Positions 1 through 64,000 of a DNA stretch of 64,000 bases are shown piece after piece (position 1 is the first letter of the stretch; each line of letters starts with the position of its first letter). The DNA is taken from contig NZ_KB217478.1 of the NCBI RefSeq assembly GCF_000331305.1, positions 5,367,595-5,431,594 on the forward strand, given 5' to 3'. Position numbers and translations under genes: made by a program. The notes under the pieces are model-generated. The model saw nothing but the letters and a program-made list of their open reading frames with translations. It was not told the DNA's origin and searched no databases. This DNA comes from Calothrix sp. PCC 7103 (GTDB lineage: Bacteria > Cyanobacteriota > Cyanobacteriia > Cyanobacteriales > Nostocaceae).

Positions 1-1
1 C

Positions 2-148
2 AACCAGTTGAATCAGGTAATTAATGCTTACAATCAACTTGTGCGAACTAGTTCTCCAGAAGTGCTTGTCAAAATTTCCCAGCATCCATACTTCAAAAAC
101 ACGCTTGCACAATTAAGGCAGATGCGACAAGCTTTAGCTCGCAAATAA
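2..148 (+). CDS. C-terminal end of an unidentified protein (partial)
   Basis: An open frame runs in from the left edge and ends at TAA 146-148, giving 48 residues that finish in ALARK. It is polar, rich in Gln and Asn, and has no recognisable motif. The start and most of the gene lie outside the window, so no function can be given. A weak hairpin (ACCATT at 173-178 with AATGGT at 187-192) follows the stop. Confidence 0.55.
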   Translation, partial: NQLNQVINAYNQLVRTSSPEVLVKISQHPYFKNTLAQLRQMRQALARK

Positions 149-256
149 AAGTCTGTTAATAACCATGCATCTACCATTTTTTGTTTAATGGTACTAATAC
201 ACTATTGTTGAAGTTGAATTATTATATATAATTACTTGCAGCTTTGGGGTATAGAT

Positions 257-535
257 ATGGCAGTTTGGTTTGCTTTTTTCTTTCTACTGTTCGCTTTAGC
301 GGAATTATTTGACTGGGCAAAAGATTTTACTTTGCCTTTACCTATATACATACTTGGTGGCGCCTTTCTTGCGGTTGCTTCCAATTACAATAAACTAATG
401 GGTTCTTATTTTAACGAGACTCCAAACGTAATTCGCGATATTATACCCACTCAAGCAGTTAAACAAAGTAGTCAAGCGGTTGTTTTTGAGGCGCCTCAAC
501 CTGTAGAACATACCTTGCCTGCTTCGGATGAATAA
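257..535 (+). CDS. Small two-helix membrane protein, unknown function
   Basis: About 92 residues when started at the ATG at 257 (MAVWFAFFFL), which directly begins a hydrophobic helix. An in-frame start at 236 would add seven residues. There are two membrane segments, roughly residues 1-18 and 26-43, separated by a short charged loop (ELFDWAKDF). A soluble, Pro- and Gln-containing C-terminal tail follows. The gene stands alone, and a perfect 9-bp hairpin (541-549 with 562-570) lies just after the stop. I do not recognise a named family. The compact two-helix layout suggests a small inner or thylakoid membrane protein, which is inference only. Confidence 0.6.
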   Translation: MAVWFAFFFLLFALAELFDWAKDFTLPLPIYILGGAFLAVASNYNKLMGSYFNETPNVIRDIIPTQAVKQSSQAVVFEAPQPVEHTLPASDE

Positions 536-540
536 GAACG

Positions 541-570
541 CAACGGATGTAACGGATAATGCATCCGTTG
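541..570. repeat. ACGGATG-type repeat forming a hairpin
   Basis: CAACGGATG at 541-549 pairs perfectly with CATCCGTTG at 562-570. The loop contains another TAACGGAT unit. The same 9-nt unit recurs at 10400-10426 and 45129-45162. It follows the stop of the small membrane protein gene and could act as a transcript-end hairpin, although no T-tract follows. Confidence 0.55.
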
Positions 571-692
571 TAAATTTACATGTCTTGGTACTTATTTTAC
601 TGTTAATTATATTATAAGTAATGCTATAAAAGCTAAGTAATAAGACTTACAAAGCTTTTGAGCAAAAAATGAAAAAGAGATTGACTACTCAT

Positions 693-742
693 AAGACGTG
701 ATATATCCCTAGGGGAAAACCTCCGGTTTACACGTCTCTACA
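693..742. repeat. Dispersed ~50-bp palindromic element, copy 1
   Basis: The stretch from AGACGTG to CACGTCTCTACA has complementary ends and an internal segment (ATATATCCCTA, then GGGAAAACCTCCGGTTTA) that recurs nearly identically at 23951-24004. It sits just after the minus-strand coiled-coil gene. Two nearly identical copies 23 kb apart with paired ends point to a small non-coding mobile or structured repeat. Confidence 0.7.
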
Positions 743-743
743 T

Positions 744-1328
744 TTATTTACCCATTTGTCGTTTCATTCTTTGCAACTCGTCATCTGTTTCTAAACGAAC
801 AAATTGTTCTTCTAGGTCATCGAAGCTACTTGAGCTATTAGTTGACTTCCACCAACCGTCACTTTCTATACGCTGTTGGGTTTTTGTTTGCTTTTGAGCT
901 TGCGCGCGTGTTGCTTGCGCTGCTGTTGCTTTGGTTTGTACTTCCTGGCGCCGAACTTGAATTTTTTGATAAAGTTCTTTAGATTGTTTGATGCGGTCTT
1001 TTATACCTTGCATTTTTGCCCACTGCTGGTTTCCTTGACGCAGTAGTGCTGCTTCTCGTTCTTGTGCTGCGGATGCTAGGTCTTCACGGTTGGCAACTTT
1101 GGCTTTTTGTACTCGCTCATGCCATTTTTGAATTTCGGTTGCTGTGGCAAGAATTTCATCTTGGGAGCGTTTTTCTTGCAACTGCAAGTCCGCTATTAGT
1201 TTTAATGTATCTCCCTCTTGTTGACGCAACTGGTCTAACAGTGCTTCTAACTCCAAATGGGGGTTGTTTTTTAAGAACTCTTCTAAACGGCTTTCTAGAA
1301 ACCGACTCAAATCATCGAATAAGCCCAC
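744..1328 (-). CDS. Coiled-coil protein, TIGR04376-like cyanobacterial family
   Basis: A 194-residue soluble protein starting MGLFDDLSRFLESRLEEFL. Most of it (about residues 25-150) is a charged helical coiled coil rich in Gln, Lys, Arg and Glu. A short acidic tail follows with paired Trp (DGWWKS) and FDDLEEQFVRLE. There is no signal peptide or membrane segment. The N-terminal amphipathic helix and long coiled coil recall PspA/Vipp1-like architecture, but it matches better a conserved cyanobacterial family of unknown function that I remember as TIGR04376. The exact family name is recalled, not searched. The role is unknown, perhaps scaffolding or membrane association. The gene is monocistronic and ends inside the flank of a palindromic repeat. 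Confidence 0.75.
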   Translation of the reverse strand: MGLFDDLSRFLESRLEEFLKNNPHLELEALLDQLRQQEGDTLKLIADLQLQEKRSQDEILATATEIQKWHERVQKAKVANREDLASAAQEREAALLRQGNQQWAKMQGIKDRIKQSKELYQKIQVRRQEVQTKATAAQATRAQAQKQTKTQQRIESDGWWKSTNSSSSFDDLEEQFVRLETDDELQRMKRQMGK

Positions 1329-1467
1329 TGTTAGAACTCCAGGGTTGAGATGTCACATTCATTGTAATAATTATCGCCCCCATACGAAAAGTGGGTCATC
1401 GCACTTGAGTCATATATTGACCTGCGTTTCTTTAGCAATATCTTTAATGAAAACGAAAGTTTTGGGT

Positions 1468-1482
1468 AGAAACCCGGTTTCT
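1468..1482. repeat. AGAAACC-GGTTTCT palindrome
   Basis: The 15-bp near-palindrome AGAAACCCGGTTTCT lies just beyond the stop of the minus-strand M15 peptidase gene. The same motif recurs at 17284, 26257, 26307, 41820 and 41843, with degenerate copies near 45083 and 54641. Confidence 0.7.
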
Positions 1483-1487
1483 TAAAG

Positions 1488-2366
1488 TTATAGTGGTGTT
1501 AGCCAGTAGGTAATTCCTCTGACGATTTTTTTGTTGAAGCCAAAATCTGGTAATTTTTCTTCTGGTACACCTAAATAAGTCCAGTGAGGTAAATCTGTTT
1601 CTACAGTTTGGAACCAGCCATTTTGGTTTAAAGCTTTTCTTTGTGTTGCTGTCGCAACTCTTAAATCTATTGCTAAACCCCATAAGTGCTGTGATGTTCC
1701 TGGTGGCGCCACTACATTTAATATAGCTGTCTCTCGACCTTGCTTAACTCGTTCTAAAGTATTATTGTTGGCGTATTTTTTCCAAAATCTCAGATTTGTT
1801 TCGTATGTCCGTGTACAGTCACCTGCACCATATCCAGATTTTAAGGGAATATTGATTTGTTTGTCAGCGATATTGAATGCATCAGCAGCAGCTTTTTGCA
1901 GAAAGCAGTTATTTCCACTGTTGACTTTGCCCATTACTAAGCTTGCTTGGTAAGTTCTTGTTTCTTCAGGGTTGGGGAAAAATACTTTTGGTGGCAGTTT
2001 TATCCCTGAATTTAGATTAACAAAAGGCGCCCCATATTGACGCAACATAATATATTCAAACGTATTAGGATTGGGTATTAATGGTAGTTGAGTTGTAATA
2101 AAAGCTAAAAAACGCTCTTTTTGTGGTAATGCTAAGTTAGGAGTAGGTGTAGGAGTTAAAGATGGTGTGGGGTTTGTTATACATGGACGGTTTTGATTTG
2201 GACTTTTTAAGGCACCCTCAATTAAACAATCTTCGTTGGCTTTTAGGTCATTGGCGCCTGTAACATGATTTACATTACCATTACTAGCGACTAAAGTTAA
2301 GCTAGTGAATATCACCAAACAAATATAAATGCCTTTTTTGAATGATTTCTTTAATACACTATTCAT
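1488..2366 (-). CDS. M15-family D-alanyl-D-alanine carboxypeptidase-like peptidase
   Basis: A 292-residue exported protein. The N-terminus has a basic start and a hydrophobic segment (about 12-27), then a Thr/Pro linker (TPTPTP near 71-76). The C-terminal domain carries the M15 zinc-peptidase signature: SQHLWGLAID (S225, H227, D234) and the downstream ETDLPHWTYLG (E256, D258, H261). His227, Asp234 and His261 would bind zinc, with an acidic residue at 256 or 258 as catalytic base. Such enzymes (VanY, DdpX, L,D- or D,D-carboxypeptidases) trim peptidoglycan peptides in the periplasm. The spacing of the acid relative to the last His differs slightly from the common ExxH, so substrate specificity is uncertain. 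The start ATG overlaps the stop of a 50-codon ORF (ATGA), suggesting translational coupling. Confidence 0.8.
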   Translation of the reverse strand: MNSVLKKSFKKGIYICLVIFTSLTLVASNGNVNHVTGANDLKANEDCLIEGALKSPNQNRPCITNPTPSLTPTPTPNLALPQKERFLAFITTQLPLIPNPNTFEYIMLRQYGAPFVNLNSGIKLPPKVFFPNPEETRTYQASLVMGKVNSGNNCFLQKAAADAFNIADKQINIPLKSGYGAGDCTRTYETNLRFWKKYANNNTLERVKQGRETAILNVVAPPGTSQHLWGLAIDLRVATATQRKALNQNGWFQTVETDLPHWTYLGVPEEKLPDFGFNKKIVRGITYWLTPL

Positions 2367-2515
2367 ATACTTTCAACTAAAATTCCTTCTCGATAATCAT
2401 TTAGATTAATTAGTTCCATAAACGCTTGATGTCGCGATTTAGGTAAATTATATTCTTTGATGTCCTTTGCTGTAATAACGTTTCCTTGACGAGTTATAAT
2501 TTTTCCATGTTCCAT
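2363..2515 (-). CDS. Small 50-residue protein upstream of the M15 peptidase
   Basis: This minus-strand ORF begins MEHGKIITRQGNVITAKD and ends LVESI. It is 50 codons plus TGA, and its stop overlaps the ATG of the peptidase gene in an ATGA arrangement typical of coupled cistrons. The sequence is hydrophilic with no membrane helix and no motif I recognise. The frame stays open upstream to a stop at about 2582 but offers no other ATG. A fragment of a longer decayed gene cannot be excluded. The tight overlap is the main argument that it is real. Confidence 0.45.
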   Translation of the reverse strand: MEHGKIITRQGNVITAKDIKEYNLPKSRHQAFMELINLNDYREGILVESI

Positions 2516-2783
2516 AGCCAGTTTATTTTTTTGTCGTAGGTTAATTGAAGGATTTTCATTTGTGTGTGTGGATGGTTTTATTTAATACTTTGATTGTAAA
2601 GTTTAGATGAATTTTAGCTTATTCATGAGTGAATCTTGATTTGAATCGGCGATTAATAAAATAGTTCTATGTAGTTACAGGCATTGTAATTAATTTAACC
2701 TACCCTAAAGGCAATCTGAATTACAAAGTATGGTTTATTTCGGTTAAAATTAACAGTATCAAAAACATGCTTACTGAAAGTTT

Positions 2784-4706
2784 ATGACCATGCACGAAAA
2801 AGTAGAATTCCAAGACGCTTTCGATGTGGTCGTCGTTGGTGCAGGTCACTCCGGTTGTGAAGCTGCACTTGCGACAGCACGTCTTGGATGTCGTACTCTG
2901 CTGTTGACACTTAATTTAGATAAAATTGGTTGGCAACCTTGTAACCCAGCAGTTGGTGGCCCTGCCAAATCTCAATTGACGCACGAAGTTGATGCACTTG
3001 GTGGGGAAATTGGCAAGATGGCTGACCGTACTTATTTACAAAAACGTATTCTTAATTCTTCGCGTGGCCCTGCGGTTTGGGCTTTACGCGCGCAAACTGA
3101 TAAGCGTGAGTATGCGGCAATTATGAAAACTATTGTCGAGAACCAAGAGAATTTAATGGTTCGCGAAAGTATGGTGACAGATTTGGTGCTGGGTAAAAAT
3201 GATGAAGTCATTGGTGTTCAAACTTATTTTGGTGTCGCTTTTGAATGTAAAGCGGTAATTCTCACAACAGGCACTTTTTTGGGTGGCAAAATTTGGGTTG
3301 GTAATAAGTCAATGGCAGCTGGACGTGCGGGAGAATTTGCCGCAGAAGGTTTAACAGAAACCCTCAATCAACTTGGCTTTGAAACTGGGCGCCTCAAAAC
3401 TGGTACACCTGCACGTGTTGATAAGCGGTCGGTAGATTACAGCAAAATGATTTTGCAACCAGGTGATGTTGATGTGCGCTGGTTTAGTTTTGACCCAGAA
3501 GTATGGGTTGAGCGCGAACAACTTCCTTGCCATATGACGCGCACTACGAAAGAAACACATAAATTAATTAATGAAAATTTACATTTGTCACCTGTGTACG
3601 GTGGTTGGGTAGAAGCAAAGGGCCCACGTTATTGTCCTTCTATCGAAGATAAAATTGTGCGATTTGCTGATAAAGACAGTCATCAAATTTTTATTGAACC
3701 CGAAGGACGCGATATACCAGAACTGTATATTCAAGGTTTTTCAACTGGACTACCCGAAAATCTACAGCTACAAATGCTGCGAACTTTGCCGGGACTCGAA
3801 AAATGCGTAATGCTGCGTCCCGCTTATGCGGTAGAGTATGATTATTTGCCCGCAACGCAGTGTTTTCCGACGTTGATGACTAAGAAAGTTGAAGGTTTGT
3901 TTTGTGCGGGACAAGTAAATGGTACAACTGGTTACGAAGAAGCTGCTGCCCAAGGAATTGTGGCGGGAGTTAATGCCGCTCGATTTGTACGTGGTCAATC
4001 AATGATTGTATTCCCTCGTGAACAAAGTTATTTAGGCACGTTGGTTGATGATTTGTGTACTAAAGATTTACGCGAACCCTACCGAATGTTAACTAGTCGC
4101 TCAGAGTATCGACTTGTTCTACGTTCAGATAATGCCGACCAGCGTTTAACACCTTTGGGACGAGAAATTGGTTTAATTGATGACCGTCGCTGGGAAATGT
4201 ACACCCGTAAGCAAGCTAATATTACTGCTGAAAAAGAACGGTTGTATGCAACCAGAGTCAAAGAACATGACGAAGTAGGTAAACAAATTGCAAATGCTAC
4301 CGGGCAAGCTATTAAAGGTTCTATTACTCTTGCTGATTTAATCCGGCGCCCTGGTTTCCATTATATAGATTTGAATAAGTACCAACTTGGTAATACTGAA
4401 CTCGACCGCGCCGAAACCGAAGGTGCAGAAATCGATATTAAATACTCAGGGTATTTAGCACGTCAGCAAAGTCAAATTGAACAAATTGCTCGTCAAGCAA
4501 ATAAACAGCTACCTGCTGAATTAGATTATACATCGATTGAAACTTTATCAAAGGAGGCAAGAGAAAAGTTATCTAAGGTGAAACCCCTTACTATCGGTCA
4601 AGCTGCGCGTATCGGTGGAGTCAACCCAGCCGATGTAAATGCTTTACTAATCTTTTTAGAAATTCGTCAAAACCAGTCAGAGAAAGAATTTCCGGCATTA
4701 GCTTAA
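2784..4706 (+). CDS. mnmG: tRNA uridine-5-carboxymethylaminomethyl modification enzyme MnmG (GidA)
   Basis: A 640-residue protein of normal family length. The FAD-binding dinucleotide motif [10 protein letters not shown] is at about residues 19-28, followed by the family block [15 protein letters not shown] (51-65). A further conserved segment, [12 protein letters not shown], occurs near residue 380, and a C-terminal helical domain follows. With MnmE, MnmG installs the carboxymethylaminomethyl group at U34 of certain tRNAs, using FAD, NADH and methylene-tetrahydrofolate, in the cytoplasm. The ATG at 2784 gives [10 protein letters not shown] directly ahead of the Rossmann fold; the second Met (residue 3) is a near-equivalent start. 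The gene is monocistronic here, with no mnmE nearby. Confidence 0.97.
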
Positions 4707-4823
4707 AAAAAGCATTATGAAGCGCGAGTATAGTAGTAGGGTATACATCTAAGGGACTGATGCGATATATGACACATTTTTTTACTAGCTATTATCACTT
4801 AGTCCCGGATGAAAGCAAACTAT

Positions 4824-4847
4824 TTTCTCAGTATTTTTGCTGAGAAA
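4824..4847 (+). terminator. Hairpin in the gap between mnmG and the next gene
   Basis: TTTCTCAG (4824-4831) pairs with CTGAGAAA (4840-4847) around an 8-nt T-rich loop, about 120 bp after mnmG. No strong T-tract follows the stem, so intrinsic termination is possible but unproven. The rest of the 315-bp gap 4707-5021 holds one GGCGCC site (4927) and nothing else I recognise. Confidence 0.4.
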
Positions 4848-5021
4848 GAAATATAAGTTGTTGAATTAGTTACAAATTACTGGACAAATTCAATCGAACC
4901 CGCGTTAAATTCACTCACTTGCATTGGGCGCCCGACCCACTCCCATTGCTTAAAAGTACCCATTAAATGCGGTGAGGGTCATAATCCTAACCGCCCTAAA
5001 ATTCTATAACTGAAAGTCGTT

Positions 5022-6353
5022 ATGTCTACCGAAGCCAGTACCCATATTCTTCTAGAAGAACCATCTGAAGATTTAATCGTTAGCGAACCCTGGTCTATCG
5101 ACAATTATGCTGATGGTTTAATGGATGAACTTTTTGCTGATATTGACCATATTCTTGATGGAAAAAGCGCTATTCCTGTACATACCATCGAACCAGAATA
5201 TGTTCGTCTGCAAACAATTAAGGTGCCGCCTGTCGTTATTCCCCGAACTGAGCAGGTGACTGTTAATAACCAGCAGTTGAGTCAAGTTCGCAAAGAAAAA
5301 CAGACGAAAAACGCTGTTCCTAAAACTGTTATTAAACATCGCAAACCTCGACGCTGGTTAAATAAAGTATTTTCCTTAGCTGCAACTGTTGGTGTAGCAG
5401 CTGTGGCGATGGTTTGTATAAATAATTCTGGTTTGTTAAATCGTTTAGTGTCGCGTTCGTTCCAACAGTCGTTAATGGCGCCAAATGAAACCGCAACTAC
5501 AGAGGTCGATCAAGTTGCGGACGTGCAAACTGATTTAGTAAATTATATGCTCGGTGCCTTAGCCGCAATAGACCGACAAGATATTAAACTTTCAAATCAG
5601 TCTGCAAAATCTGCATATATGGCTGTTGCAAATCCTCAACCAATTACAATGGCTGGTACTCCCGCAGGACAACTGCCTCCTCCAATGGCAGCAAATAATA
5701 CTGCTCCTACTAATGGTCGTTCTACAACTGTAGTTGAACGTATCTATATTCCTGTATATCAGGCGCCTTTGCCAATGCGTTATGCACCACCACAAATTCC
5801 GGGTGTTCGCGGGACTTTACCACCAGTACCAACACAACCACAGTCACAAGCAGGTGCATTACCTCAAACTCCATCAGTAAAAACCGCACTAAATAATGTT
5901 GGTAAAAAACTTAATAACGCCACCAAACCTTTGAATGTGTTTGCTGCGGTACGTCCTGCACTCAAACCGCTAACCATCGCGCGTACACCAATTAATATCA
6001 ATCCACCAAAAGCACCGAGTGTAAATCTTTCAGCATTCCGTGCAATTCCACCGCAACTCCCAACCGCAAAACCAAAAGCACAAACCAATATAGAAACAGT
6101 TAGACCAGCACAACCACAACCTAAAGAAGTTGCTGTTGCTCCTACTAATCCTATTTCTCACACACTTGAGGGATTACTCGAACTCGGTGATAAATCTGCT
6201 GCTTTATTTAAAGTCAATGGCGTTACTCGGAGAATCGAAATTGGCGAAGCTATTGGTGCCAGTGGATGGACTTTAGTTGAAGTTGCCAACGGTGAAGCTG
6301 TTATTCGTCGCAATGGTGAAGTTCGCTCGATTTATGCTGGACAAAACTTTTAA
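5022..6353 (+). CDS. Membrane-anchored proline-rich protein with a GspC/PilP-like C-terminal domain
   Basis: A 443-residue protein in four parts: an acidic cytoplasmic N-terminus (1-105), a basic stretch (KHRKPRRW) leading into one membrane helix (about 113-133), a long Pro/Ala/Gln-rich linker (about 200-375), and a compact C-terminal domain (about 380-443). That domain contains ALFKVNGVTRRIEIGEAIG and ends GEVRSIYAGQNF. It resembles the small beta domains of type II secretion GspC and type IV pilus PilP proteins, where a 'result is null without this signal' pattern sets periplasmic contacts. This likeness is by eye. A role in envelope-spanning assembly is inferred. No pil or gsp genes are adjacent. 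An intrinsic terminator lies at 6497-6520. Confidence 0.65.
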   Translation: MSTEASTHILLEEPSEDLIVSEPWSIDNYADGLMDELFADIDHILDGKSAIPVHTIEPEYVRLQTIKVPPVVIPRTEQVTVNNQQLSQVRKEKQTKNAVPKTVIKHRKPRRWLNKVFSLAATVGVAAVAMVCINNSGLLNRLVSRSFQQSLMAPNETATTEVDQVADVQTDLVNYMLGALAAIDRQDIKLSNQSAKSAYMAVANPQPITMAGTPAGQLPPPMAANNTAPTNGRSTTVVERIYIPVYQAPLPMRYAPPQIPGVRGTLPPVPTQPQSQAGALPQTPSVKTALNNVGKKLNNATKPLNVFAAVRPALKPLTIARTPININPPKAPSVNLSAFRAIPPQLPTAKPKAQTNIETVRPAQPQPKEVAVAPTNPISHTLEGLLELGDKSAALFKVNGVTRRIEIGEAIGASGWTLVEVANGEAVIRRNGEVRSIYAGQNF

Positions 6354-6397
6354 TTAGTTTGGTTTATTTGAGAATCAGAATGCAATTTAATATAATT

Positions 6398-6478
6398 CAT
6401 CCCCCCAACCCCCCTTGTTAAGGGGGGGGGTAAGAATCTATCTATTCCCCCCCGAATTCGCGTTCTTGTTGGGGGGAT
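6398..6478. repeat. C-rich/G-rich inverted repeat
   Basis: CCCCCCAACCCCCC is followed by a run of nine G, then another C-run and G-run (CCCCCCC at about 6447, GGGGGG at about 6471). This matches a widespread cyanobacterial intergenic palindrome of the CCCCCAACCCCCCTT type. It lies between a stop codon and the terminator at 6497. The rest of the gap 6354-6897 is AT-rich and shows no further gene. Confidence 0.55.
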
Positions 6479-6496
6479 TAAAATTTTCTATTTTAC

Positions 6497-6520
6497 GCCT
6501 GTATTCGCAGGCTTTTTATT
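6497..6520 (+). terminator. Intrinsic terminator
   Basis: GCCTG (6497-6501) pairs with CAGGC (6508-6512) around a short loop. TTTTTATTT follows immediately. It lies 144 bp after the stop of the proline-rich protein gene and reads in the same direction. Confidence 0.65.
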
Positions 6521-6897
6521 TGGTGCTAAATAATATTATTCGATTAAATGAAATATGGGTGTAGGGGTTTGACACCTCACTGCTTACAACGAGCGAAATA
6601 CTTTATGTATTTATGCTGAAGTCAAAAATATTAGTTTTAGTTAATATTATGTTACTCAATTATTTATACATTGTATTTGGCATTAGATTAAGTGTTGATA
6701 TTGCTTGACGCATTCTATATTGAATTGACTAATTAATAATCACAATATATACGGTTAAAGCGGACGCGCGTATCAGTTGTAAGCTTTCTTGGAGTGGCGC
6801 CAGCGAAGCGATGACTTTTGACGCTACGTGTTAAACCTCACCCCAACCCTTTTTTTTTACAGAAGAGGGGAACAGATTAATATGTCAAAAGCATTGT

Positions 6898-9126
6898 ATG
6901 AAGTCATCTGATAAAACGTTAATGTTTAAGCAAGAAATATTGCTTCACCGCATTGCTAACCGTGTGCGGGAATCTTTGGAACTGAAAGACATTTTAAGCG
7001 CAATGACTGCGGAGATGCGTGCTTATTTAAATACAGACCGCGTAAAGATTTACCAGTTTAATTCCGACGGCAGTGGGGTAGTAATTGCAGAGTCACTAGC
7101 CGAAAATCGATTACCTTCTTTAATGGGGTTACATTTTCCTGCGGATGATATACCTTTATATGCGCGTGAATTGTTTGTACGGGCACGGCAACGCAGTATT
7201 GTTGATTTAACGTCGCATGAAATTGGTATTAGTCCTTTGAGTAACCCAAATGGAGAGATAAATTCAGACCAAGATATTCGTTGTCGTCCTGTTGACCCTT
7301 GCCACGTTGAATATTTAACGGCAATGGGGGTGAAATCATCTGTTGTTGTGCCAATTGTTTTGGAAAGCGAACAAACAGGTAAATATCAACCTCCTTCACT
7401 ACCTAAAGTTGCTCAGTTGTGGGGTTTATTGGTATCGCATCATTCTGAACCGAGGAAGGTGACAGAAGAAGAACTACAGTTAATTCAAGCAGTAGTTGAC
7501 CAGGTATGTGTTGCGATTTCACATTCCATTTTATTGAATCAAGTTCGCGACCAAGCACGTCAAGAAGCTAATATAAATAGTTTAACCAAAATTTTTTATA
7601 CTTCTCCTACCGTTAAATTACAACCTGCACTTGAAGAAGTAGTAAAAAGCTTGGATGGTTCAGGGGGAAGATTATATTTACTTGCTTCGGGTGAACAGTC
7701 AGTAGAAATTTTTACATACGGAATTCAGCCAGATGTAATACATATAGAAGAAAACCGGGTAATTGAACAAAATCGACTTTGGCAAAACTATTTGTATTCA
7801 GTCATAGAAACTGAAGTTGACCAAACGGGGTATAAACCTTGGTCAGTACAGTGGATGCGAAGCATATATGACATTGCTGAAGTATCAGACGAGCAAGTTA
7901 CTAGTACATTATGGGCAATTAGCGATTTATATCGAGAACCGTTATTCCGGACTTTGGCGCCTTATTTTGAATCTACTCAAATTCGTGGTTTATTAATTAT
8001 TCCCTTAGTGTTTGGCGCCACCATTCTCGGTTGTTTAACTATTTTCCGTTCCGAAATCGATACCGAAATTAACTGGGCAGGATATCATAACCCTGATACT
8101 AGACAATTAATGCCAAGACAGTCATTTGAAGTCTGGCGCCAAATTAAAACAAATCAAGTTCAAGCTTGGACTGAAGGTGAGGTTAAATATGCGAGTGCAT
8201 TAGGGGAAAGGTTTTCTACCGCTGTTGCACAATACCGTCTTTATCAGCAGGTACAAGGACTCAATACAAATTTAGAACTTCAAGTGCAAGATCGCACTAA
8301 GCACCTTAAGCAAACCCAAAGTCAGCTTATTCAAAGTGAGAAAATGTCGAGTTTAGGGCAGCTTGTGGCTGGTATTGCACACGAAATTAATAATCCTATC
8401 AACTTTATATATGGTAATATTCGCTATGTAGAAAATCATACTCAAACACTACTAAATTTACTTGCCAGCTATAAACAGCATCATCCTCAACCAACTCAAA
8501 GTTTACAAGAAGAAATTGAGCAAGCGGATATAGATTATATCATTAACGATTTGCCTAAACTGTGTCAGTCTTTAAAATCAGGCGCCGAGCGGATTAGTCA
8601 ATTAGTAAAATCACTGCGAACTTTTTCACGTTTTGACGAAGCTGAGGTAAAAGAAGTTGATATTCACGAAGGATTAGAAAGTACGCTTTTATTATTACAG
8701 CATAAGTTAGAGGCTGATTCAACAGAACAAGGCATAGAAATTATTAGACAATACAGCACACTTCCCTTGATTGAATGCTTTGCCAGTCAATTGAATCAAG
8801 TGTTTATGAATTTGCTAATTAATGCCATTGATGAACTGAAGGTATGTAAGACTGTGAACAAAAGTATTACTATCACTACTTCAATCTTAGATACAAAGTT
8901 TACACAAGTAGCAATTGAAGATAACGGTAGAGGAATTCAGGAAGATATTCAAAATAAACTGTTTGACCCATTTTTTAGTACTAAACCAGTTGGTAAAGGA
9001 ACTGGACTAGGGTTATCAGTTAGCTATCAAATTGTTGAGCGACATGGAGGAAAGCTTTACTACATGTCTCAAGAAAAGCAAGGAAGTAAATTCATTATAG
9101 AAATACCAATTAAACTTTGTAAATAA
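6898..9126 (+). CDS. PAS-less (knotless, Cph2-like) phytochrome histidine kinase
   Basis: 742 residues. An N-terminal GAF domain (about 15-210) carries the phytochrome motif PADDIPLYAR (81-90) and PVDPCHVEYL with Cys135-His136, the expected thioether bilin site. The next domain (about 225-450) has the PHY-domain tongue signature: INWAG (391-395) and PRQSFEVW (406-413). A coiled coil then leads to the HisKA H-box AGIAHEINNP (His495) and a HATPase domain (N-box NLLINAID, G boxes DNGRG and GKGTGLGLS). There is no N-terminal PAS domain, so the layout is GAF-PHY-kinase, as in group II phytochromes. It should sense red/far-red light and phosphorylate an unknown partner, since no response regulator is adjacent. 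The bilin assignment is inferred from motifs. The ATG at 6898 overlaps a 9-codon ORF starting at 6881. Confidence 0.88.
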   Translation: MKSSDKTLMFKQEILLHRIANRVRESLELKDILSAMTAEMRAYLNTDRVKIYQFNSDGSGVVIAESLAENRLPSLMGLHFPADDIPLYARELFVRARQRSIVDLTSHEIGISPLSNPNGEINSDQDIRCRPVDPCHVEYLTAMGVKSSVVVPIVLESEQTGKYQPPSLPKVAQLWGLLVSHHSEPRKVTEEELQLIQAVVDQVCVAISHSILLNQVRDQARQEANINSLTKIFYTSPTVKLQPALEEVVKSLDGSGGRLYLLASGEQSVEIFTYGIQPDVIHIEENRVIEQNRLWQNYLYSVIETEVDQTGYKPWSVQWMRSIYDIAEVSDEQVTSTLWAISDLYREPLFRTLAPYFESTQIRGLLIIPLVFGATILGCLTIFRSEIDTEINWAGYHNPDTRQLMPRQSFEVWRQIKTNQVQAWTEGEVKYASALGERFSTAVAQYRLYQQVQGLNTNLELQVQDRTKHLKQTQSQLIQSEKMSSLGQLVAGIAHEINNPINFIYGNIRYVENHTQTLLNLLASYKQHHPQPTQSLQEEIEQADIDYIINDLPKLCQSLKSGAERISQLVKSLRTFSRFDEAEVKEVDIHEGLESTLLLLQHKLEADSTEQGIEIIRQYSTLPLIECFASQLNQVFMNLLINAIDELKVCKTVNKSITITTSILDTKFTQVAIEDNGRGIQEDIQNKLFDPFFSTKPVGKGTGLGLSVSYQIVERHGGKLYYMSQEKQGSKFIIEIPIKLCK

Positions 9127-9204
9127 ACACCTACGTCGGGTGGGCAGTATTGGACTTAATGCTCGATATGGTGCCAAACTATAAGTAGAATTTTGTGTTT
9201 GAAC

Positions 9205-10410
9205 ATGTTTAACAAAAGCCGATTAATTTCATGGCTGGTACTACTACTTAGTTTAATTGCACTATTTTTAAGTATTTGGATTTTAATTCCTGCTCCCATA
9301 ATGCCACTGCTAGTATTATCGGTTGGCGCCCGTGAAGTTTGTCCGTGGTTGCTGGTCGCTAATACTATTATATTATTAACGGCATGGCTTTTACTTCGTG
9401 ACTCAGGACGGCACCTTGCTTTAATAGCTAGTTTAATAGGACTATTAATTTGCGGATGGGAACTAGCAAGCATTGCACCAGCACAAGCACAAATGGAAAA
9501 TGCGATGCGGCAAGAACTGGGGCAAGATTATTTAAATAAAATTCCCGCAGAAGCTTTATCGCAGATGCGAAGTACACCTTTTGCCTTTATTGACTCATTT
9601 CGAGGTATTTCTCAGGGCAAAACTCGTCATCTAGAAGGTGTTAGTTTTAACACTCCTGTTGGAGATGATTTAAGTATGGAAATCTATCAACCTCCAAAAA
9701 AAGGTATTTATCCTGTACTTGTAGTTATTTATGGTGGTGCATGGAGAAGTGGTAGTCCTAAAACTTATCCAGACTTTAATCGATATATGGCAGCACGTGG
9801 ATATACTGTATTTGCTATCGACTATCGTCATGCACCACGCTATCGTTACCCTGTGCAATTAGAAGATGTAATAGCAAGTTTAAATTTTATTCGTGAAAAC
9901 GCAGCTAAATATGAAGCTGATGCTGAACGGGTAGTATTGTTCGGACGTTCATCAGGTGCCCATTTGGCAATGTTAGCAGCATATAACAGTAATGTATTAC
10001 CCGTTCGAGGAGTAATTAGTTATTACGGCCCAGTAAATCTAACAGAAGGATATAACAATCCTCCACGTCCAGACCCAATTAATATACGCTTGGTGTTAGA
10101 TGATTTTCTTGGAGGTTCACCGCAACAACTACCTAAAAAGTATAAAGTAGCTTCACCGATAAGTTATGTAAAAAATAAAGTGGCGCCGACTTTACTAATA
10201 CATGGTAGTCAAGACCATGTGGTGGAAGCTAAATATGGAAGGCAAATATATCAAGGTTTGCGAAAAGAAGGTAATACAGCAGTTTTACTAGAAATTCCTT
10301 GGGCAGAACATGCTTTTGATACTGTTTTTAATGGGGTGAGTAATCAGTTGGCTTTATATCATACAGAAAGGTTCCTGGCTTGGGCAGTGAAGACTGGCAA
10401 CGGATTATAA
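9205..10410 (+). CDS. Membrane-anchored alpha/beta hydrolase (esterase/BD-FAE-like)
   Basis: About 401 residues from the ATG at 9205; a TTG four codons earlier (9193) is less likely. Three hydrophobic segments fill about residues 1-100. The hydrolase domain has the oxyanion-hole motif VIYGGAWRSG, the nucleophile elbow GRSSGAH, the acid region HGSQDHVVE and a C-terminal histidine in WAEHAFD. These identify the esterase/lipase-type alpha/beta hydrolases with a complete Ser-Asp-His triad. The substrate is unknown. The membrane part suggests the catalytic domain works at the membrane surface. The gene stands alone, downstream of the phytochrome kinase by about 80 bp, with no obvious terminator between them. 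Confidence 0.8.
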   Translation: MFNKSRLISWLVLLLSLIALFLSIWILIPAPIMPLLVLSVGAREVCPWLLVANTIILLTAWLLLRDSGRHLALIASLIGLLICGWELASIAPAQAQMENAMRQELGQDYLNKIPAEALSQMRSTPFAFIDSFRGISQGKTRHLEGVSFNTPVGDDLSMEIYQPPKKGIYPVLVVIYGGAWRSGSPKTYPDFNRYMAARGYTVFAIDYRHAPRYRYPVQLEDVIASLNFIRENAAKYEADAERVVLFGRSSGAHLAMLAAYNSNVLPVRGVISYYGPVNLTEGYNNPPRPDPINIRLVLDDFLGGSPQQLPKKYKVASPISYVKNKVAPTLLIHGSQDHVVEAKYGRQIYQGLRKEGNTAVLLEIPWAEHAFDTVFNGVSNQLALYHTERFLAWAVKTGNGL

Positions 10411-10426
10411 ACGGATGTAACGGATG
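10400..10426. repeat. ACGGATG-type tandem repeat
   Basis: Three closely spaced ACGGAT units straddle and follow the stop codon of the alpha/beta hydrolase gene. They are related to the copies at 541-570 and, in inverse orientation, 45129-45162. Confidence 0.5.
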
Positions 10427-10540
10427 AAAAGTTTTTGGGGAGCAACACTTTATTAAGGCTAGTAAGCAACAGCAAGTTTTCGAGAAAAATCGTTAGAAAT
10501 TATATAGGATTATTATACTTAGGTATGCGACAAAGGCAAA

Positions 10541-10804
10541 TTAATTATGCTTAAATTTCTCTTTGAGTAGTTTGAAGTAACGGATAACAAGTTTAATCGA
10601 ATTAGCAGTGATATCCGGTTGAATGGTATAAGCATAATTCACTGAATTTATAGAGCTACGAATTGTTAATAGCCCATCCACGTCATTAGTCTCTAAATGC
10701 GAGTTTCTTACTTCTAAATTGGGCAAGGCTTGAATATGTTTTAGGCACTTATTCAATAAGGGGTCATCTTGCTTCATGAGATGAAACTGTTTTGGCATAA
10801 TCAT
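10541..10804 (-). CDS. Hypothetical protein (87 aa)
   Basis: The protein starts MIMPKQFHLMKQDDPLLNK and ends KLLKEKFKHN. It is soluble, with mixed alpha/beta character and no signal peptide. A purine-rich stretch (GAAGAG) lies a suitable distance upstream of the ATG at 10804; the Met at residue 3 is an alternative start. I do not recognise the family. Its short length and the lack of a partner mean it could be a conserved small protein or the N-terminal remnant of a longer one. Confidence 0.5.
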   Translation of the reverse strand: MIMPKQFHLMKQDDPLLNKCLKHIQALPNLEVRNSHLETNDVDGLLTIRSSINSVNYAYTIQPDITANSIKLVIRYFKLLKEKFKHN

Positions 10805-10875
10805 TCTTCAACTCTTCTTTTTTATTTTAAATTAATGAACCATGAGTTTCAATTATAGGAGCTTCCAATTAAGAG

Positions 10876-10901
10876 ACAGGCAGGGATGCCTGTTCCACAA
10901 G
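10876..10901. repeat. GGCAAGGATGCC-type repeat
   Basis: ACAGGCAGGGATGCCTGT is a near-palindrome followed by TCCACAAG. It belongs to a family also found near 22639, 35896, 43100, 47182, 58128 and 60567, always between genes. Here it lies just past the stop of the minus-strand hydrolase gene. Confidence 0.65.
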
Positions 10902-10904
10902 AGT

Positions 10905-12542
10905 TTAGTTTACTATTGGTAGAATTATTTTTGATGCTGGATTACTACCAGTCATTATTGTTAAGGTGATAATTTCGGCATTAATTAACCTTTGTTTGCT
11001 TATTTCTTCACCTGTTCCTGCGTTCATTGTGTAAGCGGGGAAGCAAGCTGCACTTATGCTTAATCTTAATGCGTTATCTTGTTGTATGCGCGCGCAAGTT
11101 GGTTGTAAGTTAATTTTTCTAAGTTGAACACTGGCGCCATCTAAACAATTTAAATAACCCTGAGTAATATTGTAGACTCGTCCATCTGGATAAACTTCAG
11201 AAAGTACTGCACATAAATCAAAGCTTGATTTATCGGCAAAACAAGAAATTTCTACTATGACGTTACCTCTAATATGTAGGTTTTCTGTCAGGGTTTCTGT
11301 TGTATACGTTAAAACATCGGCGCGACAGTCAATGTGTGACCTATCGAACATACCTGCTGGTATTCCTGCGTGACCACCTAATGATGGAGCTGGGCGCCAA
11401 GGGTCATGAACAATAACATCAGATGTATTATCATCAAGAGAGTTTAAGCTTAATTTACCATCGTCTTGTTGAATGCTGGCAAGTCCGTTACTTGACAAAA
11501 AGTATGATTTATTCTGTGATGAAGGGAAGTTAGCGAAATTTTGCCATATATTACTGCCCATTTCAAATAACCAAACTGGGGGCAAGTTTAATAAACCTGT
11601 ATCTTCACCTTTTAAATATTGGTCAAACCATGCTATTTGCATTTTATCTACTGGACTAATGGCATTTATACCAAAGTCTACGGCGCCTACTTTTTGTCCC
11701 CAAGGTATATGTGCCCACGGACCCACTAGTAATTGTTGACGGTGTTGACTGCGTGCGGCAATATCTTCATATAGATTTAATGTGCCGCGTAAATATGTAT
11801 CAAACCACCCACCAATATGAAACATTGGTATGTCTATATTTTGAAGGTGGGTTTTTGGAGAAAGTTCTTGCCAGTACTTATCTGATGCAGGTCGTGTTAC
11901 CCAATCATGATAATAAGAATCTACGGCATAAAATTTTAATACTTCTGGATAGTTGGCAATTGCATCGTGCAAGGGTAGGTTACGTGCGGCGCCTGCGAGT
12001 GCTTCGTATGCGCGTTCTACTTTTTGTAAACGTGCGGTTTCTGCTGATAGTTGAATAGCCCAAGCAAGATTTGTTTGTAAACAAAAGGCGCCTCCTTCAT
12101 ATGCCCAGTCACGGTATAAATCGTAGCCAATCATTGCTGGGCAAATTGCTTTAAGTGAAGGTGATTTTGTCGCTGCTGCATATAATTGCGTCATTCCTTG
12201 ATAGGAAAACCCGTACATGCCAACGTTCCCATTGCTACCTAGTAAATTAGCTGCCCAGTTAACAGAATCTTCTCCGTCATTAATTTCATGAGCAAATAAC
12301 TTAAACTCACCTTCCGAAGTACCCCGTCCCCGTACATCTTGAATAACTACAATATACCCGTGTGCAGCGTACCAACTTGGATGTGCGTAAACTACCGTTG
12401 ATGCAATTGCGCGTCCATAAGGTTGACGCATTAATAGTACAGGAAATTTTCCGTCGGCATCGGGACGATAAATATCAGCATCCAGACGAATTCCATCGCG
12501 TGTGTAGGTGCAAACGGTTTGTTTCTCTGAGACGGGTAACAT
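10905..12542 (-). CDS. CocE/NonD-family (X-Pro dipeptidyl-peptidase-like) hydrolase
   Basis: About 545 residues from the ATG at 12542 (MLPVSEKQTVCTYTRDG). A TTG at 12602 would add 20 residues and overlap the end of lpxD by 14 bp; the ATG places the start just before the family's usual YTRDGIRLDADIYRP block. The alpha/beta hydrolase core has RQPYGR, QDVRGRGTSEG and the nucleophile elbow GFSYQG. GGWFDTY and GPWAH then supply the acid and His. A C-terminal jelly-roll domain follows, in which HDPWRPAPSLGGH is typical. The family hydrolyses acyl or peptide bonds (cocaine esterase, glutaryl-7-ACA acylase, Xaa-Pro peptidase); the substrate here is unknown. It probably shares a transcript with lpxD, though no functional link is evident. 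Confidence 0.88.
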   Translation of the reverse strand: MLPVSEKQTVCTYTRDGIRLDADIYRPDADGKFPVLLMRQPYGRAIASTVVYAHPSWYAAHGYIVVIQDVRGRGTSEGEFKLFAHEINDGEDSVNWAANLLGSNGNVGMYGFSYQGMTQLYAAATKSPSLKAICPAMIGYDLYRDWAYEGGAFCLQTNLAWAIQLSAETARLQKVERAYEALAGAARNLPLHDAIANYPEVLKFYAVDSYYHDWVTRPASDKYWQELSPKTHLQNIDIPMFHIGGWFDTYLRGTLNLYEDIAARSQHRQQLLVGPWAHIPWGQKVGAVDFGINAISPVDKMQIAWFDQYLKGEDTGLLNLPPVWLFEMGSNIWQNFANFPSSQNKSYFLSSNGLASIQQDDGKLSLNSLDDNTSDVIVHDPWRPAPSLGGHAGIPAGMFDRSHIDCRADVLTYTTETLTENLHIRGNVIVEISCFADKSSFDLCAVLSEVYPDGRVYNITQGYLNCLDGASVQLRKINLQPTCARIQQDNALRLSISAACFPAYTMNAGTGEEISKQRLINAEIITLTIMTGSNPASKIILPIVN

Positions 12543-12588
12543 AGTTAAGTTTGGGAAAAGGGAAGGAATTAACCTTTCCCATTTTTCC

Positions 12589-13635
12589 TTATTTTTGGGC
12601 AATTTGATTTTGTAATTGTTTTATTGTTTGATACATTTCGGGTAGTCGCTTTAAAATTGCCGACACTTTCAAAAACTGTTTGTATGGCATTGCTGGATTT
12701 CCACAATATGTTTCACCACTTGGGATATCATTATGAACTCCAGCTTTTGCTGCAACTACGGCGCCGTCACCAATTTTGGATTCGTTGGCAATTCCTGTTT
12801 GTCCTGCTAAAATGACGCGGTTGCCAATTTCTACACCACCGGCAAGTCCTGTTTGTCCTGCTATCGCGCAACCAAAACCAACTTTACAGCCGTGACCTAT
12901 TTGGGCTAAGTTGTCAATTATGGTACTACTACCTATGCGGGTTTCACCTACAGCCGGACGGTCAATTGCTGAGTTACAGCCGACTTCAACATTATCTTCT
13001 AAAACAGTGCATCCAGATTGTTCGATTTTAAACCAACCTGTTGCTGTTGGCACAAATCCAAATCCCTCGGCGCCAATTACTACACCGCTATGAATTACAC
13101 AATTATTACCGATTTGCGAACGTTCGTGGATTGTGCAGTTGGCATGTAGTACTGTATTATTACCAATTTTGACATTAGGATATATAACGACGTTGGGATG
13201 AATACACACTTCGTCGCCGATTTCTACATTGGGCTGAATTACTACATGAGCGCCAATGTGGACATTATTGCCAATTTTTGCCGTCGGGTCAATTACCGCA
13301 CTTGGATGTATGGAGGCTAGGGGGCGCCAAGGTTGATAGAATAGCTTTATCGTTTGGGCAAACATTAATCGCGGTTCACGGGCAGCAATCCAAACTATGC
13401 CACGTTCCGAAGCTTGTGCTTGTAAGCTTTCATCATGCGGTAAAATCAAAGCGCTAGCCAGAGTTGTAGTCACCATCGCCGCAAATTTGGTGCCTTCAAT
13501 ATAGCTCAGGGTACCACTGACTGCTTCCGCAACCGCAGCAACACCTACTATTTCAGGATTATCGTCTTTATTTGAGGTATAACTGTTGGTAACGGCACCT
13601 AACCCTAGTTTTTCAATAATTTCGCTGAATTTCAT
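12589..13635 (-). CDS. lpxD: UDP-3-O-acylglucosamine N-acyltransferase LpxD
   Basis: A 348-residue cytoplasmic enzyme of lipid A synthesis. It transfers a 3-hydroxyacyl chain from acyl-ACP to the 2-amino group of UDP-3-O-acyl-glucosamine. An N-terminal substrate-binding domain (about 1-100) precedes a left-handed beta helix made of hexapeptide repeats (from IHPSAVIDPTAKIGNNVHIG through about residue 310). The catalytic His region is DNLAQIGHGCKVG. A short C-terminal helix closes the trimer. The ATG at 13635 gives MKFSEIIEKLG, the normal start. No other lpx gene of the Raetz pathway is adjacent, but an LpxB-related protein lies at 34120. Confidence 0.95.
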   Translation of the reverse strand: MKFSEIIEKLGLGAVTNSYTSNKDDNPEIVGVAAVAEAVSGTLSYIEGTKFAAMVTTTLASALILPHDESLQAQASERGIVWIAAREPRLMFAQTIKLFYQPWRPLASIHPSAVIDPTAKIGNNVHIGAHVVIQPNVEIGDEVCIHPNVVIYPNVKIGNNTVLHANCTIHERSQIGNNCVIHSGVVIGAEGFGFVPTATGWFKIEQSGCTVLEDNVEVGCNSAIDRPAVGETRIGSSTIIDNLAQIGHGCKVGFGCAIAGQTGLAGGVEIGNRVILAGQTGIANESKIGDGAVVAAKAGVHNDIPSGETYCGNPAMPYKQFLKVSAILKRLPEMYQTIKQLQNQIAQK

Positions 13636-13821
13636 AATTTATTAATGATTACCTGGTTTTTTTGATTAGCTATTGCACTGCTACAAGTTATTTATTTTAA
13701 TTATGAAGTTAGGTTTTACACTAGACCTTTATTTAACTAACCGAGTTCCTAATAATGCTGCACCACACGCCCACCATGCCAGAAAATTTATAATTAATTT
13801 AAAATACTAAAAAATTAAGAT

Positions 13822-14808
13822 ATGCCAGTATATGTGTATTGGGGTGAAGATGACTTTGCCTTGGAAAAAGCCGTTGTGGAATTGCGCGACAAAATCCTTG
13901 ACCCACTTTGGACTAGTTTTAATTACACAGCGATTACTCCAGAGCAGCCAAACGCCATTATAGACGCTTTGAATCAAGCAATGACACCACCCTTTGGCGC
14001 CGGCAACCGTTTAGTATGGCTTGTCAATACTACTATCTGTACTCAATGCCCAGATAATGTGTTAGCAGAGTTACAGCGAACACTGTCAGTAATTCCTGAA
14101 ACTTCCTATTTATTATTAACATTTCGTAACAAACCAGATGAACGTTTAAAGTCAACAAAATTACTGAAGCAATACGCTACCATTAAATCGTTTGCACTGA
14201 TTTCACCGTGGGATGCTGAAGGGCTGGAAAGGGCAGTAAAGGAAGCGGCTCGTACTGTTGGTGTAACAATTACAGCAAACGCAGCATCCATGCTAGCTTC
14301 ATCTGTAGGCAACGATACACGGCTCTTATATAATGAGTTAGAGAAAATACGGCTTTATTCTTTAGGTAGCGACAAATCACAAGATGAAGATGTGGTTTTG
14401 TCTTTAGTTAGAAATACAACTCAAAATAGCCTGCAATTAGCAGCAGCTATTAGAAAAGGTGACACAGCTTTGGCATTAACTTTAATTAGTGAACTGCTTG
14501 CAGCTTCTGAACCGAGTTTAAAGATTGTAGCTACACTAATCGGTCAATTCCGTACCTGGCTATGTATAAAAATGATGATGGAAAGTGGTGAACGAAATCA
14601 ACAAGAAATTGCTCAAGCTTGTGAAGTAGGTAATCCAAAGCGAATTTATTTTTTACAACAAGAAGTAAAATCACTCTTACTCTCGCGACTTGTTTCTACG
14701 TTACCCTTACTTCTTGAATTAGAAGTAAGTTTAAAGCAAGGCGCCGCAGAACTACCAACATTCCAAACCAAAGTCATAGAACTTTGCCGATTGTGTCAAG
14801 CAAATTGA
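13822..14808 (+). CDS. holA: DNA polymerase III subunit delta (HolA)
   Basis: 328 residues, the family's usual length. The N-terminus MPVYVYWGEDDFALEKAV is the typical delta-subunit opening (a Y-GED motif in place of a Walker A). A non-ATPase AAA+-like core follows (LLLTFRNKPDERLKSTKLLK), then the C-terminal helical collar (KGDTALALTLISELLAASEPSLKIVATL). Delta opens the beta sliding clamp within the clamp-loader complex at the replication fork. The gene reads divergently from lpxD with about 185 bp between them, which holds the promoters of both. Confidence 0.93.
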   Translation: MPVYVYWGEDDFALEKAVVELRDKILDPLWTSFNYTAITPEQPNAIIDALNQAMTPPFGAGNRLVWLVNTTICTQCPDNVLAELQRTLSVIPETSYLLLTFRNKPDERLKSTKLLKQYATIKSFALISPWDAEGLERAVKEAARTVGVTITANAASMLASSVGNDTRLLYNELEKIRLYSLGSDKSQDEDVVLSLVRNTTQNSLQLAAAIRKGDTALALTLISELLAASEPSLKIVATLIGQFRTWLCIKMMMESGERNQQEIAQACEVGNPKRIYFLQQEVKSLLLSRLVSTLPLLLELEVSLKQGAAELPTFQTKVIELCRLCQAN

Positions 14809-14915
14809 ATATATTGATTAACTTTAAATTTATATAGGTATCTGTGGAACTTCTGGTTCGTAAAATTATTCATTGTGATTAACACAAACGTACTGTAGTT
14901 ATTTCTCACATACTC

Positions 14916-15404
14916 ATGTTGAAATTACACTATCCCCTATTAAAACAACGAAATGCGCGAATGCTACGTCAGTCTTTAATTGTAAGTAGCTTGACCGCAG
15001 TAACTATATTTTTTAGTACATTTACACCTGGTACAAAAGCATACGCTCAAAATCCACCTATTAGCGCAACAGAAATAGTTAACTACGCCAAATCAGTCTT
15101 AGGAATGGAGGCAGGAAGGCAGATAGCATTTGATGAAATTAAAAAAAGTATGGGTAATAGTGATAATGTTCCCAAAATAGTATGTAATGATCCTAATAGC
15201 TTTAATGCGCTTCCTGGAAGGGCAAAAAAGATTGCGATTGATTATTGTAATCGTTCACAAAAAGTTGTCGAATCAAATGGTTTAAGCATCGACCGTTTTA
15301 ATGAGATGACAGTACAAATACAAAAAAGTGAAGGTTTACAGCAGCAACTTTATAACGAGTTAATAAAGATACAACAGCAACAGCAACCGGGTACTAATAA
15401 ATGA
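14916..15404 (+). CDS. Exported DUF4168 family protein
   Basis: 162 residues. A basic N-terminus and hydrophobic stretch (about 20-40) end in a signal-peptidase-like site (AYAQ-N near 44). The mature part carries the DUF4168 pattern: ISATEIVNYAKSVLGMEAGRQ, a central CNRSQKVVESNGLSIDRFNEM, and a Gln-rich C-terminus. DUF4168 proteins are small periplasmic or secreted helical proteins of unknown function, common in cyanobacteria. Two cysteines in the mature chain (VCND and DYCN) could form a disulfide. The Met at residue 16 (MLRQSL) is an alternative start. Confidence 0.78.
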   Translation: MLKLHYPLLKQRNARMLRQSLIVSSLTAVTIFFSTFTPGTKAYAQNPPISATEIVNYAKSVLGMEAGRQIAFDEIKKSMGNSDNVPKIVCNDPNSFNALPGRAKKIAIDYCNRSQKVVESNGLSIDRFNEMTVQIQKSEGLQQQLYNELIKIQQQQQPGTNK

Positions 15405-15449
15405 AATTTTCCTAAAAATAAAAACTTTTTTGTATTTTTTCAATAAGAG

Positions 15450-15560
15450 TAAATTGTCATTAGGGACTAAATTGTCATTAGTAGCGCAGCGAAGAATCTC
15501 AGGTCTAATTGTTCTGAGATGCTTCACTACGTTCCGCATGACATAGGAAAATGTTCCCTA
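15450..15560. repeat. MITE-like inverted repeat between convergent genes
   Basis: The 14-mer TAAATTGTCATTAG occurs twice (15450 and 15468). It is followed by GAAGAATCTCAG (15491) pairing with CTGAGATGCTTC (15514) around an 11-nt spacer. The arrangement resembles widespread cyanobacterial elements of the GTCATT...GAAGCAATCTCAG type. It sits between two convergent genes and could also stop transcription from both sides. Confidence 0.55.
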
Positions 15561-15573
15561 TGACATGACAAAA

Positions 15574-15825
15574 CTAAGTTTTTTGATTATCTGACTTGAA
15601 ACGACCTGAGAAAAAATCACGCTTTTGTAGATGCTTAGTATTGCGTCCGGTTACACGCTCACGCCACATTCGGAAGCTCGAAGCTTTCATTTCACGACGC
15701 ATTAGTTCAATTACTTGCTTTTCTTGCAAACCGAACTGTATCTCTATCGCTTCAAAGGGAGTTCGGTCTTCCCACGCCATTTCGACTACACGGTCTATAG
15801 TTTCGGAATCTAGCTTTGGTAACAT
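15574..15825 (-). CDS. TIGR03643/DUF2805 family protein
   Basis: 83 residues: MLPKLDSETIDRVVEMAWEDRTPFEAIEIQFGL, then QVIELMRREMKASSFRMWRERVTGRNTKH. This matches a small conserved family (TIGR03643, DUF2805) with a helix-turn-helix-like arrangement of helices and many basic residues. The function is unknown; nucleic-acid binding is plausible but inferred. Length is normal for the family. It is convergent with the DUF4168 gene. Confidence 0.85.
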   Translation of the reverse strand: MLPKLDSETIDRVVEMAWEDRTPFEAIEIQFGLQEKQVIELMRREMKASSFRMWRERVTGRNTKHLQKRDFFSGRFKSDNQKT

Positions 15826-16127
15826 TTGTTGTTAACGGTGGAAGTTTGATTAAGTTATGTAAACTATTTTAACTTTATCAAATTTGCTGTATGCTCTGCT
15901 GCTGGTATGGGGACAGGGGGTTAGAGGGGATTTTACCCTGGAACGGCGCCTGTAATATACATATGTCAAAATCTATGATGTTGATTGCTTGACTGATTAC
16001 TAAAGAATTATCCGAAATGCAAATTCGTAACGTTGTATTTAGATTATACGTAAGTAGAATTAATTAATTTTGATACAAGGTATCACAGTTGATGATTCAA
16101 ATAATTAGTAATTATTGATGAAAAATT

Positions 16128-16724
16128 ATGATAACCATAAGTGATAAGTGTGTCGAAAATTTTATATTACAACAGCCTAGCAAGCGTGAGTGCAGTTGCC
16201 AGAAGGGTTTTTGGCATAATGTGTTGGATGGATTACAAGATAGTATTTTAATTTTTACCGAGTTTGGAGAACTGATTCACGCTAATTCTAATGCATATAA
16301 TATTTACCGCAAAGTAGCTCAAAACCGTGATAATGCAAAAACGCTATTGAATTTTGTGCATACTTTGTGTAAATCATTGATTGAATATAGCTTATACGAA
16401 GATAAGTTAGTTGTTTCTGATGAAATAGCACTAAATAGTTCAGAAGTTTATCGTGTGAGAGTACGATGGCTAAATATGGATAAATACGACTTTCGATACT
16501 TGCTCGTCACTATTGAGAATCGTTACGAATCAATCAAAAATGTAGCTATCGCAGAAGCAAAAAAATTTGATTTGACACAGCGAGAGACAGAAATTTGGTG
16601 TCTCTATCGGTCACACTCAACTTACAAGCAAATTAGTGAACAGCTTTACATAAGTTTAAATACGGTCAAGAAGCACATGAAGAATATCCATGCTAAACGG
16701 CAAGCTACTTGTGGTTGTATTTAG
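16128..16724 (+). CDS. LuxR-type transcriptional regulator with an N-terminal PAS-like domain
   Basis: 198 residues. A PAS-like sensor region (about 28-140) opens with FWHNVLDGLQDSILIFTEFGELIHAN, the usual start of a PAS fold. The C-terminal helix-turn-helix (about 150-190) reads LTQRETEIWCLYRSHSTYKQISEQLYISLNTVKKHMKNIH, the LuxR/GerE signature. There is no receiver domain and no membrane segment, so a ligand or redox cue may be sensed directly. The C-terminus (CGCI) and Cys residues near the N-terminus (ECSCQ) are notable but not a known metal site. Targets are unknown. The gene is monocistronic. Confidence 0.82.
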   Translation: MITISDKCVENFILQQPSKRECSCQKGFWHNVLDGLQDSILIFTEFGELIHANSNAYNIYRKVAQNRDNAKTLLNFVHTLCKSLIEYSLYEDKLVVSDEIALNSSEVYRVRVRWLNMDKYDFRYLLVTIENRYESIKNVAIAEAKKFDLTQRETEIWCLYRSHSTYKQISEQLYISLNTVKKHMKNIHAKRQATCGCI

Positions 16725-17303
16725 AGCATAATCTGTTTTCAAAACTTAAAATATGATGAGTATTAACTCAATAAGTGTGTATAGTACAAGGAGAAATATC
16801 AACTATTTATAAATTTCAAAACCTTTATATAGCAAGTGTTTGGTAGTTATACTGCTGAAGTAATACGAAATGTAACGGTAAAGAAAAATTACTATTTCGT
16901 TCATTGATATAAGGTGGTGATAATCTAATAATTGAAGCTAATAAAAAGCTTCCCTGGCAGATAAACAGCTAAGGTTAGTAGTAAAAGAGGTAAAGAAGCT
17001 GTTGAATACACATCTGTCTCGTCCGAAAAAACAACAACACCCACTTTTTACGTGTGATATTTCCTCAAAATAGCACCACAGGGGGCGCTGTCGCTTACTT
17101 ATCATCACTTCTTGATTGCGTTTTAAATTAATCAAGTAGAGGATGATTATCATAGCACATCCCTGGCTAAACTGAACGTAGTAGAGGAAAGATTCAATCG
17201 CGGAAATGCTGGGTGTTGTTGTTTTTTGTGCCAATAAATCGGGTTTATAGGCAAAATTCCTGTTATTATTAAAATATTGGTTAAGAAACCCGGTTTCTGC
17301 GTT
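16725..17303. other. Gene-poor stretch with possible coding remnants
   Basis: This 579-bp gap is AT-rich. On the plus strand, a short open segment around 16946-17070 contains DKQLRLVVKEVKKLLN without a start and ends in TAG. A neighbouring frame encodes IEANKKLPWQINS. These could be decayed coding sequence but match nothing I recognise. The right end carries the palindrome at 17284-17298. Confidence 0.3.
17284..17298. repeat. AGAAACC-GGTTTCT palindrome
   Basis: AGAAACCCGGTTTCT lies immediately before the start codon at 17304. An upstream in-frame start at 17277 would translate this repeat, which is one reason to prefer 17304. Confidence 0.7.
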
Positions 17304-18068
17304 ATGTCCATAATTGCTCTTAGAGCGTGGTATCTTCAAGATTACGAGCCAATTCCAGAGTTGTCCAAGCGTCCCCACGATATTCGCCTCAGTAAAAAGA
17401 GCCTTTTAAAATCAGCTTTACGAGCCGATTTTTTAGATGATATTGAAGATGTGAGAAATTCTACTTGGTTCGGTCGCTACCTCGAAGGTGAGAATATTGA
17501 GTTTTATATTGAAGGTAGTGGTGGGTATGTTGTCGCAAATATTGATTTAATTAGCCACGAAATTTATTTCACTAAGCAAGCTTTGTTATCGCAGTTAGAA
17601 CCAACCATCTTTTTATGTCATCAAACTGAGTACCCGACTGCTAGTGAAGCTTTACGGGAATCTTTGCAGCAAAGTTTAGAAAAATTAAATAAAAAATCGC
17701 GTGTTCCTTTGACTTTAACTGAATCTTACCGCTCTAAAGATGCTCCTATGCGTCTCAACCGCACGATGATGCGAAAAATTCGTAAAAGTATGTTATTTAT
17801 TGCTGATATTACTCCAATTGCCCGCTTTGATGGTGAGGCGCCTGTAGTGATTCCAAGTCCAAATGTTACTATTGAAACTGGTTATGCAATAACTTCTAAG
17901 CGAACTGAGCATATTCTACTCGCGAACATGCAGCGTGAAGATTTACCAGGTCAATTTCCTTTCGATTTACGGACAACACAAATTTTGCAATTTAAAGATA
18001 GTAAGGAATTGAATAAAATACTCCCCGATACACTACTTACGCTACTCGCGCGGTTTAGATTATTTTAA
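17304..18068 (+). CDS. Protein with a possible C-terminal TIR-like/nucleotide-binding domain
   Basis: 254 residues from the ATG at 17304 (MSIIALRAWYLQDYEPI); the longer frame from 17277 reads through a palindromic repeat. The N-terminal half (about 1-95) is a mixed domain with FGRYLEGENIEFYIEGSGGYVVANIDL. The C-terminal half (about 110-254) has SMLFIADIT, PSPNVTIETGYAITSK, HILLAN and GQFPFDLR in that order. This pattern resembles TIR-like or nucleoside-deoxyribosyltransferase-like Rossmann domains, where a V(x)ELGYA helix with an acidic residue follows a beta strand. The resemblance is by eye and unproven. Similar full-length proteins seem common in cyanobacteria, so a housekeeping role is as possible as a defence role. 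No partner gene is adjacent. Confidence 0.6.
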   Translation: MSIIALRAWYLQDYEPIPELSKRPHDIRLSKKSLLKSALRADFLDDIEDVRNSTWFGRYLEGENIEFYIEGSGGYVVANIDLISHEIYFTKQALLSQLEPTIFLCHQTEYPTASEALRESLQQSLEKLNKKSRVPLTLTESYRSKDAPMRLNRTMMRKIRKSMLFIADITPIARFDGEAPVVIPSPNVTIETGYAITSKRTEHILLANMQREDLPGQFPFDLRTTQILQFKDSKELNKILPDTLLTLLARFRLF

Positions 18069-18132
18069 TTTTAATAAAATTTTGATGAAATTCAACAAGA
18101 TTTTACCCCAAAGATAGTATCTTTAACGTTTA

Positions 18133-18157
18133 AATCTATCTTAGTATAGATTTTTTC
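18133..18157 (+). terminator. Weak intrinsic terminator
   Basis: AATCTAT (18133-18139) pairs with ATAGATT (18146-18152), and six T follow. It lies about 65 bp after the stop of the TIR-like gene. The stem is AT-rich, so strength is doubtful. The remainder of the gap to 18610 is AT-rich and shows no gene. Confidence 0.4.
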
Positions 18158-18610
18158 TATGAAAGGCTATATCAGAGTATAGATGAGGAAAAAATTAGAT
18201 TACTAAAAATCTATTTTATTGCTTGTCGTTAAAATAGTAAACCAGAATACACATCTCTAAAATATGCACATTGGTAGATGTAAAAAAAGTCAATCTATCA
18301 AATAGAATACTGGTTAAGTACATAGTATTTGTAATAAAAGCAAATGTAATTATGATTTTGATTGGATTTGTAATTTTGTCCCAATTGAAGCAAATACAGC
18401 CTTTTGCTTGATTTTGTATGGTATGTCATCGGTCTAACACTTTTTGTCTCAGTTTAAATGTAAAAAGGAGATAATTCACAATTTGTATGATGTATGCCAT
18501 TTTGCTATTGTTACTTCCCATACAAATAGAATGGCATTGATGAATACCGCATTGACGTTAATTGTGCTGTATGCGGTTATACTGTGTGCGAGCTTCGGAG
18601 CAAGAGATTG

Positions 18611-21600
18611 ATGCGATTAATCACAAGCGATAGCTATGCTGGGTATTTAGTAAGACGGTTGTTGCTAGCTGCTGTTGTAGTTCCACTCGTTGTTGGATGG
18701 TGGGTATACTGCGGAATAGGTGCTGGGGTTTTTGACGCAGGGTTTGCGTTTGGACTTTATGCTATTGTTTTAGTTGTAATTTTCACTATTATTATATGGC
18801 GCAGCGCAGCAAGTATCGAGAAACTAAGTCGTCAGCGAGATTGGGTGCAAGCAGCGTTGAATGCGAATGAAGAAAAACTTCAAAGTTTTTTTGAATCGAA
18901 TATAATTGGAATTCTGTTTGGTGATATATACGGTAACGTTAGTCTTGCCAATGATGAATTTTTGCGGATGATTGATTATTCACGCGAAGATTTAAAGGCT
19001 CTAAGAATTCGTTGGGTTGATATTACACCACCCGAATATATAGATTTAGAAACAGAACGCATTGCCGAAGCTAAGAAGTATGGCATTTGTAAGCCTTACG
19101 AAAAAGAGCTTATTCGTAAAAATGGAACTCGGATTCCAATATTGGTTGGTTATACGTTGACAGGAGAAAAACGCGAGGAGTTAGTAGCTTTTATTCTTGA
19201 TTTGAGTGAGCGTAAGCAAGTTGAAGCCGCATTGCAAAAAAGCGAAGAACGCTTCCGTTTAGCTGTAGATAATATTCCTGATACGTTAGCTATTTATGAC
19301 GCGCAAAGAAAACTAGAGTTTGTTAATGCCGCTGCACTGCGAGTCACGAATAAATCTTGCGAAGAAGTTATAGGAAAAACTGATGAAGAAATTTTTCCAT
19401 CTGCTGTTACAGATACTTATTTAAAAGCACTGATACAAGCACAGCAAACTCTGACGACACAAACTACAGAAGCAACGGTAACTTTACCTAACTGTGGAAC
19501 ATTTACTACGTTGATAAAATATGTGCCGATTTTGAAAGAAAATGGCGAACTTCACCAAATTCTCGCTATTAATAATGATATTACTGCGAGTAAACAAGTC
19601 GAAATTACGCTTCGGAATCAGCAAAACTGGCTTGAATATTTACTTAATTTAATGCCGGCGCCTTTACTTTTGATTGAACCAAAAACTGCCAAAGTTATTT
19701 TTGCTAACCGTGCTGCCGATGAAATAGCTGGGGGTGAATTTCCCAAAGGCAAATCAGCGGAGGAATATCATACAGTTTATTATTGTACAGATTCCACAGG
19801 GCAGCGTATCCCAGACGAACAAATGCCGGGTGTAAGAGTTGCACGTGGCGAAAGGTTGGATGGTGTCGAAATGGACTGGCATATCTCCAATGGTGAAATT
19901 CGCTCATTACTGATATTTGCTGATACATTAAGCGAAATGTATGGGCACCCTGCAACTTGCGTGTTAATGTTCCAAGATATTAGTAAGCGCAAAGAAGTCG
20001 AAAAAGCTTTGTCTTTAGGTTATAAGCGGCTTCAGTTGCTTTTTGGAACTGCGAGCGATTTGTTATCAAGTCAAGAACCAATAGCATTACTCCACAGTGT
20101 TTTCCACAAGCTATCAGAACAAATAGGTTTAGATTGTTACTTTAATTATTTAGTTGATGAACCCAAACAGAAGTTACATTTAGCTTCGTATAGTGGTGTT
20201 ACAGAGGCAGTCGCAACAAATATTAATGTATTACATTTTAATGAAGCGATATGTGGAACTGTTGCTGCCCAACGTCAATTTATCGCCCTAGAAGATGTAC
20301 ATAATACTACTAACCTTAAAACTGAGTTGATTCGAGATTTAGAAATTACAGCTTTTGCTAGTTATCCATTAATAGCTCAGGGGCAATTATATGGAACGTT
20401 AGGTTTTGGCAGTCGTTCGCGTACTAAATTTAGCCAAAACGAAATTGGTATGATGCAAGCAGTGTGTGACCAAATTGCTGTTGCCATAGAACGTTCACGT
20501 TTGCTTGGGTCGTTACAGCAGCAAGCTGACCAACTGCGCGATGCAAACCGGATGAAAGATGAATTTTTGGCTATTTTGTCGCATGAATTACGCTCACCTC
20601 TGAATTCTATATTAGGCTGGTCACAGTTGCTTATCGGGCGCCCAAATCTTGATGCAACAAAAAAAACACAGGCATTAGAAACAATCGAACGTAATGCACG
20701 CGCTCAAAAGCAACTAATTGAAGATTTGCTTGATATTTCGCGTATCATCCGTGGTAAATTACGGCTCAATGTCGCACCGTGTAATATTGTACCAATTGTA
20801 GAAGCAGCCATTCAAACAGTGCGTATTGCAGCAGAAGCAAAACACATAGAAGTAATATTTACAATTCAGGATTCGAGTTGGCAAGCGAGTCAAAAACTAA
20901 TTTCACAAGATAAACTTTCCCAGCGACAAGCTTCAATTCTTGACCCTAAACTTTTCGTCAAAGCTGATGCAGAGCGTTTACAGCAGGTAACTTGGAATTT
21001 ACTATCCAACGCGATTAAATTTACAGGAGTTGGAGGAGAAGTAGAAATTAAATTAATTAGATTATCAACAGTCAATTGTGAGCATTGTGGCGCCTTAGAC
21101 CAAGTCTTAATTCAAGTCCAAGATAACGGTATTGGTATTCAACCTGATTTTATCCCTTATGTGTTCGACCGTTTTCGACAAGCAGATAGTTCGAGTACAA
21201 GAACACATGGGGGTTTAGGTTTAGGTTTAGCAATAGTCAAACATTTAGTAGAACTTCATGGTGGTAACGTCGCAGTTGAAAGTCAAGGAGAAGGATTGGG
21301 TGCCACATTCACAGTTACACTACCACTATTGAGTAATGAGCATATTCAAACAACTTCACTCGACATCATATCCCCTTCAAATACAACTTCTCCAGCCTTA
21401 AGCTTCTTACCCTCACTCGAAGGGATACGTGTACTAGTTGTGGATGATGAAGCTGATACCCGCAACTTTGTAGTAACTGTTCTCGAACAATCTTATGCAC
21501 AAGTACAAGCTGCTGCTTCCGTAACTGAAGCACTTGAATTAATATCTCAGTGTAAACCAGATGTAATAGTCAGTGATATAGGAATGCCTGGGGAAGATGG

Positions 21601-21796
21601 ATACGCGCTAATCCGTAAAATTCGTGAGCTACCATCTAACGCTGGAGGAAGCATACCTGCCGCAGCAATTACTGCTTATGCTCGTGCAGAAGACCGATTA
21701 CGTGCAATTAGAGAAGGTTTTCAATTACACCTACCAAAACCTATTGAAGCCGCAGAATTAACTACCGTCGTCGCTTCTTTAGTAGGAAGAACATAG
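18611..21796 (+). CDS. Hybrid sensor histidine kinase (TM-PAS-PAS-PAS-GAF-HisKA-HATPase-REC)
   Basis: 1061 residues from the ATG at 18611, which has GGAG ten bases upstream; a GTG at 18584 would add nine. Two membrane helices (about 15-65) are followed by three PAS domains (about 85-205, 215-335 and 340-465). A GAF domain follows (about 480-635). The HisKA box LSHELRSPLNS holds His658. The HATPase has NLLSNAIKF, DNGIGI and GGLGLGLAI. A C-terminal receiver contains VVDDEAD and SDIGMPGEDGY with the phospho-acceptor Asp near 989. The first PAS contains the NxxFLRM-type start seen in redox or ligand sensors, but no heme or flavin site is evident. The receiver implies a phosphorelay to an unknown phosphotransfer protein. 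No partner is adjacent. Confidence 0.92.
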   Translation: MRLITSDSYAGYLVRRLLLAAVVVPLVVGWWVYCGIGAGVFDAGFAFGLYAIVLVVIFTIIIWRSAASIEKLSRQRDWVQAALNANEEKLQSFFESNIIGILFGDIYGNVSLANDEFLRMIDYSREDLKALRIRWVDITPPEYIDLETERIAEAKKYGICKPYEKELIRKNGTRIPILVGYTLTGEKREELVAFILDLSERKQVEAALQKSEERFRLAVDNIPDTLAIYDAQRKLEFVNAAALRVTNKSCEEVIGKTDEEIFPSAVTDTYLKALIQAQQTLTTQTTEATVTLPNCGTFTTLIKYVPILKENGELHQILAINNDITASKQVEITLRNQQNWLEYLLNLMPAPLLLIEPKTAKVIFANRAADEIAGGEFPKGKSAEEYHTVYYCTDSTGQRIPDEQMPGVRVARGERLDGVEMDWHISNGEIRSLLIFADTLSEMYGHPATCVLMFQDISKRKEVEKALSLGYKRLQLLFGTASDLLSSQEPIALLHSVFHKLSEQIGLDCYFNYLVDEPKQKLHLASYSGVTEAVATNINVLHFNEAICGTVAAQRQFIALEDVHNTTNLKTELIRDLEITAFASYPLIAQGQLYGTLGFGSRSRTKFSQNEIGMMQAVCDQIAVAIERSRLLGSLQQQADQLRDANRMKDEFLAILSHELRSPLNSILGWSQLLIGRPNLDATKKTQALETIERNARAQKQLIEDLLDISRIIRGKLRLNVAPCNIVPIVEAAIQTVRIAAEAKHIEVIFTIQDSSWQASQKLISQDKLSQRQASILDPKLFVKADAERLQQVTWNLLSNAIKFTGVGGEVEIKLIRLSTVNCEHCGALDQVLIQVQDNGIGIQPDFIPYVFDRFRQADSSSTRTHGGLGLGLAIVKHLVELHGGNVAVESQGEGLGATFTVTLPLLSNEHIQTTSLDIISPSNTTSPALSFLPSLEGIRVLVVDDEADTRNFVVTVLEQSYAQVQAAASVTEALELISQCKPDVIVSDIGMPGEDGYALIRKIRELPSNAGGSIPAAAITAYARAEDRLRAIREGFQLHLPKPIEAAELTTVVASLVGRT

Positions 21797-21829
21797 TATG
21801 GTCGTCAGTGACGACCCGACAAAACCGTT

Positions 21830-22555
21830 TTACTGCCTGTAAAAATATTCTTCTTCTGCTCTTTTATCGCTAAACAAACCTAACAGTGGGCCAAGAATGG
21901 CGCCGAACACAAAACCACCAGCATGTGCCCAATATGCAATACCACCGCTTTCCATACCTATATTAGTAGTTGTTTCCAGACTTGCCACACCATAAAATCC
22001 CTGTTGCAAGAACCAAAATCCTAAGAAAAAGTACGCAGGTACTCTAAAAGTTGGGAAAAATATACCTAAAGGTACAACACCAAGAATTTCAGCTTGAGGA
22101 AAACGTAGAATATAGGCGCCCATAACTCCAGCAATGGCGCCGCTTGCTCCTAAATTCGGAATATTTGAACCTTGGGCAAAATACCACTGAGTCAGCGACG
22201 CCAAAATTCCACATGCTAAGTAAAAAATTAAATACTTAACATGACCAAGCTTATCTTCGACGTTATTACCAAAAATCCAGAGGAACAGCATATTTCCGCC
22301 CAAATGCAATATACCCCCATGTAGAAATTGAGAAGTAATCAAAGTACTCCACTCAGGTATAGGCTGATTAATTGTCGCTCCACCAAAACTCAAACTTAAC
22401 TCGCGTGGAACAACCGCGAATAAATGCATAAACCCATCCAAATACTGAGGAGGGAGACTCGACTCATATAAAAAAGCTAAAACATTAAGCGCAATCAGCC
22501 CAAAAGTCACATATGGGGTGATTGTCGTGGGATTATTATCGCGAATTGGAACCAC
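21830..22555 (-). CDS. Rhomboid family intramembrane serine protease
   Basis: 241 residues with about six membrane helices. The family blocks are all present: WSTLITSQFLHGGILHLGGNMLFLWIFG, the catalytic serine motif GASGAIAGVMGAY and the catalytic histidine in AHAGGFVFGAILG. Rhomboids cleave membrane-spanning substrates within the bilayer. The N-terminus MVPIRDNNPTTITPYVTFGLI is typical of the bacterial GlpG/YqgP-like branch. The substrate is unknown. It is convergent with the hybrid kinase gene, with only about 33 bp between the stops. Confidence 0.92.
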   Translation of the reverse strand: MVPIRDNNPTTITPYVTFGLIALNVLAFLYESSLPPQYLDGFMHLFAVVPRELSLSFGGATINQPIPEWSTLITSQFLHGGILHLGGNMLFLWIFGNNVEDKLGHVKYLIFYLACGILASLTQWYFAQGSNIPNLGASGAIAGVMGAYILRFPQAEILGVVPLGIFFPTFRVPAYFFLGFWFLQQGFYGVASLETTTNIGMESGGIAYWAHAGGFVFGAILGPLLGLFSDKRAEEEYFYRQ

Positions 22556-22638
22556 AGACTTTTATCCTTAACTTTAACCAACCAGCCTCACATTACTCAA
22601 ATTTTATACCGCGCGCTTCTTTCTTTAGGCTAAATTTA

Positions 22639-22665
22639 GTGGAATAGGCATCCTTGCCCGTTCCG
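22639..22665. repeat. GGCATCCTTGCC-type repeat
   Basis: GTGGAATAGGCATCCTTGCCCGTTCC is an inverse-orientation copy of the dispersed family seen at 10876 and elsewhere. It lies in the 290-bp gap between the divergent rhomboid and cyclophilin genes. Confidence 0.6.
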
Positions 22666-22755
22666 AATATGGACTCAAGTTGAAAACCCTGATTCGTAAG
22701 GTGCCTATCTAAACACGGCGCCATCGCAGCAAGATTTTTAAATCGTTATTCCAAT

Positions 22756-22783
22756 TGTAGAGACGCTTGGGTATCGCGTCTAT
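22756..22783. repeat. TGTAGAGACGC inverted repeat
   Basis: TGTAGAGACGC is followed after 8 bp by GCGTCTAT, forming an imperfect hairpin. The left arm resembles the ends of the ~50-bp element at 693 and 23951. It lies about 60 bp before the cyclophilin start codon. Confidence 0.5.
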
Positions 22784-22845
22784 GGGAAGATTGTTTATGG
22801 GTAACACCCAGTTGAGAAAATTAATGCGCTCGTTGAGTAGTCTCC

Positions 22846-23943
22846 ATGTTCGATTTATTAAAAAGCAAACTGAAGGGCAGTCTAAAATTAGTGCTGTCAC
22901 TAACTCTAATTTTAGGTATTACTACTGGGTGGACTCCCCCTAGTTACGCTGCGCTGCCAGCAGGAAATGCCATCACCGACGGTAAAGCACTGTTACGTTA
23001 CGCACTGCCTATCGATAACAAACCTGTACGTGAGTTGCAAAAAAGTATAGAAGATATCTCTAACCAGCTACGTGCGAACAAACGTTGGAGTGCAGTTAAT
23101 AATGATGTAAAGAAAGCATCGCGTGTTCTTGATAAACCTGATAAAATTCTCGCTGCGGTCAAAAGTGAACGTCAAGCTGAAGCACAGCAGTTAATTGGGC
23201 AAATCAAAACAAAAGTTGAATCGCTCCGTGCTGTTGCAGAAGTTAAAGATAAAGATAAGGTTCGCTCTGAACGTGCTGCTGTTCTAGATTTAGTAGGTGA
23301 TTTAGAACAACTGATGGTGAAAGCGTTCCCTTACGAAGTTCCTAGCGAATATAGTAATTTGCCTCAACTCAAGGGTCACGCGAAAATAGCGATTCAGACG
23401 AATAAGGGTGATATGACGGTTGAAGTTGACGGTTATAGCGCACCTGTGACTGCTGGTAATTTTGTTGATTTAGTTCAACGTGGTTTTTATAACGGTTTGG
23501 AATTTACTCGTTCTGAAGAGTCTTATGTTCTTCAAACTGGTAAACCCAAAGATGCTGATGGTTTTATTGACCCTAAAACTAATAAATACCGCGCGGTTCC
23601 GTTTGAGGTTTTGGTAGAAGGTGATAAGGCGCCTACTTATGGTACTACTTTAGAAGAAGCTGGTCGCTATACAGATATGCCTGTATTACCTTTCTCTTCG
23701 TTTGGTGCCTTAGCTTTAGCACGTCCAGAGCGCGATGTCAATGGTGGTTCGTCGCAAATTTTCTTCTTTCTATTTGAACCAGAGTTAACACCTGCTGGAC
23801 GTAATTTGTTAGATGGTCGTTATGCCATTTTTGGTTATGTTACTGAAGGTAAGGAAGTTTTAGACCAACTCAAAGCTGGTGACAAAATTCAATCGGCAAA
23901 AGTTATTGATGGTTTAGAAAATTTAGTAGAACCCGTTGAATAA
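22846..23943 (+). CDS. Lumenal/periplasmic peptidylprolyl isomerase, TLP40-like cyclophilin
   Basis: 365 residues. The signal peptide (basic KSKLKGSLK, hydrophobic core about 14-30) ends near SYA-A at about residue 35. A helical region (about 40-160) with many Lys and Glu precedes the cyclophilin domain (about 175-360). Cyclophilin landmarks are AIQTNKGDMTVEVDGYSAPVT, NFVDLVQRGFYNGLEF, NGGSSQIFFF and YAIFGYVTEG. The helical bundle plus cyclophilin layout matches the thylakoid-lumen protein TLP40 and its cyanobacterial homologues, which catalyse proline isomerisation and have been linked to photosystem II maintenance. Several canonical active-site residues of CypA look altered, as in TLP40, so catalysis may be weak. 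Monocistronic. Confidence 0.88.
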   Translation: MFDLLKSKLKGSLKLVLSLTLILGITTGWTPPSYAALPAGNAITDGKALLRYALPIDNKPVRELQKSIEDISNQLRANKRWSAVNNDVKKASRVLDKPDKILAAVKSERQAEAQQLIGQIKTKVESLRAVAEVKDKDKVRSERAAVLDLVGDLEQLMVKAFPYEVPSEYSNLPQLKGHAKIAIQTNKGDMTVEVDGYSAPVTAGNFVDLVQRGFYNGLEFTRSEESYVLQTGKPKDADGFIDPKTNKYRAVPFEVLVEGDKAPTYGTTLEEAGRYTDMPVLPFSSFGALALARPERDVNGGSSQIFFFLFEPELTPAGRNLLDGRYAIFGYVTEGKEVLDQLKAGDKIQSAKVIDGLENLVEPVE

Positions 23944-23950
23944 TTAATAA

Positions 23951-24004
23951 TGTAGAGATGTGATATATCCCTACGGGAAAACCTCCGGTTTACACGTCTC
24001 TACA
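23951..24004. repeat. Dispersed ~50-bp palindromic element, copy 2
   Basis: TGTAGAGATGTG at the left end pairs with CACGTCTCTACA at the right end. The interior is nearly identical to the copy at 693-742. It lies seven bases after the cyclophilin stop and could act as that gene's transcript-end hairpin. Confidence 0.72.
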
Positions 24005-24129
24005 AAATACATTTTTACAATTTGCGTTCGTCATTGAAAAATCAGATTTTGGGGTAAAATTCCAGCAAATACCGATGTCAAAAAAATTATCGAAAACTTG
24101 GGTATGTATAGTAATTTTAATTCCAAAAA

Positions 24130-25119
24130 ATGAAAGTACACGATATTGGTGAGCAAGGTCTTTTAAAAATTCTACAGCGGTTTTGCCCGTCAGATGTTAT
24201 TGGCGATGATGCTGCTGTATTAATTACAGAACCTGAACAATCTTTAGTAGTTACGACTGATGTATTAGTTGATAACGTTCATTTCAGTGAAATTACTACG
24301 TCTCCTGAAGATGTTGGTTGGCGTGCGGTTGCTGCTAATTTATCAGATTTAGCGGCAATGGGCGCCTCTCCATTAGGTATTACTGTTGGTTTAGCTTTGC
24401 CAGGTAATATCGAAGTTGATTGGGTAGAGCGTTTGTATTGTGGAATGACTGAGTGCTTACAAAAATATCATGCTTCGATAGTCGGTGGTGATTTAGTAAG
24501 GGCGCCTGTTATAACTATTTCTATTACTGCATTTGGACAAGCACATCCCCAAAATATTATTCGACGTAATACTGCTAGAGTCCGTGATGCGATTATTGTT
24601 ACAGGTGTTCACGGCGCCTCGCGTGCGGGTTTAGAGTTATTACTACACCCAGAAAGAGGAAAAAATATAAATGAAGCTGATAAACAAACTTTAATAAAAG
24701 CTCACCAACGTCCTCAACCTCGTCTTGATATTCTGCCTATACGTAAGGATATTAACTTTAGCCAAATTAGTGGAATGGATAGTAGTGACGGACTCGCGGA
24801 TGCTGTGTTACAAATTTGTCGTGCCAGTAATGTCGGCGCCGTTTTAGAGTGGCAAAAAATACCCGTGCCCAAAGTTTTTCAAAATTGGCTTACACCAATA
24901 CAAACTTTAGAATACGTATTATACGGGGGTGAAGATTTTGAATTAGTACTGTGCTTACCATATCTCGAAGCTGAAATATTAGTTCAAGAATTTGGTAAAA
25001 ATGCAGCAATTATCGGGACAATCACATCTAACTTGAATGTAGTAGTTCATGACGATAAAAAAGAAATACCCGACCAAGTTCTTACACTTGACCGGGGATT
25101 TCAACACTTTAATATCTAA
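24130..25119 (+). CDS. thiL: Thiamine-monophosphate kinase ThiL
   Basis: 329 residues, normal length. ThiL phosphorylates thiamine monophosphate to the cofactor thiamine diphosphate with ATP. Family motifs are visible: MKVHDIGEQGLLKIL at the start, the metal/ATP-binding DDAAVL, VTTDVLVDNVHF, VAANLSDLAAMGASPLG, and the C-terminal YGGEDFELVLCLP. It belongs to the PurM/HypE superfamily. Its stop abuts the stop of gap2 with no spacer, so the two genes are convergent and no terminator fits between them. Confidence 0.96.
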   Translation: MKVHDIGEQGLLKILQRFCPSDVIGDDAAVLITEPEQSLVVTTDVLVDNVHFSEITTSPEDVGWRAVAANLSDLAAMGASPLGITVGLALPGNIEVDWVERLYCGMTECLQKYHASIVGGDLVRAPVITISITAFGQAHPQNIIRRNTARVRDAIIVTGVHGASRAGLELLLHPERGKNINEADKQTLIKAHQRPQPRLDILPIRKDINFSQISGMDSSDGLADAVLQICRASNVGAVLEWQKIPVPKVFQNWLTPIQTLEYVLYGGEDFELVLCLPYLEAEILVQEFGKNAAIIGTITSNLNVVVHDDKKEIPDQVLTLDRGFQHFNI

Positions 25120-26133
25120 TTAAGCCCATTTAGCAGCAACTAATTCTGCTAAGTCGAGTACGCGCTGACTGTAACCCCACTCGTTATCGTACCAAGCCAT
25201 GACTTTTACCATATCGCTACCCATAACGAGTGTGAGGTTAGCGTCAATGATGGAAGATTCATCGGTACCTTGGTAGTCAGAAGATACTAAAGGTAAGTCG
25301 CTGTAAGCGAGAATACCTTTTAAATCGTTTTCAGAAGCGTGTTTGAGAGCTTCGTTCACTTCCTCAGTGATAGTACGCTTTTCGACTTGAACTACAAAGT
25401 CAACCATTGAAACATTAGGTGTAGGAACACGTAGTGCTACACCATTTAGTTTTCCTTTCAAGTCTGGCAATACTAATGCTACAGCTTTTGCCGCACCAGT
25501 TGAAGTTGGTACAATATTCATAGCCGCAGCGCGCGCTCTTCTGAGGTCGCGGTGTGAAGCATCAAGCAAGCGTTGGTCCCCAGTATAACTGTGGGTGGTT
25601 GTCATGGTGCCTTTGATAATGCCGAATTTTTCGTTCAACACTTTTGCGATTGGCGCCAGACAGTTAGTGGTACAGCTAGCATTACTAATAATGTGATGCT
25701 TATTGTGGTCGTAATCGTGATGATTAACGCCCATTACAAATGTACCATCTTCGTTTTTGCCTGGGGCAGTAATTAAAACCTTTTTAGCTCCTGCATTAAC
25801 GTGCTTCATGGCGCCTTCTTTTGCCGTGAACACACCTGTCGCTTCGATAATAAGGTCAATTCCCCATTCTTTCCAGGGCAAGTTTTCTGGGTTGCGGTCT
25901 GACACACACTTGACAGTTTTTCCGTTGATGATAATTGAGTTGTCATCAGCAGAAATTTCAGCACCCCTTAATTTCCCAAGCATCGTGTCATACCTGAGAA
26001 GGTGTGCGTTCGTTTTTGGGTCAGACGTATCGTTAATCGCAACAAGTTCGATGTTGCTGTTTTCTCTGCCTACCCAACAACGCGCAAAGTTTCGTCCAAT
26101 GCGACCGAAACCATTGATTGCAACTCTAATCAC
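25120..26133 (-). CDS. gap2: Type I glyceraldehyde-3-phosphate dehydrogenase, Gap2-like
   Basis: 337 residues. The NAD(P)-binding start [20 protein letters not shown], the catalytic [12 protein letters not shown] block and the C-terminal [15 protein letters not shown] are complete. The segment [23 protein letters not shown] resembles the photosynthetic, NADP-using Gap2/GapA-B type rather than the glycolytic Gap1, so a role in the Calvin cycle is likely. That subtype call rests on overall likeness. It is convergent with thiL. The 975 bp upstream of its start lack another clear gene. Confidence 0.93.
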
Positions 26134-26820
26134 AGCGTCTTGCCCTCTGTATTTATGCCTAAAAAATGCTACTTATGACCACAATCATACCGCAAAGGGG
26201 GAGTATTTATAACTATTAAGCGTTAAATCTTAAAAAAAAATATAGAAACCTCTTTAAGAAACCAGGTTTCTTCGTCACAATTGTAATGAGAACAATGATT
26301 TTGCCTAGAAACCTGGTTTCTGTGACACCGTTTACTTGACGAACCTCTATGACTAACGGTGTAAACAGATAAATTGCTTTAAACGAGCCTGAATAGTTTA
26401 ACTGATTTCTGTAGTTGTTGTGTTATTTGCTTGCGTATTGACCTGTTTCTAAGTTATATTCTCACCACTTGGAGTCAACGGACAAATGGAACACTCGCTC
26501 ATTGGGTAAATACCAAGAGTAATTACTCGTTTGCACTTAAAAAAGTCAGAGCGTTATTTGTCCTAATACCCTAAGTATTTCACACGCTCGTCAGGAGGTA
26601 TCAACAGCTACTAAATATATAGATGGATAAAGCTGGTTTTATCTATGCCTATATTGCTATATAAGTTATTGCTGTCTAAATGCGTATTGCAGGGTGCCTT
26701 TGGAAGGTCATTATAACCAGTATACATATGTAGAGCTACCCATTAAATATTAAAGTATGGTCGTTTTTAAGTACTTCGGTTACTATTGATTGTCCGTGAC
26801 TTTGGGAAAAAGGAGCTTTA
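26134..26820. other. Long intergenic stretch upstream of gap2
   Basis: This AT-rich region contains two AGAAACC-GGTTTCT palindromes (26257-26271 and 26307-26321) and no frame that looks coding. The gap2 promoter should lie in it, but I could not assign -35/-10 boxes with confidence. Confidence 0.5.
26257..26321. repeat. Two AGAAACC-GGTTTCT palindromes 50 bp apart
   Basis: AGAAACCAGGTTTCT (26257-26271) and AGAAACCTGGTTTCT (26307-26321) differ only at the central base. They lie between gap2 and murC. Confidence 0.72.
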
Positions 26821-26994
26821 TTGCCTTCTCATGAAATCAATCATATAGATGGAGAATGCATTTATAGTCGTATGTTTCCCGATAGTGTTGGAAATATCAG
26901 AATAAACATATTATTAATTCAGTTAGAGAAAAACATGAAGAATACATGTAAAATCGTTGTCAATAAACCAGATGCAATGGAGGATATAGTTTGA
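26821..26994 (+). CDS. Possible small protein (57 aa) with a TTG start
   Basis: A TTG at 26821 follows AAAAAGGAG with a suitable 5-base spacer and opens a frame to TGA at 26992: (M)PSHEINHIDGECIYSRMF through DAMEDIV. The frame is closed by a stop only 24 bases further upstream, so the TTG is the only reasonable start. There is no membrane segment and no family I recognise. It may be a small gene, a leader ORF of murC (115 bp downstream) or a chance frame. Confidence 0.25.
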   Translation: MPSHEINHIDGECIYSRMFPDSVGNIRINILLIQLEKNMKNTCKIVVNKPDAMEDIV

Positions 26995-27108
26995 TGCACA
27001 ACTGCGCTTTCGTGATGCAGGCGCCTACGAGGTAACGAGTGAAATACCTGTTATGATACCCGTGATATTTGTACTTTTAGTGTGGTGTGGTGTAAGAGGA
27101 GTTCTGTA

Positions 27109-28545
27109 ATGAAGAAAATAGTAGATTTTAGCGGTAGACCTTTCCATTTTATTGGCATTGGCGGAATCGGAATGTCTGCACTTGCTTATGTGTTGGCAAA
27201 ACGTCATTTACCTGTGTCAGGTTCGGACTTACGTCCTAATCACATGACCCATAAATTGGAAGCAATTGGTGCCCATATATTTAGTAAGCAAGAAGCAAGT
27301 AATCTTGAATTCTTTCAACCAAAGGACAAGAACGTTGAATCTAGCTTAAGTAATGAGCATCTACCGCAAGTAATATGTTCAACAGCAATTAATACAAGCA
27401 ATTTGGAATACAAAGCAGCAATCGAGAAAGGTTGCCCAATTTTCCATCGAAGTGATGTACTTGCGGCGCTAATCTCTGAATATGAAAGTATTGCAGTTGC
27501 AGGAACTCACGGTAAAACGACAACTAGTAGCATGATTGGTTACATGTTACTTGAAGCAAGCCTTGACCCAACTATTTTAGTAGGTGGTGAAGTTAAAGCT
27601 TGGTCAGGTAACGCTCGACTTGGAGAAAGTCGCTATTTAGTTGCAGAGGCTGATGAATCAGATGGTTCACTCGTAAAACATTCGCCTTATATAGGTATTA
27701 TTACTAATATCGAACTTGATCACCCAGACCATTACGATTCTTTAGAGCAAGTAATTGACACTTTCCAAACCTTCACTAACAGTTGTGAAATTTTAGTTGG
27801 TTGCATTGATTGTGAAACAGTGCGTGACCGTATAAAACCAACTGTAACTTACAGCCTTTTTCCCGATACAGGCGCCGATTACTATGTTACAGATGTAGAC
27901 TATCGGGCGGATGGTTCGAGAGCATTAGTTTGGGAACGCGGTAAAGCTTTAGGTGTTTTGAATTTACGTTTATTATCTCGTCATAATCTTAGTAATGCTT
28001 TAGCAGCAGTAGCTGTTGGTAGAATATTAGGGTTAGAATTTGGTGAAATAGCCAAAGGTTTAGCAACGTTTGAAGGTGCTAGGCGCCGTTTTGAATTCCG
28101 AGGTGAAGTAGATGGTATCACCTTTATAGATGATTATGCTCACCACCCCAGCGAAATTCGGGCGACTTTAGCAGCAGCACGCTTACAAGCACGTCCAGGA
28201 CAAAGAGTAGTAGCAATTTTCCAACCACATCGCTATAGTCGTACACTTACCTTCTTAGATGAATTTGCAGAAAGCTTCCGAAGCGCTGATTTAACGGTAA
28301 TTACTGATATATATAGCGCAGGCGAGCCAAATAACGGACTAATCAGCGGCGAAAAATTAGCAGAAGAAATCAGCAAACACACCTTGCACGTTGATTATCA
28401 GCCAACCTTAGACTCAGTATACGAGTATTTGCTCAAATCCTTACGCCCTGGCGATTTAGCGCTATTTTTAGGAGCAGGAAACCTAAACTCTGTCATTCCT
28501 GAACTAATTACCGCTATGCGCCAGCCTGCACAAGCTACATCGTAA
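27109..28545 (+). CDS. murC: UDP-N-acetylmuramate--L-alanine ligase MurC
   Basis: 478 residues from the ATG at 27109, which has AGAGGAG seven bases upstream; an in-frame ATG at 27082 adds nine residues but lacks such a site. Motifs in order: HFIGIGGIGMSALAYVL (UDP-binding domain), the ATP P-loop AGTHGKTTTSSMIG, ELDHPDHYDS in the ligase core, and DDYAHHPSEIRATL with QPHRYSRT of the C-terminal domain. MurC adds L-alanine to UDP-MurNAc in cytoplasmic peptidoglycan precursor synthesis. murB follows 227 bp downstream in the same direction, the usual cyanobacterial order. Confidence 0.97.
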   Translation: MKKIVDFSGRPFHFIGIGGIGMSALAYVLAKRHLPVSGSDLRPNHMTHKLEAIGAHIFSKQEASNLEFFQPKDKNVESSLSNEHLPQVICSTAINTSNLEYKAAIEKGCPIFHRSDVLAALISEYESIAVAGTHGKTTTSSMIGYMLLEASLDPTILVGGEVKAWSGNARLGESRYLVAEADESDGSLVKHSPYIGIITNIELDHPDHYDSLEQVIDTFQTFTNSCEILVGCIDCETVRDRIKPTVTYSLFPDTGADYYVTDVDYRADGSRALVWERGKALGVLNLRLLSRHNLSNALAAVAVGRILGLEFGEIAKGLATFEGARRRFEFRGEVDGITFIDDYAHHPSEIRATLAAARLQARPGQRVVAIFQPHRYSRTLTFLDEFAESFRSADLTVITDIYSAGEPNNGLISGEKLAEEISKHTLHVDYQPTLDSVYEYLLKSLRPGDLALFLGAGNLNSVIPELITAMRQPAQATS

Positions 28546-28594
28546 GCTATGTTAGCTATTTAAATAGAATTTTGATGCCAGAAAATTTCAGAAA

Positions 28595-28627
28595 ATATTC
28601 TGTAGATATTCTGTAGATATTCTGTAG
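28595..28627. repeat. Three perfect 11-bp tandem repeats
   Basis: The unit ATATTCTGTAG occurs three times without gaps, followed by the related ACTCTGTAA. It lies between murC and murB. Confidence 0.75.
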
Positions 28628-28676
28628 AAACTCTGTAATTACTCTGGCTCATAACCTATAAATAGTAGCTTTTTTT

Positions 28677-28700
28677 AACATACTTAATCTTAAGTATGTT
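28677..28700. promoter_or_regulatory. Perfect inverted repeat upstream of murB
   Basis: AACATACTTA (28677-28686) and TAAGTATGTT (28691-28700) form a perfect 10-bp dyad with a 4-nt spacer, 73 bp before the murB start. A T-run precedes rather than follows it on the plus strand, so it does not look like a terminator for murC. A protein-binding operator or RNA hairpin is possible. Confidence 0.4.
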
Positions 28701-28772
28701 CGTTAGTTGAAAATATCAACCGTATATTTACGGTATTATTGGCTTCAAAAAAAAATTTCTAAGAAGGTGAAT

Positions 28773-29765
28773 ATGACAATCTTTTCAGCAGATAAAGATA
28801 TCTGCGACAGTGAGAAACTTATTGCTAGTAGTAAAAAAACGGCTCAAGTTGATAATAAAGTGATTTATTTACCTGGAACTGATTGCGTTGTAAGACCACA
28901 AGTTTCGCTGGCAGGATATACATCTTACCGTGTTGGTGGTCCAGCAGAATGGTATGTAGCACCTCGTGATATTACTGCCCTTGAAGCCAGTATTAGGTAT
29001 GCTTATGAACAGTCACTCTCAGTAACAGTTTTGGGTGCTGGTTCTAATTTGTTAGTTAGCGACTGTGGTATTCCCGGTTTGGTAATTGGAACTCGCCATT
29101 TGCGTCATAGTCATTTTGAAGAAGAAACAGGTTTAGTTACAGTTGCCGCAGGTGAAGCTATTCCTGGTTTAGCTTGGCAAGCAGCAGAGCATGGTTTTCA
29201 AGGATTTGAGTGGGCTGTAGGTATTCCCGGAACTGTTGGTGGTGCAGTTGTTATGAACGCAGGCGCCCACAACGGTTGTATCGCAGATATCTTTGTTAGT
29301 GCTGAAGTTTTATGTGAAGACGGTACACTTAGAACTTTTACGAGCGAAGATTTGGGTTACACCTATCGTACATCCAAGCTTCAGGGTAGCAAAAATATTG
29401 TTACTCAGGCAACATTCCAACTTCAACCAGGCGCCGACCCCGCAGTAGTTACTGCCACCACAAAGCAGCATAAAGAACATCGTTTAAATACACAGCCATA
29501 CGATAAACCTAGTTGTGGTAGCGTTTTCCGCAATCCCAAACCATATTCAGCAGGGTGGTTAATTGAGCAATCAGGTTTAAAAGGCTACCAAATAGGTAAA
29601 GCACAAGTTGCACCACGTCACGCCAACTTTATTATTAACTGTGGTGGCGCCAGTGCTTGTGACATTTTTAATCTTATTCGTCACATCCAACACAATGTTA
29701 AAGAACATTGGTCAATTGCACTAGAACCAGAAGTTAAAATGATTGGCAATTTTCAAATGGCATAA
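28773..29765 (+). CDS. murB: UDP-N-acetylenolpyruvoylglucosamine reductase MurB
   Basis: 330 residues from the ATG at 28773, which follows AGAAGG; an upstream in-frame ATG at 28707 adds 22 residues without support. FAD-binding and substrate motifs are clear: LAGYTSYRVGGPAEWYVAP, VLGAGSNLLVSDCGIPGLV, EWAVGIPGTVGGAVVMNAGAHNG, CGSVFRNP and AGWLIEQSGLKG. Ser in CGSVF is the usual proton donor. MurB reduces enolpyruvyl-UDP-GlcNAc to UDP-MurNAc with NADPH, just before MurC in the pathway. Confidence 0.97.
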   Translation: MTIFSADKDICDSEKLIASSKKTAQVDNKVIYLPGTDCVVRPQVSLAGYTSYRVGGPAEWYVAPRDITALEASIRYAYEQSLSVTVLGAGSNLLVSDCGIPGLVIGTRHLRHSHFEEETGLVTVAAGEAIPGLAWQAAEHGFQGFEWAVGIPGTVGGAVVMNAGAHNGCIADIFVSAEVLCEDGTLRTFTSEDLGYTYRTSKLQGSKNIVTQATFQLQPGADPAVVTATTKQHKEHRLNTQPYDKPSCGSVFRNPKPYSAGWLIEQSGLKGYQIGKAQVAPRHANFIINCGGASACDIFNLIRHIQHNVKEHWSIALEPEVKMIGNFQMA

Positions 29766-29772
29766 TAGTCAT

Positions 29773-29813
29773 GAGTGCTGAGTATAATAAGTTAGGAGTT
29801 ACTACTCAGCACT
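29773..29813. terminator. Inverted repeat between convergent murB and response regulator genes
   Basis: GAGTGCTGAGT (29773-29783) pairs with ACTCAGCACTC (29803-29813). A third copy of the arm (ACTCAGCACT) follows at about 29823. The location between two stops suggests a bidirectional terminator. Confidence 0.5.
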
Positions 29814-29832
29814 CAGAACTTTCTACTCAGCA

Positions 29833-30552
29833 CTATTCCACAAGTCCGTGTTTAATCGCAAAACGAACAAGTTGCGCGCGGTTATTAGTACCCGTTTTCC
29901 GAAATAAACTACTAACGTATTTTTCTATAGTACGTGGGCTAAGATGAATCTTATCGCCCATTTCCGCGTTTGAAAGTCCTTCGCTAATTAGCAAAAGTAC
30001 TTCTTGTTCTCGTTTGCTTAAAGGTTCAAATAACTGGTATTTTTCTTGGGGTTGTTCTGATTGTGTATGTTGATTTGAATCGTATAACTTCTCGTTATGC
30101 TGCATACGATATTCAGACTGAATAATTTTTGAACGCTCCAATAAATTACGAATCGCAGCAGCTAACTCGTCAAGTTCAAATGGTTTAGGTAAGTACAAAT
30201 CACATCCAGATTGATAACCCAAAATTCGTTCTTGGGTTTTAGTCCGTGCTGTGAGCAATATTACAGGTAATAAACGGAACATTGGTTGTTGCCGCACTCG
30301 ACGCACGAGTTCATAACCATTCATTCGCGGCATTACAATATCAGTGACTATCAGGTCGGGATGGTAGCGTTCTACCATTGTTAAAGCTTGTTCGCCATCA
30401 TCAGCAGCAATCACCGAGTACCCAGATAGTTCTAGAAAATCACTGATAGATAAACGAGTGCCCAAATCATCATCCACAACTAGAATTGTCAAGGGCATGG
30501 ACTCTAAACCCCGACTTACAAATTCGACATCATCAGCACTATGAGTTACCAC
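29833..30552 (-). CDS. NarL/LuxR-type response regulator
   Basis: 239 residues. The receiver domain (about 20-135) has LTILVVDDDLGTR (acidic pocket), LIVTDIVMPRMNGYELV with the phospho-acceptor Asp, LLTAR and LPKPFELDEL (Lys switch). A polar linker precedes the LuxR helix-turn-helix: LSKREQEVLLLISEGLSNAEMGDKIHLSPRTIEKYVSSLFRKTG. It should bind DNA when phosphorylated. No cognate kinase is adjacent. The Met at residue 19 (MPLTILVV) is an alternative start with a shorter N-terminus. Confidence 0.9.
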   Translation of the reverse strand: MVTHSADDVEFVSRGLESMPLTILVVDDDLGTRLSISDFLELSGYSVIAADDGEQALTMVERYHPDLIVTDIVMPRMNGYELVRRVRQQPMFRLLPVILLTARTKTQERILGYQSGCDLYLPKPFELDELAAAIRNLLERSKIIQSEYRMQHNEKLYDSNQHTQSEQPQEKYQLFEPLSKREQEVLLLISEGLSNAEMGDKIHLSPRTIEKYVSSLFRKTGTNNRAQLVRFAIKHGLVE

Positions 30553-30736
30553 TGTTGAAAAGGAATAGTACTCCTAATTTTCATACTATGACACTATTAT
30601 CTGTTGATAACTCTCTTTGAGCATATTTATAAAGAAAATATTAAATTAATAAGTTATGTAACGATAAAGATACTTTTTGTATCATTGATAAAAATCTATA
30701 GTAAGTATTAGTAATTTAGTAATGGTCAATGTTGGG

Positions 30737-31231
30737 TTATGCAAAGCCTCCACCCAACCTACAGGCATTTACGTGTTTTAGTAGGCCTTCACAGGCATCA
30801 ACGAGTAAATCAATTACTTGGTTAAATCCTTCGGCGCCACCATAATAAGGGTCAGGGACTTCTTTAAGGGTATGTCGTGAACAGAAGTCACACATTAATT
30901 TGACTTTATGATGATAATTTGAAGAGGTATCGACGGCTAAAATATCAGCGTAATTGTCTTTATCCATAGCTAAAATCAAGTCAAAGTCTTCAAAATCAGA
31001 CTTAGAAAACTGTCTAGCTCGACCTTGAAGTTTAAAGCCTAATTTTGCTTCAGCAGCAGCGCTCATGCGACGGTCGGGTGCGCTGCCAATATGGTAACTA
31101 GAAGTGCCCGCAGAATCACACACAATACTATGACTTAAACCATTCTCATTAATTAAATGGTTCATGATGTTTTCTGCTGATGGAGAGCGGCAAATGTTAC
31201 CAAGGCAGACAAATAGTAGCTTGTATGTCAT
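30737..31231 (-). CDS. Low-molecular-weight protein-tyrosine phosphatase
   Basis: 164 residues from the ATG at 31231 (MTYKLLFVCLGNICRSPSAE); a longer frame from 31270 adds 13 residues before the first beta strand and is unlikely. The P-loop VCLGNICRSPSAE gives the C(X)5R-S nucleophile motif. The acid loop VPDPYYGG supplies the general-acid Asp. Such enzymes dephosphorylate tyrosine kinases or other proteins in the cytoplasm, and some bacterial ones act on exopolysaccharide kinases. Neighbours give no clear target. The gene follows ebfC in the same direction with a hairpin between them. Confidence 0.93.
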   Translation of the reverse strand: MTYKLLFVCLGNICRSPSAENIMNHLINENGLSHSIVCDSAGTSSYHIGSAPDRRMSAAAEAKLGFKLQGRARQFSKSDFEDFDLILAMDKDNYADILAVDTSSNYHHKVKLMCDFCSRHTLKEVPDPYYGGAEGFNQVIDLLVDACEGLLKHVNACRLGGGFA

Positions 31232-31280
31232 GAAAATTGATTTTTTATGGTTGATGGTAATGACGAGCAATGGATTGTTG

Positions 31281-31308
31281 TATACCCGACTTATTTTAGT
31301 CGGGTATA
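31281..31308 (-). terminator. Perfect hairpin between ebfC and the phosphatase gene
   Basis: TATACCCGAC (31281-31290) pairs with GTCGGGTATA (31299-31308) around 8 nt. It lies 10 bp after the ebfC stop on the minus strand and probably ends or attenuates that transcript. There is no strong T-run after it. Confidence 0.5.
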
Positions 31309-31317
31309 TTAGTCAGA

Positions 31318-31665
31318 CTAAAATCCAGGTAGTTCCAGACCGCTAGTTAATTCTTCCATCCGCTCACGCATTGTTGTTGTGGACTTGTTATAAGCGTCTT
31401 TCATCGCAGCAGTAACTAGGTCAGAGAGTACATCTGCTCCTTCATTTAAAGCATCAGGAGAAATTTCAACCCGTTTTGGTTCTTGGTTGCCGCTAACAAC
31501 TACCTTAACCATACCACCACCAGCTTCGCCCTGAATGGACATTGCCTCCAACTCTTCTTGGAGTTTCTTGGCGCCTTCTTGAACTTGCTGTGCTTTTTTA
31601 AAGGCATCAGCTAATTCCTTCATTTTACCTAAACCGAATCCAAAACCTTGTCCTTTACCAGTCAT
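31318..31665 (-). CDS. ebfC: YbaB/EbfC nucleoid-associated protein
   Basis: 115 residues. The YbaB/EbfC pattern is clear: a central [28 protein letters not shown] helix, [28 protein letters not shown] strand region, and the closing [16 protein letters not shown] helix. The protein forms tweezer-like dimers that bind DNA with little specificity. The Gly-rich N-terminus ([15 protein letters not shown]) is typical of cyanobacterial members. It lies in a same-strand run of the Omp85, ebfC and phosphatase genes. Confidence 0.9.
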
Positions 31666-31765
31666 AAATTGCGCGCTCCGCGTACTCTTTGAATTATCAA
31701 ATCTATTTAATTATAGATGTGGTAGGTAAATTGACCAGTTTTTATACGCAAGAAACCCTTCCCCT

Positions 31766-33928
31766 TTAAAACCTTTGTCCAATTCCAACTTGAAGACGAC
31801 TTTCACCTTGGTCATTAAAACCGTAGTCCGCACGTAGTAACCCTAAAGGAGAATCAAATCGAACACCGGCGCCATAACCAAATCCACTTCCAGGTTTACC
31901 ACGTACTCCAGCAGGGTTGCCAACAACAGTATCTCCAGAACCTAAATCAGAAGCATAATCAGCAAAAAGCACACCACCTAAAGCTTGGATAATTGGAAAA
32001 CGATATTCGGCAGAAGCTAATACGTAACTACGACCACTACCAACATTACCAGCGTCATATCCTCGCACGGAGGTTGGGCCACCTAATGAAAATGCTTCAT
32101 ATGGAGGTAAGTTACCTAATACTGTACCTGCTTGGAGATTAACGGCGAAAACTTGAGGTTGCTCACTTTTATAAAGTTGGACAGGTACGAATTGGCTGTA
32201 AGTAGCTTGAAGCTTGTTCATCGAGATATTACCGTTACCCAGAGGAACAGATTGTTCGGTGCTGAATTTGAGAATAGAACCGTTAGTAGGGTTGAGAGGA
32301 TTGTCGCGACGGTCTTTTATAGCTGTCAATGAAACAGTTGCTAAGTCATCAATACCCGTTCCACTTCGAGTTAAAGAATTACCGAGTTCGTCTTTTGGGG
32401 TAATTTTGCCATCACGGTCGCGTGTACTAACACGTTCGTAGTTAAAGCCTAATGAAGTATTCCAATCATCAATCGGACGTTGAAAGCTGACGCTACCACC
32501 AACTTTGCTCTCGCGGATTCTGTCACCATTCGCTAACTTGACATCACCATTTAAAATGTCTGAAAGTCCATTTTTACGAAAAGCGTTGATTGTGTAACCA
32601 ATGCGGTTGGGTTCAGTTTCACGGTAAGGACTGTTAAAAGTACTATCGAACAGTAAATCACGGCGCCCGACTTGAACATTTGCACTTAAAGTATCATTTA
32701 TACCACCAACGTTCCGGTCTTGGTAGTTGACTGTGCCTAGAATCCCTTGGTCAGCGTTATAGCTTCCCCCTACATTTATCGAACGGGCACTTATTTCTTT
32801 GACTAAGTAAACTACATCGGTTTTATTTGCATCACCATCGAGTGTGACATTTACGCTTTCAAATAAACCCATCCCATATAAACGCATTACGTCTTGACGG
32901 ACAATATCATCTTTAAATACGTCACCCGACTTTAACTTTAATTGTTTAGCGATGAAGTCAGTTTTTGTACGTCCAGTTACGGGTTTCCCTTTACTGTCAA
33001 CTGTTTCACCCTCGTCATTTACAAACTTAAACTTGATATCACTTACTACCCCTTCGCCAACATTGACTGTTAATATACCTTGTCGGTCGGGTTGAATTGA
33101 GATAACACGCGCAAGACTGTAGTTATTATCTTTGTACCATTGGTTGATTTTTTGTACCGTTTGCCGTAAAGCTGATGGACTAATATCTTTATTAAGTTGT
33201 TCTTTGAATTGTTCGAGCGCAACTTGATATGTTAAAGCTTTGGCACCAGATAACTGTATAGACCGTACAATCAAAGGCTGTACTTGGTACACAACTCTTA
33301 ATCCAGTTGCTGTACTTGTACTATTTACACGTGCGCTGCTAAATAATTGTGTATTTAATATTGCTGTAACATCTTTTTGGGTTTGAGCAATACTTGTGTC
33401 TCCCCCAACTTTAGTTTTAATAGTTTGACGAATAATATCTTGTAATTCCTGACTGGCGCCGACTATTTGTACATCAACTGCTGGCACTACTAGGTTTGGG
33501 TCTTCTGAAATAGGTACTTGTATAGGTGGTTTTACAGTTGGTGCAGGTTTTGCACTAGTTCTGACTGAAGGAACAGGAATAGGGATGGGTGCTTTTGTTT
33601 GAGTTGCTTGTATTGAAGGAACAGGAATAGGGATGGGTGCTTTTACTGTATTTGTAGTTGGCTGAGTTTTAATAACTACAGTCGAATTGTTATTAATACG
33701 ACTTTGCACACTGCCAGTATTCTGGGAGAATTGTGGGGAATCATTGGTTTCTGGTTGAGCAATAGTCTCTGGTACTGCCGACAAAGTGCTTTCTATTGTT
33801 GGCACTACTACATTATTATTTGTGCTTGCAGGCGCCTTTGGGTTAGTAGGAGCAGCAATTGCTTGTTCAGAAAAATTGCCAGCAGAAACACTGGCGAGTG
33901 TAAAAATCGCAGCTTTATAAACTCGCAT
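31766..33928 (-). CDS. BamA/TamA-family (Omp85) outer membrane protein
   Basis: 720 residues from the ATG at 33928 (MRVYKAAIFTLASVSAGNF, a signal peptide); a longer frame from 33985 puts 19 residues before it. A low-complexity Pro/Thr region follows, with two near-identical APIPIPVPS segments. About three POTRA domains (about residues 145-400) include VVYQVQPLIVRSIQLSG and ISIQPDRQGILTVNVGEG. The C-terminal beta-barrel has FSLGGPTSVRGYDAGNVG and ends in QVGIGQRF with a terminal aromatic. Omp85 proteins fold outer-membrane proteins with periplasmic POTRA contacts; cyanobacterial members also form pores and are related to chloroplast Toc75. The gene reads divergently from the LpxB-related gene. 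Confidence 0.93.
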   Translation of the reverse strand: MRVYKAAIFTLASVSAGNFSEQAIAAPTNPKAPASTNNNVVVPTIESTLSAVPETIAQPETNDSPQFSQNTGSVQSRINNNSTVVIKTQPTTNTVKAPIPIPVPSIQATQTKAPIPIPVPSVRTSAKPAPTVKPPIQVPISEDPNLVVPAVDVQIVGASQELQDIIRQTIKTKVGGDTSIAQTQKDVTAILNTQLFSSARVNSTSTATGLRVVYQVQPLIVRSIQLSGAKALTYQVALEQFKEQLNKDISPSALRQTVQKINQWYKDNNYSLARVISIQPDRQGILTVNVGEGVVSDIKFKFVNDEGETVDSKGKPVTGRTKTDFIAKQLKLKSGDVFKDDIVRQDVMRLYGMGLFESVNVTLDGDANKTDVVYLVKEISARSINVGGSYNADQGILGTVNYQDRNVGGINDTLSANVQVGRRDLLFDSTFNSPYRETEPNRIGYTINAFRKNGLSDILNGDVKLANGDRIRESKVGGSVSFQRPIDDWNTSLGFNYERVSTRDRDGKITPKDELGNSLTRSGTGIDDLATVSLTAIKDRRDNPLNPTNGSILKFSTEQSVPLGNGNISMNKLQATYSQFVPVQLYKSEQPQVFAVNLQAGTVLGNLPPYEAFSLGGPTSVRGYDAGNVGSGRSYVLASAEYRFPIIQALGGVLFADYASDLGSGDTVVGNPAGVRGKPGSGFGYGAGVRFDSPLGLLRADYGFNDQGESRLQVGIGQRF

Positions 33929-34119
33929 AAAATTTGCCTGATTTAACTGGGAGTTAGTTGTAGCGAGGTAAAGCAATGGGGACACTACTAACTTCCAGCA
34001 CCCAAGAAATGCTTGTCTTCCCCATTTCTCCTCTTAACTTAATTAGACAGTTAAGTAGTGCTAAATGTTCCAATACATACACCACTTTCACTCCCTATTT
34101 CTTAAGTGATTATTAAAAT

Positions 34120-35445
34120 ATGAGTTCACAGCTACAGTTACTGGTATTGAGCAACGGTCACGGCGAGGATATAATCGCGAGTAAGGTTGTACAAGAACTA
34201 CTACAGTTAGATGATTCGCCGCAAATTTCCATATTGCCGTTGGTAGGGGAAGGACATGCTTATAAAAAATTTGATATAGAGTTTATTGGTACAGTGCAAG
34301 CAATGCCCAGTGGTGGGTTTGTGTATATGGACTCGAAGCAGTTGGTGCGCGATGTTAAGGGTGGTTTGGTACAGTTAACGCTGAATCAAATTAAGACTAT
34401 GAAGCAATGGGTGAAGGCACAAAAGGCTTCAGGCAAAAAAAGTGCTATCTTGGCAGTCGGTGATATTGTCCCGCTACTGTTTGGATTCTTTAGTGGTGTC
34501 AATTATGCATTTGTAGGAACTGCAAAATCTGAATATCACGTGCGCGATGAAGTAGGATTATTGAAGCGAAAAAATAAAGGTGCCTACTGGGAAAACTTTT
34601 CAGGTTCAATTTACCATCCTTGGGAACGCTGGTTAATGACGCGGCGCCGTTGTAAAGCTGTTTTTCCTAGAGACTCATTAACAACAGAGATTTTGCAAAA
34701 AATGGGTGTAAGAGCATTCGGCTTAGGCAACCCAATGATGGACGGACTAGAACCGTCGTTCCCTACATACCGTACTTACAGTATTGACGCAGAACATAAA
34801 GAAATAATTCGTCCCTTAGTCGTGACATTATTACCTGGTTCGCGCGCTCCCGAAGCATATGCAAACTGGGAGCAAATCATGATTGGTGTATCTTCGTTAT
34901 TGGAAATAATGCGTGCTACAGATACAGCCACACATACTTCTAGAAGCTTGGTACTATTAGGCGCCATTACTCCAAGTCTCGATTGTAATATTTTCTCTAA
35001 TACTCTGACTTCACAGGGTTGGCGCCAAATTTCATTAGAAGAACTACCTTTCAAATTTTCTGATAATAAAGCCTTGACATTCAAACACAAAAATGCATAC
35101 TTTGTCTTCACACAAAACGCTTATAACGACTGCTTGCATATGGCTGATATGGCAATAGCAATGGCAGGAACAGCAACAGAACAATTTATTGGGTTAGGCA
35201 AACCAGCATTTACAATTCCAGGTCAGGGTCCACAATTTACAAAAGCATTCGCCGAAGCCCAAAGTCGGCTTTTAGGAGATTCAATCATCTTAGTCGAACA
35301 GGCTGCTGATATTGGTAAACAAGTGCAACACTTCTTCGCTTACCCTGACAAATTGCACGTAATTGCTGAAAATGGTTTAAGAAGAATGGGTAGAGCAGGC
35401 GCCGCGCAACGTATCGCCCAATGTATCATAGACAAATTAGGTTAG
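34120..35445 (+). CDS. Lipid-A-disaccharide synthase-related protein (TIGR03492-like)
   Basis: 441 residues. The protein has the two-domain GT-B look of LpxB: LLVLSNGHGEDIIASKVVQEL at the start, a central RCKAVFPRDSLTTEIL, and a C-terminal MADMAIAMAGTATEQFIGLGKPAFTIPGQGPQFT block that resembles a nucleotide-sugar binding site. It differs enough from true LpxB to fit the cyanobacterial/plastid 'lipid-A-disaccharide synthase-related' family, whose exact reaction is unknown. With lpxD in this window and the divergent Omp85 gene it suggests a role in outer-membrane glycolipid assembly, which is inference. Confidence 0.85.
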   Translation: MSSQLQLLVLSNGHGEDIIASKVVQELLQLDDSPQISILPLVGEGHAYKKFDIEFIGTVQAMPSGGFVYMDSKQLVRDVKGGLVQLTLNQIKTMKQWVKAQKASGKKSAILAVGDIVPLLFGFFSGVNYAFVGTAKSEYHVRDEVGLLKRKNKGAYWENFSGSIYHPWERWLMTRRRCKAVFPRDSLTTEILQKMGVRAFGLGNPMMDGLEPSFPTYRTYSIDAEHKEIIRPLVVTLLPGSRAPEAYANWEQIMIGVSSLLEIMRATDTATHTSRSLVLLGAITPSLDCNIFSNTLTSQGWRQISLEELPFKFSDNKALTFKHKNAYFVFTQNAYNDCLHMADMAIAMAGTATEQFIGLGKPAFTIPGQGPQFTKAFAEAQSRLLGDSIILVEQAADIGKQVQHFFAYPDKLHVIAENGLRRMGRAGAAQRIAQCIIDKLG

Positions 35446-35645
35446 TGATCTAGAGTCGTTACATGTAACGTCTTTATGACGGCACCATTCTTCCAAATAG
35501 AAGACACTTAAAAAACTAATACTATTACCGTTCTCATTACCACGGTAAAACTACTGAAACGTACTGATATCTTTGTCAAAGACTTCAGGATTTACCCGGA
35601 AGATTTTTCCAGAAATATCATGATAACTTACACATTAGCGTTCCT

Positions 35646-35690
35646 CTGCTATCGAGGGCGGTTGCAGTCCGTCCTCCAGCAGTTTTTTTC
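35646..35690 (+). terminator. Strong intrinsic terminator about 200 bp after the LpxB-related gene
   Basis: CTGCT and GAGGGCGG on the left pair with CCGTCCTC and AGCAG on the right around a short loop. Seven T follow. It is the strongest terminator-like hairpin I saw in the window. Its distance from the preceding stop leaves room for a small RNA ending here. Confidence 0.7.
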
Positions 35691-35895
35691 CAGTTTAGCT
35701 CACGAAGCGAGCAACTGCCCTATTTTCATGCGGAATTTGCATTATTAGATAATTATAGGCGCCAAGTTTTATATTAATTATCATCTATTACAGTCTTCTC
35801 GAATTAATTCTGTGCTATCAAGCCATTTCTGATTCGAGCTTCGGCTTTTACGGCGTATTGTGTACTCTGTGTCTCTGTAGTAAAAAATACATTAC

Positions 35896-35924
35896 TGCAC
35901 AGGCATCCTTGCCTGTGCTACAAG
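35896..35924. repeat. GGCATCCTTGCC-type repeat
   Basis: GCACAGGCATCCTTGCCTGTGC is a near-perfect palindrome followed by TACAAGA. It ends directly at the stop codon of the S13 peptidase gene on the other strand. Confidence 0.7.
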
Positions 35925-35925
35925 A

Positions 35926-37263
35926 TTATGGTTGTTGGACGGTGATTATTTCGCTGCTGGATATTTTAGCTTGACGTGCTGGACTTGGCGCCAGTTCGGT
36001 TGGTGAGGCTGTAGCTACTCCCCATTCTGTTGTTTTTTTGGTAAGAAATGTATCTTGCTCTTTGCGGTATTTAACTAAGTCTCCGCTTTTATTCATTATT
36101 GCAAACCATACTGTGCCTTGGTTTTGTGTTGGTAATGCTCCAACTAGGGCACTGACAGTATCCAAACTACCTGATTTGACTACAGAGAATTTGGGAATTT
36201 TTCGCTGTTCTAATACTCCTTTATCTTGTCCTATGACTGTAAATACATCGGCAACTGTCATGTTGTATTGTTGAAGATGTTTTTCTATGGCTCGGAACAT
36301 TCCTACTGCTGCACGTGGTGATATTCTATTTTCGTAGGTTAAACCGGAACCGTTGATCAGATAAATTTCGTTTTGTGGTACTTCTGCTGAAGAAGCTGCT
36401 TTTTGTGATACTACTGAGGCGCCTCCTACTGCATCAGCAAACATGTCAGCCATTGCGTTGTTGCTATAATTGTTCATTTTTTTGAGTAATTCAGCAACGG
36501 GATAAGAGTTATGACGTACTAATAATTTGAAGTCTTTCGGTAGTGTTGCATCTGTTTTGACTTTACCGTTGATTATTAGTTGGGGTTTTGCTGTACCTGC
36601 TGGTAGCGTTGCGTATATATTGTTAACCTGACGATTCCAAAGACGACTGTTTAAAGCTGTTTGAAATAATCTTCCGACTGTATCTGAACTACGGCTAAAG
36701 TTCATATAGAACTTATCGACAAGTACTAAATTACCAGTTACTCGCTTAATACCCATTTGATTAAGGGTATTACCCACACCAATAGCTTCTTCCCAAACAA
36801 AAAACGGGTCTTGACCCCCTTGAACTATTAAGTCACCCTTTAAAACACCATTTTCAATTGTTCCATTTGTACCAATTTGCGTTACAAATACATGGTCGGG
36901 ACCAAAAGTCTTTAATGTTGCCAGTGTTGTGGCTACTTTAGATATAGAAGCAGCGGTAATTGGGACGGTTCCTTGATGATTTGCTAAAAGCTTATCACCC
37001 GATTGCATCCAAACTCCATGCGTTTGTTGACTGGAACCCAGTGGTGCTATGGATTTTAGATATTGCTCAACTTTTGCAGTTGTCGCTGGGTCAGGCTTTT
37101 CTGGTGCTACTATTAAGGGTATTGGTTTTTTAATTGGCGCCACTGCATTGACAACGCCATTTAATGCTGAAGATGCATTCGATTCCGAGTTAGAGGAACA
37201 TCCACTTACAAGTGCGAGTAAGCTACAAGACAGCACTGTAGTAAAACAAAGGATTTTTTGCAT
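35926..37263 (-). CDS. S13-family D-alanyl-D-alanine carboxypeptidase, lipoprotein (PBP4-like)
   Basis: 445 residues from the ATG at 37263 (MQKILCFTTVLSCSLLALVSGCSSN), which starts a lipoprotein signal with lipobox LVSGC. A longer frame from 37311 only adds 16 residues. Penicillin-binding motifs: SISKVATT (SxxK), YSNNAMADMF (SxN) and VKSGSLDTV (KSG in place of KTG). The protein should trim or cleave D-Ala-containing peptidoglycan cross-links in the periplasm while tethered by lipid. The insertion domain seems shorter than in E. coli DacB. A second S13 protein lies at 51358; that one has a different N-terminus and a KTG motif. Confidence 0.85.
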   Translation of the reverse strand: MQKILCFTTVLSCSLLALVSGCSSNSESNASSALNGVVNAVAPIKKPIPLIVAPEKPDPATTAKVEQYLKSIAPLGSSQQTHGVWMQSGDKLLANHQGTVPITAASISKVATTLATLKTFGPDHVFVTQIGTNGTIENGVLKGDLIVQGGQDPFFVWEEAIGVGNTLNQMGIKRVTGNLVLVDKFYMNFSRSSDTVGRLFQTALNSRLWNRQVNNIYATLPAGTAKPQLIINGKVKTDATLPKDFKLLVRHNSYPVAELLKKMNNYSNNAMADMFADAVGGASVVSQKAASSAEVPQNEIYLINGSGLTYENRISPRAAVGMFRAIEKHLQQYNMTVADVFTVIGQDKGVLEQRKIPKFSVVKSGSLDTVSALVGALPTQNQGTVWFAIMNKSGDLVKYRKEQDTFLTKKTTEWGVATASPTELAPSPARQAKISSSEIITVQQP

Positions 37264-37368
37264 GATTACTGAGTTGGTGGACTCTGGCAATATTTGAAAT
37301 CGCAAAGTCAACGAAACACTCTAATTAACTTTGCAGTCAAGGAAAAATCATACTCTGTAACGGAATAA

Positions 37369-37407
37369 TATTTCAAAAAATTATTTCAAAAAATTATTTC
37401 AAAAAAT
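37369..37407. repeat. Three perfect 13-bp tandem repeats
   Basis: TATTTCAAAAAAT is repeated three times without gaps in the gap upstream of the S13 lipoprotein gene. Confidence 0.75.
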
Positions 37408-37421
37408 TGTTTTTTTATAGG

Positions 37422-37445
37422 AGAGACCGAATTAATTCGGTCTCT
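37422..37445 (-). terminator. Perfect 24-bp palindrome after the Ser/Thr kinase gene
   Basis: AGAGACCGAATT joins its exact reverse complement at 37422-37445, eight bp beyond the kinase stop on the minus strand. On that strand it is followed by CTATAAAAAAA rather than T, so protein binding or simple hairpin termination are both possible. Confidence 0.45.
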
Positions 37446-37452
37446 ACGAGTA

Positions 37453-39234
37453 TCAACTTTTACCATGTAATGTGTCGCAGCGCTGCATTTGGTCAATAAA
37501 TACCCACCCCTGAGTACCATCAGCTAATCTAACTTGAACGAAGTCGCCTTTTACCTGCATAAATAAGACTTTTTCGCCAGGATTTAATTGCTTAATGGCG
37601 CCAACTTCGGTTTGCGGTTCGGGACGAAGTTTGGCAGCATAATTACCTCCCGTAGGAGTAATGACTCTACAGAGCTTTGGTTGCTGTGAAATAAAACTTT
37701 GCTCAGAATAATTTTTGCCTGCACTACCTGTTTGAAGGCAAACTAAACCACCAATTGTACTAATAGCAGCAGCCATACTCATCCCTAATATCAAGGGTTT
37801 TCGCTTTGGTGCTGAAATAACTGCTGGGTTAGATGCGGAAGCTCCACTGCGGTGCGAGTAAACAAGTTTTTGCGGTGGTGCTGTTTTGGTTATTGGTTCT
37901 GATACTGGTTGACTCGATATTTCAGGTGTATGAGAAATACCATTATTAGTTCTTTGTGTCGTTTGTGTCGTTTGTGAAATATCTACATTTGAAGGTCTAA
38001 CTGGTTCTTCGTTTGGGACTTGTTTGACAGTAATAGCGCTTACCTTCAATTGTTGTCTACCTAAACGGATGTTACTTTTATTCGCTAATGGCATTTCGCC
38101 TGCTAATAGCAAGTTTCCATCGACAATTGGGGGATTTTGCTGGCGTAAGTTTCGCAGGTAAAATTTTTGCTTTACTGTGTTGAAAAATATTTCAGCGTGC
38201 AACCCAGACACAGAAACATCGGGTATAACCACATCACACAATTGGGGGTCGCGTCCAATCCGAATTCGACCCTGATTTTTGCTTTCGCGATTTTCTTCAA
38301 TTGTACAACTTTTTAGTTCTCCATTTTCATACCACGAGAGCGTTAACTCATGCAAATCATGAGTTTGTGGTGTGAAAGAAGGCGCCTTTATTGTAACAGT
38401 TGGCGCTTCAACGAGGTTTCGTAACTCTTGAAGTGCATCTTTTACTTCTTGTACCGTTTGGTAACGGTCTTTGAAGTGATAGCGAGTCATTTTGTCTAAT
38501 ACTGCAGCTACACCAGGTGTGACAGGGACTAAATGTTGCCATAAAGTTTCCCCTGTGTTTGGGTCGTCTTGTAAAGAGCGGGGATTCACTCCTGTTAATG
38601 CTTGAATCCCCATCATTCCTAAAGCATAAACATCACTACTAGGACGTGGCAAACGTCGAATTTGCTCGGAAGGCATATAGCCAGGAGTCCCTACAGTTAT
38701 AGTTACTCGCTGCTGATGTGATGCCACTGCTGTTGAACGTATTTGCTTAATGGCGCCGAAATCAATCAAAACTAATTTTTGATCTGATGCACGACGAATA
38801 ATATTATCAGGCTTGATATCACGATGTATCACACCTTGTGAGTGGACTACTTCAAGAATATTTAATAGTTCAAGAAGCATAGACAACACTTGCCCCTCAG
38901 TCCACCTGACCCCAGGAATTAATTCATGACTAAGAGTGTGTCCAATAATTAACTCAAGAATCAGGTAAAATTCTTGATTTTCTTCAAAAAAAGCTAACAA
39001 TCGAGGTATTTGGTCAAAAGTTCCCAACTGCTGAAGACAAGAAGCTTCACGGTGAAATAATTTCCTCGATGTTTCTAAAACTTGGGGGTCGGTACATGAA
39101 GGTTTGAGATGCTTGAGGACACACTGCGGATGACCGGGTAGGTGAATATCCTCAACAATATAGGTCTGTCCAAATCCTCCCTCACCCAACACTTTAATAA
39201 CCCTGTAATGCCCTGCGAGTAACTGACCTATCAT
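37453..39234 (-). CDS. Ser/Thr protein kinase with FHA, membrane helix and SH3-like domain
   Basis: 593 residues. The kinase domain (about 10-275) has GEGGFGQTYIVED (P-loop), VLKHLK (Lys), VIHRDIKPDNIIRR (catalytic loop), LIDFGAIKQ (DFG) and GTPGYMPSEQ (APE-like). An FHA domain (about 320-400) shows IRIGRDPQLCDVVIPDVSVSGLHAEI. A Ser/Thr/Pro linker precedes one membrane helix (about 485-505). The last 65 residues (TGGNYAAKLRPEP...GWVFIDQM) look like a bacterial SH3 domain, often a cell-wall binder. The layout places the kinase in the cytoplasm and the SH3 part in the periplasm, consistent with envelope sensing. Substrates are unknown. Confidence 0.92.
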   Translation of the reverse strand: MIGQLLAGHYRVIKVLGEGGFGQTYIVEDIHLPGHPQCVLKHLKPSCTDPQVLETSRKLFHREASCLQQLGTFDQIPRLLAFFEENQEFYLILELIIGHTLSHELIPGVRWTEGQVLSMLLELLNILEVVHSQGVIHRDIKPDNIIRRASDQKLVLIDFGAIKQIRSTAVASHQQRVTITVGTPGYMPSEQIRRLPRPSSDVYALGMMGIQALTGVNPRSLQDDPNTGETLWQHLVPVTPGVAAVLDKMTRYHFKDRYQTVQEVKDALQELRNLVEAPTVTIKAPSFTPQTHDLHELTLSWYENGELKSCTIEENRESKNQGRIRIGRDPQLCDVVIPDVSVSGLHAEIFFNTVKQKFYLRNLRQQNPPIVDGNLLLAGEMPLANKSNIRLGRQQLKVSAITVKQVPNEEPVRPSNVDISQTTQTTQRTNNGISHTPEISSQPVSEPITKTAPPQKLVYSHRSGASASNPAVISAPKRKPLILGMSMAAAISTIGGLVCLQTGSAGKNYSEQSFISQQPKLCRVITPTGGNYAAKLRPEPQTEVGAIKQLNPGEKVLFMQVKGDFVQVRLADGTQGWVFIDQMQRCDTLHGKS

Positions 39235-39850
39235 GTGTAAGTAGCGTGACTATCGTAAATATTACTGTAGTTAATAAACCGTCAATTCATTATAAACCTA
39301 CTTTTTGCGTCCCTGACTGCCCCTTTAATTTCAAGGCGCCGTATCAGAACGACGTTTGTGCGAATTTAATCGTGAATTTTAAGATGACGGTTAAATTTCA
39401 TTAATTAACAGGCGTTTTGTGGTGCGTGTTTTGAGGTCGCATCTCACATTCATAAATTGCGTGCGTAGATACATTAATAGTAGATACATTAATAAAAGTG
39501 CCTGGTTAGTCAATCAATAACAAATCTGACCATCCACTGTTGCCAGTTTGGCAGCTTTTACAAAATTTTATATGAGTCATAAAAATCGTATCACCTACTA
39601 CATTAATTAAACATGCTTAAAACTGTAGCAGCATACATTAAAATTGAAAAGTTTTATTTGTATAAAAATAAAATATTTGTCTACAAATAACTGTAAAATT
39701 CAGTATTTCATAAGTTCTACTAATTACCAAAAATTCTTACGGGGCAACGCAGTAGTATCCGTCTTACATTTTTATAATCGTTTATGAGAATACAGTAATA
39801 AATACACCCTTATAAAGCCACAAGTTTAATAATATGTTACTCAATGTAAA
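39235..39850. other. 616-bp intergenic region
   Basis: The region between the kinase start and the TPR gene's stop is AT-rich. It contains a 15-bp direct repeat (TAGATACATTAATAG at 39465 and a near-copy at 39480) and one GGCGCC site. No open frame looks coding. Confidence 0.45.
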
Positions 39851-41179
39851 TTAAGCTGGTTCGGCGCCTAATTTATACATAGTTTGTAAAAGATGTTCGG
39901 CTTGTATTTCGTCGCCTAAGTCTTTATAAATTTGGTATGCTTGACGGTAGTGATGAATTGCATCACGATGTTGACGTAGTTTTTGGAAAACGGCGCCAAG
40001 TACAAACTCAACTTTGGCCCTTTCAGCATTAATTTTGAGTTCAGAAGCAAGAATTGACGCAGTGCGTAAAAAACCTATCGCTTTTGCGTACATGCGTTCG
40101 CGGTAATATATAGTACCAATATTAAAAAATAGTTGCAGTTGACTTTGCTTGGCGCCGATTTGCTCTAAAATAGAAAGCGACTGCTGATAATAAGTTAAAG
40201 CTTTATTTGTATTACCCATATTCTGGTATGTAATGGCAATTCTAGATAAAGCAGCAGCCTCACCATATCGATTGCCAATTTCACGACTAATATCTAAAGA
40301 TTCTAAATTGTATTTAATTGCTTGCTCAAACTGACTAGTTTGACTGCAAACATCGCTTAATCCCTGTAAAATGGCGCTTTTAACACGTTTTTCACCAATC
40401 GAGTAAGAAATGGATAGTGCTTTTATTAAAAAATCTTTTGCCTTCACATATAAGTTTTGCCCTTTATAAGCTTGTCCCAGACTATGAAGACTAACCATCA
40501 TTAAATCTTTATTATCGTTCTCGTGAGCAATAGCGTATGCTTCAGAGCAAAAACCGATGGCCATTTCCCAAGCACGCAGTTGGAGGTAAACACTACCAAG
40601 GTTAACGAGTGAATCACCAATACCCTTAGTGTCTTTTAGCTGACGTGCGATAGAAAGTGCTTTTTGCTCATATTCTAAAGACTTTTGAAAATCTCCCAAA
40701 AACTGATAAGCGTTAGCTAGAGACGAAAGCGCGCTTTTTTCCCAGTTGCGTTCATTCATTTCGCAAGCAATAGTTAGCTGAAGTCGGAAGCACTCAATTG
40801 CTTTTTGATACTGCCCTAGGTTTTGGTAGCTTGTACCTTCTCCCCAAAATCCTGCGATTTGGAGTACGCGATTTCCCGTCTCACGTGTTATTTGTATCAA
40901 ACGTGAAAAATAATTAATTGACTCATTAAACTTGCTTAACTGACGAAAGCAATTTGCTGTGTTATATAAGGAAACTTCTTGCTGACTTTTATCGTCTAGG
41001 TGTACAGCAATTTTTAAAATGTGCCGATGGTATTCAAGTGCTTTGGCAAACTCAAATGAGCTTTCATGGGCAGCAGCGAATTGACTCAAGCAGTGTATTC
41101 GCGCTTTGTCGTCTTGAAACTGCCAGTTAGTAGGCATTTCGACCATGTTTAAAAGTTTCGGTTGAGAATCTTGAGTCAT
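39851..41179 (-). CDS. Tetratricopeptide-repeat protein
   Basis: 442 residues from the ATG at 41179 (MTQDSQPKLLNMVEMP); a longer frame from 41242 has no support. The chain from about residue 20 to 430 is nearly all TPR repeats of about 40 residues, such as ALEYHRHILKIAV, SLEYEQKALSIARQL and ALTYYQQSLSILEQIG. The spacing matches the 40-residue TPR_12/Rapsyn-like type. No enzymatic domain or signal peptide is visible. TPR arrays mediate protein-protein contacts, so it is probably a scaffold; the partner is unknown. Monocistronic. Confidence 0.85.
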   Translation of the reverse strand: MTQDSQPKLLNMVEMPTNWQFQDDKARIHCLSQFAAAHESSFEFAKALEYHRHILKIAVHLDDKSQQEVSLYNTANCFRQLSKFNESINYFSRLIQITRETGNRVLQIAGFWGEGTSYQNLGQYQKAIECFRLQLTIACEMNERNWEKSALSSLANAYQFLGDFQKSLEYEQKALSIARQLKDTKGIGDSLVNLGSVYLQLRAWEMAIGFCSEAYAIAHENDNKDLMMVSLHSLGQAYKGQNLYVKAKDFLIKALSISYSIGEKRVKSAILQGLSDVCSQTSQFEQAIKYNLESLDISREIGNRYGEAAALSRIAITYQNMGNTNKALTYYQQSLSILEQIGAKQSQLQLFFNIGTIYYRERMYAKAIGFLRTASILASELKINAERAKVEFVLGAVFQKLRQHRDAIHHYRQAYQIYKDLGDEIQAEHLLQTMYKLGAEPA

Positions 41180-41242
41180 TAGTAGATGTATGTGTGTAGG
41201 ATTTACATGGAGTCTAAACAGATAAACAGATAAAACTGACAA

Positions 41243-41888
41243 ATATATCTCAATATATTGCTATGCAGTCAGAAAACGTTTTAGTTATAAATCACTAGTT
41301 TACCTCATGTTCGTTTTACTATCGTATGCAATACAACGTTTTTAATGTTGTATATAAAACATTTGCACTCATCAGTCAGAGTAATGTATTAACAACAACA
41401 TTCGTGCGCTTACAGCATAGAAGTAAGTTAAGTACAAATATATTTTAGTTAGCGTATTCTTACATCCTCCACTATAAATATCTATGCTGGGTAAAAAACA
41501 GCACTTTATTTAAAGTTCCACTCATGTACGCAGGTCTATGAAGCAATAATAATTATCTTTCTCTCAAGTCATAGGAGGGTAATGTCCCCTCACTCATTTA
41601 TAAAAGCAGCGCGCGACTATAAAAATTGTAATAATTACTATTTTTTCGTAAAGACTTAGTAAAGTGAAAATGCTTATCCATCAGTCTGGAAGCGTCATAT
41701 AACGCAGTGAGTAAAATTAATTAAAAATCATCACTAAATTAATTTCAGTAGAATTGTATAATTTATGACTTGCACTTATATCAAATAATCAGCGACAATT
41801 TAATAGTTTAAGAGAAACTAGAAACCCGATTTCTATCTATAAAGAAACCGGGTTTCTTAAGTTTATTATAAAACTTCCATCATACTTT
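41243..41888. other. Intergenic region with two AGAAACC palindromes
   Basis: An AT-rich gap with no coding frame. AGAAACCCGATTTCT (41820-41834) and AGAAACCGGGTTTCT (41843-41857) lie about 30 bp before the next start codon. No GGCGCC occurs between 40157 and 42112, one of the longest gaps of that motif in the window. Confidence 0.5.
41820..41857. repeat. Pair of AGAAACC-GGTTTCT palindromes
   Basis: Two copies of the dispersed 15-bp palindrome, one perfect and one with a single mismatch, separated by 8 bp, immediately upstream of the gene at 41889. Confidence 0.72.
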
Positions 41889-42695
41889 ATGAATAAGTTA
41901 CAAAGGGAGCGTAAAGACGACGAGACAGTGCTATTGATTAATCAACTCAAGTATGGAGTTTGGTTACTAGGTGTTACAGCTTGGTTATTTGCTATAGTAG
42001 AAAGAATAATAGCAGTAGCTGCTTGTACATATTTTAGTAAAGAAATTTTTCAAACATTAATTATTTGTTTATTTTTAATTACATGGTTGTATTTACAGCC
42101 AGAAACTAATCAGGCGCCTGTGAGTTTACGTTCATCGCATATAATTAGCCAAGAGTATATTTTGCCGTATCCTTATTTATGTCAGATATATCACTTACTC
42201 AATTTAAAGCATTTAGAAACAATTCATAACTTTAGCCTTAATAACCTGAAGATAAATAGCATAACTCAGGTACAGACAACAAGCCAAGGTGGAATTATAA
42301 AGTTTCAAACAAGTTTAGACTCACCAATAAACGCATTAAGGATGTGGCGTTCTAAAAGCGTAGAAGTTGATTTAATACTGCATAACCCTTATACTGTCGA
42401 ACTGAGTATTCCAGTTTACAACCAAAAGCGTATGGTTGTATTATTCAACGTCTTACCATTGACAAAAAACGAGCATTACTTCTTTATTGATATTTATGGG
42501 GACTTACAGTGGTGGATAAAGCCATTGATGAAAGTACTTTTACACTTCGCTGCTGCAATTACGCTTTTTGAAGACTTGCCTTATTTGCGTGCATTGTCAG
42601 AGCGTAATATTGAGAATTTATTCCACAGTCACAAATCCTCAAGCCATGAAACTATGTATCTATATAACCGATACATAGAATTATGTAACACCTAG
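41889..42695 (+). CDS. Hypothetical membrane protein (268 aa)
   Basis: The N-terminus is hydrophilic and charged (MNKLQRERKDDE). Two membrane helices follow at about 27-50 and 53-72. The remaining 190 residues are mixed and contain HLLNLKHLETIHNFSLNNLKI, SIPVYNQKRMVVLF and FIDIYGDLQWWIKPLMKVLLHFAAAITLFEDLPYL. I recognise no family, catalytic motif or signal peptide. The codon use and clean start suggest a real gene. A peripheral role at the inner or thylakoid membrane is the only inference possible. Confidence 0.6.
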   Translation: MNKLQRERKDDETVLLINQLKYGVWLLGVTAWLFAIVERIIAVAACTYFSKEIFQTLIICLFLITWLYLQPETNQAPVSLRSSHIISQEYILPYPYLCQIYHLLNLKHLETIHNFSLNNLKINSITQVQTTSQGGIIKFQTSLDSPINALRMWRSKSVEVDLILHNPYTVELSIPVYNQKRMVVLFNVLPLTKNEHYFFIDIYGDLQWWIKPLMKVLLHFAAAITLFEDLPYLRALSERNIENLFHSHKSSSHETMYLYNRYIELCNT

Positions 42696-43148
42696 GGAAC
42701 GGCGCTTAATCAGCTTCTGCATGAATACACAAACCTTGCGGATGGTTTCCTAATCCTATCTAACGAACCGCAAAGTACGCGAAGGGCGCAAAGGAAGAAA
42801 TAAGAGAAGAGAACACCCCAAAACTAATGACACAGACTACTAGTTTACCCGCAGTTAATGTTAGGCGGTTGTTAATTGTGTTACCACACCCGCTAAAACT
42901 GCCCTCTCATGGGTAGGTATTTTGAATTTGGTCGTTTTTTGTCTATTTCAGCGGGCGCCCAAATCCTGAAACAACGAAATCTCGTTCAGCTATTGAGAGT
43001 TTTCTCAACTATTTTTGAGATAAAAAAAACCTACCCTTGAAAGGAGGTTTGGAGAGGGGTTTTTTATCAATAATATCTGCCTAAGACTTAACCCAATTCA
43101 CGGGCAAGGATGCCTGTGTCACAATTCCACAATTCTACAATTCCACAA
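42696..43148. other. Intergenic region with cyanobacterial dispersed repeats
   Basis: Contains AACCGCAAAGTACGCGAAGG (about 42765) followed by GCGCAAAGGAAG, a widespread cyanobacterial intergenic motif. Also present are one GGGCGCCC site (42953) and a GGCAAGGATGCC repeat (43100-43122). No coding frame is evident. Confidence 0.45.
43100..43122. repeat. GGCAAGGATGCC-type repeat
   Basis: ACGGGCAAGGATGCCTGTGT is another copy of the dispersed family, 27 bp after the stop of the ferrochelatase-like gene on the minus strand. Confidence 0.62.
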
Positions 43149-44270
43149 TTAATGATGGTGGTGATGATGCTGATGTGCTGCTAGTTGAGGGTTTACGCTT
43201 ACAGCTTCGGTTGCTAGTAACTCACCAATATTTTTATCTGCCCAATGTGCGACCATTGCTAAGAAGTCATCATTATCATTTACACAAGCCATTTGGATAT
43301 AGTTTACATTTTTGTGCTTTTTCTCCAATGCGTGGATGATATGGTGAACGTCTAATAGTGTTTCATGGTTTTCGGTTGCAAACCCGATAGGCATAAATAC
43401 TATAGCTTTGGCGCCGAGTTGAATCAAGTTTTTAGCAGCTTGGTCAGCACTAGGTTGTGTCCAATCAATCAAAGGTGTATCGTGATTGAGCCAACCAACA
43501 GATATTAATGGATAACGGTTGATTAACTTATCGCGAACTAAATCGTACAGTATTTGACTTTCGGTAATTCCAGAAGTAAAACCTTTGGCTTTATGAGGAC
43601 AACCGTGGTTCATCAACACAATGCCAATTTCTGAAGGTAAGTAAGCTGTACTTAAATCGGAGTGAATTTTATCTTCGACTAAGCGCGCCATTAAATCAAT
43701 ATATTCAGGTTCGTTATAAAACGAAGGAATATACCGCAAACCTTTTACCCAATGTTCTTCTTGAGTATCTGTAAGTTCAGCTAAAGCTTTGTTAACTTGT
43801 TCAATTGCAATACCACTGGTAAAAATTGAATCAACTACCAGTAAAGGGTAAATGAGAATTTTGTCAAATCCTTGACTTTTGATTTCGGCTAAAACTTGAT
43901 TTGGTAAGAAAGGAGCGCAAAAGTTAAACGCTTTAAAGACTTGGACGCCATTACCCCAATGAGATTGTAAGTGCTTTTCTATACCTGCACGTTGCTGTTC
44001 AAATATTGCGTTATGAGGTGAAATAAAATTATGGTGCTGGTGTCCCCACTCATGCAGGTCAAACATTGCTAAGAGTTTAGCCAAAGGTGGATAAATCCAA
44101 GTAGGGACAGGTGCAAATTTTGCTGTCAGTAAATTTAAAGCTTGTTCGTTATAATTTGCAAAATCTTCGTAGCTTTCGACTTCTCCATAACCCATAAGTA
44201 ATACAGCTACTCGCTGTTCTTTGGGTAGATGCTCATGTGCATGCTGTAACTTTTCGGGTGTTGCAACCAC
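43149..44270 (-). CDS. Ferrochelatase-like protein with a natural C-terminal poly-His tail
   Basis: 373 residues. The chain resembles class II chelatases of the ferrochelatase fold: VAVLLMGYGEVESYEDF at the N-terminus, VFKAFNFCAPFLPNQVLAEI and ILIYPLLVVDSIFTSG in the core, then VLMNHGCPHKAKG and VFMPIGFATENHETLLDVHHII with candidate metal-binding His and Glu. It lacks the hydrophobic C-terminal CAB helix found in cyanobacterial HemH, and instead ends in an HQHHHHHH tract. A role in inserting or handling a metal ion in a tetrapyrrole is inferred; iron, cobalt or nickel are all possible. Similar proteins appear common in Nostocales, so it is probably a paralogue separate from HemH. Monocistronic. 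Confidence 0.72.
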   Translation of the reverse strand: MVATPEKLQHAHEHLPKEQRVAVLLMGYGEVESYEDFANYNEQALNLLTAKFAPVPTWIYPPLAKLLAMFDLHEWGHQHHNFISPHNAIFEQQRAGIEKHLQSHWGNGVQVFKAFNFCAPFLPNQVLAEIKSQGFDKILIYPLLVVDSIFTSGIAIEQVNKALAELTDTQEEHWVKGLRYIPSFYNEPEYIDLMARLVEDKIHSDLSTAYLPSEIGIVLMNHGCPHKAKGFTSGITESQILYDLVRDKLINRYPLISVGWLNHDTPLIDWTQPSADQAAKNLIQLGAKAIVFMPIGFATENHETLLDVHHIIHALEKKHKNVNYIQMACVNDNDDFLAMVAHWADKNIGELLATEAVSVNPQLAAHQHHHHHH

Positions 44271-44463
44271 TATCGTTTCCTCAATGCTATCTGTGTTAAG
44301 AATCGGTGTGATGCCCGTATTCTTTTATTCACTCATATAATATTATCCTATCCAGGGGGATGGCACAGGAAATACATCATTAGTAATATTTATATAGATA
44401 TACTCTTCGCAATCTCGCTCTAATGGAAGATGTAAAAGTAATTAAAATTATTATTTTATTTAC

Positions 44464-44495
44464 CACAGACACACGGAGAACGCAGAGTCAGAGAG
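44464..44495. repeat. CACAGA/GCAGAG-type cyanobacterial repeat
   Basis: CACAGACACACGGAGAACGC then AGAGTCAGAGAGG resembles the frequent cyanobacterial intergenic motif 'cacagaggcacagagaacgcagag'. A second copy is at 47561-47590, and an inverse fragment at about 35856-35881. Here it lies just before a start codon. Confidence 0.45.
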
Positions 44496-44505
44496 GTTTT
44501 GAAGT

Positions 44506-45081
44506 TTGAGTATTATTATTTGTCCAGGAATCCATCACCCAGCTTTAACTGAAAAGTTTGTTGCTTGTTTATATGACAAAATTACAAGTACAGCTAATAT
44601 AAATTTACTAACAGTCCCAGCAGATGGAATTTTGCTTTTGTCAGGACTTCATATTTTCGAGTTTTTGCGTCATCGGTTAAAAAGTAATCTCGAATCTCCA
44701 GTTATATTTATTGGTTTCAGTGCTGGTGTAGTTGGCGCCATTGCGGCAGCACATCTATGGCAGATACAATCTGGTAAAGTCGAAGCATTTATAGCTATAG
44801 ATGGATGGGGAGTCCCTCTACTTGGTGATTTTCCTATTTACCGAATGAGTCATGATTATTTTACTCACTGGAGTTCTTTACTTCTGGGTTCCGGTCAATA
44901 CAACTTTTACGCAGACCCTCCTGTAGAGCATTTACAAATTTGGAAAAATCCCCAAGCTGTACAAGGTTGGTTGGTTGACTCAAGGATTAACCCCCCATGT
45001 CAACAGCGACTAAGTGCGGTTGAATTTCTATATGAGGTGATTTTGACAAAAGAAATAGGCTTTCCTCTGGTCAGGTCTTAA
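44506..45081 (+). CDS. Alpha/beta hydrolase-like protein (191 aa)
   Basis: The start is TTG at 44506, giving (M)SIIICPGIHHPALTEKF. The beta strand MSIIICPG, the nucleophile-elbow-like IFIGFSAGVVGAIAAAH (GxSxG with Ser near 78), and the following strand AFIAIDGWGVPLL fit a small alpha/beta hydrolase. The C-terminal His of a triad is uncertain (candidate near ADPPVEHLQIW). There is no lid and no signal peptide. The family seems restricted to cyanobacteria and is functionally uncharacterised as far as I know. Confidence 0.62.
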   Translation: MSIIICPGIHHPALTEKFVACLYDKITSTANINLLTVPADGILLLSGLHIFEFLRHRLKSNLESPVIFIGFSAGVVGAIAAAHLWQIQSGKVEAFIAIDGWGVPLLGDFPIYRMSHDYFTHWSSLLLGSGQYNFYADPPVEHLQIWKNPQAVQGWLVDSRINPPCQQRLSAVEFLYEVILTKEIGFPLVRS

Positions 45082-45128
45082 TGAGAAAACCTGGTTTCGC
45101 TGCACCCAACCTACACAGTGTTATGCAG

Positions 45129-45162
45129 TCACTATCCGTTACATCCGTTACATCCGTTGCCA
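45129..45162. repeat. ATCCGTTAC tandem repeat
   Basis: Three consecutive ATCCGTTAC-type units, the reverse complement of those at 541 and 10400, lie between the hydrolase-like gene and ilvB. A degenerate AGAAACC palindrome (45083-45098) precedes it. Confidence 0.6.
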
Positions 45163-45275
45163 AATTCCCATTAACTCATGACAAATAGGACTGACTAATG
45201 AGTTAAATTACATTAAAATGATAAGTTAAATACAAAAAATTAAACTAATTTAGCCATTTGCGTGAGGTTTAGTCA

Positions 45276-47174
45276 GTGCGCGCGCGTACCCCAATCAGCC
45301 AACCCCAGTCTGTTGAACAGTCTCAGTCGAGCGTTGTTAAGATTTCTAAAGTAGTCAAGCCGCAACGAGTATCTGGCGGTTTCGCACTTCTTGACAGTTT
45401 GCAACGCCACAATGTTGATTATATTTTTGGTTATCCCGGTGGTGCAATTCTACCAATTTACGACGATTTGTACAAAGTAGAAGCTGCTGGAAGTACTATA
45501 AAGCATATTTTAGTTAGACACGAACAAGGCGCCGCTCATGCAGCGGATGGTTATGCTCGTGCTACAGGTAAAGTGGGAGTGTGTTTTGGCACTTCGGGAC
45601 CAGGCGCCACAAACCTAGTAACAGGTATTGCAACGGCGTACATGGATTCTATCCCAATGGTAGTAGTAACTGGACAGGTATCACGTGCGGCAATTGGTAC
45701 TGATGCGTTTCAGGAAACTGATATATATGGAATTACGTTACCAATAGTTAAACACTCATATATTATTCGTGATACTGCTGATATTGCGCGCATTGTCGCC
45801 GAAGCTTTTTATATAGCTAGTACAGGTAGACCTGGTCCTGTATTAATTGACGTTCCTAAAGATGTAGCGTTAGAAGAGTTTGATTACACTCCTGTTGACC
45901 CAGGTAATGTTAATCTACCGGGTTATCGTCCGACTGTAAAAGGTAATCCTCGTCAAATTAGTGCAGCAATACATCTAATTCGTTCTAGTCGGCGCCCTCT
46001 ACTATATATCGGTGGTGGTGCAATATCATCGAGTTCGCACGAAGAAGTTCTTCAGCTCGCTGAGTTATTCAATATTCCCGTTACTACAACATTGATGGGT
46101 ATCGGTGCCTTCGATGAGCATCACCCCTTAGCGTTGGGTATGCTGGGAATGCACGGTACTGCGTATGCTAACTTTGCTGTTACAGATTGCGATTTGTTGA
46201 TTTGCGTCGGCGCCCGTTTTGATGACCGGGTAACTGGTAAACTTGACGAGTTTGCATCGCGTGCGAAAGTAATTCATATCGACATCGACCCAGCAGAAGT
46301 TGGTAAAAACCGCGTTCCCGAAGTTCCCATCGTCGGTGATGTTCGCACCGTTTTGAAAGAATTACTCAGACGCTGTAAGGAATTGGGTATTACTAACACC
46401 CCCAACCAAACCCAAGAATGGTTGAACCTGATTAGTAAATGGAAAGAAGATTATCCTTTAGCAGCTCCCCAATATGCAGATAGTATCTCACCACAATCTG
46501 TAATCGTTGAAGTCGCTAGTCAAGCACCTGATGCTTTCTACACAACCGACGTTGGACAGCATCAAATGTGGGCAGCACAGTTCTTGAAAAATGGCCCACG
46601 TCGTTGGATTTCTAGCGCTGGTTTAGGAACAATGGGTTTTGGAGTCCCTGCTGCAATGGGCGCCAAAGCAGCTTTCCCCAACGAAGATGTTATTTGTATA
46701 AGTGGTGATGCCAGCTTCCAAATGTGTTTACAAGAACTTGGTACTTTATCACAATATAACTTAAATGTCAAGACTATTATTTTAAATAATGGTTGGCAAG
46801 GAATGGTGCGTCAATGGCAGCAAGCATTCTACGGTGAGCGCTACTCTTCCTCAAATATGGAAGTAGGAATGCCCGATATTATATTGCTGTGCCAAGCATA
46901 TGGCATCAAAGGCATGGTAGTAAACAAGCCTGAAGAATTAAAAGATGCTATCGCCGAAATGCTCGCGCACGATGGTCCAGTAGTTATGGACGTTCGCGTT
47001 ACTAAAGACGAGAACTGTTATCCAATGGTGGGACCAGGAAAGAGCAACGCGCAAATGGTTGGTTTACCAAAAGTGGCGCCGAAGGTAGATATTCAACCCG
47101 TATTTTGTAGTAACTGCGGCGCCAAAAACATACCTGACAATAACTTCTGCCCTGAATGCGGCACTAAGCTGTAA
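45276..47174 (+). CDS. ilvB: Acetolactate synthase large subunit with a C-terminal zinc ribbon
   Basis: 632 residues from a GTG at 45276 ((M)[10 protein letters not shown]). The enzyme joins two pyruvates, or pyruvate and 2-oxobutyrate, in branched-chain amino-acid synthesis with ThDP, FAD and Mg. Landmarks: [17 protein letters not shown], the catalytic Glu in [35 protein letters not shown], and the ThDP-binding [15 protein letters not shown]...NN. After the normal end (QMVGLPK) the protein adds about 25 residues with CSNCG and CPECG (Cys 611, 614, 625, 628), a rubredoxin-like zinc ribbon. I infer this to be metal binding or protein contact. The small subunit ilvN is not in this window. Confidence 0.93.
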
Positions 47175-47181
47175 CTTACTC

Positions 47182-47210
47182 TTGTGGAGCGGGCATCCTT
47201 GCCCGCCCTA
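47182..47210. repeat. GGCATCCTTGCC-type repeat
   Basis: GTGGAGCGGGCATCCTTGCC followed by CGCCC, within 10 bp of the ilvB stop. It belongs to the dispersed family listed at 10876. Confidence 0.65.
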
Positions 47211-47334
47211 AAACATGTGACGGGCAATATGGGCGCTCATCCCACAAGATGATTTACTTAATTTTTGGAAATCTTTAGTCGATACCATAAATATAAAGCG
47301 TCATAATATAGGAAAACCTGGCTCTCCAAAAATT

Positions 47335-47517
47335 ATGAACATCCAACTTAAACCTGAAGATGAGTGGGAAAAAGGTTATCAAAATTGGGTTGAAGAAGCT
47401 CGTCATAAAGTAGAAGTTGCTGCCGAACAGTTAGATAGAGGTGAAGGTATTGATGGGGAAGTTGTAGTTGCGCGGCTGCGAGATAAACTACGTAAAGCCA
47501 AAGAAAATCAAGCATGA
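47335..47517 (+). pseudogene. ParD-like antitoxin with an apparent internal deletion
   Basis: 60 residues: MNIQLKPEDEWEKGYQNWVEEARHKVEVAAEQLDRGEG and then IDGEVVVARLRDKLRKAKENQA. The start MNIQLKPE and the tail (QLDRGEGIDGEVVVARLR) match cyanobacterial ParD-type antitoxins, which normally have about 85-90 residues. The ribbon-helix-helix segment expected between 'LKPE' and 'WEKGYQNW' is missing, so DNA binding is probably lost. No ParE/RelE toxin frame follows before 47676. I infer a remnant of a toxin-antitoxin pair. The deletion is judged from memory of the family, not an alignment. Confidence 0.5.
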
Positions 47518-47560
47518 AACAGCACACTAGCTGCCTAATTTTTAGTATAGCTTTTTACCA

Positions 47561-47590
47561 TAGAGGCACAGAACACGCAGAGAGAAACCT
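47561..47590. repeat. CACAGA/GCAGAG-type cyanobacterial repeat
   Basis: CATAGAGGCACAGAACACGC then AGAGAGAAACC, related to the copy at 44464. Confidence 0.45.
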
Positions 47591-47675
47591 TTTAGGGTAC
47601 GGCGCCTGCAAGAGCAAAAATATTATTTTTTGTATAAAAACAACTTGAATTCTATCTATCTTCATTGTTATTAAC

Positions 47676-47975
47676 ATGGCAGGAGATACAAAAAACAAAC
47701 ACATGATAGAATCACAAGTTGTTATTGGTATATTTTCTACTGCTCAAAATGCAGAATCTGTTGTTAAGGCACTGGTAGAAATAGGATGTTTCCAGCCAGA
47801 ACTGTTTTTTATAGTGACTGATGATGTTCGGCGCCACTTGGTAATAATGTCTGATTCTTTAGAATTAGTTAAGAGTGCAAAAGTTTTTCTTCAAGGTCGA
47901 GTTCCTTCTAAAGAGAGCGCAGAAAACGAACTGCTCCGTGGAACACAAAAAGCAGTCATCGCATCAGCTATATAA
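47676..47975 (+). CDS. Hypothetical protein (99 aa)
   Basis: It starts MAGDTKNKHMIESQVVIGIF; the Met at residue 10 is an alternative start. The layout VVIGIFSTAQNAESVVKALVEIGCFQPELFFIV, then LVIMSDSLELVKSAKVFLQG suggests a small alpha/beta ferredoxin-like fold of the kind found in general-stress (Hsp17M-like) or ACT-like domains. That is inferred from strand/helix pattern only. No signal peptide is present. Neighbours are accessory genes and give no clue. Confidence 0.5.
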   Translation: MAGDTKNKHMIESQVVIGIFSTAQNAESVVKALVEIGCFQPELFFIVTDDVRRHLVIMSDSLELVKSAKVFLQGRVPSKESAENELLRGTQKAVIASAI

Positions 47976-48033
47976 AAAAATTTAGATTTCCTTTAGATTT
48001 CCGATTTCTTTAAGAGTCGGGAATTTGAATAGC

Positions 48034-48600
48034 TTAGTTATTAATTTTTGGTAAACCGATGATGCGTTCAACTTGAACTGATATGTCAGGAAAAGCTAAA
48101 GGAGTAACGGCGCCTGTAGTTAATGTCAGTTCGGTTGTGTATTGCTTATTTTTTATATCTCGAAATACTTTCAACTCATTATTTTTGAGATTGGCAACCC
48201 AATATTCAGGAATACTAGCTTCTGCATAAACATCTTTTTTATCGCCTAAGTCTTTATTAAGAGTAGCGTTAGAAATTTCAATAATCCAAAAAATATCTTC
48301 TGGGTAGGGATGATGTTGTAAGTAGACTTCACCTAAAGGTCTAACAATAGCTATATCAGGAGCGGGTTCAGAGTTGTTGGGAAGAGTTATCGGTTTAGCA
48401 TCACGTATTTTTACCCGCTCTCCAAGCAGTAACCGAAGATAGTCCGCAGTTTCAGTATTGTAGTAAGCGTGGGGTTCTCGTTCTGGAGCCATAACAATAA
48501 TGTCGCCGCGCAATAGTTCAACGTGCTGGTCGTCAAAGATACCTGCTTCTATTGCTTGGTGATAACGCTGAATTGTCCATTTATAGGTAGTTATAGTCAT
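48034..48600 (-). CDS. Uma2 family endonuclease-like protein (DUF820)
   Basis: 188 residues. Family blocks: TIQRYHQAIEAGIFDDQHVELLRGDIIVMAPER near the start, NSEPAPDIAIVRP (PD motif), EDIFWIIEISNATLNKDLGDKKDVYAEASIPEYWVANLKNNEL (E-x-S..K nuclease-like core). These suggest a PD-(D/E)xK fold restriction-endonuclease-like protein. Uma2 genes are abundant in cyanobacteria, and their biological role is unknown. A second Uma2 gene lies at 58275. Only the fold is supported; nuclease activity is inferred. Confidence 0.9.
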   Translation of the reverse strand: MTITTYKWTIQRYHQAIEAGIFDDQHVELLRGDIIVMAPEREPHAYYNTETADYLRLLLGERVKIRDAKPITLPNNSEPAPDIAIVRPLGEVYLQHHPYPEDIFWIIEISNATLNKDLGDKKDVYAEASIPEYWVANLKNNELKVFRDIKNKQYTTELTLTTGAVTPLAFPDISVQVERIIGLPKINN

Positions 48601-48670
48601 AATACTTTATGAAGGCATTTGCTCTACCATTTAGATAAAAGTCTAGTTTGATTTTAGATTATTCAACAAC

Positions 48671-49294
48671 TTAGTTAGAAATAGGCACATTCTTAAATGC
48701 TGCTGTATCAGGAACAAATATATCTAAGTTATTAATACCATCTGGCACCCGTAACCAAACGTAAGCGTCAGCAGAAGAATTAGGACGCAGTTGGAATAAA
48801 GAAACGGTGCCAGTTGATCGACTTGCATTAACTCCCTTGTAAGTTTCGCTTGTATCAGGATTACGTGCAGTTGTATTACTAACTAATATAACGTCAGTTG
48901 CTTGAGCTGCATTTTCTGGTGCAGTGCGGCGAATTCGCATTTGTACGTTTACAACATCACGGTTTCCACTTTCAGGGTCTTTAATTCGCTTTACAGAAAG
49001 TAATTCTACTCTTCCTTTATTACCGAAAGCAGGTTGAACAAATTCACCTGGCTGAATACTCTTTGTTGCAGTTGAAGTTGAAGTTGGTGTTGTGGTTTGA
49101 GGTGAAGCAACTGGGGTTTCTACGCTTGCTGGCGCCTGAGTTGGAGTGCTAGGATTTGGGACAGTAGTATTACTTACTGCTTCCTTAGAACTCAGTGTTT
49201 GTTGAAACGTGTAAACTTGATAAGCCGCAAAACCGCTACATATCAAAGCTAAAGTCGAGAGAATAACCGCCAAACTAGACAAAAACGTATTCAT
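48671..49294 (-). CDS. Membrane-anchored protein with a Ser/Thr/Pro linker and a beta-rich domain
   Basis: 207 residues. One N-terminal hydrophobic helix (about 5-27) serves as an anchor or signal. A Thr/Pro/Ala/Ser-rich linker (about 40-82) follows. The C-terminal domain (about 85-207: KGRVELLSVKRIKDPESGNRDVVNVQMRIRR ... LFQLRPNSSADAYVWLRVPDGINNLDIFVPD) looks like an immunoglobulin-like beta sandwich of the DUF4352/TipA-type kind. The assignment is by strand pattern only. It is probably exposed in the periplasm. Monocistronic. Confidence 0.6.
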   Translation of the reverse strand: MNTFLSSLAVILSTLALICSGFAAYQVYTFQQTLSSKEAVSNTTVPNPSTPTQAPASVETPVASPQTTTPTSTSTATKSIQPGEFVQPAFGNKGRVELLSVKRIKDPESGNRDVVNVQMRIRRTAPENAAQATDVILVSNTTARNPDTSETYKGVNASRSTGTVSLFQLRPNSSADAYVWLRVPDGINNLDIFVPDTAAFKNVPISN

Positions 49295-49412
49295 ATAAGA
49301 CCCCCTGTAAATTTAAAGCTGTAAAACAGGTAGATTTTATTACAAGTATGTAACAGCACACTGTTAACTCAAGCTCTTTTATATACATAAATACAAATTA
49401 AACGCTATTAAA

Positions 49413-49589
49413 TTAAGCGGACAAGCCTGTGGTATCGCCGAAAATAACTGCAAAAGCTAACACCTGCTCATCCGGGATACCTAAATTGGCGTTTCCAGCT
49501 TCCTGTACTGTTAAAACATCATGTCCCATTGTCCTGAGTAGTTCGCTCACTATCTTGGGAAACTGCTCATCACTATATAAACGCACCAC
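49413..49589 (-). pseudogene. Truncated DUF5615 (PIN-like) toxin gene
   Basis: A frame starting GTG at 49589 (three bases after the antitoxin stop) encodes LYSDEQFPKIVSELLRTMGH, then DVLTVQEAGNANLGIPDEQV, and ends prematurely at residue 58. The start matches DUF5615 toxins, which normally run to about 110-120 residues and continue with a region such as AVLTLNRRDF. Here the frame leaves the family after 'LAFA' and stops. It is a 3'-truncated toxin directly behind its DUF433 antitoxin. The truncation could be a frameshift or deletion; no conserved remainder is visible in the adjacent sequence. Confidence 0.7.
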
Positions 49590-49592
49590 TCG

Positions 49593-49919
49593 TTAAGCAA
49601 CCTCATTAGCGTGAATAACTGCTACAATTTCTTGTGGGTAGGCATCCGCATACGCCCAAGCATTAACTAAATCACCTGCACTAATATGAGGATAGTCTTG
49701 TAATAATTGAGCTTCACTGATGCCAAGACGACGCGCTTCAACCAATATCCAGACAGCTATGCGAGTTCCAGCAATACAAGCTTCTCCACCGCAAACACCA
49801 GGAGTTTTGCTTATACCTTTGGCGCCAATTTCAATGCTTTGATTTAGGCTTTGCATAATTGCTGCTTTTTCGGTTGCAGATAATGCGAGAATTTGATTTT
49901 CTCGTTCTTTGAGAGTCAT
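49593..49919 (-). CDS. DUF433 domain antitoxin-like protein
   Basis: 108 residues. The C-terminal part carries the DUF433 winged-helix signature: SKTPGVCGGEACIAGTRIAVWILVEARRLGISEAQLLQDYPHISAGDLVNAWAYADAYPQEI. The N-terminal 30 residues are helical. DUF433 proteins often serve as antitoxins or repressors for PIN-like DUF5615 toxins encoded directly downstream. That arrangement is present here, but the toxin is truncated. The antitoxin may persist as an orphan regulator. Confidence 0.88.
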   Translation of the reverse strand: MTLKERENQILALSATEKAAIMQSLNQSIEIGAKGISKTPGVCGGEACIAGTRIAVWILVEARRLGISEAQLLQDYPHISAGDLVNAWAYADAYPQEIVAVIHANEVA

Positions 49920-50127
49920 ATAATACTAAGACTGATTTGGGCTTAGTTTGATTGTAGCTAAATGCTTAAGGTGAAATTTACCAAAAACACAATCTAATTA
50001 TAATGGTGTCTTCAAGTTATTTGTTGTAAACATCACCTATGTGGAAATTGCTGGCTTTATTGATATTAGTAATAAATTTTCCATATTGATTTATAACATC
50101 AGCAATTTTGTTAATTTTCTGCGCTGC

Positions 50128-50535
50128 CTATATTTCTGTCAAACTCAGTATAATCTGTGGTATTCTAGCAATTTGTTCACAAGGGCAAGCAATTAATTGT
50201 TCAACTGGTTCTATTTGAAAGCTTGCAAATAAATCGTTGTTTACGGATAGTTCCTCAAACTTGACTGTATCCTGCTTAACCAGCAATTCAAACTTTCTAG
50301 TATTGCTGCACGTAAATAAGAGGGTGTTGATTAACGGTGATAATTTGTTGTCTTGCGCTAACGCTACTCTAGCAAGGGAAGTGACTGTCTGCCCTAGTAA
50401 TGCTTGAAACTGTCCTTTTAACTCTACCCATGCTAATTAACGGAATTGGTTGAGGATAAGTATCGAGTTTGAGAAGAATACTATAATGATAATTGAGATA
50501 ACGAGTAAAGCCAACCCTTTCAACTGCACACTTCT
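50128..50535 (-). pseudogene. Frameshifted pseudogene of an unknown protein
   Basis: On the minus strand a 100-codon open segment (50436 to 50128; WVELKGQFQALLGQTVTSLA and then ARVALAQDNKLSPLINTLLF, ending QIILSLTEI) has no start codon. A second segment just upstream in another frame reads VERVGFTRYLNYHYSILLKL and DTYPQPIPLI and runs out at the junction near 50430. Joined by a one-base shift they give a plausible continuous protein. An in-frame stop (TAG) cuts off the rest of the N-terminus. No family is recognised. Confidence 0.5.
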
Positions 50536-50723
50536 AAAATTTGTGGCGCCGAAACAACCCTATTTTCTTTCGGTGTAAGTAGAATATTAGTATTTGTTGG
50601 GATAATTTAAAAATGAAATTAGCAGAGGTACTGTCAGGTCATTTAACATGAAATCCTCGGCGCCGTTCTGCGCTTATATTATCTCCTATTTTAATCGCGT
50701 TTCCTCACCCAGGCACCGCAATA

Positions 50724-51179
50724 CTATACTTTAATATCTGTACTACTTTCATAAGACCACTCACTACCTGGACCTAAAGTAAGAACATTTCCATCTGGTG
50801 CAAATAGCATCCAATGCTCGTACTCTTCAGAATGCACTGAGAACAGTTTCAGTATAAATTCATTTTCAAAGGTAAAAACTGTATCCCAAATAGGTGGCTG
50901 TATTTCAAGAAATTGTAACGTAAGCCCTTCTAAACGCATAATTGCTGATTGTATTTTACTTCGCTCATCTTCGGAAGCTACTAGAACTTTACCTGCTTCT
51001 TCTAAGCGCCATGCACAACAATAGACCCATAAATGCCATTCTCCGTAAACTGTTCCATGTTTCTCTGGTAATGGTTTACCAAACTCTAATGTTAGAAAGC
51101 TACCAACTCCTAGAGAGACATTCCACGCTTTTTGTCCTAACAATGAATTAAATTTTGACTTGATTTTATCAATGTTCAT
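50724..51179 (-). CDS. Hypothetical protein (151 aa)
   Basis: Begins MNIDKIKSKFNSLLGQKAWN. It is soluble, acidic and aromatic-rich, with SFLTLEFGKPL, GEWHLWVYCCAWRLE, LEGLTLQFLEI and FSVHSEEYEHWMLFAPDGNV. No signal peptide is present. The pattern of conserved aromatic residues recalls some immunity or contact-inhibition proteins, but I cannot name a family. It sits in an accessory region next to toxin-antitoxin remnants. Confidence 0.6.
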   Translation of the reverse strand: MNIDKIKSKFNSLLGQKAWNVSLGVGSFLTLEFGKPLPEKHGTVYGEWHLWVYCCAWRLEEAGKVLVASEDERSKIQSAIMRLEGLTLQFLEIQPPIWDTVFTFENEFILKLFSVHSEEYEHWMLFAPDGNVLTLGPGSEWSYESSTDIKV

Positions 51180-51357
51180 TTTGATACAAGAGTATTTTGG
51201 GAATACACGAAAAGATTCTCATTTTGGGGTTTTTGTGATAAATATAACCAGTAGACTTCCGGCGCCATTCAATGCCCCAAAAGAAACATTGGGGGGACTT
51301 TGTGCGTCTGCGTTGTCTTACTGATAGTTAAATATATTTTATTCTGAAGTAATTTTT

Positions 51358-52809
51358 ATGTCTAAAGGTGTTCGCACAATTCTACTGTTATTACTCGGCG
51401 CCCAATTAAATACTGTTCCTGTTGCCCAAGCGCAAACAGCAACTCCAACTCCAACTCCTAGAACTATTTGTCCAGCGCAACTTGCATCTAATCTTGATAC
51501 TGTTATTAACCGTCCGTTGTTTAGTCGGGTGCGGTGGGGTTTGTTGGTGCAAACTTTGAATGGGCAAACACTATATAACCGTGATGCGAATAAATACTTT
51601 ACTCCTGCTTCTAATACTAAGCTACTAACTACGGCTGCGGCTTTACAACAGTTAGGCACCAATTTTAGAATTCGCACTTCAGTTTATCAAGAAGCGAATG
51701 GTGTATTGCGAGTTGTAGGCAGAGGAGACCCAAGTATTACAGATGCACAGTTAACAGCTTTAGCGAAACAACTCAAAGCTAAAGGTATTACTAGAATTAA
51801 TAAGTTAATTGCTGATGATAGTTATATTCAAGGTGATGTTGTTGTACTTAGCTGGCAATGGGAAGATGTACAGTCAGACTACGGCGCCGCTTTTGGTAGT
51901 TTTGTAGTCAATGAAAATGCATTTACTATTAGGCTGACACCGCAAGCTGTAGGCAGACCACTACAAATCAACTGGGCAGACCCAAATGAAGCAAGGGTAT
52001 GGCGACTACTTAACCTGTCAGTAACAGCAGCAAACAACCAAGCAACAGACCTTAGTGTGACTCGCGACTTATCAGGAAATATACTCAAAATTCAGGGACA
52101 ACTTGCTGCGAATGCTAGCCCATTTGCTGTAACCTTACCAGTCGTTGACCCTAATTACTTCTTTTTACGTCGCTTTCGTACAGCTTTGGCTTCAGAAGGT
52201 ATTACTTTAAATGAAACAGCTGTAGAAGCACGTGGCGCCACAACTACCGAAGTTGCAGCTATTCAGTCACCGACTTTGGGAGAGTTAGCAGCAAAAACAA
52301 ATGTAGACAGTAATAATTTATATGCAGAGTCTTTATTGAATGCATTAGCTGTTAGACAAACCCGAAAACCAGGACAAACTACATCAGCTTTGGGGTTAGA
52401 GGTTCTCAAAACAACTTTAACGCAACTTCGAGTTAACCCAACGAGTTACTTCATCGTTGATGGTTCAGGTTTATCACGCAAAAACTTAATTAGTCCCGAA
52501 GCATTAGTACAGGTATTACAAGGAATGGCAAAGGCGCCGACTGCATCTGTATTTCGTGCATCATTACCTATAGCTGGTAGAACAGGCACTCTCAAAAACA
52601 GGTTTCGCGGTACACCCGCAGAAGGTATAGTTGTAGCAAAAACTGGAACAGTAGGAGGTGTTGTTTCCTTATCTGGCTATATAACTACACCTAACTATGA
52701 ACCCTTAGTTTTCAGCGTAATAGTAAATCAAACCGAACAACCCGCCAGAGTTTTACGCCAAGCTGTCGATGAAATGGTTGTAACCATGACACAACTAAGA
52801 CGCTGTTAA
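51358..52809 (+). CDS. dacB: S13-family D-alanyl-D-alanine carboxypeptidase/endopeptidase (DacB/PBP4-like)
   Basis: 483 residues. A signal peptide (hydrophobic TILLLLLGAQLNTVPVAQA) ends near residue 25. The penicillin-binding motifs are complete: YFTPASNTKLLTTAAALQQL (SxxK), SNNLYAESLLNAL (SxN) and VAKTGTVGG (KTG). An insertion domain between SxxK and SxN (about 130-290) contains GDPSITDAQLTALAKQLKAKGI. The enzyme should cleave terminal D-Ala or D-Ala cross-links in periplasmic peptidoglycan. It is more canonical than the lipoprotein paralogue at 35926. Monocistronic. Confidence 0.93.
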   Translation: MSKGVRTILLLLLGAQLNTVPVAQAQTATPTPTPRTICPAQLASNLDTVINRPLFSRVRWGLLVQTLNGQTLYNRDANKYFTPASNTKLLTTAAALQQLGTNFRIRTSVYQEANGVLRVVGRGDPSITDAQLTALAKQLKAKGITRINKLIADDSYIQGDVVVLSWQWEDVQSDYGAAFGSFVVNENAFTIRLTPQAVGRPLQINWADPNEARVWRLLNLSVTAANNQATDLSVTRDLSGNILKIQGQLAANASPFAVTLPVVDPNYFFLRRFRTALASEGITLNETAVEARGATTTEVAAIQSPTLGELAAKTNVDSNNLYAESLLNALAVRQTRKPGQTTSALGLEVLKTTLTQLRVNPTSYFIVDGSGLSRKNLISPEALVQVLQGMAKAPTASVFRASLPIAGRTGTLKNRFRGTPAEGIVVAKTGTVGGVVSLSGYITTPNYEPLVFSVIVNQTEQPARVLRQAVDEMVVTMTQLRRC

Positions 52810-53093
52810 AAAAATTAAAACGGATGGCACCGAACTTAGCCAATAAAATTGACCTCTCCCCATGCCGAGAGCAAGCTGGAAAATATTGATACTCAGATGT
52901 TTGATTTTATCATCGGCGCCAGGAGCAAACCGTCAAAAGTCAGGTATGTAGTCAAGAGGTATTTTAAATTACATTTAACAGTGTTAACTTCAAGCTGGGG
53001 GTCAAAAGTTCAGTAGTTGCTAGAAAGTTAGGCAAAAAAGGTTTAACCTTAAAGAAATTTAAACTAAGTCCTATTTTTGAGGCTTTTGATGAT

Positions 53094-54452
53094 ATGGCGT
53101 TTACGCTCCCAGTACAGTATAATTTTTTGCCTCGTTTTTATCGGCTTGCCAGCGTTAGCGCACTGTCGAATATGATGGTACCGCTAGCTGGGATTGTTGA
53201 TATTGCCTTTTTGGGACACTTGGCTGATATTCGTCACTTGGCTGGAGTGGTTCTGGCTACTATCTTGTTTGACTATCTTTACCGCGTGTTGAAGTTTCTC
53301 CGCAGTAGCACTAATGCACTAACTGCCCAAGCTGTAGGACTTGATGACTCGAAGGGTGTATTACTTGCTCTTTTGCGAAGCGGTTTGGTAGCGTTGACAA
53401 TAGGTGTGCTTATTGTATTACTGCAATATCCTTTACAAAAGTTGGGTTTTGCTATTTTGAGCGGTTCTCCAGAAATTGAAGCGTCGGGAGTTGATTATTT
53501 TTGCGCGCGCATTTGGGGGGCGCCTGCTGTTTTAATAAATTTTGTTCTCATCGGTTGGTTTTTGGGACGTGAGATGAATGGCGTTGTGCTGTTTATGTCT
53601 ATTATGGGCAATGGCTCGAATGTTGCCCTAGATTATTTAATGATTAATAAGTTCGGTTGGGAAAGTATGGGCGCCGGACTTGCAACAGCAGCGAGTCAAT
53701 ATTTAGCGTTAATAACTGCTTTGATTTGCTTATGCTTTACTATTCAATGGCAAGTACTACCAAATGCTGTAAAAGAAGTTTTTGATTGGGCTGCACTTAA
53801 AGATACAGTCGTACTCAAAAGTAATATTTTGATTCGTTTTTTGGCTTTGATTTCCGCTTATGCCATTTTTACTAATATAAGTGCAGCAATGGGGACAACT
53901 GTTTTAGCTGAAAATGGTTTGATTCTGCAAATCGCTTTATTGAGTCAGTTTACCATTCAAGGTGTAGGTATGACGGCTCAAACTTTGACTGGTAACTTCA
54001 AAGGCAAAGGCGATACACAAAAGCTACTACCACTACTGACTGTTTCAATCCTAACTAGCTTATTAATAGCTTTTGGAATTGCAATTGTATCTGTAATATT
54101 CCCTGATAAAATATTTGGAATATTAACAAACCACACCGAAGTCAGCCAACACATTAATACTTACACTATTTGGTTACTGCCTTTATTAGGGTTTACATCT
54201 ATTGCTTTTATGTTAGAAGGATATTTTATTGGCTTGAAAGAAGGCGCCACTTTACGCAACGCTGTTTTAATTGCCTTCTTCTTTGGTTTCCTTCCCCTAG
54301 CAGTTACCGCTTGGTATTCCCATAATAATCATATATTATGGCTTGGTCTTGTATCGTACATGCTAACTATCATATTGGCACTTAGTATACATCTGCCTCG
54401 TACTATCGGCGCCTTTAATCAACTTTCAACTGAAGGTGTTCATAGTGCGTAG
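53094..54452 (+). CDS. MATE family efflux transporter (DinF-like)
   Basis: 452 residues with about 12 membrane helices. The N-terminus LPRFYRLASVSALSNMMVPLAGIVDIAFLGHLADIRHLAG and RSSTNALTAQAVG are typical of DinF-like MATE transporters, which export cationic drugs or metabolites using a Na+ or H+ gradient. The start ATG follows TTTTGATGAT without a clear Shine-Dalgarno site. The frame stays open for about 40 codons upstream, but no start codon is present in that stretch. An inverted repeat (54469-54492) lies after the stop. Confidence 0.93.
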   Translation: MAFTLPVQYNFLPRFYRLASVSALSNMMVPLAGIVDIAFLGHLADIRHLAGVVLATILFDYLYRVLKFLRSSTNALTAQAVGLDDSKGVLLALLRSGLVALTIGVLIVLLQYPLQKLGFAILSGSPEIEASGVDYFCARIWGAPAVLINFVLIGWFLGREMNGVVLFMSIMGNGSNVALDYLMINKFGWESMGAGLATAASQYLALITALICLCFTIQWQVLPNAVKEVFDWAALKDTVVLKSNILIRFLALISAYAIFTNISAAMGTTVLAENGLILQIALLSQFTIQGVGMTAQTLTGNFKGKGDTQKLLPLLTVSILTSLLIAFGIAIVSVIFPDKIFGILTNHTEVSQHINTYTIWLLPLLGFTSIAFMLEGYFIGLKEGATLRNAVLIAFFFGFLPLAVTAWYSHNNHILWLGLVSYMLTIILALSIHLPRTIGAFNQLSTEGVHSA

Positions 54453-54468
54453 ATGTAATTAAACCTTT

Positions 54469-54492
54469 AGCACAGGTGCTGTTCCCTGTGCT
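54469..54492 (+). terminator. Hairpin after the MATE gene
   Basis: AGCACAGG (54469-54476) pairs with CCTGTGCT (54485-54492) around 8 nt, then TTTCATC. The arms resemble those of the GGCATCCTTGCC family (GCACAGG...CCTGTGC at 35896). Confidence 0.5.
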
Positions 54493-55159
54493 TTCATCAA
54501 GCAAGTTGATAGTTAGTTATATTAATTACTAGTGTTTACATGTCTATAGCATTTATTTCATTAAAATAAACAAGGTAATACTATTTTACAAGTGTAAAAA
54601 TAATTACATTTATTTAAATAATTAGTGGTTTTCCCTTATAGGAAACCTGAAAAAACCCGGTTTCTGTGCGATTTTAACAGAGGTATTACCAAGTTATTGA
54701 ATCGATTTACACCAAGATTTTTTATATAGTTAAGAAGCGAAAAGCTTGCTGTATAAGGAGAAAGACGAGAAAAGTACAATATCCAAATGTCTCTATGCGT
54801 AATCTTGGTTACAAGTATGATAATATTCTATCTAATGAAATTCGGCATGTTGCTTACAAGCAATATCTGATTAATCCCTTAGAAGAATTCTCTTCTATAT
54901 ATTTTAGTGTAGATTCCCTTAACTCAAGCTCTCGATTAGAAGCGTGTAAAACTATTTAGTCTTTACAATCAAATAAATTTGAGCTAATTTTCTCAAACGC
55001 TAATTATATATTCAGGATAGGCATCTTTCTGATTTTTTAAGCCTGGGTGAATTTATCTTTTATAGTCTTGAGTGTTAAAAGTAGTTATTGGAGTTAGTCC
55101 TTAAACTACTAAATTTGTGCTGAGTTCAGAGTTCCATCACACCAACGCGCAAACTTAAA
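54493..55159. other. Long AT-rich intergenic region upstream of the MCP-like gene
   Basis: No coding frame is evident in about 670 bp. A degenerate AGAAACC palindrome lies near 54641-54666 (GGAAACC ... AACCCGGTTTCT). The promoter of the MCP-like gene should lie here, but no clear box was assigned. Confidence 0.45.
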
Positions 55160-58093
55160 GTGGATAACAATCACATCGAAACACTTGATAATCACTCTAG
55201 TTCATCATCATATGTGATGAATGACTCTCATCATGATTTTGTCTCAAAGTTGACGAAATCTTTACATGATATAAATTCACCACAAACGAAACCTTCATTG
55301 TGGCAGTGGTTTTCTAATCTTTCTATTAGTCGCAAACAACTAATTGCGTTAATTGCTTCTGAAGTAATATCTATTTTAGGACTAACTGTTGTCAGTCGAT
55401 TTTTAATTACAAGTAACTTACAAGCTATTTTGCTCGAACAAGCTAAGTCAGAATTAGCAGTTACAGATATGGCTTACAATATTAAAGTCAACCAAATGGG
55501 TTTTGGTTTTAGAGGGCAATCAGATAATGCTGCAATTATTAAGGCTGCAAGATTTTATAATTCAGGTGAATCTTTAAGCCAAGCATTGAAGACCGATTTA
55601 AAACAAATTCTTGCAAATGAAGTCAAAGCTAGAAACATTGAGTATGCAACCCTTGTTGGCAAAGATTATAAAATTATTGCTAATGCTAACGCTGACCGTC
55701 AAGGAGAAGTTTTTAACCCAGATAATTTAGTCAGCGAAGTTTTCGATTTTCCAAAACAGCTTAAAGCTAGTCGAATTGTTAAATGGTCAGAAATAAGCAG
55801 AGAATCACCACCTTTACCAACTGGTTTGAATAATCAAGATGCTTTAGTTCGCTACACAGTTACACCTGTAAAAGACCCAGCAACAAATATAGTTATTGGC
55901 GCCTTAATTTCTGGGGATATAGTAAACGGCAAAGACTCAATTGTAAAAAGTGTATTAGATTCTACAGGGGGTGGATACAGTGGTATTTATGTTCATCAGC
56001 CAACAGGAGAATTTACCTTAGCAAGAGCTTTGCTTAACGCTGATTCTAAGAATTTATCTAATTTTCAACTACCTGTAGAAAGTAAATCATTGTTGCAAGC
56101 AGCCGTTAATTCAGCGGGTAAACCTGTAACAGGTCAACTTCAAATTAATGGACAGAGCTATACAATAGCAGCAAAGAGTGTACCTAATAAAATTCTTCAA
56201 GCAGACGATGATATAATTCCCAGTTATAGCCAACAACCAGTAGCTATTTTAGTGCGAGGAACTCCAGAAACAGCTTTAATTCAATTGTTAATAAGTAGCT
56301 TTTGGGTGCAGATGTTGTCAATTATTGTGGCAGTAATTATTGTTTTAATTTGGGGTTTAATACTCAGAAAAACAATAATTACACCCATACAAATGCTACA
56401 GCAAACAGCTTTTAAATATGCTGCTGGAGACCGTGCTGCACGTGCGGATGTTTTTGCCACAGATGAGATTGGGCAATTGTCTATTACTTTCAATCAGTTA
56501 ACAGATAAGGTTACTCAGCAGTTTAATAAGCAAGAAGAAGATGTAAAAATTGCCAAGCTAGTTCATGAAATGACTGCTCGTTGTCGTGGTTCACTCAATT
56601 CTCAGTATATTCTGAATGCTGCCGTGACAAGCATATATTCAGCTATTAAAGCAGATAGGGTTATTGTCTATAAATTTGACAACAATTGGCAAGGTAAAAT
56701 TATTGCTGAAGCTCTAAACCCTGAATTTCCCGTAGCTTTGGGTTGTGAAATCCCAGACCCTTGTTTTATTGAAAATTACGTCGAGAAGTATCAAAAAGGA
56801 CGTGTACAAGCAACAGCAAATATTTATACCAATGGCTTGACTGATTGTCATATAGCTCAGTTGGAAGAATTTGCAGTTAAAGCGAATTTAGTGGCGCCGA
56901 TTTTAATTAATAATAAATTGTTTGGTTTGCTCATTGCTCATCAATGTTCTAGTCCCCGACAATGGAAGGAATTTGAAATTAATTTGTTTAAGCAAGTCAC
57001 AATACCTATTGGTTACGCATTAGAACAAGCATCGCTAATTGAAAAAATCGATAACGTGAGTTCTCTTGCCGAAATACTTTCTGATGAACAACGTCAACAG
57101 CAAGAAACATTACAACAGCAAATTTCCAAACTACTCCAAGATATCTCTGGCATATCTAATGGTGATTTAACAGTCAAAGCAAAAGTAACATCAGGAGAAA
57201 TAGGTATTATTGCCAAAAAGTTTAACTCAATCGTTGATAATTTAACAGCACTGATAGCAAAAGTGCAATCATCTGCATTTCAAGTTAATACAGCAGTCAA
57301 CGAAAATAAAGAAGCAATTCGATGTCTATCACAGCAAGTTCAAGAGCAAGTAAATGATATCAAGCACATTTCGAGCAAAGTTGAGGGAATCACATCTTCT
57401 ATTACAACGCTCTCAGAAACCGTAAAAACTACAGCAAAATTTACTAACATAGCTATAAATAACGCTTACAATAGTAAAACTGTAATAGATTCAACGGTAG
57501 ACAGTATCTCAAATTTACGCTTTTGTATTGACGATATCTCGAAAAAAACCAAGCGTTTAGGAGAATTTTCTCAAGAAATTGCCTTTATCGTTTCTTTAAT
57601 GAACGAAATAGGAACACAAACTAATTTATTAGCAGTTAATGCCGAATTGCAAGCTGCTAAACCGAATCAAAGTAATAGTTTTACTACATTTGCTTTAGAC
57701 TTAGGAGACTTAGCTATACGATATGCTAACATCACTCAACAGATTGAGCAAATTATCCGTAGAATGCAACAAGAAAGCCAAGAACTAGTTAAAGCAATAG
57801 AACTAGGAGTAGTGGAAATGGTGAAAGGAAGTGATATTGCAGAAAATTCTCAAAACTTCTTGAATCAAATTCTAAACTTATCTGAGCAAGTTGATGAACT
57901 AGTAAAATCTATTTCGCAAACCACAGTATCCCAAGTAGAAGCATCACAAGATTTTACACAACTAATGCAATCTATTTCTCAAAAATCAGAATTTAATAGC
58001 AATTGTTCTCAGAAGGTTGCCCAATCTTTACAAAAAACGGTAGACATTTCCAAACAATTACAAATAGCCATAGGTAAATTCAAAATCAACTAA
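55160..58093 (+). CDS. MCP-like sensor with a putative bilin-type GAF and a degenerate signalling tip
   Basis: 977 residues from GTG 55160; an ATG at 55217 (MNDSHHDF) is an alternative. Order: first membrane helix (about 64-85); periplasmic Cache-like region (about 86-370); second helix (about 375-402); HAMP (about 403-455, TPIQMLQQTAFKYAAGDRAA); GAF (about 465-630); a second HAMP-like helix (about 660-710); C-terminal methyl-accepting coiled coil (about 710-977). The GAF holds GLTDCHIAQLEEFAVKANLV with Cys563-His564, matching the cyanobacteriochrome chromophore position. At the hairpin tip, QTNLLAVNAELQAAKPNQSN replaces the usual QTNLLALNASIEAARAGE, and the VADEVRKLAE segment is absent. Signalling to CheA/CheW is therefore doubtful. 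No che genes are adjacent. Confidence 0.85.
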   Translation: MDNNHIETLDNHSSSSSYVMNDSHHDFVSKLTKSLHDINSPQTKPSLWQWFSNLSISRKQLIALIASEVISILGLTVVSRFLITSNLQAILLEQAKSELAVTDMAYNIKVNQMGFGFRGQSDNAAIIKAARFYNSGESLSQALKTDLKQILANEVKARNIEYATLVGKDYKIIANANADRQGEVFNPDNLVSEVFDFPKQLKASRIVKWSEISRESPPLPTGLNNQDALVRYTVTPVKDPATNIVIGALISGDIVNGKDSIVKSVLDSTGGGYSGIYVHQPTGEFTLARALLNADSKNLSNFQLPVESKSLLQAAVNSAGKPVTGQLQINGQSYTIAAKSVPNKILQADDDIIPSYSQQPVAILVRGTPETALIQLLISSFWVQMLSIIVAVIIVLIWGLILRKTIITPIQMLQQTAFKYAAGDRAARADVFATDEIGQLSITFNQLTDKVTQQFNKQEEDVKIAKLVHEMTARCRGSLNSQYILNAAVTSIYSAIKADRVIVYKFDNNWQGKIIAEALNPEFPVALGCEIPDPCFIENYVEKYQKGRVQATANIYTNGLTDCHIAQLEEFAVKANLVAPILINNKLFGLLIAHQCSSPRQWKEFEINLFKQVTIPIGYALEQASLIEKIDNVSSLAEILSDEQRQQQETLQQQISKLLQDISGISNGDLTVKAKVTSGEIGIIAKKFNSIVDNLTALIAKVQSSAFQVNTAVNENKEAIRCLSQQVQEQVNDIKHISSKVEGITSSITTLSETVKTTAKFTNIAINNAYNSKTVIDSTVDSISNLRFCIDDISKKTKRLGEFSQEIAFIVSLMNEIGTQTNLLAVNAELQAAKPNQSNSFTTFALDLGDLAIRYANITQQIEQIIRRMQQESQELVKAIELGVVEMVKGSDIAENSQNFLNQILNLSEQVDELVKSISQTTVSQVEASQDFTQLMQSISQKSEFNSNCSQKVAQSLQKTVDISKQLQIAIGKFKIN

Positions 58094-58127
58094 CCCAAAT
58101 ACTCATCTAATGAGATAAGCTACTTAA

Positions 58128-58160
58128 TCTTGTGGGATGGGCATCCTTGCCCGTCCCATA
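58128..58160. repeat. GGCATCCTTGCC-type repeat
   Basis: GTGGGATGGGCATCCTTGCC, then CGTCCC, a further copy of the dispersed family. Three GGCGCC sites follow within 90 bp (58166, 58201, 58248), the densest cluster in the window. Confidence 0.65.
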
Positions 58161-58274
58161 TTAAAGGCGCCTATCTAACCGGACATCTCTTCGTAAACTT
58201 GGCGCCGTTCATAATCTCTAAGCGAAACTCATCTACGTTAAAATGGAGGCGCCATACATTGTAATATAAATGCC

Positions 58275-58850
58275 ATGACTGCCATTACTATTGACTTTAA
58301 CAGCGTAGTCAAGCTTACTGATGACCAATTTTATCAACTGTGTCAGGATAATCCTGATGTCAAATTCGAGCGTAATCAATGGGGGAAACTAGTAATAATG
58401 CCACCAACTGGAGGAGAAACAGGGAGACGTAACGCTAAACTAACCACGAGGTTTGTTTTGTGGAACGAGCAAACTCAATTAGGAGAAGTATTTGACTCCT
58501 CAACTGGTTTTAAACTTCCTAATGGTCCTGACCGTTCCCCAGATGTCTCATGGATACAATTAGAAAGATGGAATGCACTTACCGACGCACAACGAGAAAA
58601 ATTTCCTCCCATTGCTCCTGACTTTGTATTGGAATTAATGTCTCCGTCTGATAGCTTGAGCGAAACCCAAGCCAAAATGCGCGAATATATGGGTGCCGAA
58701 GTTAGATTAGGTTGGTTAATAGATAGAAAAAATCGTCGTGTAGAAGTTTACCGTTTAGGACAACAAGTTGAAATATTAGATGCTCCTACTACTTTATCAG
58801 GAGAAGACGTGCTACCAGGGTTTGTTCTAGATATGCAGTTTGTATGGTAA
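58275..58850 (+). CDS. Uma2 family endonuclease-like protein (DUF820)
   Basis: 191 residues. Family motifs: DDQFYQLCQDNPDVKFERNQWGKLVIMPPTGG, GFKLPNGPDRSPDVSWIQLERW (PD motif), FVLELMSPSDSLSETQAKMREYMGAEVRLGWLIDRKNRRVEVYR (E-x-MSPSD..K core). This is a PD-(D/E)xK-like fold of unknown biological role. It differs in detail from the copy at 48034 and represents a different subgroup, with the MSPSD motif. Confidence 0.92.
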   Translation: MTAITIDFNSVVKLTDDQFYQLCQDNPDVKFERNQWGKLVIMPPTGGETGRRNAKLTTRFVLWNEQTQLGEVFDSSTGFKLPNGPDRSPDVSWIQLERWNALTDAQREKFPPIAPDFVLELMSPSDSLSETQAKMREYMGAEVRLGWLIDRKNRRVEVYRLGQQVEILDAPTTLSGEDVLPGFVLDMQFVW

Positions 58851-58875
58851 AGACGTGATTAATCACGTCTCTACT
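58851..58875 (+). terminator. Perfect palindrome immediately after the Uma2 gene
   Basis: AGACGTGATTAATCACGTCT is a perfect 20-bp palindrome starting right after the stop codon, followed by CTACTTATTG. Its arms resemble the ends of the dispersed ~50-bp elements at 693 and 23951. Confidence 0.6.
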
Positions 58876-59260
58876 TATTGTTCATGGTCTAACTCCACTA
58901 GTTTTTAACTTCCATGTCAAGATTTCAACACAATACTCCTTAACAATAACTGTAATCGACTTAGATTGTATAAAATATTTATTATTATTAAGTAGTTATT
59001 GAGTTATAAACATTATTTGCGTCGCTTTGAAGATTATTTTTGTTAAATTAACCTACGTGTAAATACTGCTAATAATCATTGATTGAACACAGGTATTCGA
59101 TAAAAATTCAAGTGAACAGTAGTTTTCGCTCTTGTGTCACATAACATATATGGCAACAACATTAATATATGTACAGGTAAATTTATCTAGAGGTTGTTAG
59201 TATAGTCTTGATACCTACATCGATGGTATTATGTCACGCTGCCAACTATGACAGGTCGTT
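58876..59260. other. AT-rich intergenic region, no feature
   Basis: About 385 bp without a coding frame, RNA gene or recognisable repeat; no GGCGCC site occurs in it. Confidence 0.45.
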
Positions 59261-60100
59261 ATGGCATTAAATCTACCCAAAATTCCAATTTGGTTAAAAA
59301 TATCTATCGCACCGATAGGTACTCTAATTGCTTTTGCTTTTCAGGGGATTATTGGAAATAGAGCTGATGATGCTCTTAAATATGCCTCGCCTTTTCTTAA
59401 TATATCCATAACCGTTCCCTTGTGGGTTGCACTATTGTGTGTGTTTTTTGTAGTTCTTCCTTGTCTGTTAGTTATACAGCGCTATCATGCTGCACATCAA
59501 ATATCTGTAAAACTTCATTCGCTTGATGAAACTCTATGGTATTTGCTACCTAAGTTATGTGAGGCACCTGATGCTAGTCTAGCTTTACAACGCTTTTTCG
59601 ATGAATTTTTAGAGCAAACACTTGAATTTCTGCAACTTTTAGACGGCTGTGGTATTGCTGTATATGCTCCTGATACTACTGACCCTGATTATCTCACTAC
59701 TTGGTTTTTTCTTGAGTATCCTAATGAAAGTCCTGATAAGGCACGTTTTTATATTGGAAATGGCTCTAATGCTAGACGTGGTATTGCTGGACTGACTTTT
59801 CTAGATAAAAAAAGCTATGTTGTGCATTTGTTGAGAAAAAATGGAGAATTACAAGCAGATAACCCCGAATATATCTTTTTTGATAAGGCTAAACGGCGCC
59901 GTTTCCCGTATAAATCTTTAATTACAGTTCCCATTATTGGCGATACGGGCGATTGTCTTGGGGTTATGTGCTTGTATAGTAATTGTGTTACTGCTTTTGA
60001 TTCAAGTGCAGTTAAAAACCTGTTGGTTGCTATTTCTGGTCGTCTTTCTACTGCTATGCTCGTTGCAAAAGCACATCATATGCATCCTTTGCTTCCCTAG
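59261..60100 (+). CDS. Membrane-anchored GAF domain protein
   Basis: 279 residues. Two hydrophobic helices (about 12-32 and 47-70) are followed by a short linker and a GAF-like domain (about 90-275). The domain includes LEFLQLLDGCGIAVYAPD, FPYKSLITVPIIGDTGDCLGVMCLYSN and a closing VAISGRLSTAMLVA helix. There is no attached effector (no kinase, cyclase or HTH), so it is either a sensory subunit or a regulator of unknown partners. The C-terminal end (AKAHHMHPLLP) is unusual. No bilin-type Cys-His motif is visible. Confidence 0.75.
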   Translation: MALNLPKIPIWLKISIAPIGTLIAFAFQGIIGNRADDALKYASPFLNISITVPLWVALLCVFFVVLPCLLVIQRYHAAHQISVKLHSLDETLWYLLPKLCEAPDASLALQRFFDEFLEQTLEFLQLLDGCGIAVYAPDTTDPDYLTTWFFLEYPNESPDKARFYIGNGSNARRGIAGLTFLDKKSYVVHLLRKNGELQADNPEYIFFDKAKRRRFPYKSLITVPIIGDTGDCLGVMCLYSNCVTAFDSSAVKNLLVAISGRLSTAMLVAKAHHMHPLLP

Positions 60101-60102
60101 GG

Positions 60103-60348
60103 CTATTTGCTTGTGAAAATTGATGTTAGTTTCTTTATGAAACGCGGTATTACACTTCGTTGTTTGGCTAAACCAAATGTTACAAGCGTATAATCTGTAC
60201 CGTAGTCTCGTTCTGCTTGGTGAAACTCTTGTCTTGATATTCTGCCTTGCATATACTCTTTAGAGGCTTTGTTCAAACGTACTTGGCGCTCTTCTGCCGT
60301 TAATTTTTTGGCGAATTCGTTGTTACTTAAGCTATATACGCTTCTCAT
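60103..60348 (-). CDS. Hypothetical protein (81 aa)
   Basis: MRSVYSLSNNEFAKKLTAEERQVRLNKASKEYMQGRISRQEFHQAERDYGTDYTLV and a basic C-terminus. It is hydrophilic, helical and lysine/arginine-rich. The segment 'EYMQGRISRQEFHQAE' resembles short SHOCT-like oligomerisation motifs (GxIs.eEf...k), an inference by eye. It is convergent with the GAF gene, with two bases between the stops. Confidence 0.55.
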   Translation of the reverse strand: MRSVYSLSNNEFAKKLTAEERQVRLNKASKEYMQGRISRQEFHQAERDYGTDYTLVTFGLAKQRSVIPRFIKKLTSIFTSK

Positions 60349-60566
60349 AATTTTATCTACTTAACTTTTTTCTATTATTTATACTTGTACTTGTTACAGA
60401 TAAATTCTTTCAGTTTCGTTAATCTAGCATTTTTAGGTTTTTACAGCAATAACGTTTTATGATGATTCTCTCATCATTTTAATATTTCTTTATATTTGGG
60501 ATTTACTATCTTATTAACTTCAAGTATATTTTTTAGTTTTCGGAACATTTTTTAAAAGCAAATTAA

Positions 60567-60596
60567 AGGCGGGCAAGGATGCCCGCTCCACAAGAT
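60567..60596. repeat. GGCAAGGATGCC-type repeat
   Basis: GCGGGCAAGGATGCCCGC is a perfect palindrome followed by TCCACAAGA. It lies 22 bp after the methyltransferase stop (minus strand). Confidence 0.72.
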
Positions 60597-60617
60597 TGCT
60601 CTACACAAAATAAGTGT

Positions 60618-61673
60618 TTATGCTGGTTTGTGAGCTATTAAGTATTTGCTCATGAAGTGTACTTGTGTGTCTATATTTTCAAAACCTGCTTTCTGTAAGC
60701 GCTCTACCAAATCATCGGTCATGTAGTGGCGATAATATGGTTCGTGGAAGGTTTCGTAGAAGTTGTGCATCATCGGTTCGAGTTCTGGTGAGTCACTTAC
60801 CTGGATGGAGTCGCAGATAATAAATGTTCCACCAGGTTTGACGACACGGAAGCATTCATTAATAACGTTTTGCCGCGCTACTCCTGGTAGTTCGTGGAAT
60901 AAGAATACCGAAGTGACTGCGTGGAAGTAGTTATCTAAATAAGGTAACTCTTCGCTATTCGCTTGCAGCAGTTGCGGTACTTCTCCAGGAATTTGAGATA
61001 GTAATTCGTTGGCTTTGCGTAAATAAGCTGGTGATAAGTCTGTACCGTAGAGCGATGCATGAGGTAGTGTGCTGCGAGTTGCTTTTAGGGTACGACCTGT
61101 ACCACATGCGACATCTAATACACGTCTTTGTGATGGTGGTACATCAGCAAAAAAGTTTAAGTTTTCTTTTAATGGCGCCAAAATTCTACGACGCATTGCA
61201 TCTGCTGAACCACCAAACAATATCTCGACTTGTAAGTCATACATATTGGCAGACAAATCGCTCAAGTAGCCATCTGTCTGATGGTGGAAGTTTTGCACGT
61301 AGTAGCTAGGGTAGCCTTCAGTATTAACACCTGAAGAAAACTCTTGGTGCTTTTGATTTTTCGCACGTTCCCAAATTTGGGGCAAGTCAAACCACACCAT
61401 AGGATAGTACTTGAAGAAGTCTTCCCAGGAGTTGTCAAATAGCAGACTTTCTGAATAAATGCCGCGTTGCGAGTCTTGCCAGTCAACTTCAAGTAGATTA
61501 TTCAATCTTTGTTGGATTATTGGTAATACTCCAGTTGGAATTGGCGTTGTTTTATTCTCAGTCGGTGATATCAAGTTCATTAACCGTGTGCTAATGAGCT
61601 TGTGCGCTAAACCAAAGTAATTTTTGCCCTGCTGAAAACTCTGATAAGTTAGCTTTGTTAAAGTGTCTGACAT
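60618..61673 (-). CDS. Class I SAM-dependent methyltransferase
   Basis: 351 residues. The N-terminal 170 residues are helical without a known motif. The C-terminal Rossmann methyltransferase domain (about 180-310) has RVLDVACGTGRTLKATR (motif I), ASLYGTDLSPAYLRKA (motif II), EELPYLDNYFHAVTSVFLFHEL (motif III) and VVKPGGTFIICDSI (post-motif III), as in UbiE/Methyltransf_11 proteins. The acceptor substrate is unknown; quinone, sterol-like or small polar acceptors are all possible. Monocistronic. Confidence 0.88.
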   Translation of the reverse strand: MSDTLTKLTYQSFQQGKNYFGLAHKLISTRLMNLISPTENKTTPIPTGVLPIIQQRLNNLLEVDWQDSQRGIYSESLLFDNSWEDFFKYYPMVWFDLPQIWERAKNQKHQEFSSGVNTEGYPSYYVQNFHHQTDGYLSDLSANMYDLQVEILFGGSADAMRRRILAPLKENLNFFADVPPSQRRVLDVACGTGRTLKATRSTLPHASLYGTDLSPAYLRKANELLSQIPGEVPQLLQANSEELPYLDNYFHAVTSVFLFHELPGVARQNVINECFRVVKPGGTFIICDSIQVSDSPELEPMMHNFYETFHEPYYRHYMTDDLVERLQKAGFENIDTQVHFMSKYLIAHKPA

Positions 61674-61854
61674 GAGAACAACTCGATTTTTATTACTTTT
61701 TATATATTTACTTTAAATAATTGTAACGAATATTTGATGAGCCTGGAGTAGGGTTTACCGTTCTGGAGTATTAAATCCTTGGGAATATTTCTTGAGAATG
61801 ATTATAATTAAAATTATTAAGAAATTATAAACTTTTTTCAAACGGTATCATATG

Positions 61855-61868
61855 GTAACATACGTTAC
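61855..61868 (+). promoter_or_regulatory. NtcA-type site in the gifA promoter (likely repressing)
   Basis: GTAACATACGTTAC matches the NtcA consensus GTA-N8-TAC exactly. A -10-like TATGAT lies at 61883-61888, only 14 bp after the site, so bound NtcA would cover the -35 position. This arrangement fits repression by NtcA, the known regulation of gif genes in other cyanobacteria. The start codon is at 61940 with GGGAG nine bases upstream. Confidence 0.72.
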
Positions 61869-61939
61869 AGAATTAAATGCGATATGATTAGCTTAGACAA
61901 GAAAAGAAATAACTAAGAGTTCATAGGGAGAAGTTTATT

Positions 61940-62134
61940 ATGTCTACACAAGATAAAGCACGCGCGTTAATGCAACGTCACTATCACACAGTAAAAAATC
62001 GCCAGCAATCGATGTTGGGACGTACTGGTGAAGAAATAGGTTTGACTGGAGAAGTTTCTGATTATTGGAATCCCTTGCAAGGTAAGATTGACCCAAGCAA
62101 GCGCGCGACTTATGATAGCACTTCGATGAATTGA
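61940..62134 (+). CDS. gifA: Glutamine synthetase inactivating factor IF7 (GifA)
   Basis: 64 residues: MSTQDKARALMQRHYHTVKN, then RQQSMLGRTGEEIGLTGEVS. It matches cyanobacterial IF7, a small basic, intrinsically disordered protein that binds and inactivates glutamine synthetase when nitrogen is abundant. The arginines reported as critical in IF7 (positions 8, 21 and 28) are all present. The gene is convergent with glnA, sharing the terminator at 62158-62190, as in some Nostocales. The promoter carries an NtcA-type site (61855-61868) consistent with repression under nitrogen limitation. I saw no glutamine-riboswitch motif in the short 5' region. Confidence 0.88.
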   Translation: MSTQDKARALMQRHYHTVKNRQQSMLGRTGEEIGLTGEVSDYWNPLQGKIDPSKRATYDSTSMN

Positions 62135-62157
62135 AAGAATTTCTACGATAGTCAAGA

Positions 62158-62190
62158 AAAAGCCACCCTTTAGAGGTGGCTTTGTTTTTG
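62158..62190. terminator. Bidirectional intrinsic terminator between gifA and glnA
   Basis: GCCACC (62162-62167) pairs with GGTGGC (62175-62180) around a 7-nt loop. AAAAA precedes and TTTGTTTTT follows, so a T-tract is present on both strands. Confidence 0.75.
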
Positions 62191-62228
62191 GGAATGTTTT
62201 TGGAAAGAACTTAAGTCCTTTATTACTA

Positions 62229-63647
62229 CTAGCAGTCGTAGTAGAGTGCGAACTCATGGGGGTGAGGACGCAAACGCATGGGGTTGACTTCGTTATCTAT
62301 TTTGTAAGCTATCCAGTTTTGGATGAAGTCTTCGCTAAATACACCACCCTCTGTTAAGAAAGCATGGTCTTTCTCTAATGCTTCGAGTGCTGCATCAAGT
62401 GAACCTGGGGTTGAAGGAACTTTTGCTAGTTCTTCTGGTGATAATTCGTAGATGTTTTTATCTAAAGGTTCGCCTGGATCTATTTTATTCTTGATACCGT
62501 CTAAACCTGCACATAACATTGCTGCAAATGCTAAGTATGGGTTAGAGGTCGCATCTGGACAACGGAATTCTAAGCGTTTTGCTTTGGGATTGGTGCCAGA
62601 TAATGGAATACGAATAGAAGCTGAACGGTTACCTTGGGAGTATGCTAAGTTTACAGGCGCCTCATAACCAGGAACTAAGCGCTTGTATGAGTTAGTGGTA
62701 GGGTTAGTTATCGCTAATACAGCAGGTGCGTGCTTGAGCAAACCACCAATATAATGTAAAGCAGTTTCACTTAAACCAGCATATTTATCGCCAGCAAATA
62801 ATGGTTGACCATCTTTCCAAATCGACTGGTGACAGTGCATACCAGAACCATTATCACCAAATACAGGTTTGGGCATGAAGGTTACGGTTCTGCCATACTT
62901 TTTAGCGACGTTCTTGATGACATATTTATAAGTCATCAACCAGTCAGCAGCTTGGATTAATTTACCAAACTTGAAACCTAGTTCGCACTGACCACCAGTG
63001 GCTACTTCGTGGTGATGTTTTTCAATGGGGACACCTAACTTCGCCATTGTTAACAGCATCTCTGTCCGCATGTCTTGGAAAGTGTCGGTAGGAGCTACTG
63101 GAAAATAACCTTCTTTGAAGCGGGGTTTGTAACCTAAGTTTCCACCAGCTTCTGTTCTACCTGAATTCCATTTACCTTCGATAGAATCTACATAGTAGTA
63201 ACCAGAACTGGAATTTTGGTCGAAGCGAACATCATCAAAAATGAAAAATTCTGCTTCTGGCCCAAAAAATACTGTATCGCCAACACCAGTAGAAATTACA
63301 GAATCTACCGCGCGTTGAGCAATTTGACGAGGACAACGGTCGTAAGGTTCACCAGTACGAGGCTCAATAATGCTACAAACTATTGAGAGCGTTGGCTCTT
63401 GCATGAATGGGTCTATCCATGCTGTATCTGGGTCGAGAACCATCGACATGTCACTAGCTTCAATTCCTTTCCAACCCCGAATACTCGAACCGTCAAAAGG
63501 TACACCTTCGGTGAAGCTGCTTTCATCGATTTGGTTTTGGTACACCGTTAAGTGCTGCCAAGTTCCCAACATATCGATGAACTTCAGGTCAATCATCTGA
63601 ATGTTGTTGTCTTTAACCAACTTCAGGACTTCTTGTGGGGTTGTCAT
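62229..63647 (-). CDS. glnA: Type I glutamine synthetase GlnA
   Basis: 472 residues, a normal GSI length. Key blocks are intact: [17 protein letters not shown] (glutamate/ammonium loop), [15 protein letters not shown] (metal site), [30 protein letters not shown], and NRSASIRIP with the C-terminal YDCs end. The enzyme makes glutamine from glutamate, ammonium and ATP, the entry point of nitrogen assimilation. The tyrosine in [10 protein letters not shown] corresponds to the adenylylation site of enteric enzymes, but cyanobacteria use inactivating factors such as the adjacent gifA instead. The start ATG at 63647 has AAGGAG upstream. An NtcA-activated promoter lies at 63748-63789. Confidence 0.97.
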
Positions 63648-63747
63648 GGTTACTCCTTATCTGCCTAATTACTTTACAGTCAATTCATAAAGCCCAAAGC
63701 AATAGCTGACCCTGCTTGGCTAAACCAAATTTTTACACACCTGGATT

Positions 63748-63789
63748 ATCGTAAGAAGAGGTTGTCCAGAATTTTGTATTCATTGATAC
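63748..63789 (-). promoter_or_regulatory. Canonical NtcA-activated promoter of glnA
   Basis: On the minus strand GTATCAATGAATAC (63776-63789) fits GTA-N8-TAC. It is followed after exactly 22 bases by TACGAT (63748-63753), a match to the -10 form TAN3T. This is the class II NtcA-activated promoter layout described for nitrogen genes in cyanobacteria. The transcript would begin near 63741, leaving about 95 nt of 5' leader before glnA. Confidence 0.82.
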
Positions 63790-64000
63790 AGAATTTCGGA
63801 ATTAAAGGTTATATTAACCTTTAACTGTTCATAACGATACAAAACTACAAAGTAGATTTTCTTACGCGCAACTTTGACATAAAATCCTTTATGAGAGTGC
63901 GAGTTGCGGCGCCGAAATATTATTGTAGAGGTATGAAGGCAACACAATTGCTATTCTCATGCATTTATTGCATAACGAAACAGCCAAATTAATATCAAAC
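63790..64000. other. Right edge, no gene
   Basis: About 210 bp upstream of the glnA promoter show no coding frame longer than 20 codons, no repeat family member and one GGCGCC site (63908). The next gene lies outside the window. Confidence 0.5.

Follow-up and report, generated by a model that had tools for sequence, protein, structure and literature searches.

The 64,000-nucleotide stretch of Calothrix DNA analysed here (the window) raises the question of why one palindrome, GGCGCC, recurs throughout it in the absence of HIP1 (GCGATCGC), and of what keeps this word in place. To our knowledge, the purpose of HIP1 itself has been open since the 1990s. For Calothrix PCC 7103 the alternate HIP is already published, GGCGCC being named as such in the passages of Elhai 2015 considered here (PMC4390886). 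Our data add that the trait is genus-wide, that most of the sites are old and eroding, and that their decay points to the inner C.

359..63913, no strand: set of 108 GGCGCC sites, mean spacing 594 bp, compared with 4.99 sites in shuffles

Exactly 108 GGCGCC sites were counted, from 359-364 to 63908-63913, in DNA of 38.75% G+C. Base composition predicts 3.4 sites, and 100 dinucleotide-preserving shuffles of the window gave a mean of 4.99 and a maximum of 11. GGCGCC was top among the 6-base palindromes in both rankings made, and HIP1 was found 0 times against 0.23 expected. These values reproduce the estimates of an earlier note on this DNA, made by eye: about 108 sites, roughly one per 600 bp, a G+C of 38-40%, 3-5 sites expected and no HIP1. 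That note had also proposed a Markov comparison and a genome-wide count, and both agree with its reading. The observed/expected ratio was 19.7 (order 1) and 22.8 (order 2) in 464 kb of the same genome, and a maximal-order model of the window itself expected 57.5 sites, a figure which we read as high because the window's 5-mers stem largely from GGCGCC sites. The whole genome (G000) holds 17,704 GGCGCC in 11.58 Mb (1,528 per Mb) alongside only 163 HIP1, the control word of the latter being found 58 times. The genome thus has what characterizes an alternate HIP, a GC-rich palindrome at about 1,000-2,000 per Mb genome-wide with HIP1 low or absent, and it falls outside the class defined by HIP1 with GATC and CGATCG methylases, the methylase side of this comparison covering the CGATCG-type C5 methylase at E 1e-50. 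There is next to no chance that composition, codon use or repeats lie behind the count: coding sites most often fall in the frame GGC|GCC (Gly-Ala; 344 of 759 sites in a second 464 kb stretch, with mechanical ORF calls), but an excess of about 20 fold persists once composition is allowed for, the reversed word CCGCGG is found only 8 times in the genome, and 105 of the 759 sites lie outside the called ORFs (1,064 per Mb) and 654 inside, coding and non-coding DNA being occupied alike, as noticed earlier.

The distribution of both words was compared in 7 members of the genus and 29 other members of the family. GGCGCC reached 1,150-1,711 per Mb in all seven genus members and 0.3-108 per Mb in the other 29 family members searched, none of which approached the genus level (0/29), and this indicates a clade trait rather than a "sporadic" one. 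Conversely, HIP1 was found at 3.6-23 per Mb in the seven and at 200 per Mb or more in 28 of the 29. The CGATCG-type C5 methylase was detected at E 1e-50 in 0 of 7 genus members versus 28 of 29 other family members, and GATC is avoided in all seven genus members searched. One genome (G026) carries 5,328 HIP1 despite having no such methylase at this threshold, and another (G028) possesses it, yet has merely 535 HIP1. In a survey of 388 genomes of the class, where G000 was the sole genus member drawn, no second genome combined as many GGCGCC with as low a control. G450 (9,489 in 3.8 Mb) exceeds G000 in density, but its control reaches 2,450; several small genomes were likewise high in both, which a high G+C could account for. 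Weaker excesses were observed in the same survey for G575 (3,074 versus a control of 165) and G463 (1,169 versus 25), and also in G043 (2,493 versus 38). The comparison of genomes suggests that the GGCGCC mark is common to the whole genus and retained over time.

A candidate for the enzyme acting on this word is a C5 methylase of 313 aa (G000:C7:8004469-8005407), whose best match shares 81-100% in all seven genus members, with at most 10 candidates scored per genome. Its locus is kept in six of the seven, where it lies downstream of a RuBisCO-like gene and is followed by a GHL10/SLH gene, the latter being only partial in G005. The RE_HindVP nuclease (PF09519) directly adjoins a relative of this methylase in all four family members of the 60-genome set having the nuclease, and a profile search found it in 0 of 7 genus members, which indicates a solitary methylase and not a restriction-modification system of the BsaHI/HindVP type with its cognate nuclease. 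Two genes upstream, next to a second methylase, lies a gene of 435 aa that gave no Pfam or NCBIfam match, and certain nucleases of the HindVP family are described as inactive in the excerpts used of PMC2413257 and PMC3488263. Similarity to the nuclease-paired relatives is no lower in the target-recognition region (68-77%) than in the catalytic region (63-72%). Upstream of PSPT(I/V), R-R-(G/A) is found in 6/6 aligned genus members and 12/12 aligned non-paralogue relatives, the alignment being made without G006 and M.BsaHI itself. These are the features that PMC2413257, in the part considered, gives for BsaHI/HindVP-type methylases, namely an Arg upstream of the TL motif and an adjoining Gly/Ala linked to degenerate recognition. 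The 313-aa methylase therefore looks GRCGYC-type and not GGCGCC-specific; by homology with the HindVP-paired relatives it would be able to modify GGCGCC, as expected of the methylase of an alternate HIP. GACGTC and GACGCC, likewise GRCGYC sites, are depleted in the same genome (464 kb). The search suggested in the earlier note, for a solitary GGCGCC-specific methylase, was thus answered in part, by a conserved solitary C5 methylase lacking the HindVP nuclease, but of apparently broader type.

The search covered C5 methylases (PF00145) only, and 7 of the 89 initial matches, all at or below 60.6 bits, were left out of sequence retrieval. Comparison with the PDB returned general C5 methylases only, and the names of the homologues gave no indication of specificity. 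Two other groups were discarded as determinants: a group of 370-398 aa, which occurs in all seven genus members but is not specific, since near-full-length copies also occur in 19/29 other family members (68-75% identity) and in 4/24 members of the order (56-69%), while 3 more match in part; and the L011 group, broken in G006 and found in the HIP1-rich G017. G027 has a relative of the 313-aa methylase (69%) and no HindVP nuclease, yet it contains 277 GGCGCC in 6.5 Mb and 6,611 HIP1, so that the methylase alone is not sufficient.

Three further positions of the window bear on the origin and spacing of the sites.

3388..3393, no strand: single GGCGCC site within ORF 2784-4706
4284..4291, no strand: lost HIP1 position, GCGATCGC in 31/31 outgroup loci and CAAATTGC in the window
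40151..42118, no strand: longest inter-site gap of the window, 1,962 bp start to start

The site at 3388..3393 is new to the lineage, since all 31 aligned Nostocales outgroup loci carry other words there, most frequently GAAGGC (8). The lost HIP1 position carries no GGCGCC in its place, and among the outgroup HIP1 positions in window 1-16000, 0 of 6 is GGCGCC; the idea that GGCGCC arose on old HIP1 positions was rejected. The longest gap overlaps a TPR-repeat gene (39851-41242, minus strand), and with 108 randomly placed sites a longest gap of at least 1,962 bp has a probability of 0.98. The gaps of the window, previously taken as possible newer DNA, are thus ordinary; the same idea fits a site-poor 20 kb outside the window (G000:C7:3800001-3820000), which holds 5 GGCGCC, has a G+C of 35% and carries several polysaccharide genes in a row, as judged from 7 of 16 listed ORFs. 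At a density of about one site per 594-609 bp, counts per bin are more even than random in 464 kb (Fano 0.75-0.84) and uneven across bin sizes in the window alone (0.70, 1.02 and 0.25), and overall gap lengths are near exponential (CV 0.95).

Within aligned pairs (up to 265 kb each), the rate of change at GGCGCC sites is about a third of that at matched bases, with the exception of C-to-T changes of the inner C. When matched for trinucleotide and codon position, transitions at C3 were 259 against 298 expected (0.87) and all other classes lay at 0.30-0.39, over six pairs that all share G000 and hence are not independent. When pairs and directions were taken separately, the ratio for C3 ranged from 0.56 to 1.24, and two small classes had a transversion ratio as high (G003, C5 transversions 0.65 versus C3 transitions 0.61; G000 to G004, 0.57 each). 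The sole enriched one-off word was GGTGCC/GGCACC (1.39; outgroup 0.34), which could alternatively mean that GGTGCC is tolerated; other near-misses are depleted (GACGCC 0.15, AGCGCC 0.52 of expectation). Since the decay falls mainly on the inner C, and the central C is the base of GRCGYC that M.BsaHI modifies to m5C according to the part of PMC2413257 considered, the sites are probably GG(m5C)GCC, and the 313-aa methylase is likely the enzyme that would make them so. The earlier proposal of an alternate HIP with methylation-linked upkeep gains from the HIP1-free genome, the solitary C5 methylase and the inner-C decay; its GGCGCC-specific methylase was not borne out.

A repair enzyme of the Vsr kind, converting T:G mismatches at GGTGCC to GGCGCC, has its precedent at the Dcm sites of E. 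coli, where Vsr repair is known. It is very improbable here: Vsr (PF03852) had no match in any of the 60 genomes, while 5/14 control genomes match, and GGTGCC is enriched rather than depleted.

GGCGCC was conserved at 68/81 sites in G003, compared with 142/322 flanking hexamers and 100/179 other GC-only hexamers, and at 314/356 in G004, compared with 1066/1417 and 629/840; flanking hexamers 9-12 bp away show the average rate of change, so that retention is limited to the six bases. Among 191 site positions, 58 were present in all but one genome and 14 in one only, and the differences between G000 and G004, polarised against the outgroup G003, were scored as 23 losses, 2 gains and 7 ambiguous cases. 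On the evidence of these alignments, most GGCGCC sites are shown to be older than the split of the compared species. Retention did not clearly rise with distance to the next site in the four genomes examined (permutation P 0.25, 0.50, 0.10 and 0.55), which counts against selection for even coverage. A version of this test on the union of sites hinted at a dependence on the nearest site and was attributed to misaligned pairs.

These results bear on two hypotheses for the spread of the word. In the ratchet of Elhai, G(m5C)-dependent mismatch repair together with a GRCGYC methylase would convert near-misses to GGCGCC until the sites are dense, the word being a functionless by-product. The depletion of near-misses other than GGTGCC and the inner-C methylation indicated by the decay and by the M.BsaHI target base are in agreement with it, and the density and even bin counts match saturation; but recent gains are few, the portion of Elhai 2015 considered (PMC4390886) presents its nicking enzyme as a hypothesis, and only the six bases are retained, whereas site-directed repair should, as we see it, shield their surroundings too. 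As losses now exceed gains, no ratchet appears to be running, and we regard this hypothesis as unlikely. In Haemophilus and Neisseria, uptake sequences are spread and kept through transformation, and a competence machinery favouring GGCGCC would fit the genome-wide, site-limited retention and the even counts. Such an uptake word is nevertheless quite improbable, as it leaves the link to methylase loss and the C3-biased decay without explanation, near-misses are depleted and not enriched, and gains are rare.

We propose, with moderate confidence, that GGCGCC would be an old methylated mark which replaced HIP1 and is held by weak selection on the hexamer. Comparison of genomes shows all seven genus members searched as lacking HIP1 and the CGATCG-type C5 methylase, avoiding GATC and carrying a BsaHI/HindVP-type methylase but no HindVP nuclease, and the simplest history would put these traits on the genus stem. 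In the aligned pairs the sites are mostly old, some 3 fold better retained over six bases and lost more often than gained; the methylated word is likely to be kept by weak purifying selection rather than by an ongoing mutational ratchet. The mark would then do the job of HIP1, most likely by densely labelling the strand or chromosome for mismatch repair or DNA maintenance, although this role taken alone is doubtful. HIP1 and GGCGCC would have the core G(m5C)G in common, which a shared reader could recognise. Joined together, these steps give a history that we offer only tentatively: after the loss of HIP1 and its methylase, a leftover HindVP-type restriction methylase was taken over and thousands of GGCGCC arose in the stem lineage, which selection for the methylated hexamer now maintains while m5C deamination slowly erodes them. 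Both marks being read through the same core, what is conserved in cyanobacteria would then be a G(m5C)G reader and not any one palindrome. With a clean replacement word, a single candidate methylase and HIP1 absent throughout, the genus amounts to a natural swap experiment, in which the features common to both words (a G(m5C)G core, a C5 methylase, sites 0.6-1.1 kb apart and their retention) would be what matters and the differences could be discarded; the decay footprint at one base, moreover, predicts which cytosine is methylated.

Compared with the account of PCC 7103 in the sections of Elhai 2015 considered (PMC4390886), the word, its density range, the absence of HIP1, the loss of the CGATCG C5 methylase and the presence of GRCGYC methylases all agree; HIP1 stands at 14 per Mb here and in the table there as read, and CAGGCGCC at 175 per Mb here (864 kb) versus 159, so that the two genomes are very probably one and the same. 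Unlike the alternate HIPs in those sections, which are treated as sporadic and not in clades, GGCGCC is here genus-wide; in the same sections Elhai was aware of no methylation site for a GRCGYC enzyme. Like HIP1 with its M.Ssp6803I-type CGATCG methylase, GGCGCC is a dense GC-rich palindrome tied to a C5 methylase, and its predicted methylated C has the G-C-G context of the methylated C of HIP1, a word that Synechocystis 6803 carries every 1,131 bp on average (PMC6604393, in the part considered). It differs from HIP1 in being another word, devoid of an internal GATC and with a different methylase family. That family would be that of the BsaHI, HgiDI, HgiGI and HindVP systems (GRCGYC; PMC2413257, in the part considered), by the RE_HindVP association in relatives and the target-recognition features, and for Haemophilus influenzae Rd the motifs with m5C listed by RIMS-seq include GRCGYC (PMC8565308, in the part considered). 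Unlike these systems, the seven genus members have no HindVP nuclease match, and the target word GGCGCC is here not avoided but enriched about 20 fold.

The window contains 108 copies of GGCGCC and no GCGATCGC in 64 kb at a G+C content of 38.75%, against 4.99 (maximum 11) and 0.23, respectively, in dinucleotide-preserving shuffles of the window, which bears out the GGCGCC excess and HIP1 absence claimed in the earlier note. The maximal-order Markov expectation for GGCGCC in the window is 57.5, its source 5-mers being largely pieces of the sites themselves. The genome-wide count that the note had called for points the same way: the genome of Calothrix sp. PCC 7103 (G000; 11,584,393 bases, 12 contigs) carries 17,704 GGCGCC against 8 of the reversed control CCGCGG, and 163 HIP1 against 58 for the HIP1 control. 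Among the seven genus members a HIP1 density of 14.1 per Mb is peculiar to G000, in which CAGGCGCC occurs at 175 per Mb (864 kb covered); a table in the consulted part of Elhai 2015 (PMC4390886) gives 14 and 159 per Mb, respectively, for Calothrix PCC 7103. The same part names GGCGCC as the alternate HIP of this strain, matching the note's reading of a HIP1-poor genome with a substitute palindrome. The observation is genuine but had been published before, and no further publication on GGCGCC in these strains was found in full-text literature outside subscription journals, judged by title and abstract. Our additions are the genus-wide scope, a solitary HindVP-type methylase, the decay footprint and the balance of losses and gains.

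Among 60 genomes including G000 (7 genus, 29 other family and 24 order members), GGCGCC abundance is a clade trait of the genus, with 1,150-1,711 per Mb in all seven members, 3-530 copies per genome in the other family members and, among the order members, a top count of 2,493 in 6.2 Mb (G043). HIP1 mirrors this word swap, with 31-163 copies per genome within the genus and at least 200 per Mb in 28 of the 29 other family members, the exception being G028 (535 in 10.7 Mb). In 22 kb loci, Calothrix HK-06 has 35 GGCGCC and D. desertica PCC 7102 has 39, with no HIP1 in either. At the five window sites with aligned outgroups, GGCGCC appears in 0 of 119 outgroup readings, and among 388 genomes sampled from the class no other pairs such a high GGCGCC count with such a low control; G450 exceeds G000 per Mb, but its control is also high. 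Exceptional HIPs are described as sporadic and not in clades in the consulted part of Elhai 2015 (PMC4390886).

Other observations concern neighbouring genomes and words. G043, G575 and G463 show an intermediate excess (word/control 2493/38, 3074/165 and 1169/25), G043 also holding 2,362 HIP1, and are possible independent or transitional cases. The window strongly avoids GATC (9 vs 139 expected) and GGCC (11 vs 71). In the stretches retrieved from each of the seven genus genomes, GATC falls to 0.11-0.39 of expectation (0.97 in the outgroup), and GCGCGC, depleted in outgroup loci (0.29), is over-represented 2.0-4.1 times.

On the HIP1 side, a C5 methylase from G024, which we take by resemblance to be CGATCG-specific, was used as query and matched 51 of the 60 genomes at E 1e-50, with no match at this cut-off in the seven genus members, G026 and G042. 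Resemblance together with distribution over the genomes points to this specificity. G026 holds 5,328 HIP1 though it lacks a match, and G028 has the methylase and few HIP1; both count against a strict link between methylase and HIP1. G028 (326 GGCGCC) is another genome with HIP1 largely lost.

A survey of the genus genomes for C5 methylases (PF00145) gave 89 matches, between 9 and 17 in each. All but seven, which were weak fragments, were clustered at 60 and 70% identity, and three of the resulting groups are common to all seven members. The first was rejected as determinant, being widespread and near full length in 19 of 29 other family members, and the second, being broken in G006 and also found in HIP1-rich G017. 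The third is a solitary methylase gene:

G000:C7:8004469-8005407, 313-aa C5 methylase, best match 81-100% in 7/7 genus members

It is flanked by a RuBisCO-like gene and a GHL10/SLH gene in six of the seven (in G005 the latter is visible in part), and its relatives (55-73%, whole or partial) occur in 56 other family genomes (63/217 overall). The copy listed for G006 is at a different place, next to a partial paralogue (C60:8058-10042); another, as two 95-96% fragments, is split across the starts of C29 and C207 and is perhaps the original. In G000 none of the direct neighbours is a nuclease, and the gene two positions upstream (435 aa), which adjoins another methylase, had no family match. Of 23 outgroup loci inspected, 16 have a neighbouring ORF that falls in one common cluster, two members of which are RE_HindVP by Pfam. 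Genome-wide, six of the 60 genomes carry RE_HindVP, none of them among the seven genus members, and in the four that belong to the family it directly adjoins the relative. GGCGCC counts in these six genomes run from 3 to 88, which is no proof of restriction because many non-holders are equally low; some HindVP-family nucleases, HindVP itself included, are reported inactive in the parts consulted of PMC2413257 and PMC3488263. Compared with the RE_HindVP-paired relatives, the target-recognition region (68-77% identical) is no less similar than the catalytic part (63-72%), and therefore the specificity is probably GRCGYC, for which the consulted part of Elhai 2015 (PMC4390886) knew of no methylation site. 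According to Neely and Roberts 2008 (PMC2413257, part consulted), M.BsaHI modifies the central C of GRCGYC. The note had proposed a search for a GGCGCC-specific methylase without cognate nuclease; the conserved gene found here, in seven genus members without an RE_HindVP match, is probably not GGCGCC-specific.

The 464 kb around the window aligned to the six other members over 265, 150, 114, 57, 29 and 16 kb, and retention, measured on the first 264 kb, was limited to the sites.

Conservation of GGCGCC and of flanking hexamers
G004: 314/356; flanks 1066/1417
G002: 154/176; flanks 493/699
G003: 68/81; flanks 142/322
G005: 76/84; flanks 255/336
G006: 41/46; flanks 151/184 (small difference)
G001: 6/13; flanks 11/52

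Non-coding sites go in the same direction (G004 41/54 vs 129/208; G003 6/10 vs 15/40). Against an expectation matched for trinucleotide and codon position, decay is biased to the third base, C3: over all pairs, inner C/G transitions reach 259 vs 298 expected and every other change class 0.30-0.39; for G000 and its sister G004 alone, 99 vs 107.8, and 103 vs 301 for the remaining classes. The C3 ratio ranges from 0.56 to 1.24 across directions and pairs, and in G003 is 0.61, where a transversion class with 11 changes stands at 0.65. Among the one-off words, GGTGCC/GGCACC are enriched (1.39) and the others depleted (0.08-0.81, order 1). We read these changes and word counts as about 3-fold site retention combined with putative m5C deamination at C3; alternatively, GGTGCC may simply be tolerated. 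In the 464 kb stretch, 70 C3 transitions run from G004 to G000 and 29 in the opposite direction, and the G000 lineage seems to lose sites this way faster than its sister.

At 191 positions aligned in at least four genomes, GGCGCC is present in all at 85, in all but one at 58, in one only at 14 (11 belonging to G003) and mixed at 34; for control words, one-only outnumber all-but-one positions in 12/12. When G003 serves as outgroup, all ten (overlapping) pairs show more losses than gains (for example 23 losses, 2 gains, 7 ambiguous), even if all ambiguous cases are scored as gains, by a method estimated to be about two-fold biased towards losses because non-site hexamers are less conserved. Most sites are so older than the split of the compared species and new ones are rare, which speaks against a repair-driven ratchet generating GGCGCC at present.

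Sites are spread over 2-10 kb bins more evenly than at random (Fano 0.75-0.84 over 464 kb; 1.31 at 5 kb for placement on GC-rich words), and the window alone gives mixed values (0.70, 1.02, 0.25). Gaps below 50 bp are under-represented (0.033 vs 0.079 expected), overall gap lengths are near exponential (CV 0.95), and retention showed no clear dependence on nearest-site distance. Separately, a 20 kb locus (L212, G000:C7:3800001-3820000; 6902-19255) has 5 GGCGCC at 35% G+C; most of the seven ORFs scanned there are glycosyltransferases or methyltransferases, a polysaccharide flippase or a weak Wzy-like match, and the stretch is probably newer DNA still without the mark.

The methylation-linked process proposed in the note agrees with the solitary C5 methylase gene and the C3-biased decay, while the methylated form itself, GG(m5C)GCC, is what we infer. 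Selection would act on the GGCGCC word, and the mark may have a maintenance role similar to that of HIP1. The first C of HIP1 is m5C in Synechocystis 6803 (PMC6604393, part consulted), and therefore both marks would share the core G(m5C)G. A reader needing G before m5C, as proposed in the consulted part of Elhai 2015 (PMC4390886), would explain the choice of GGCGCC over GACGTC.
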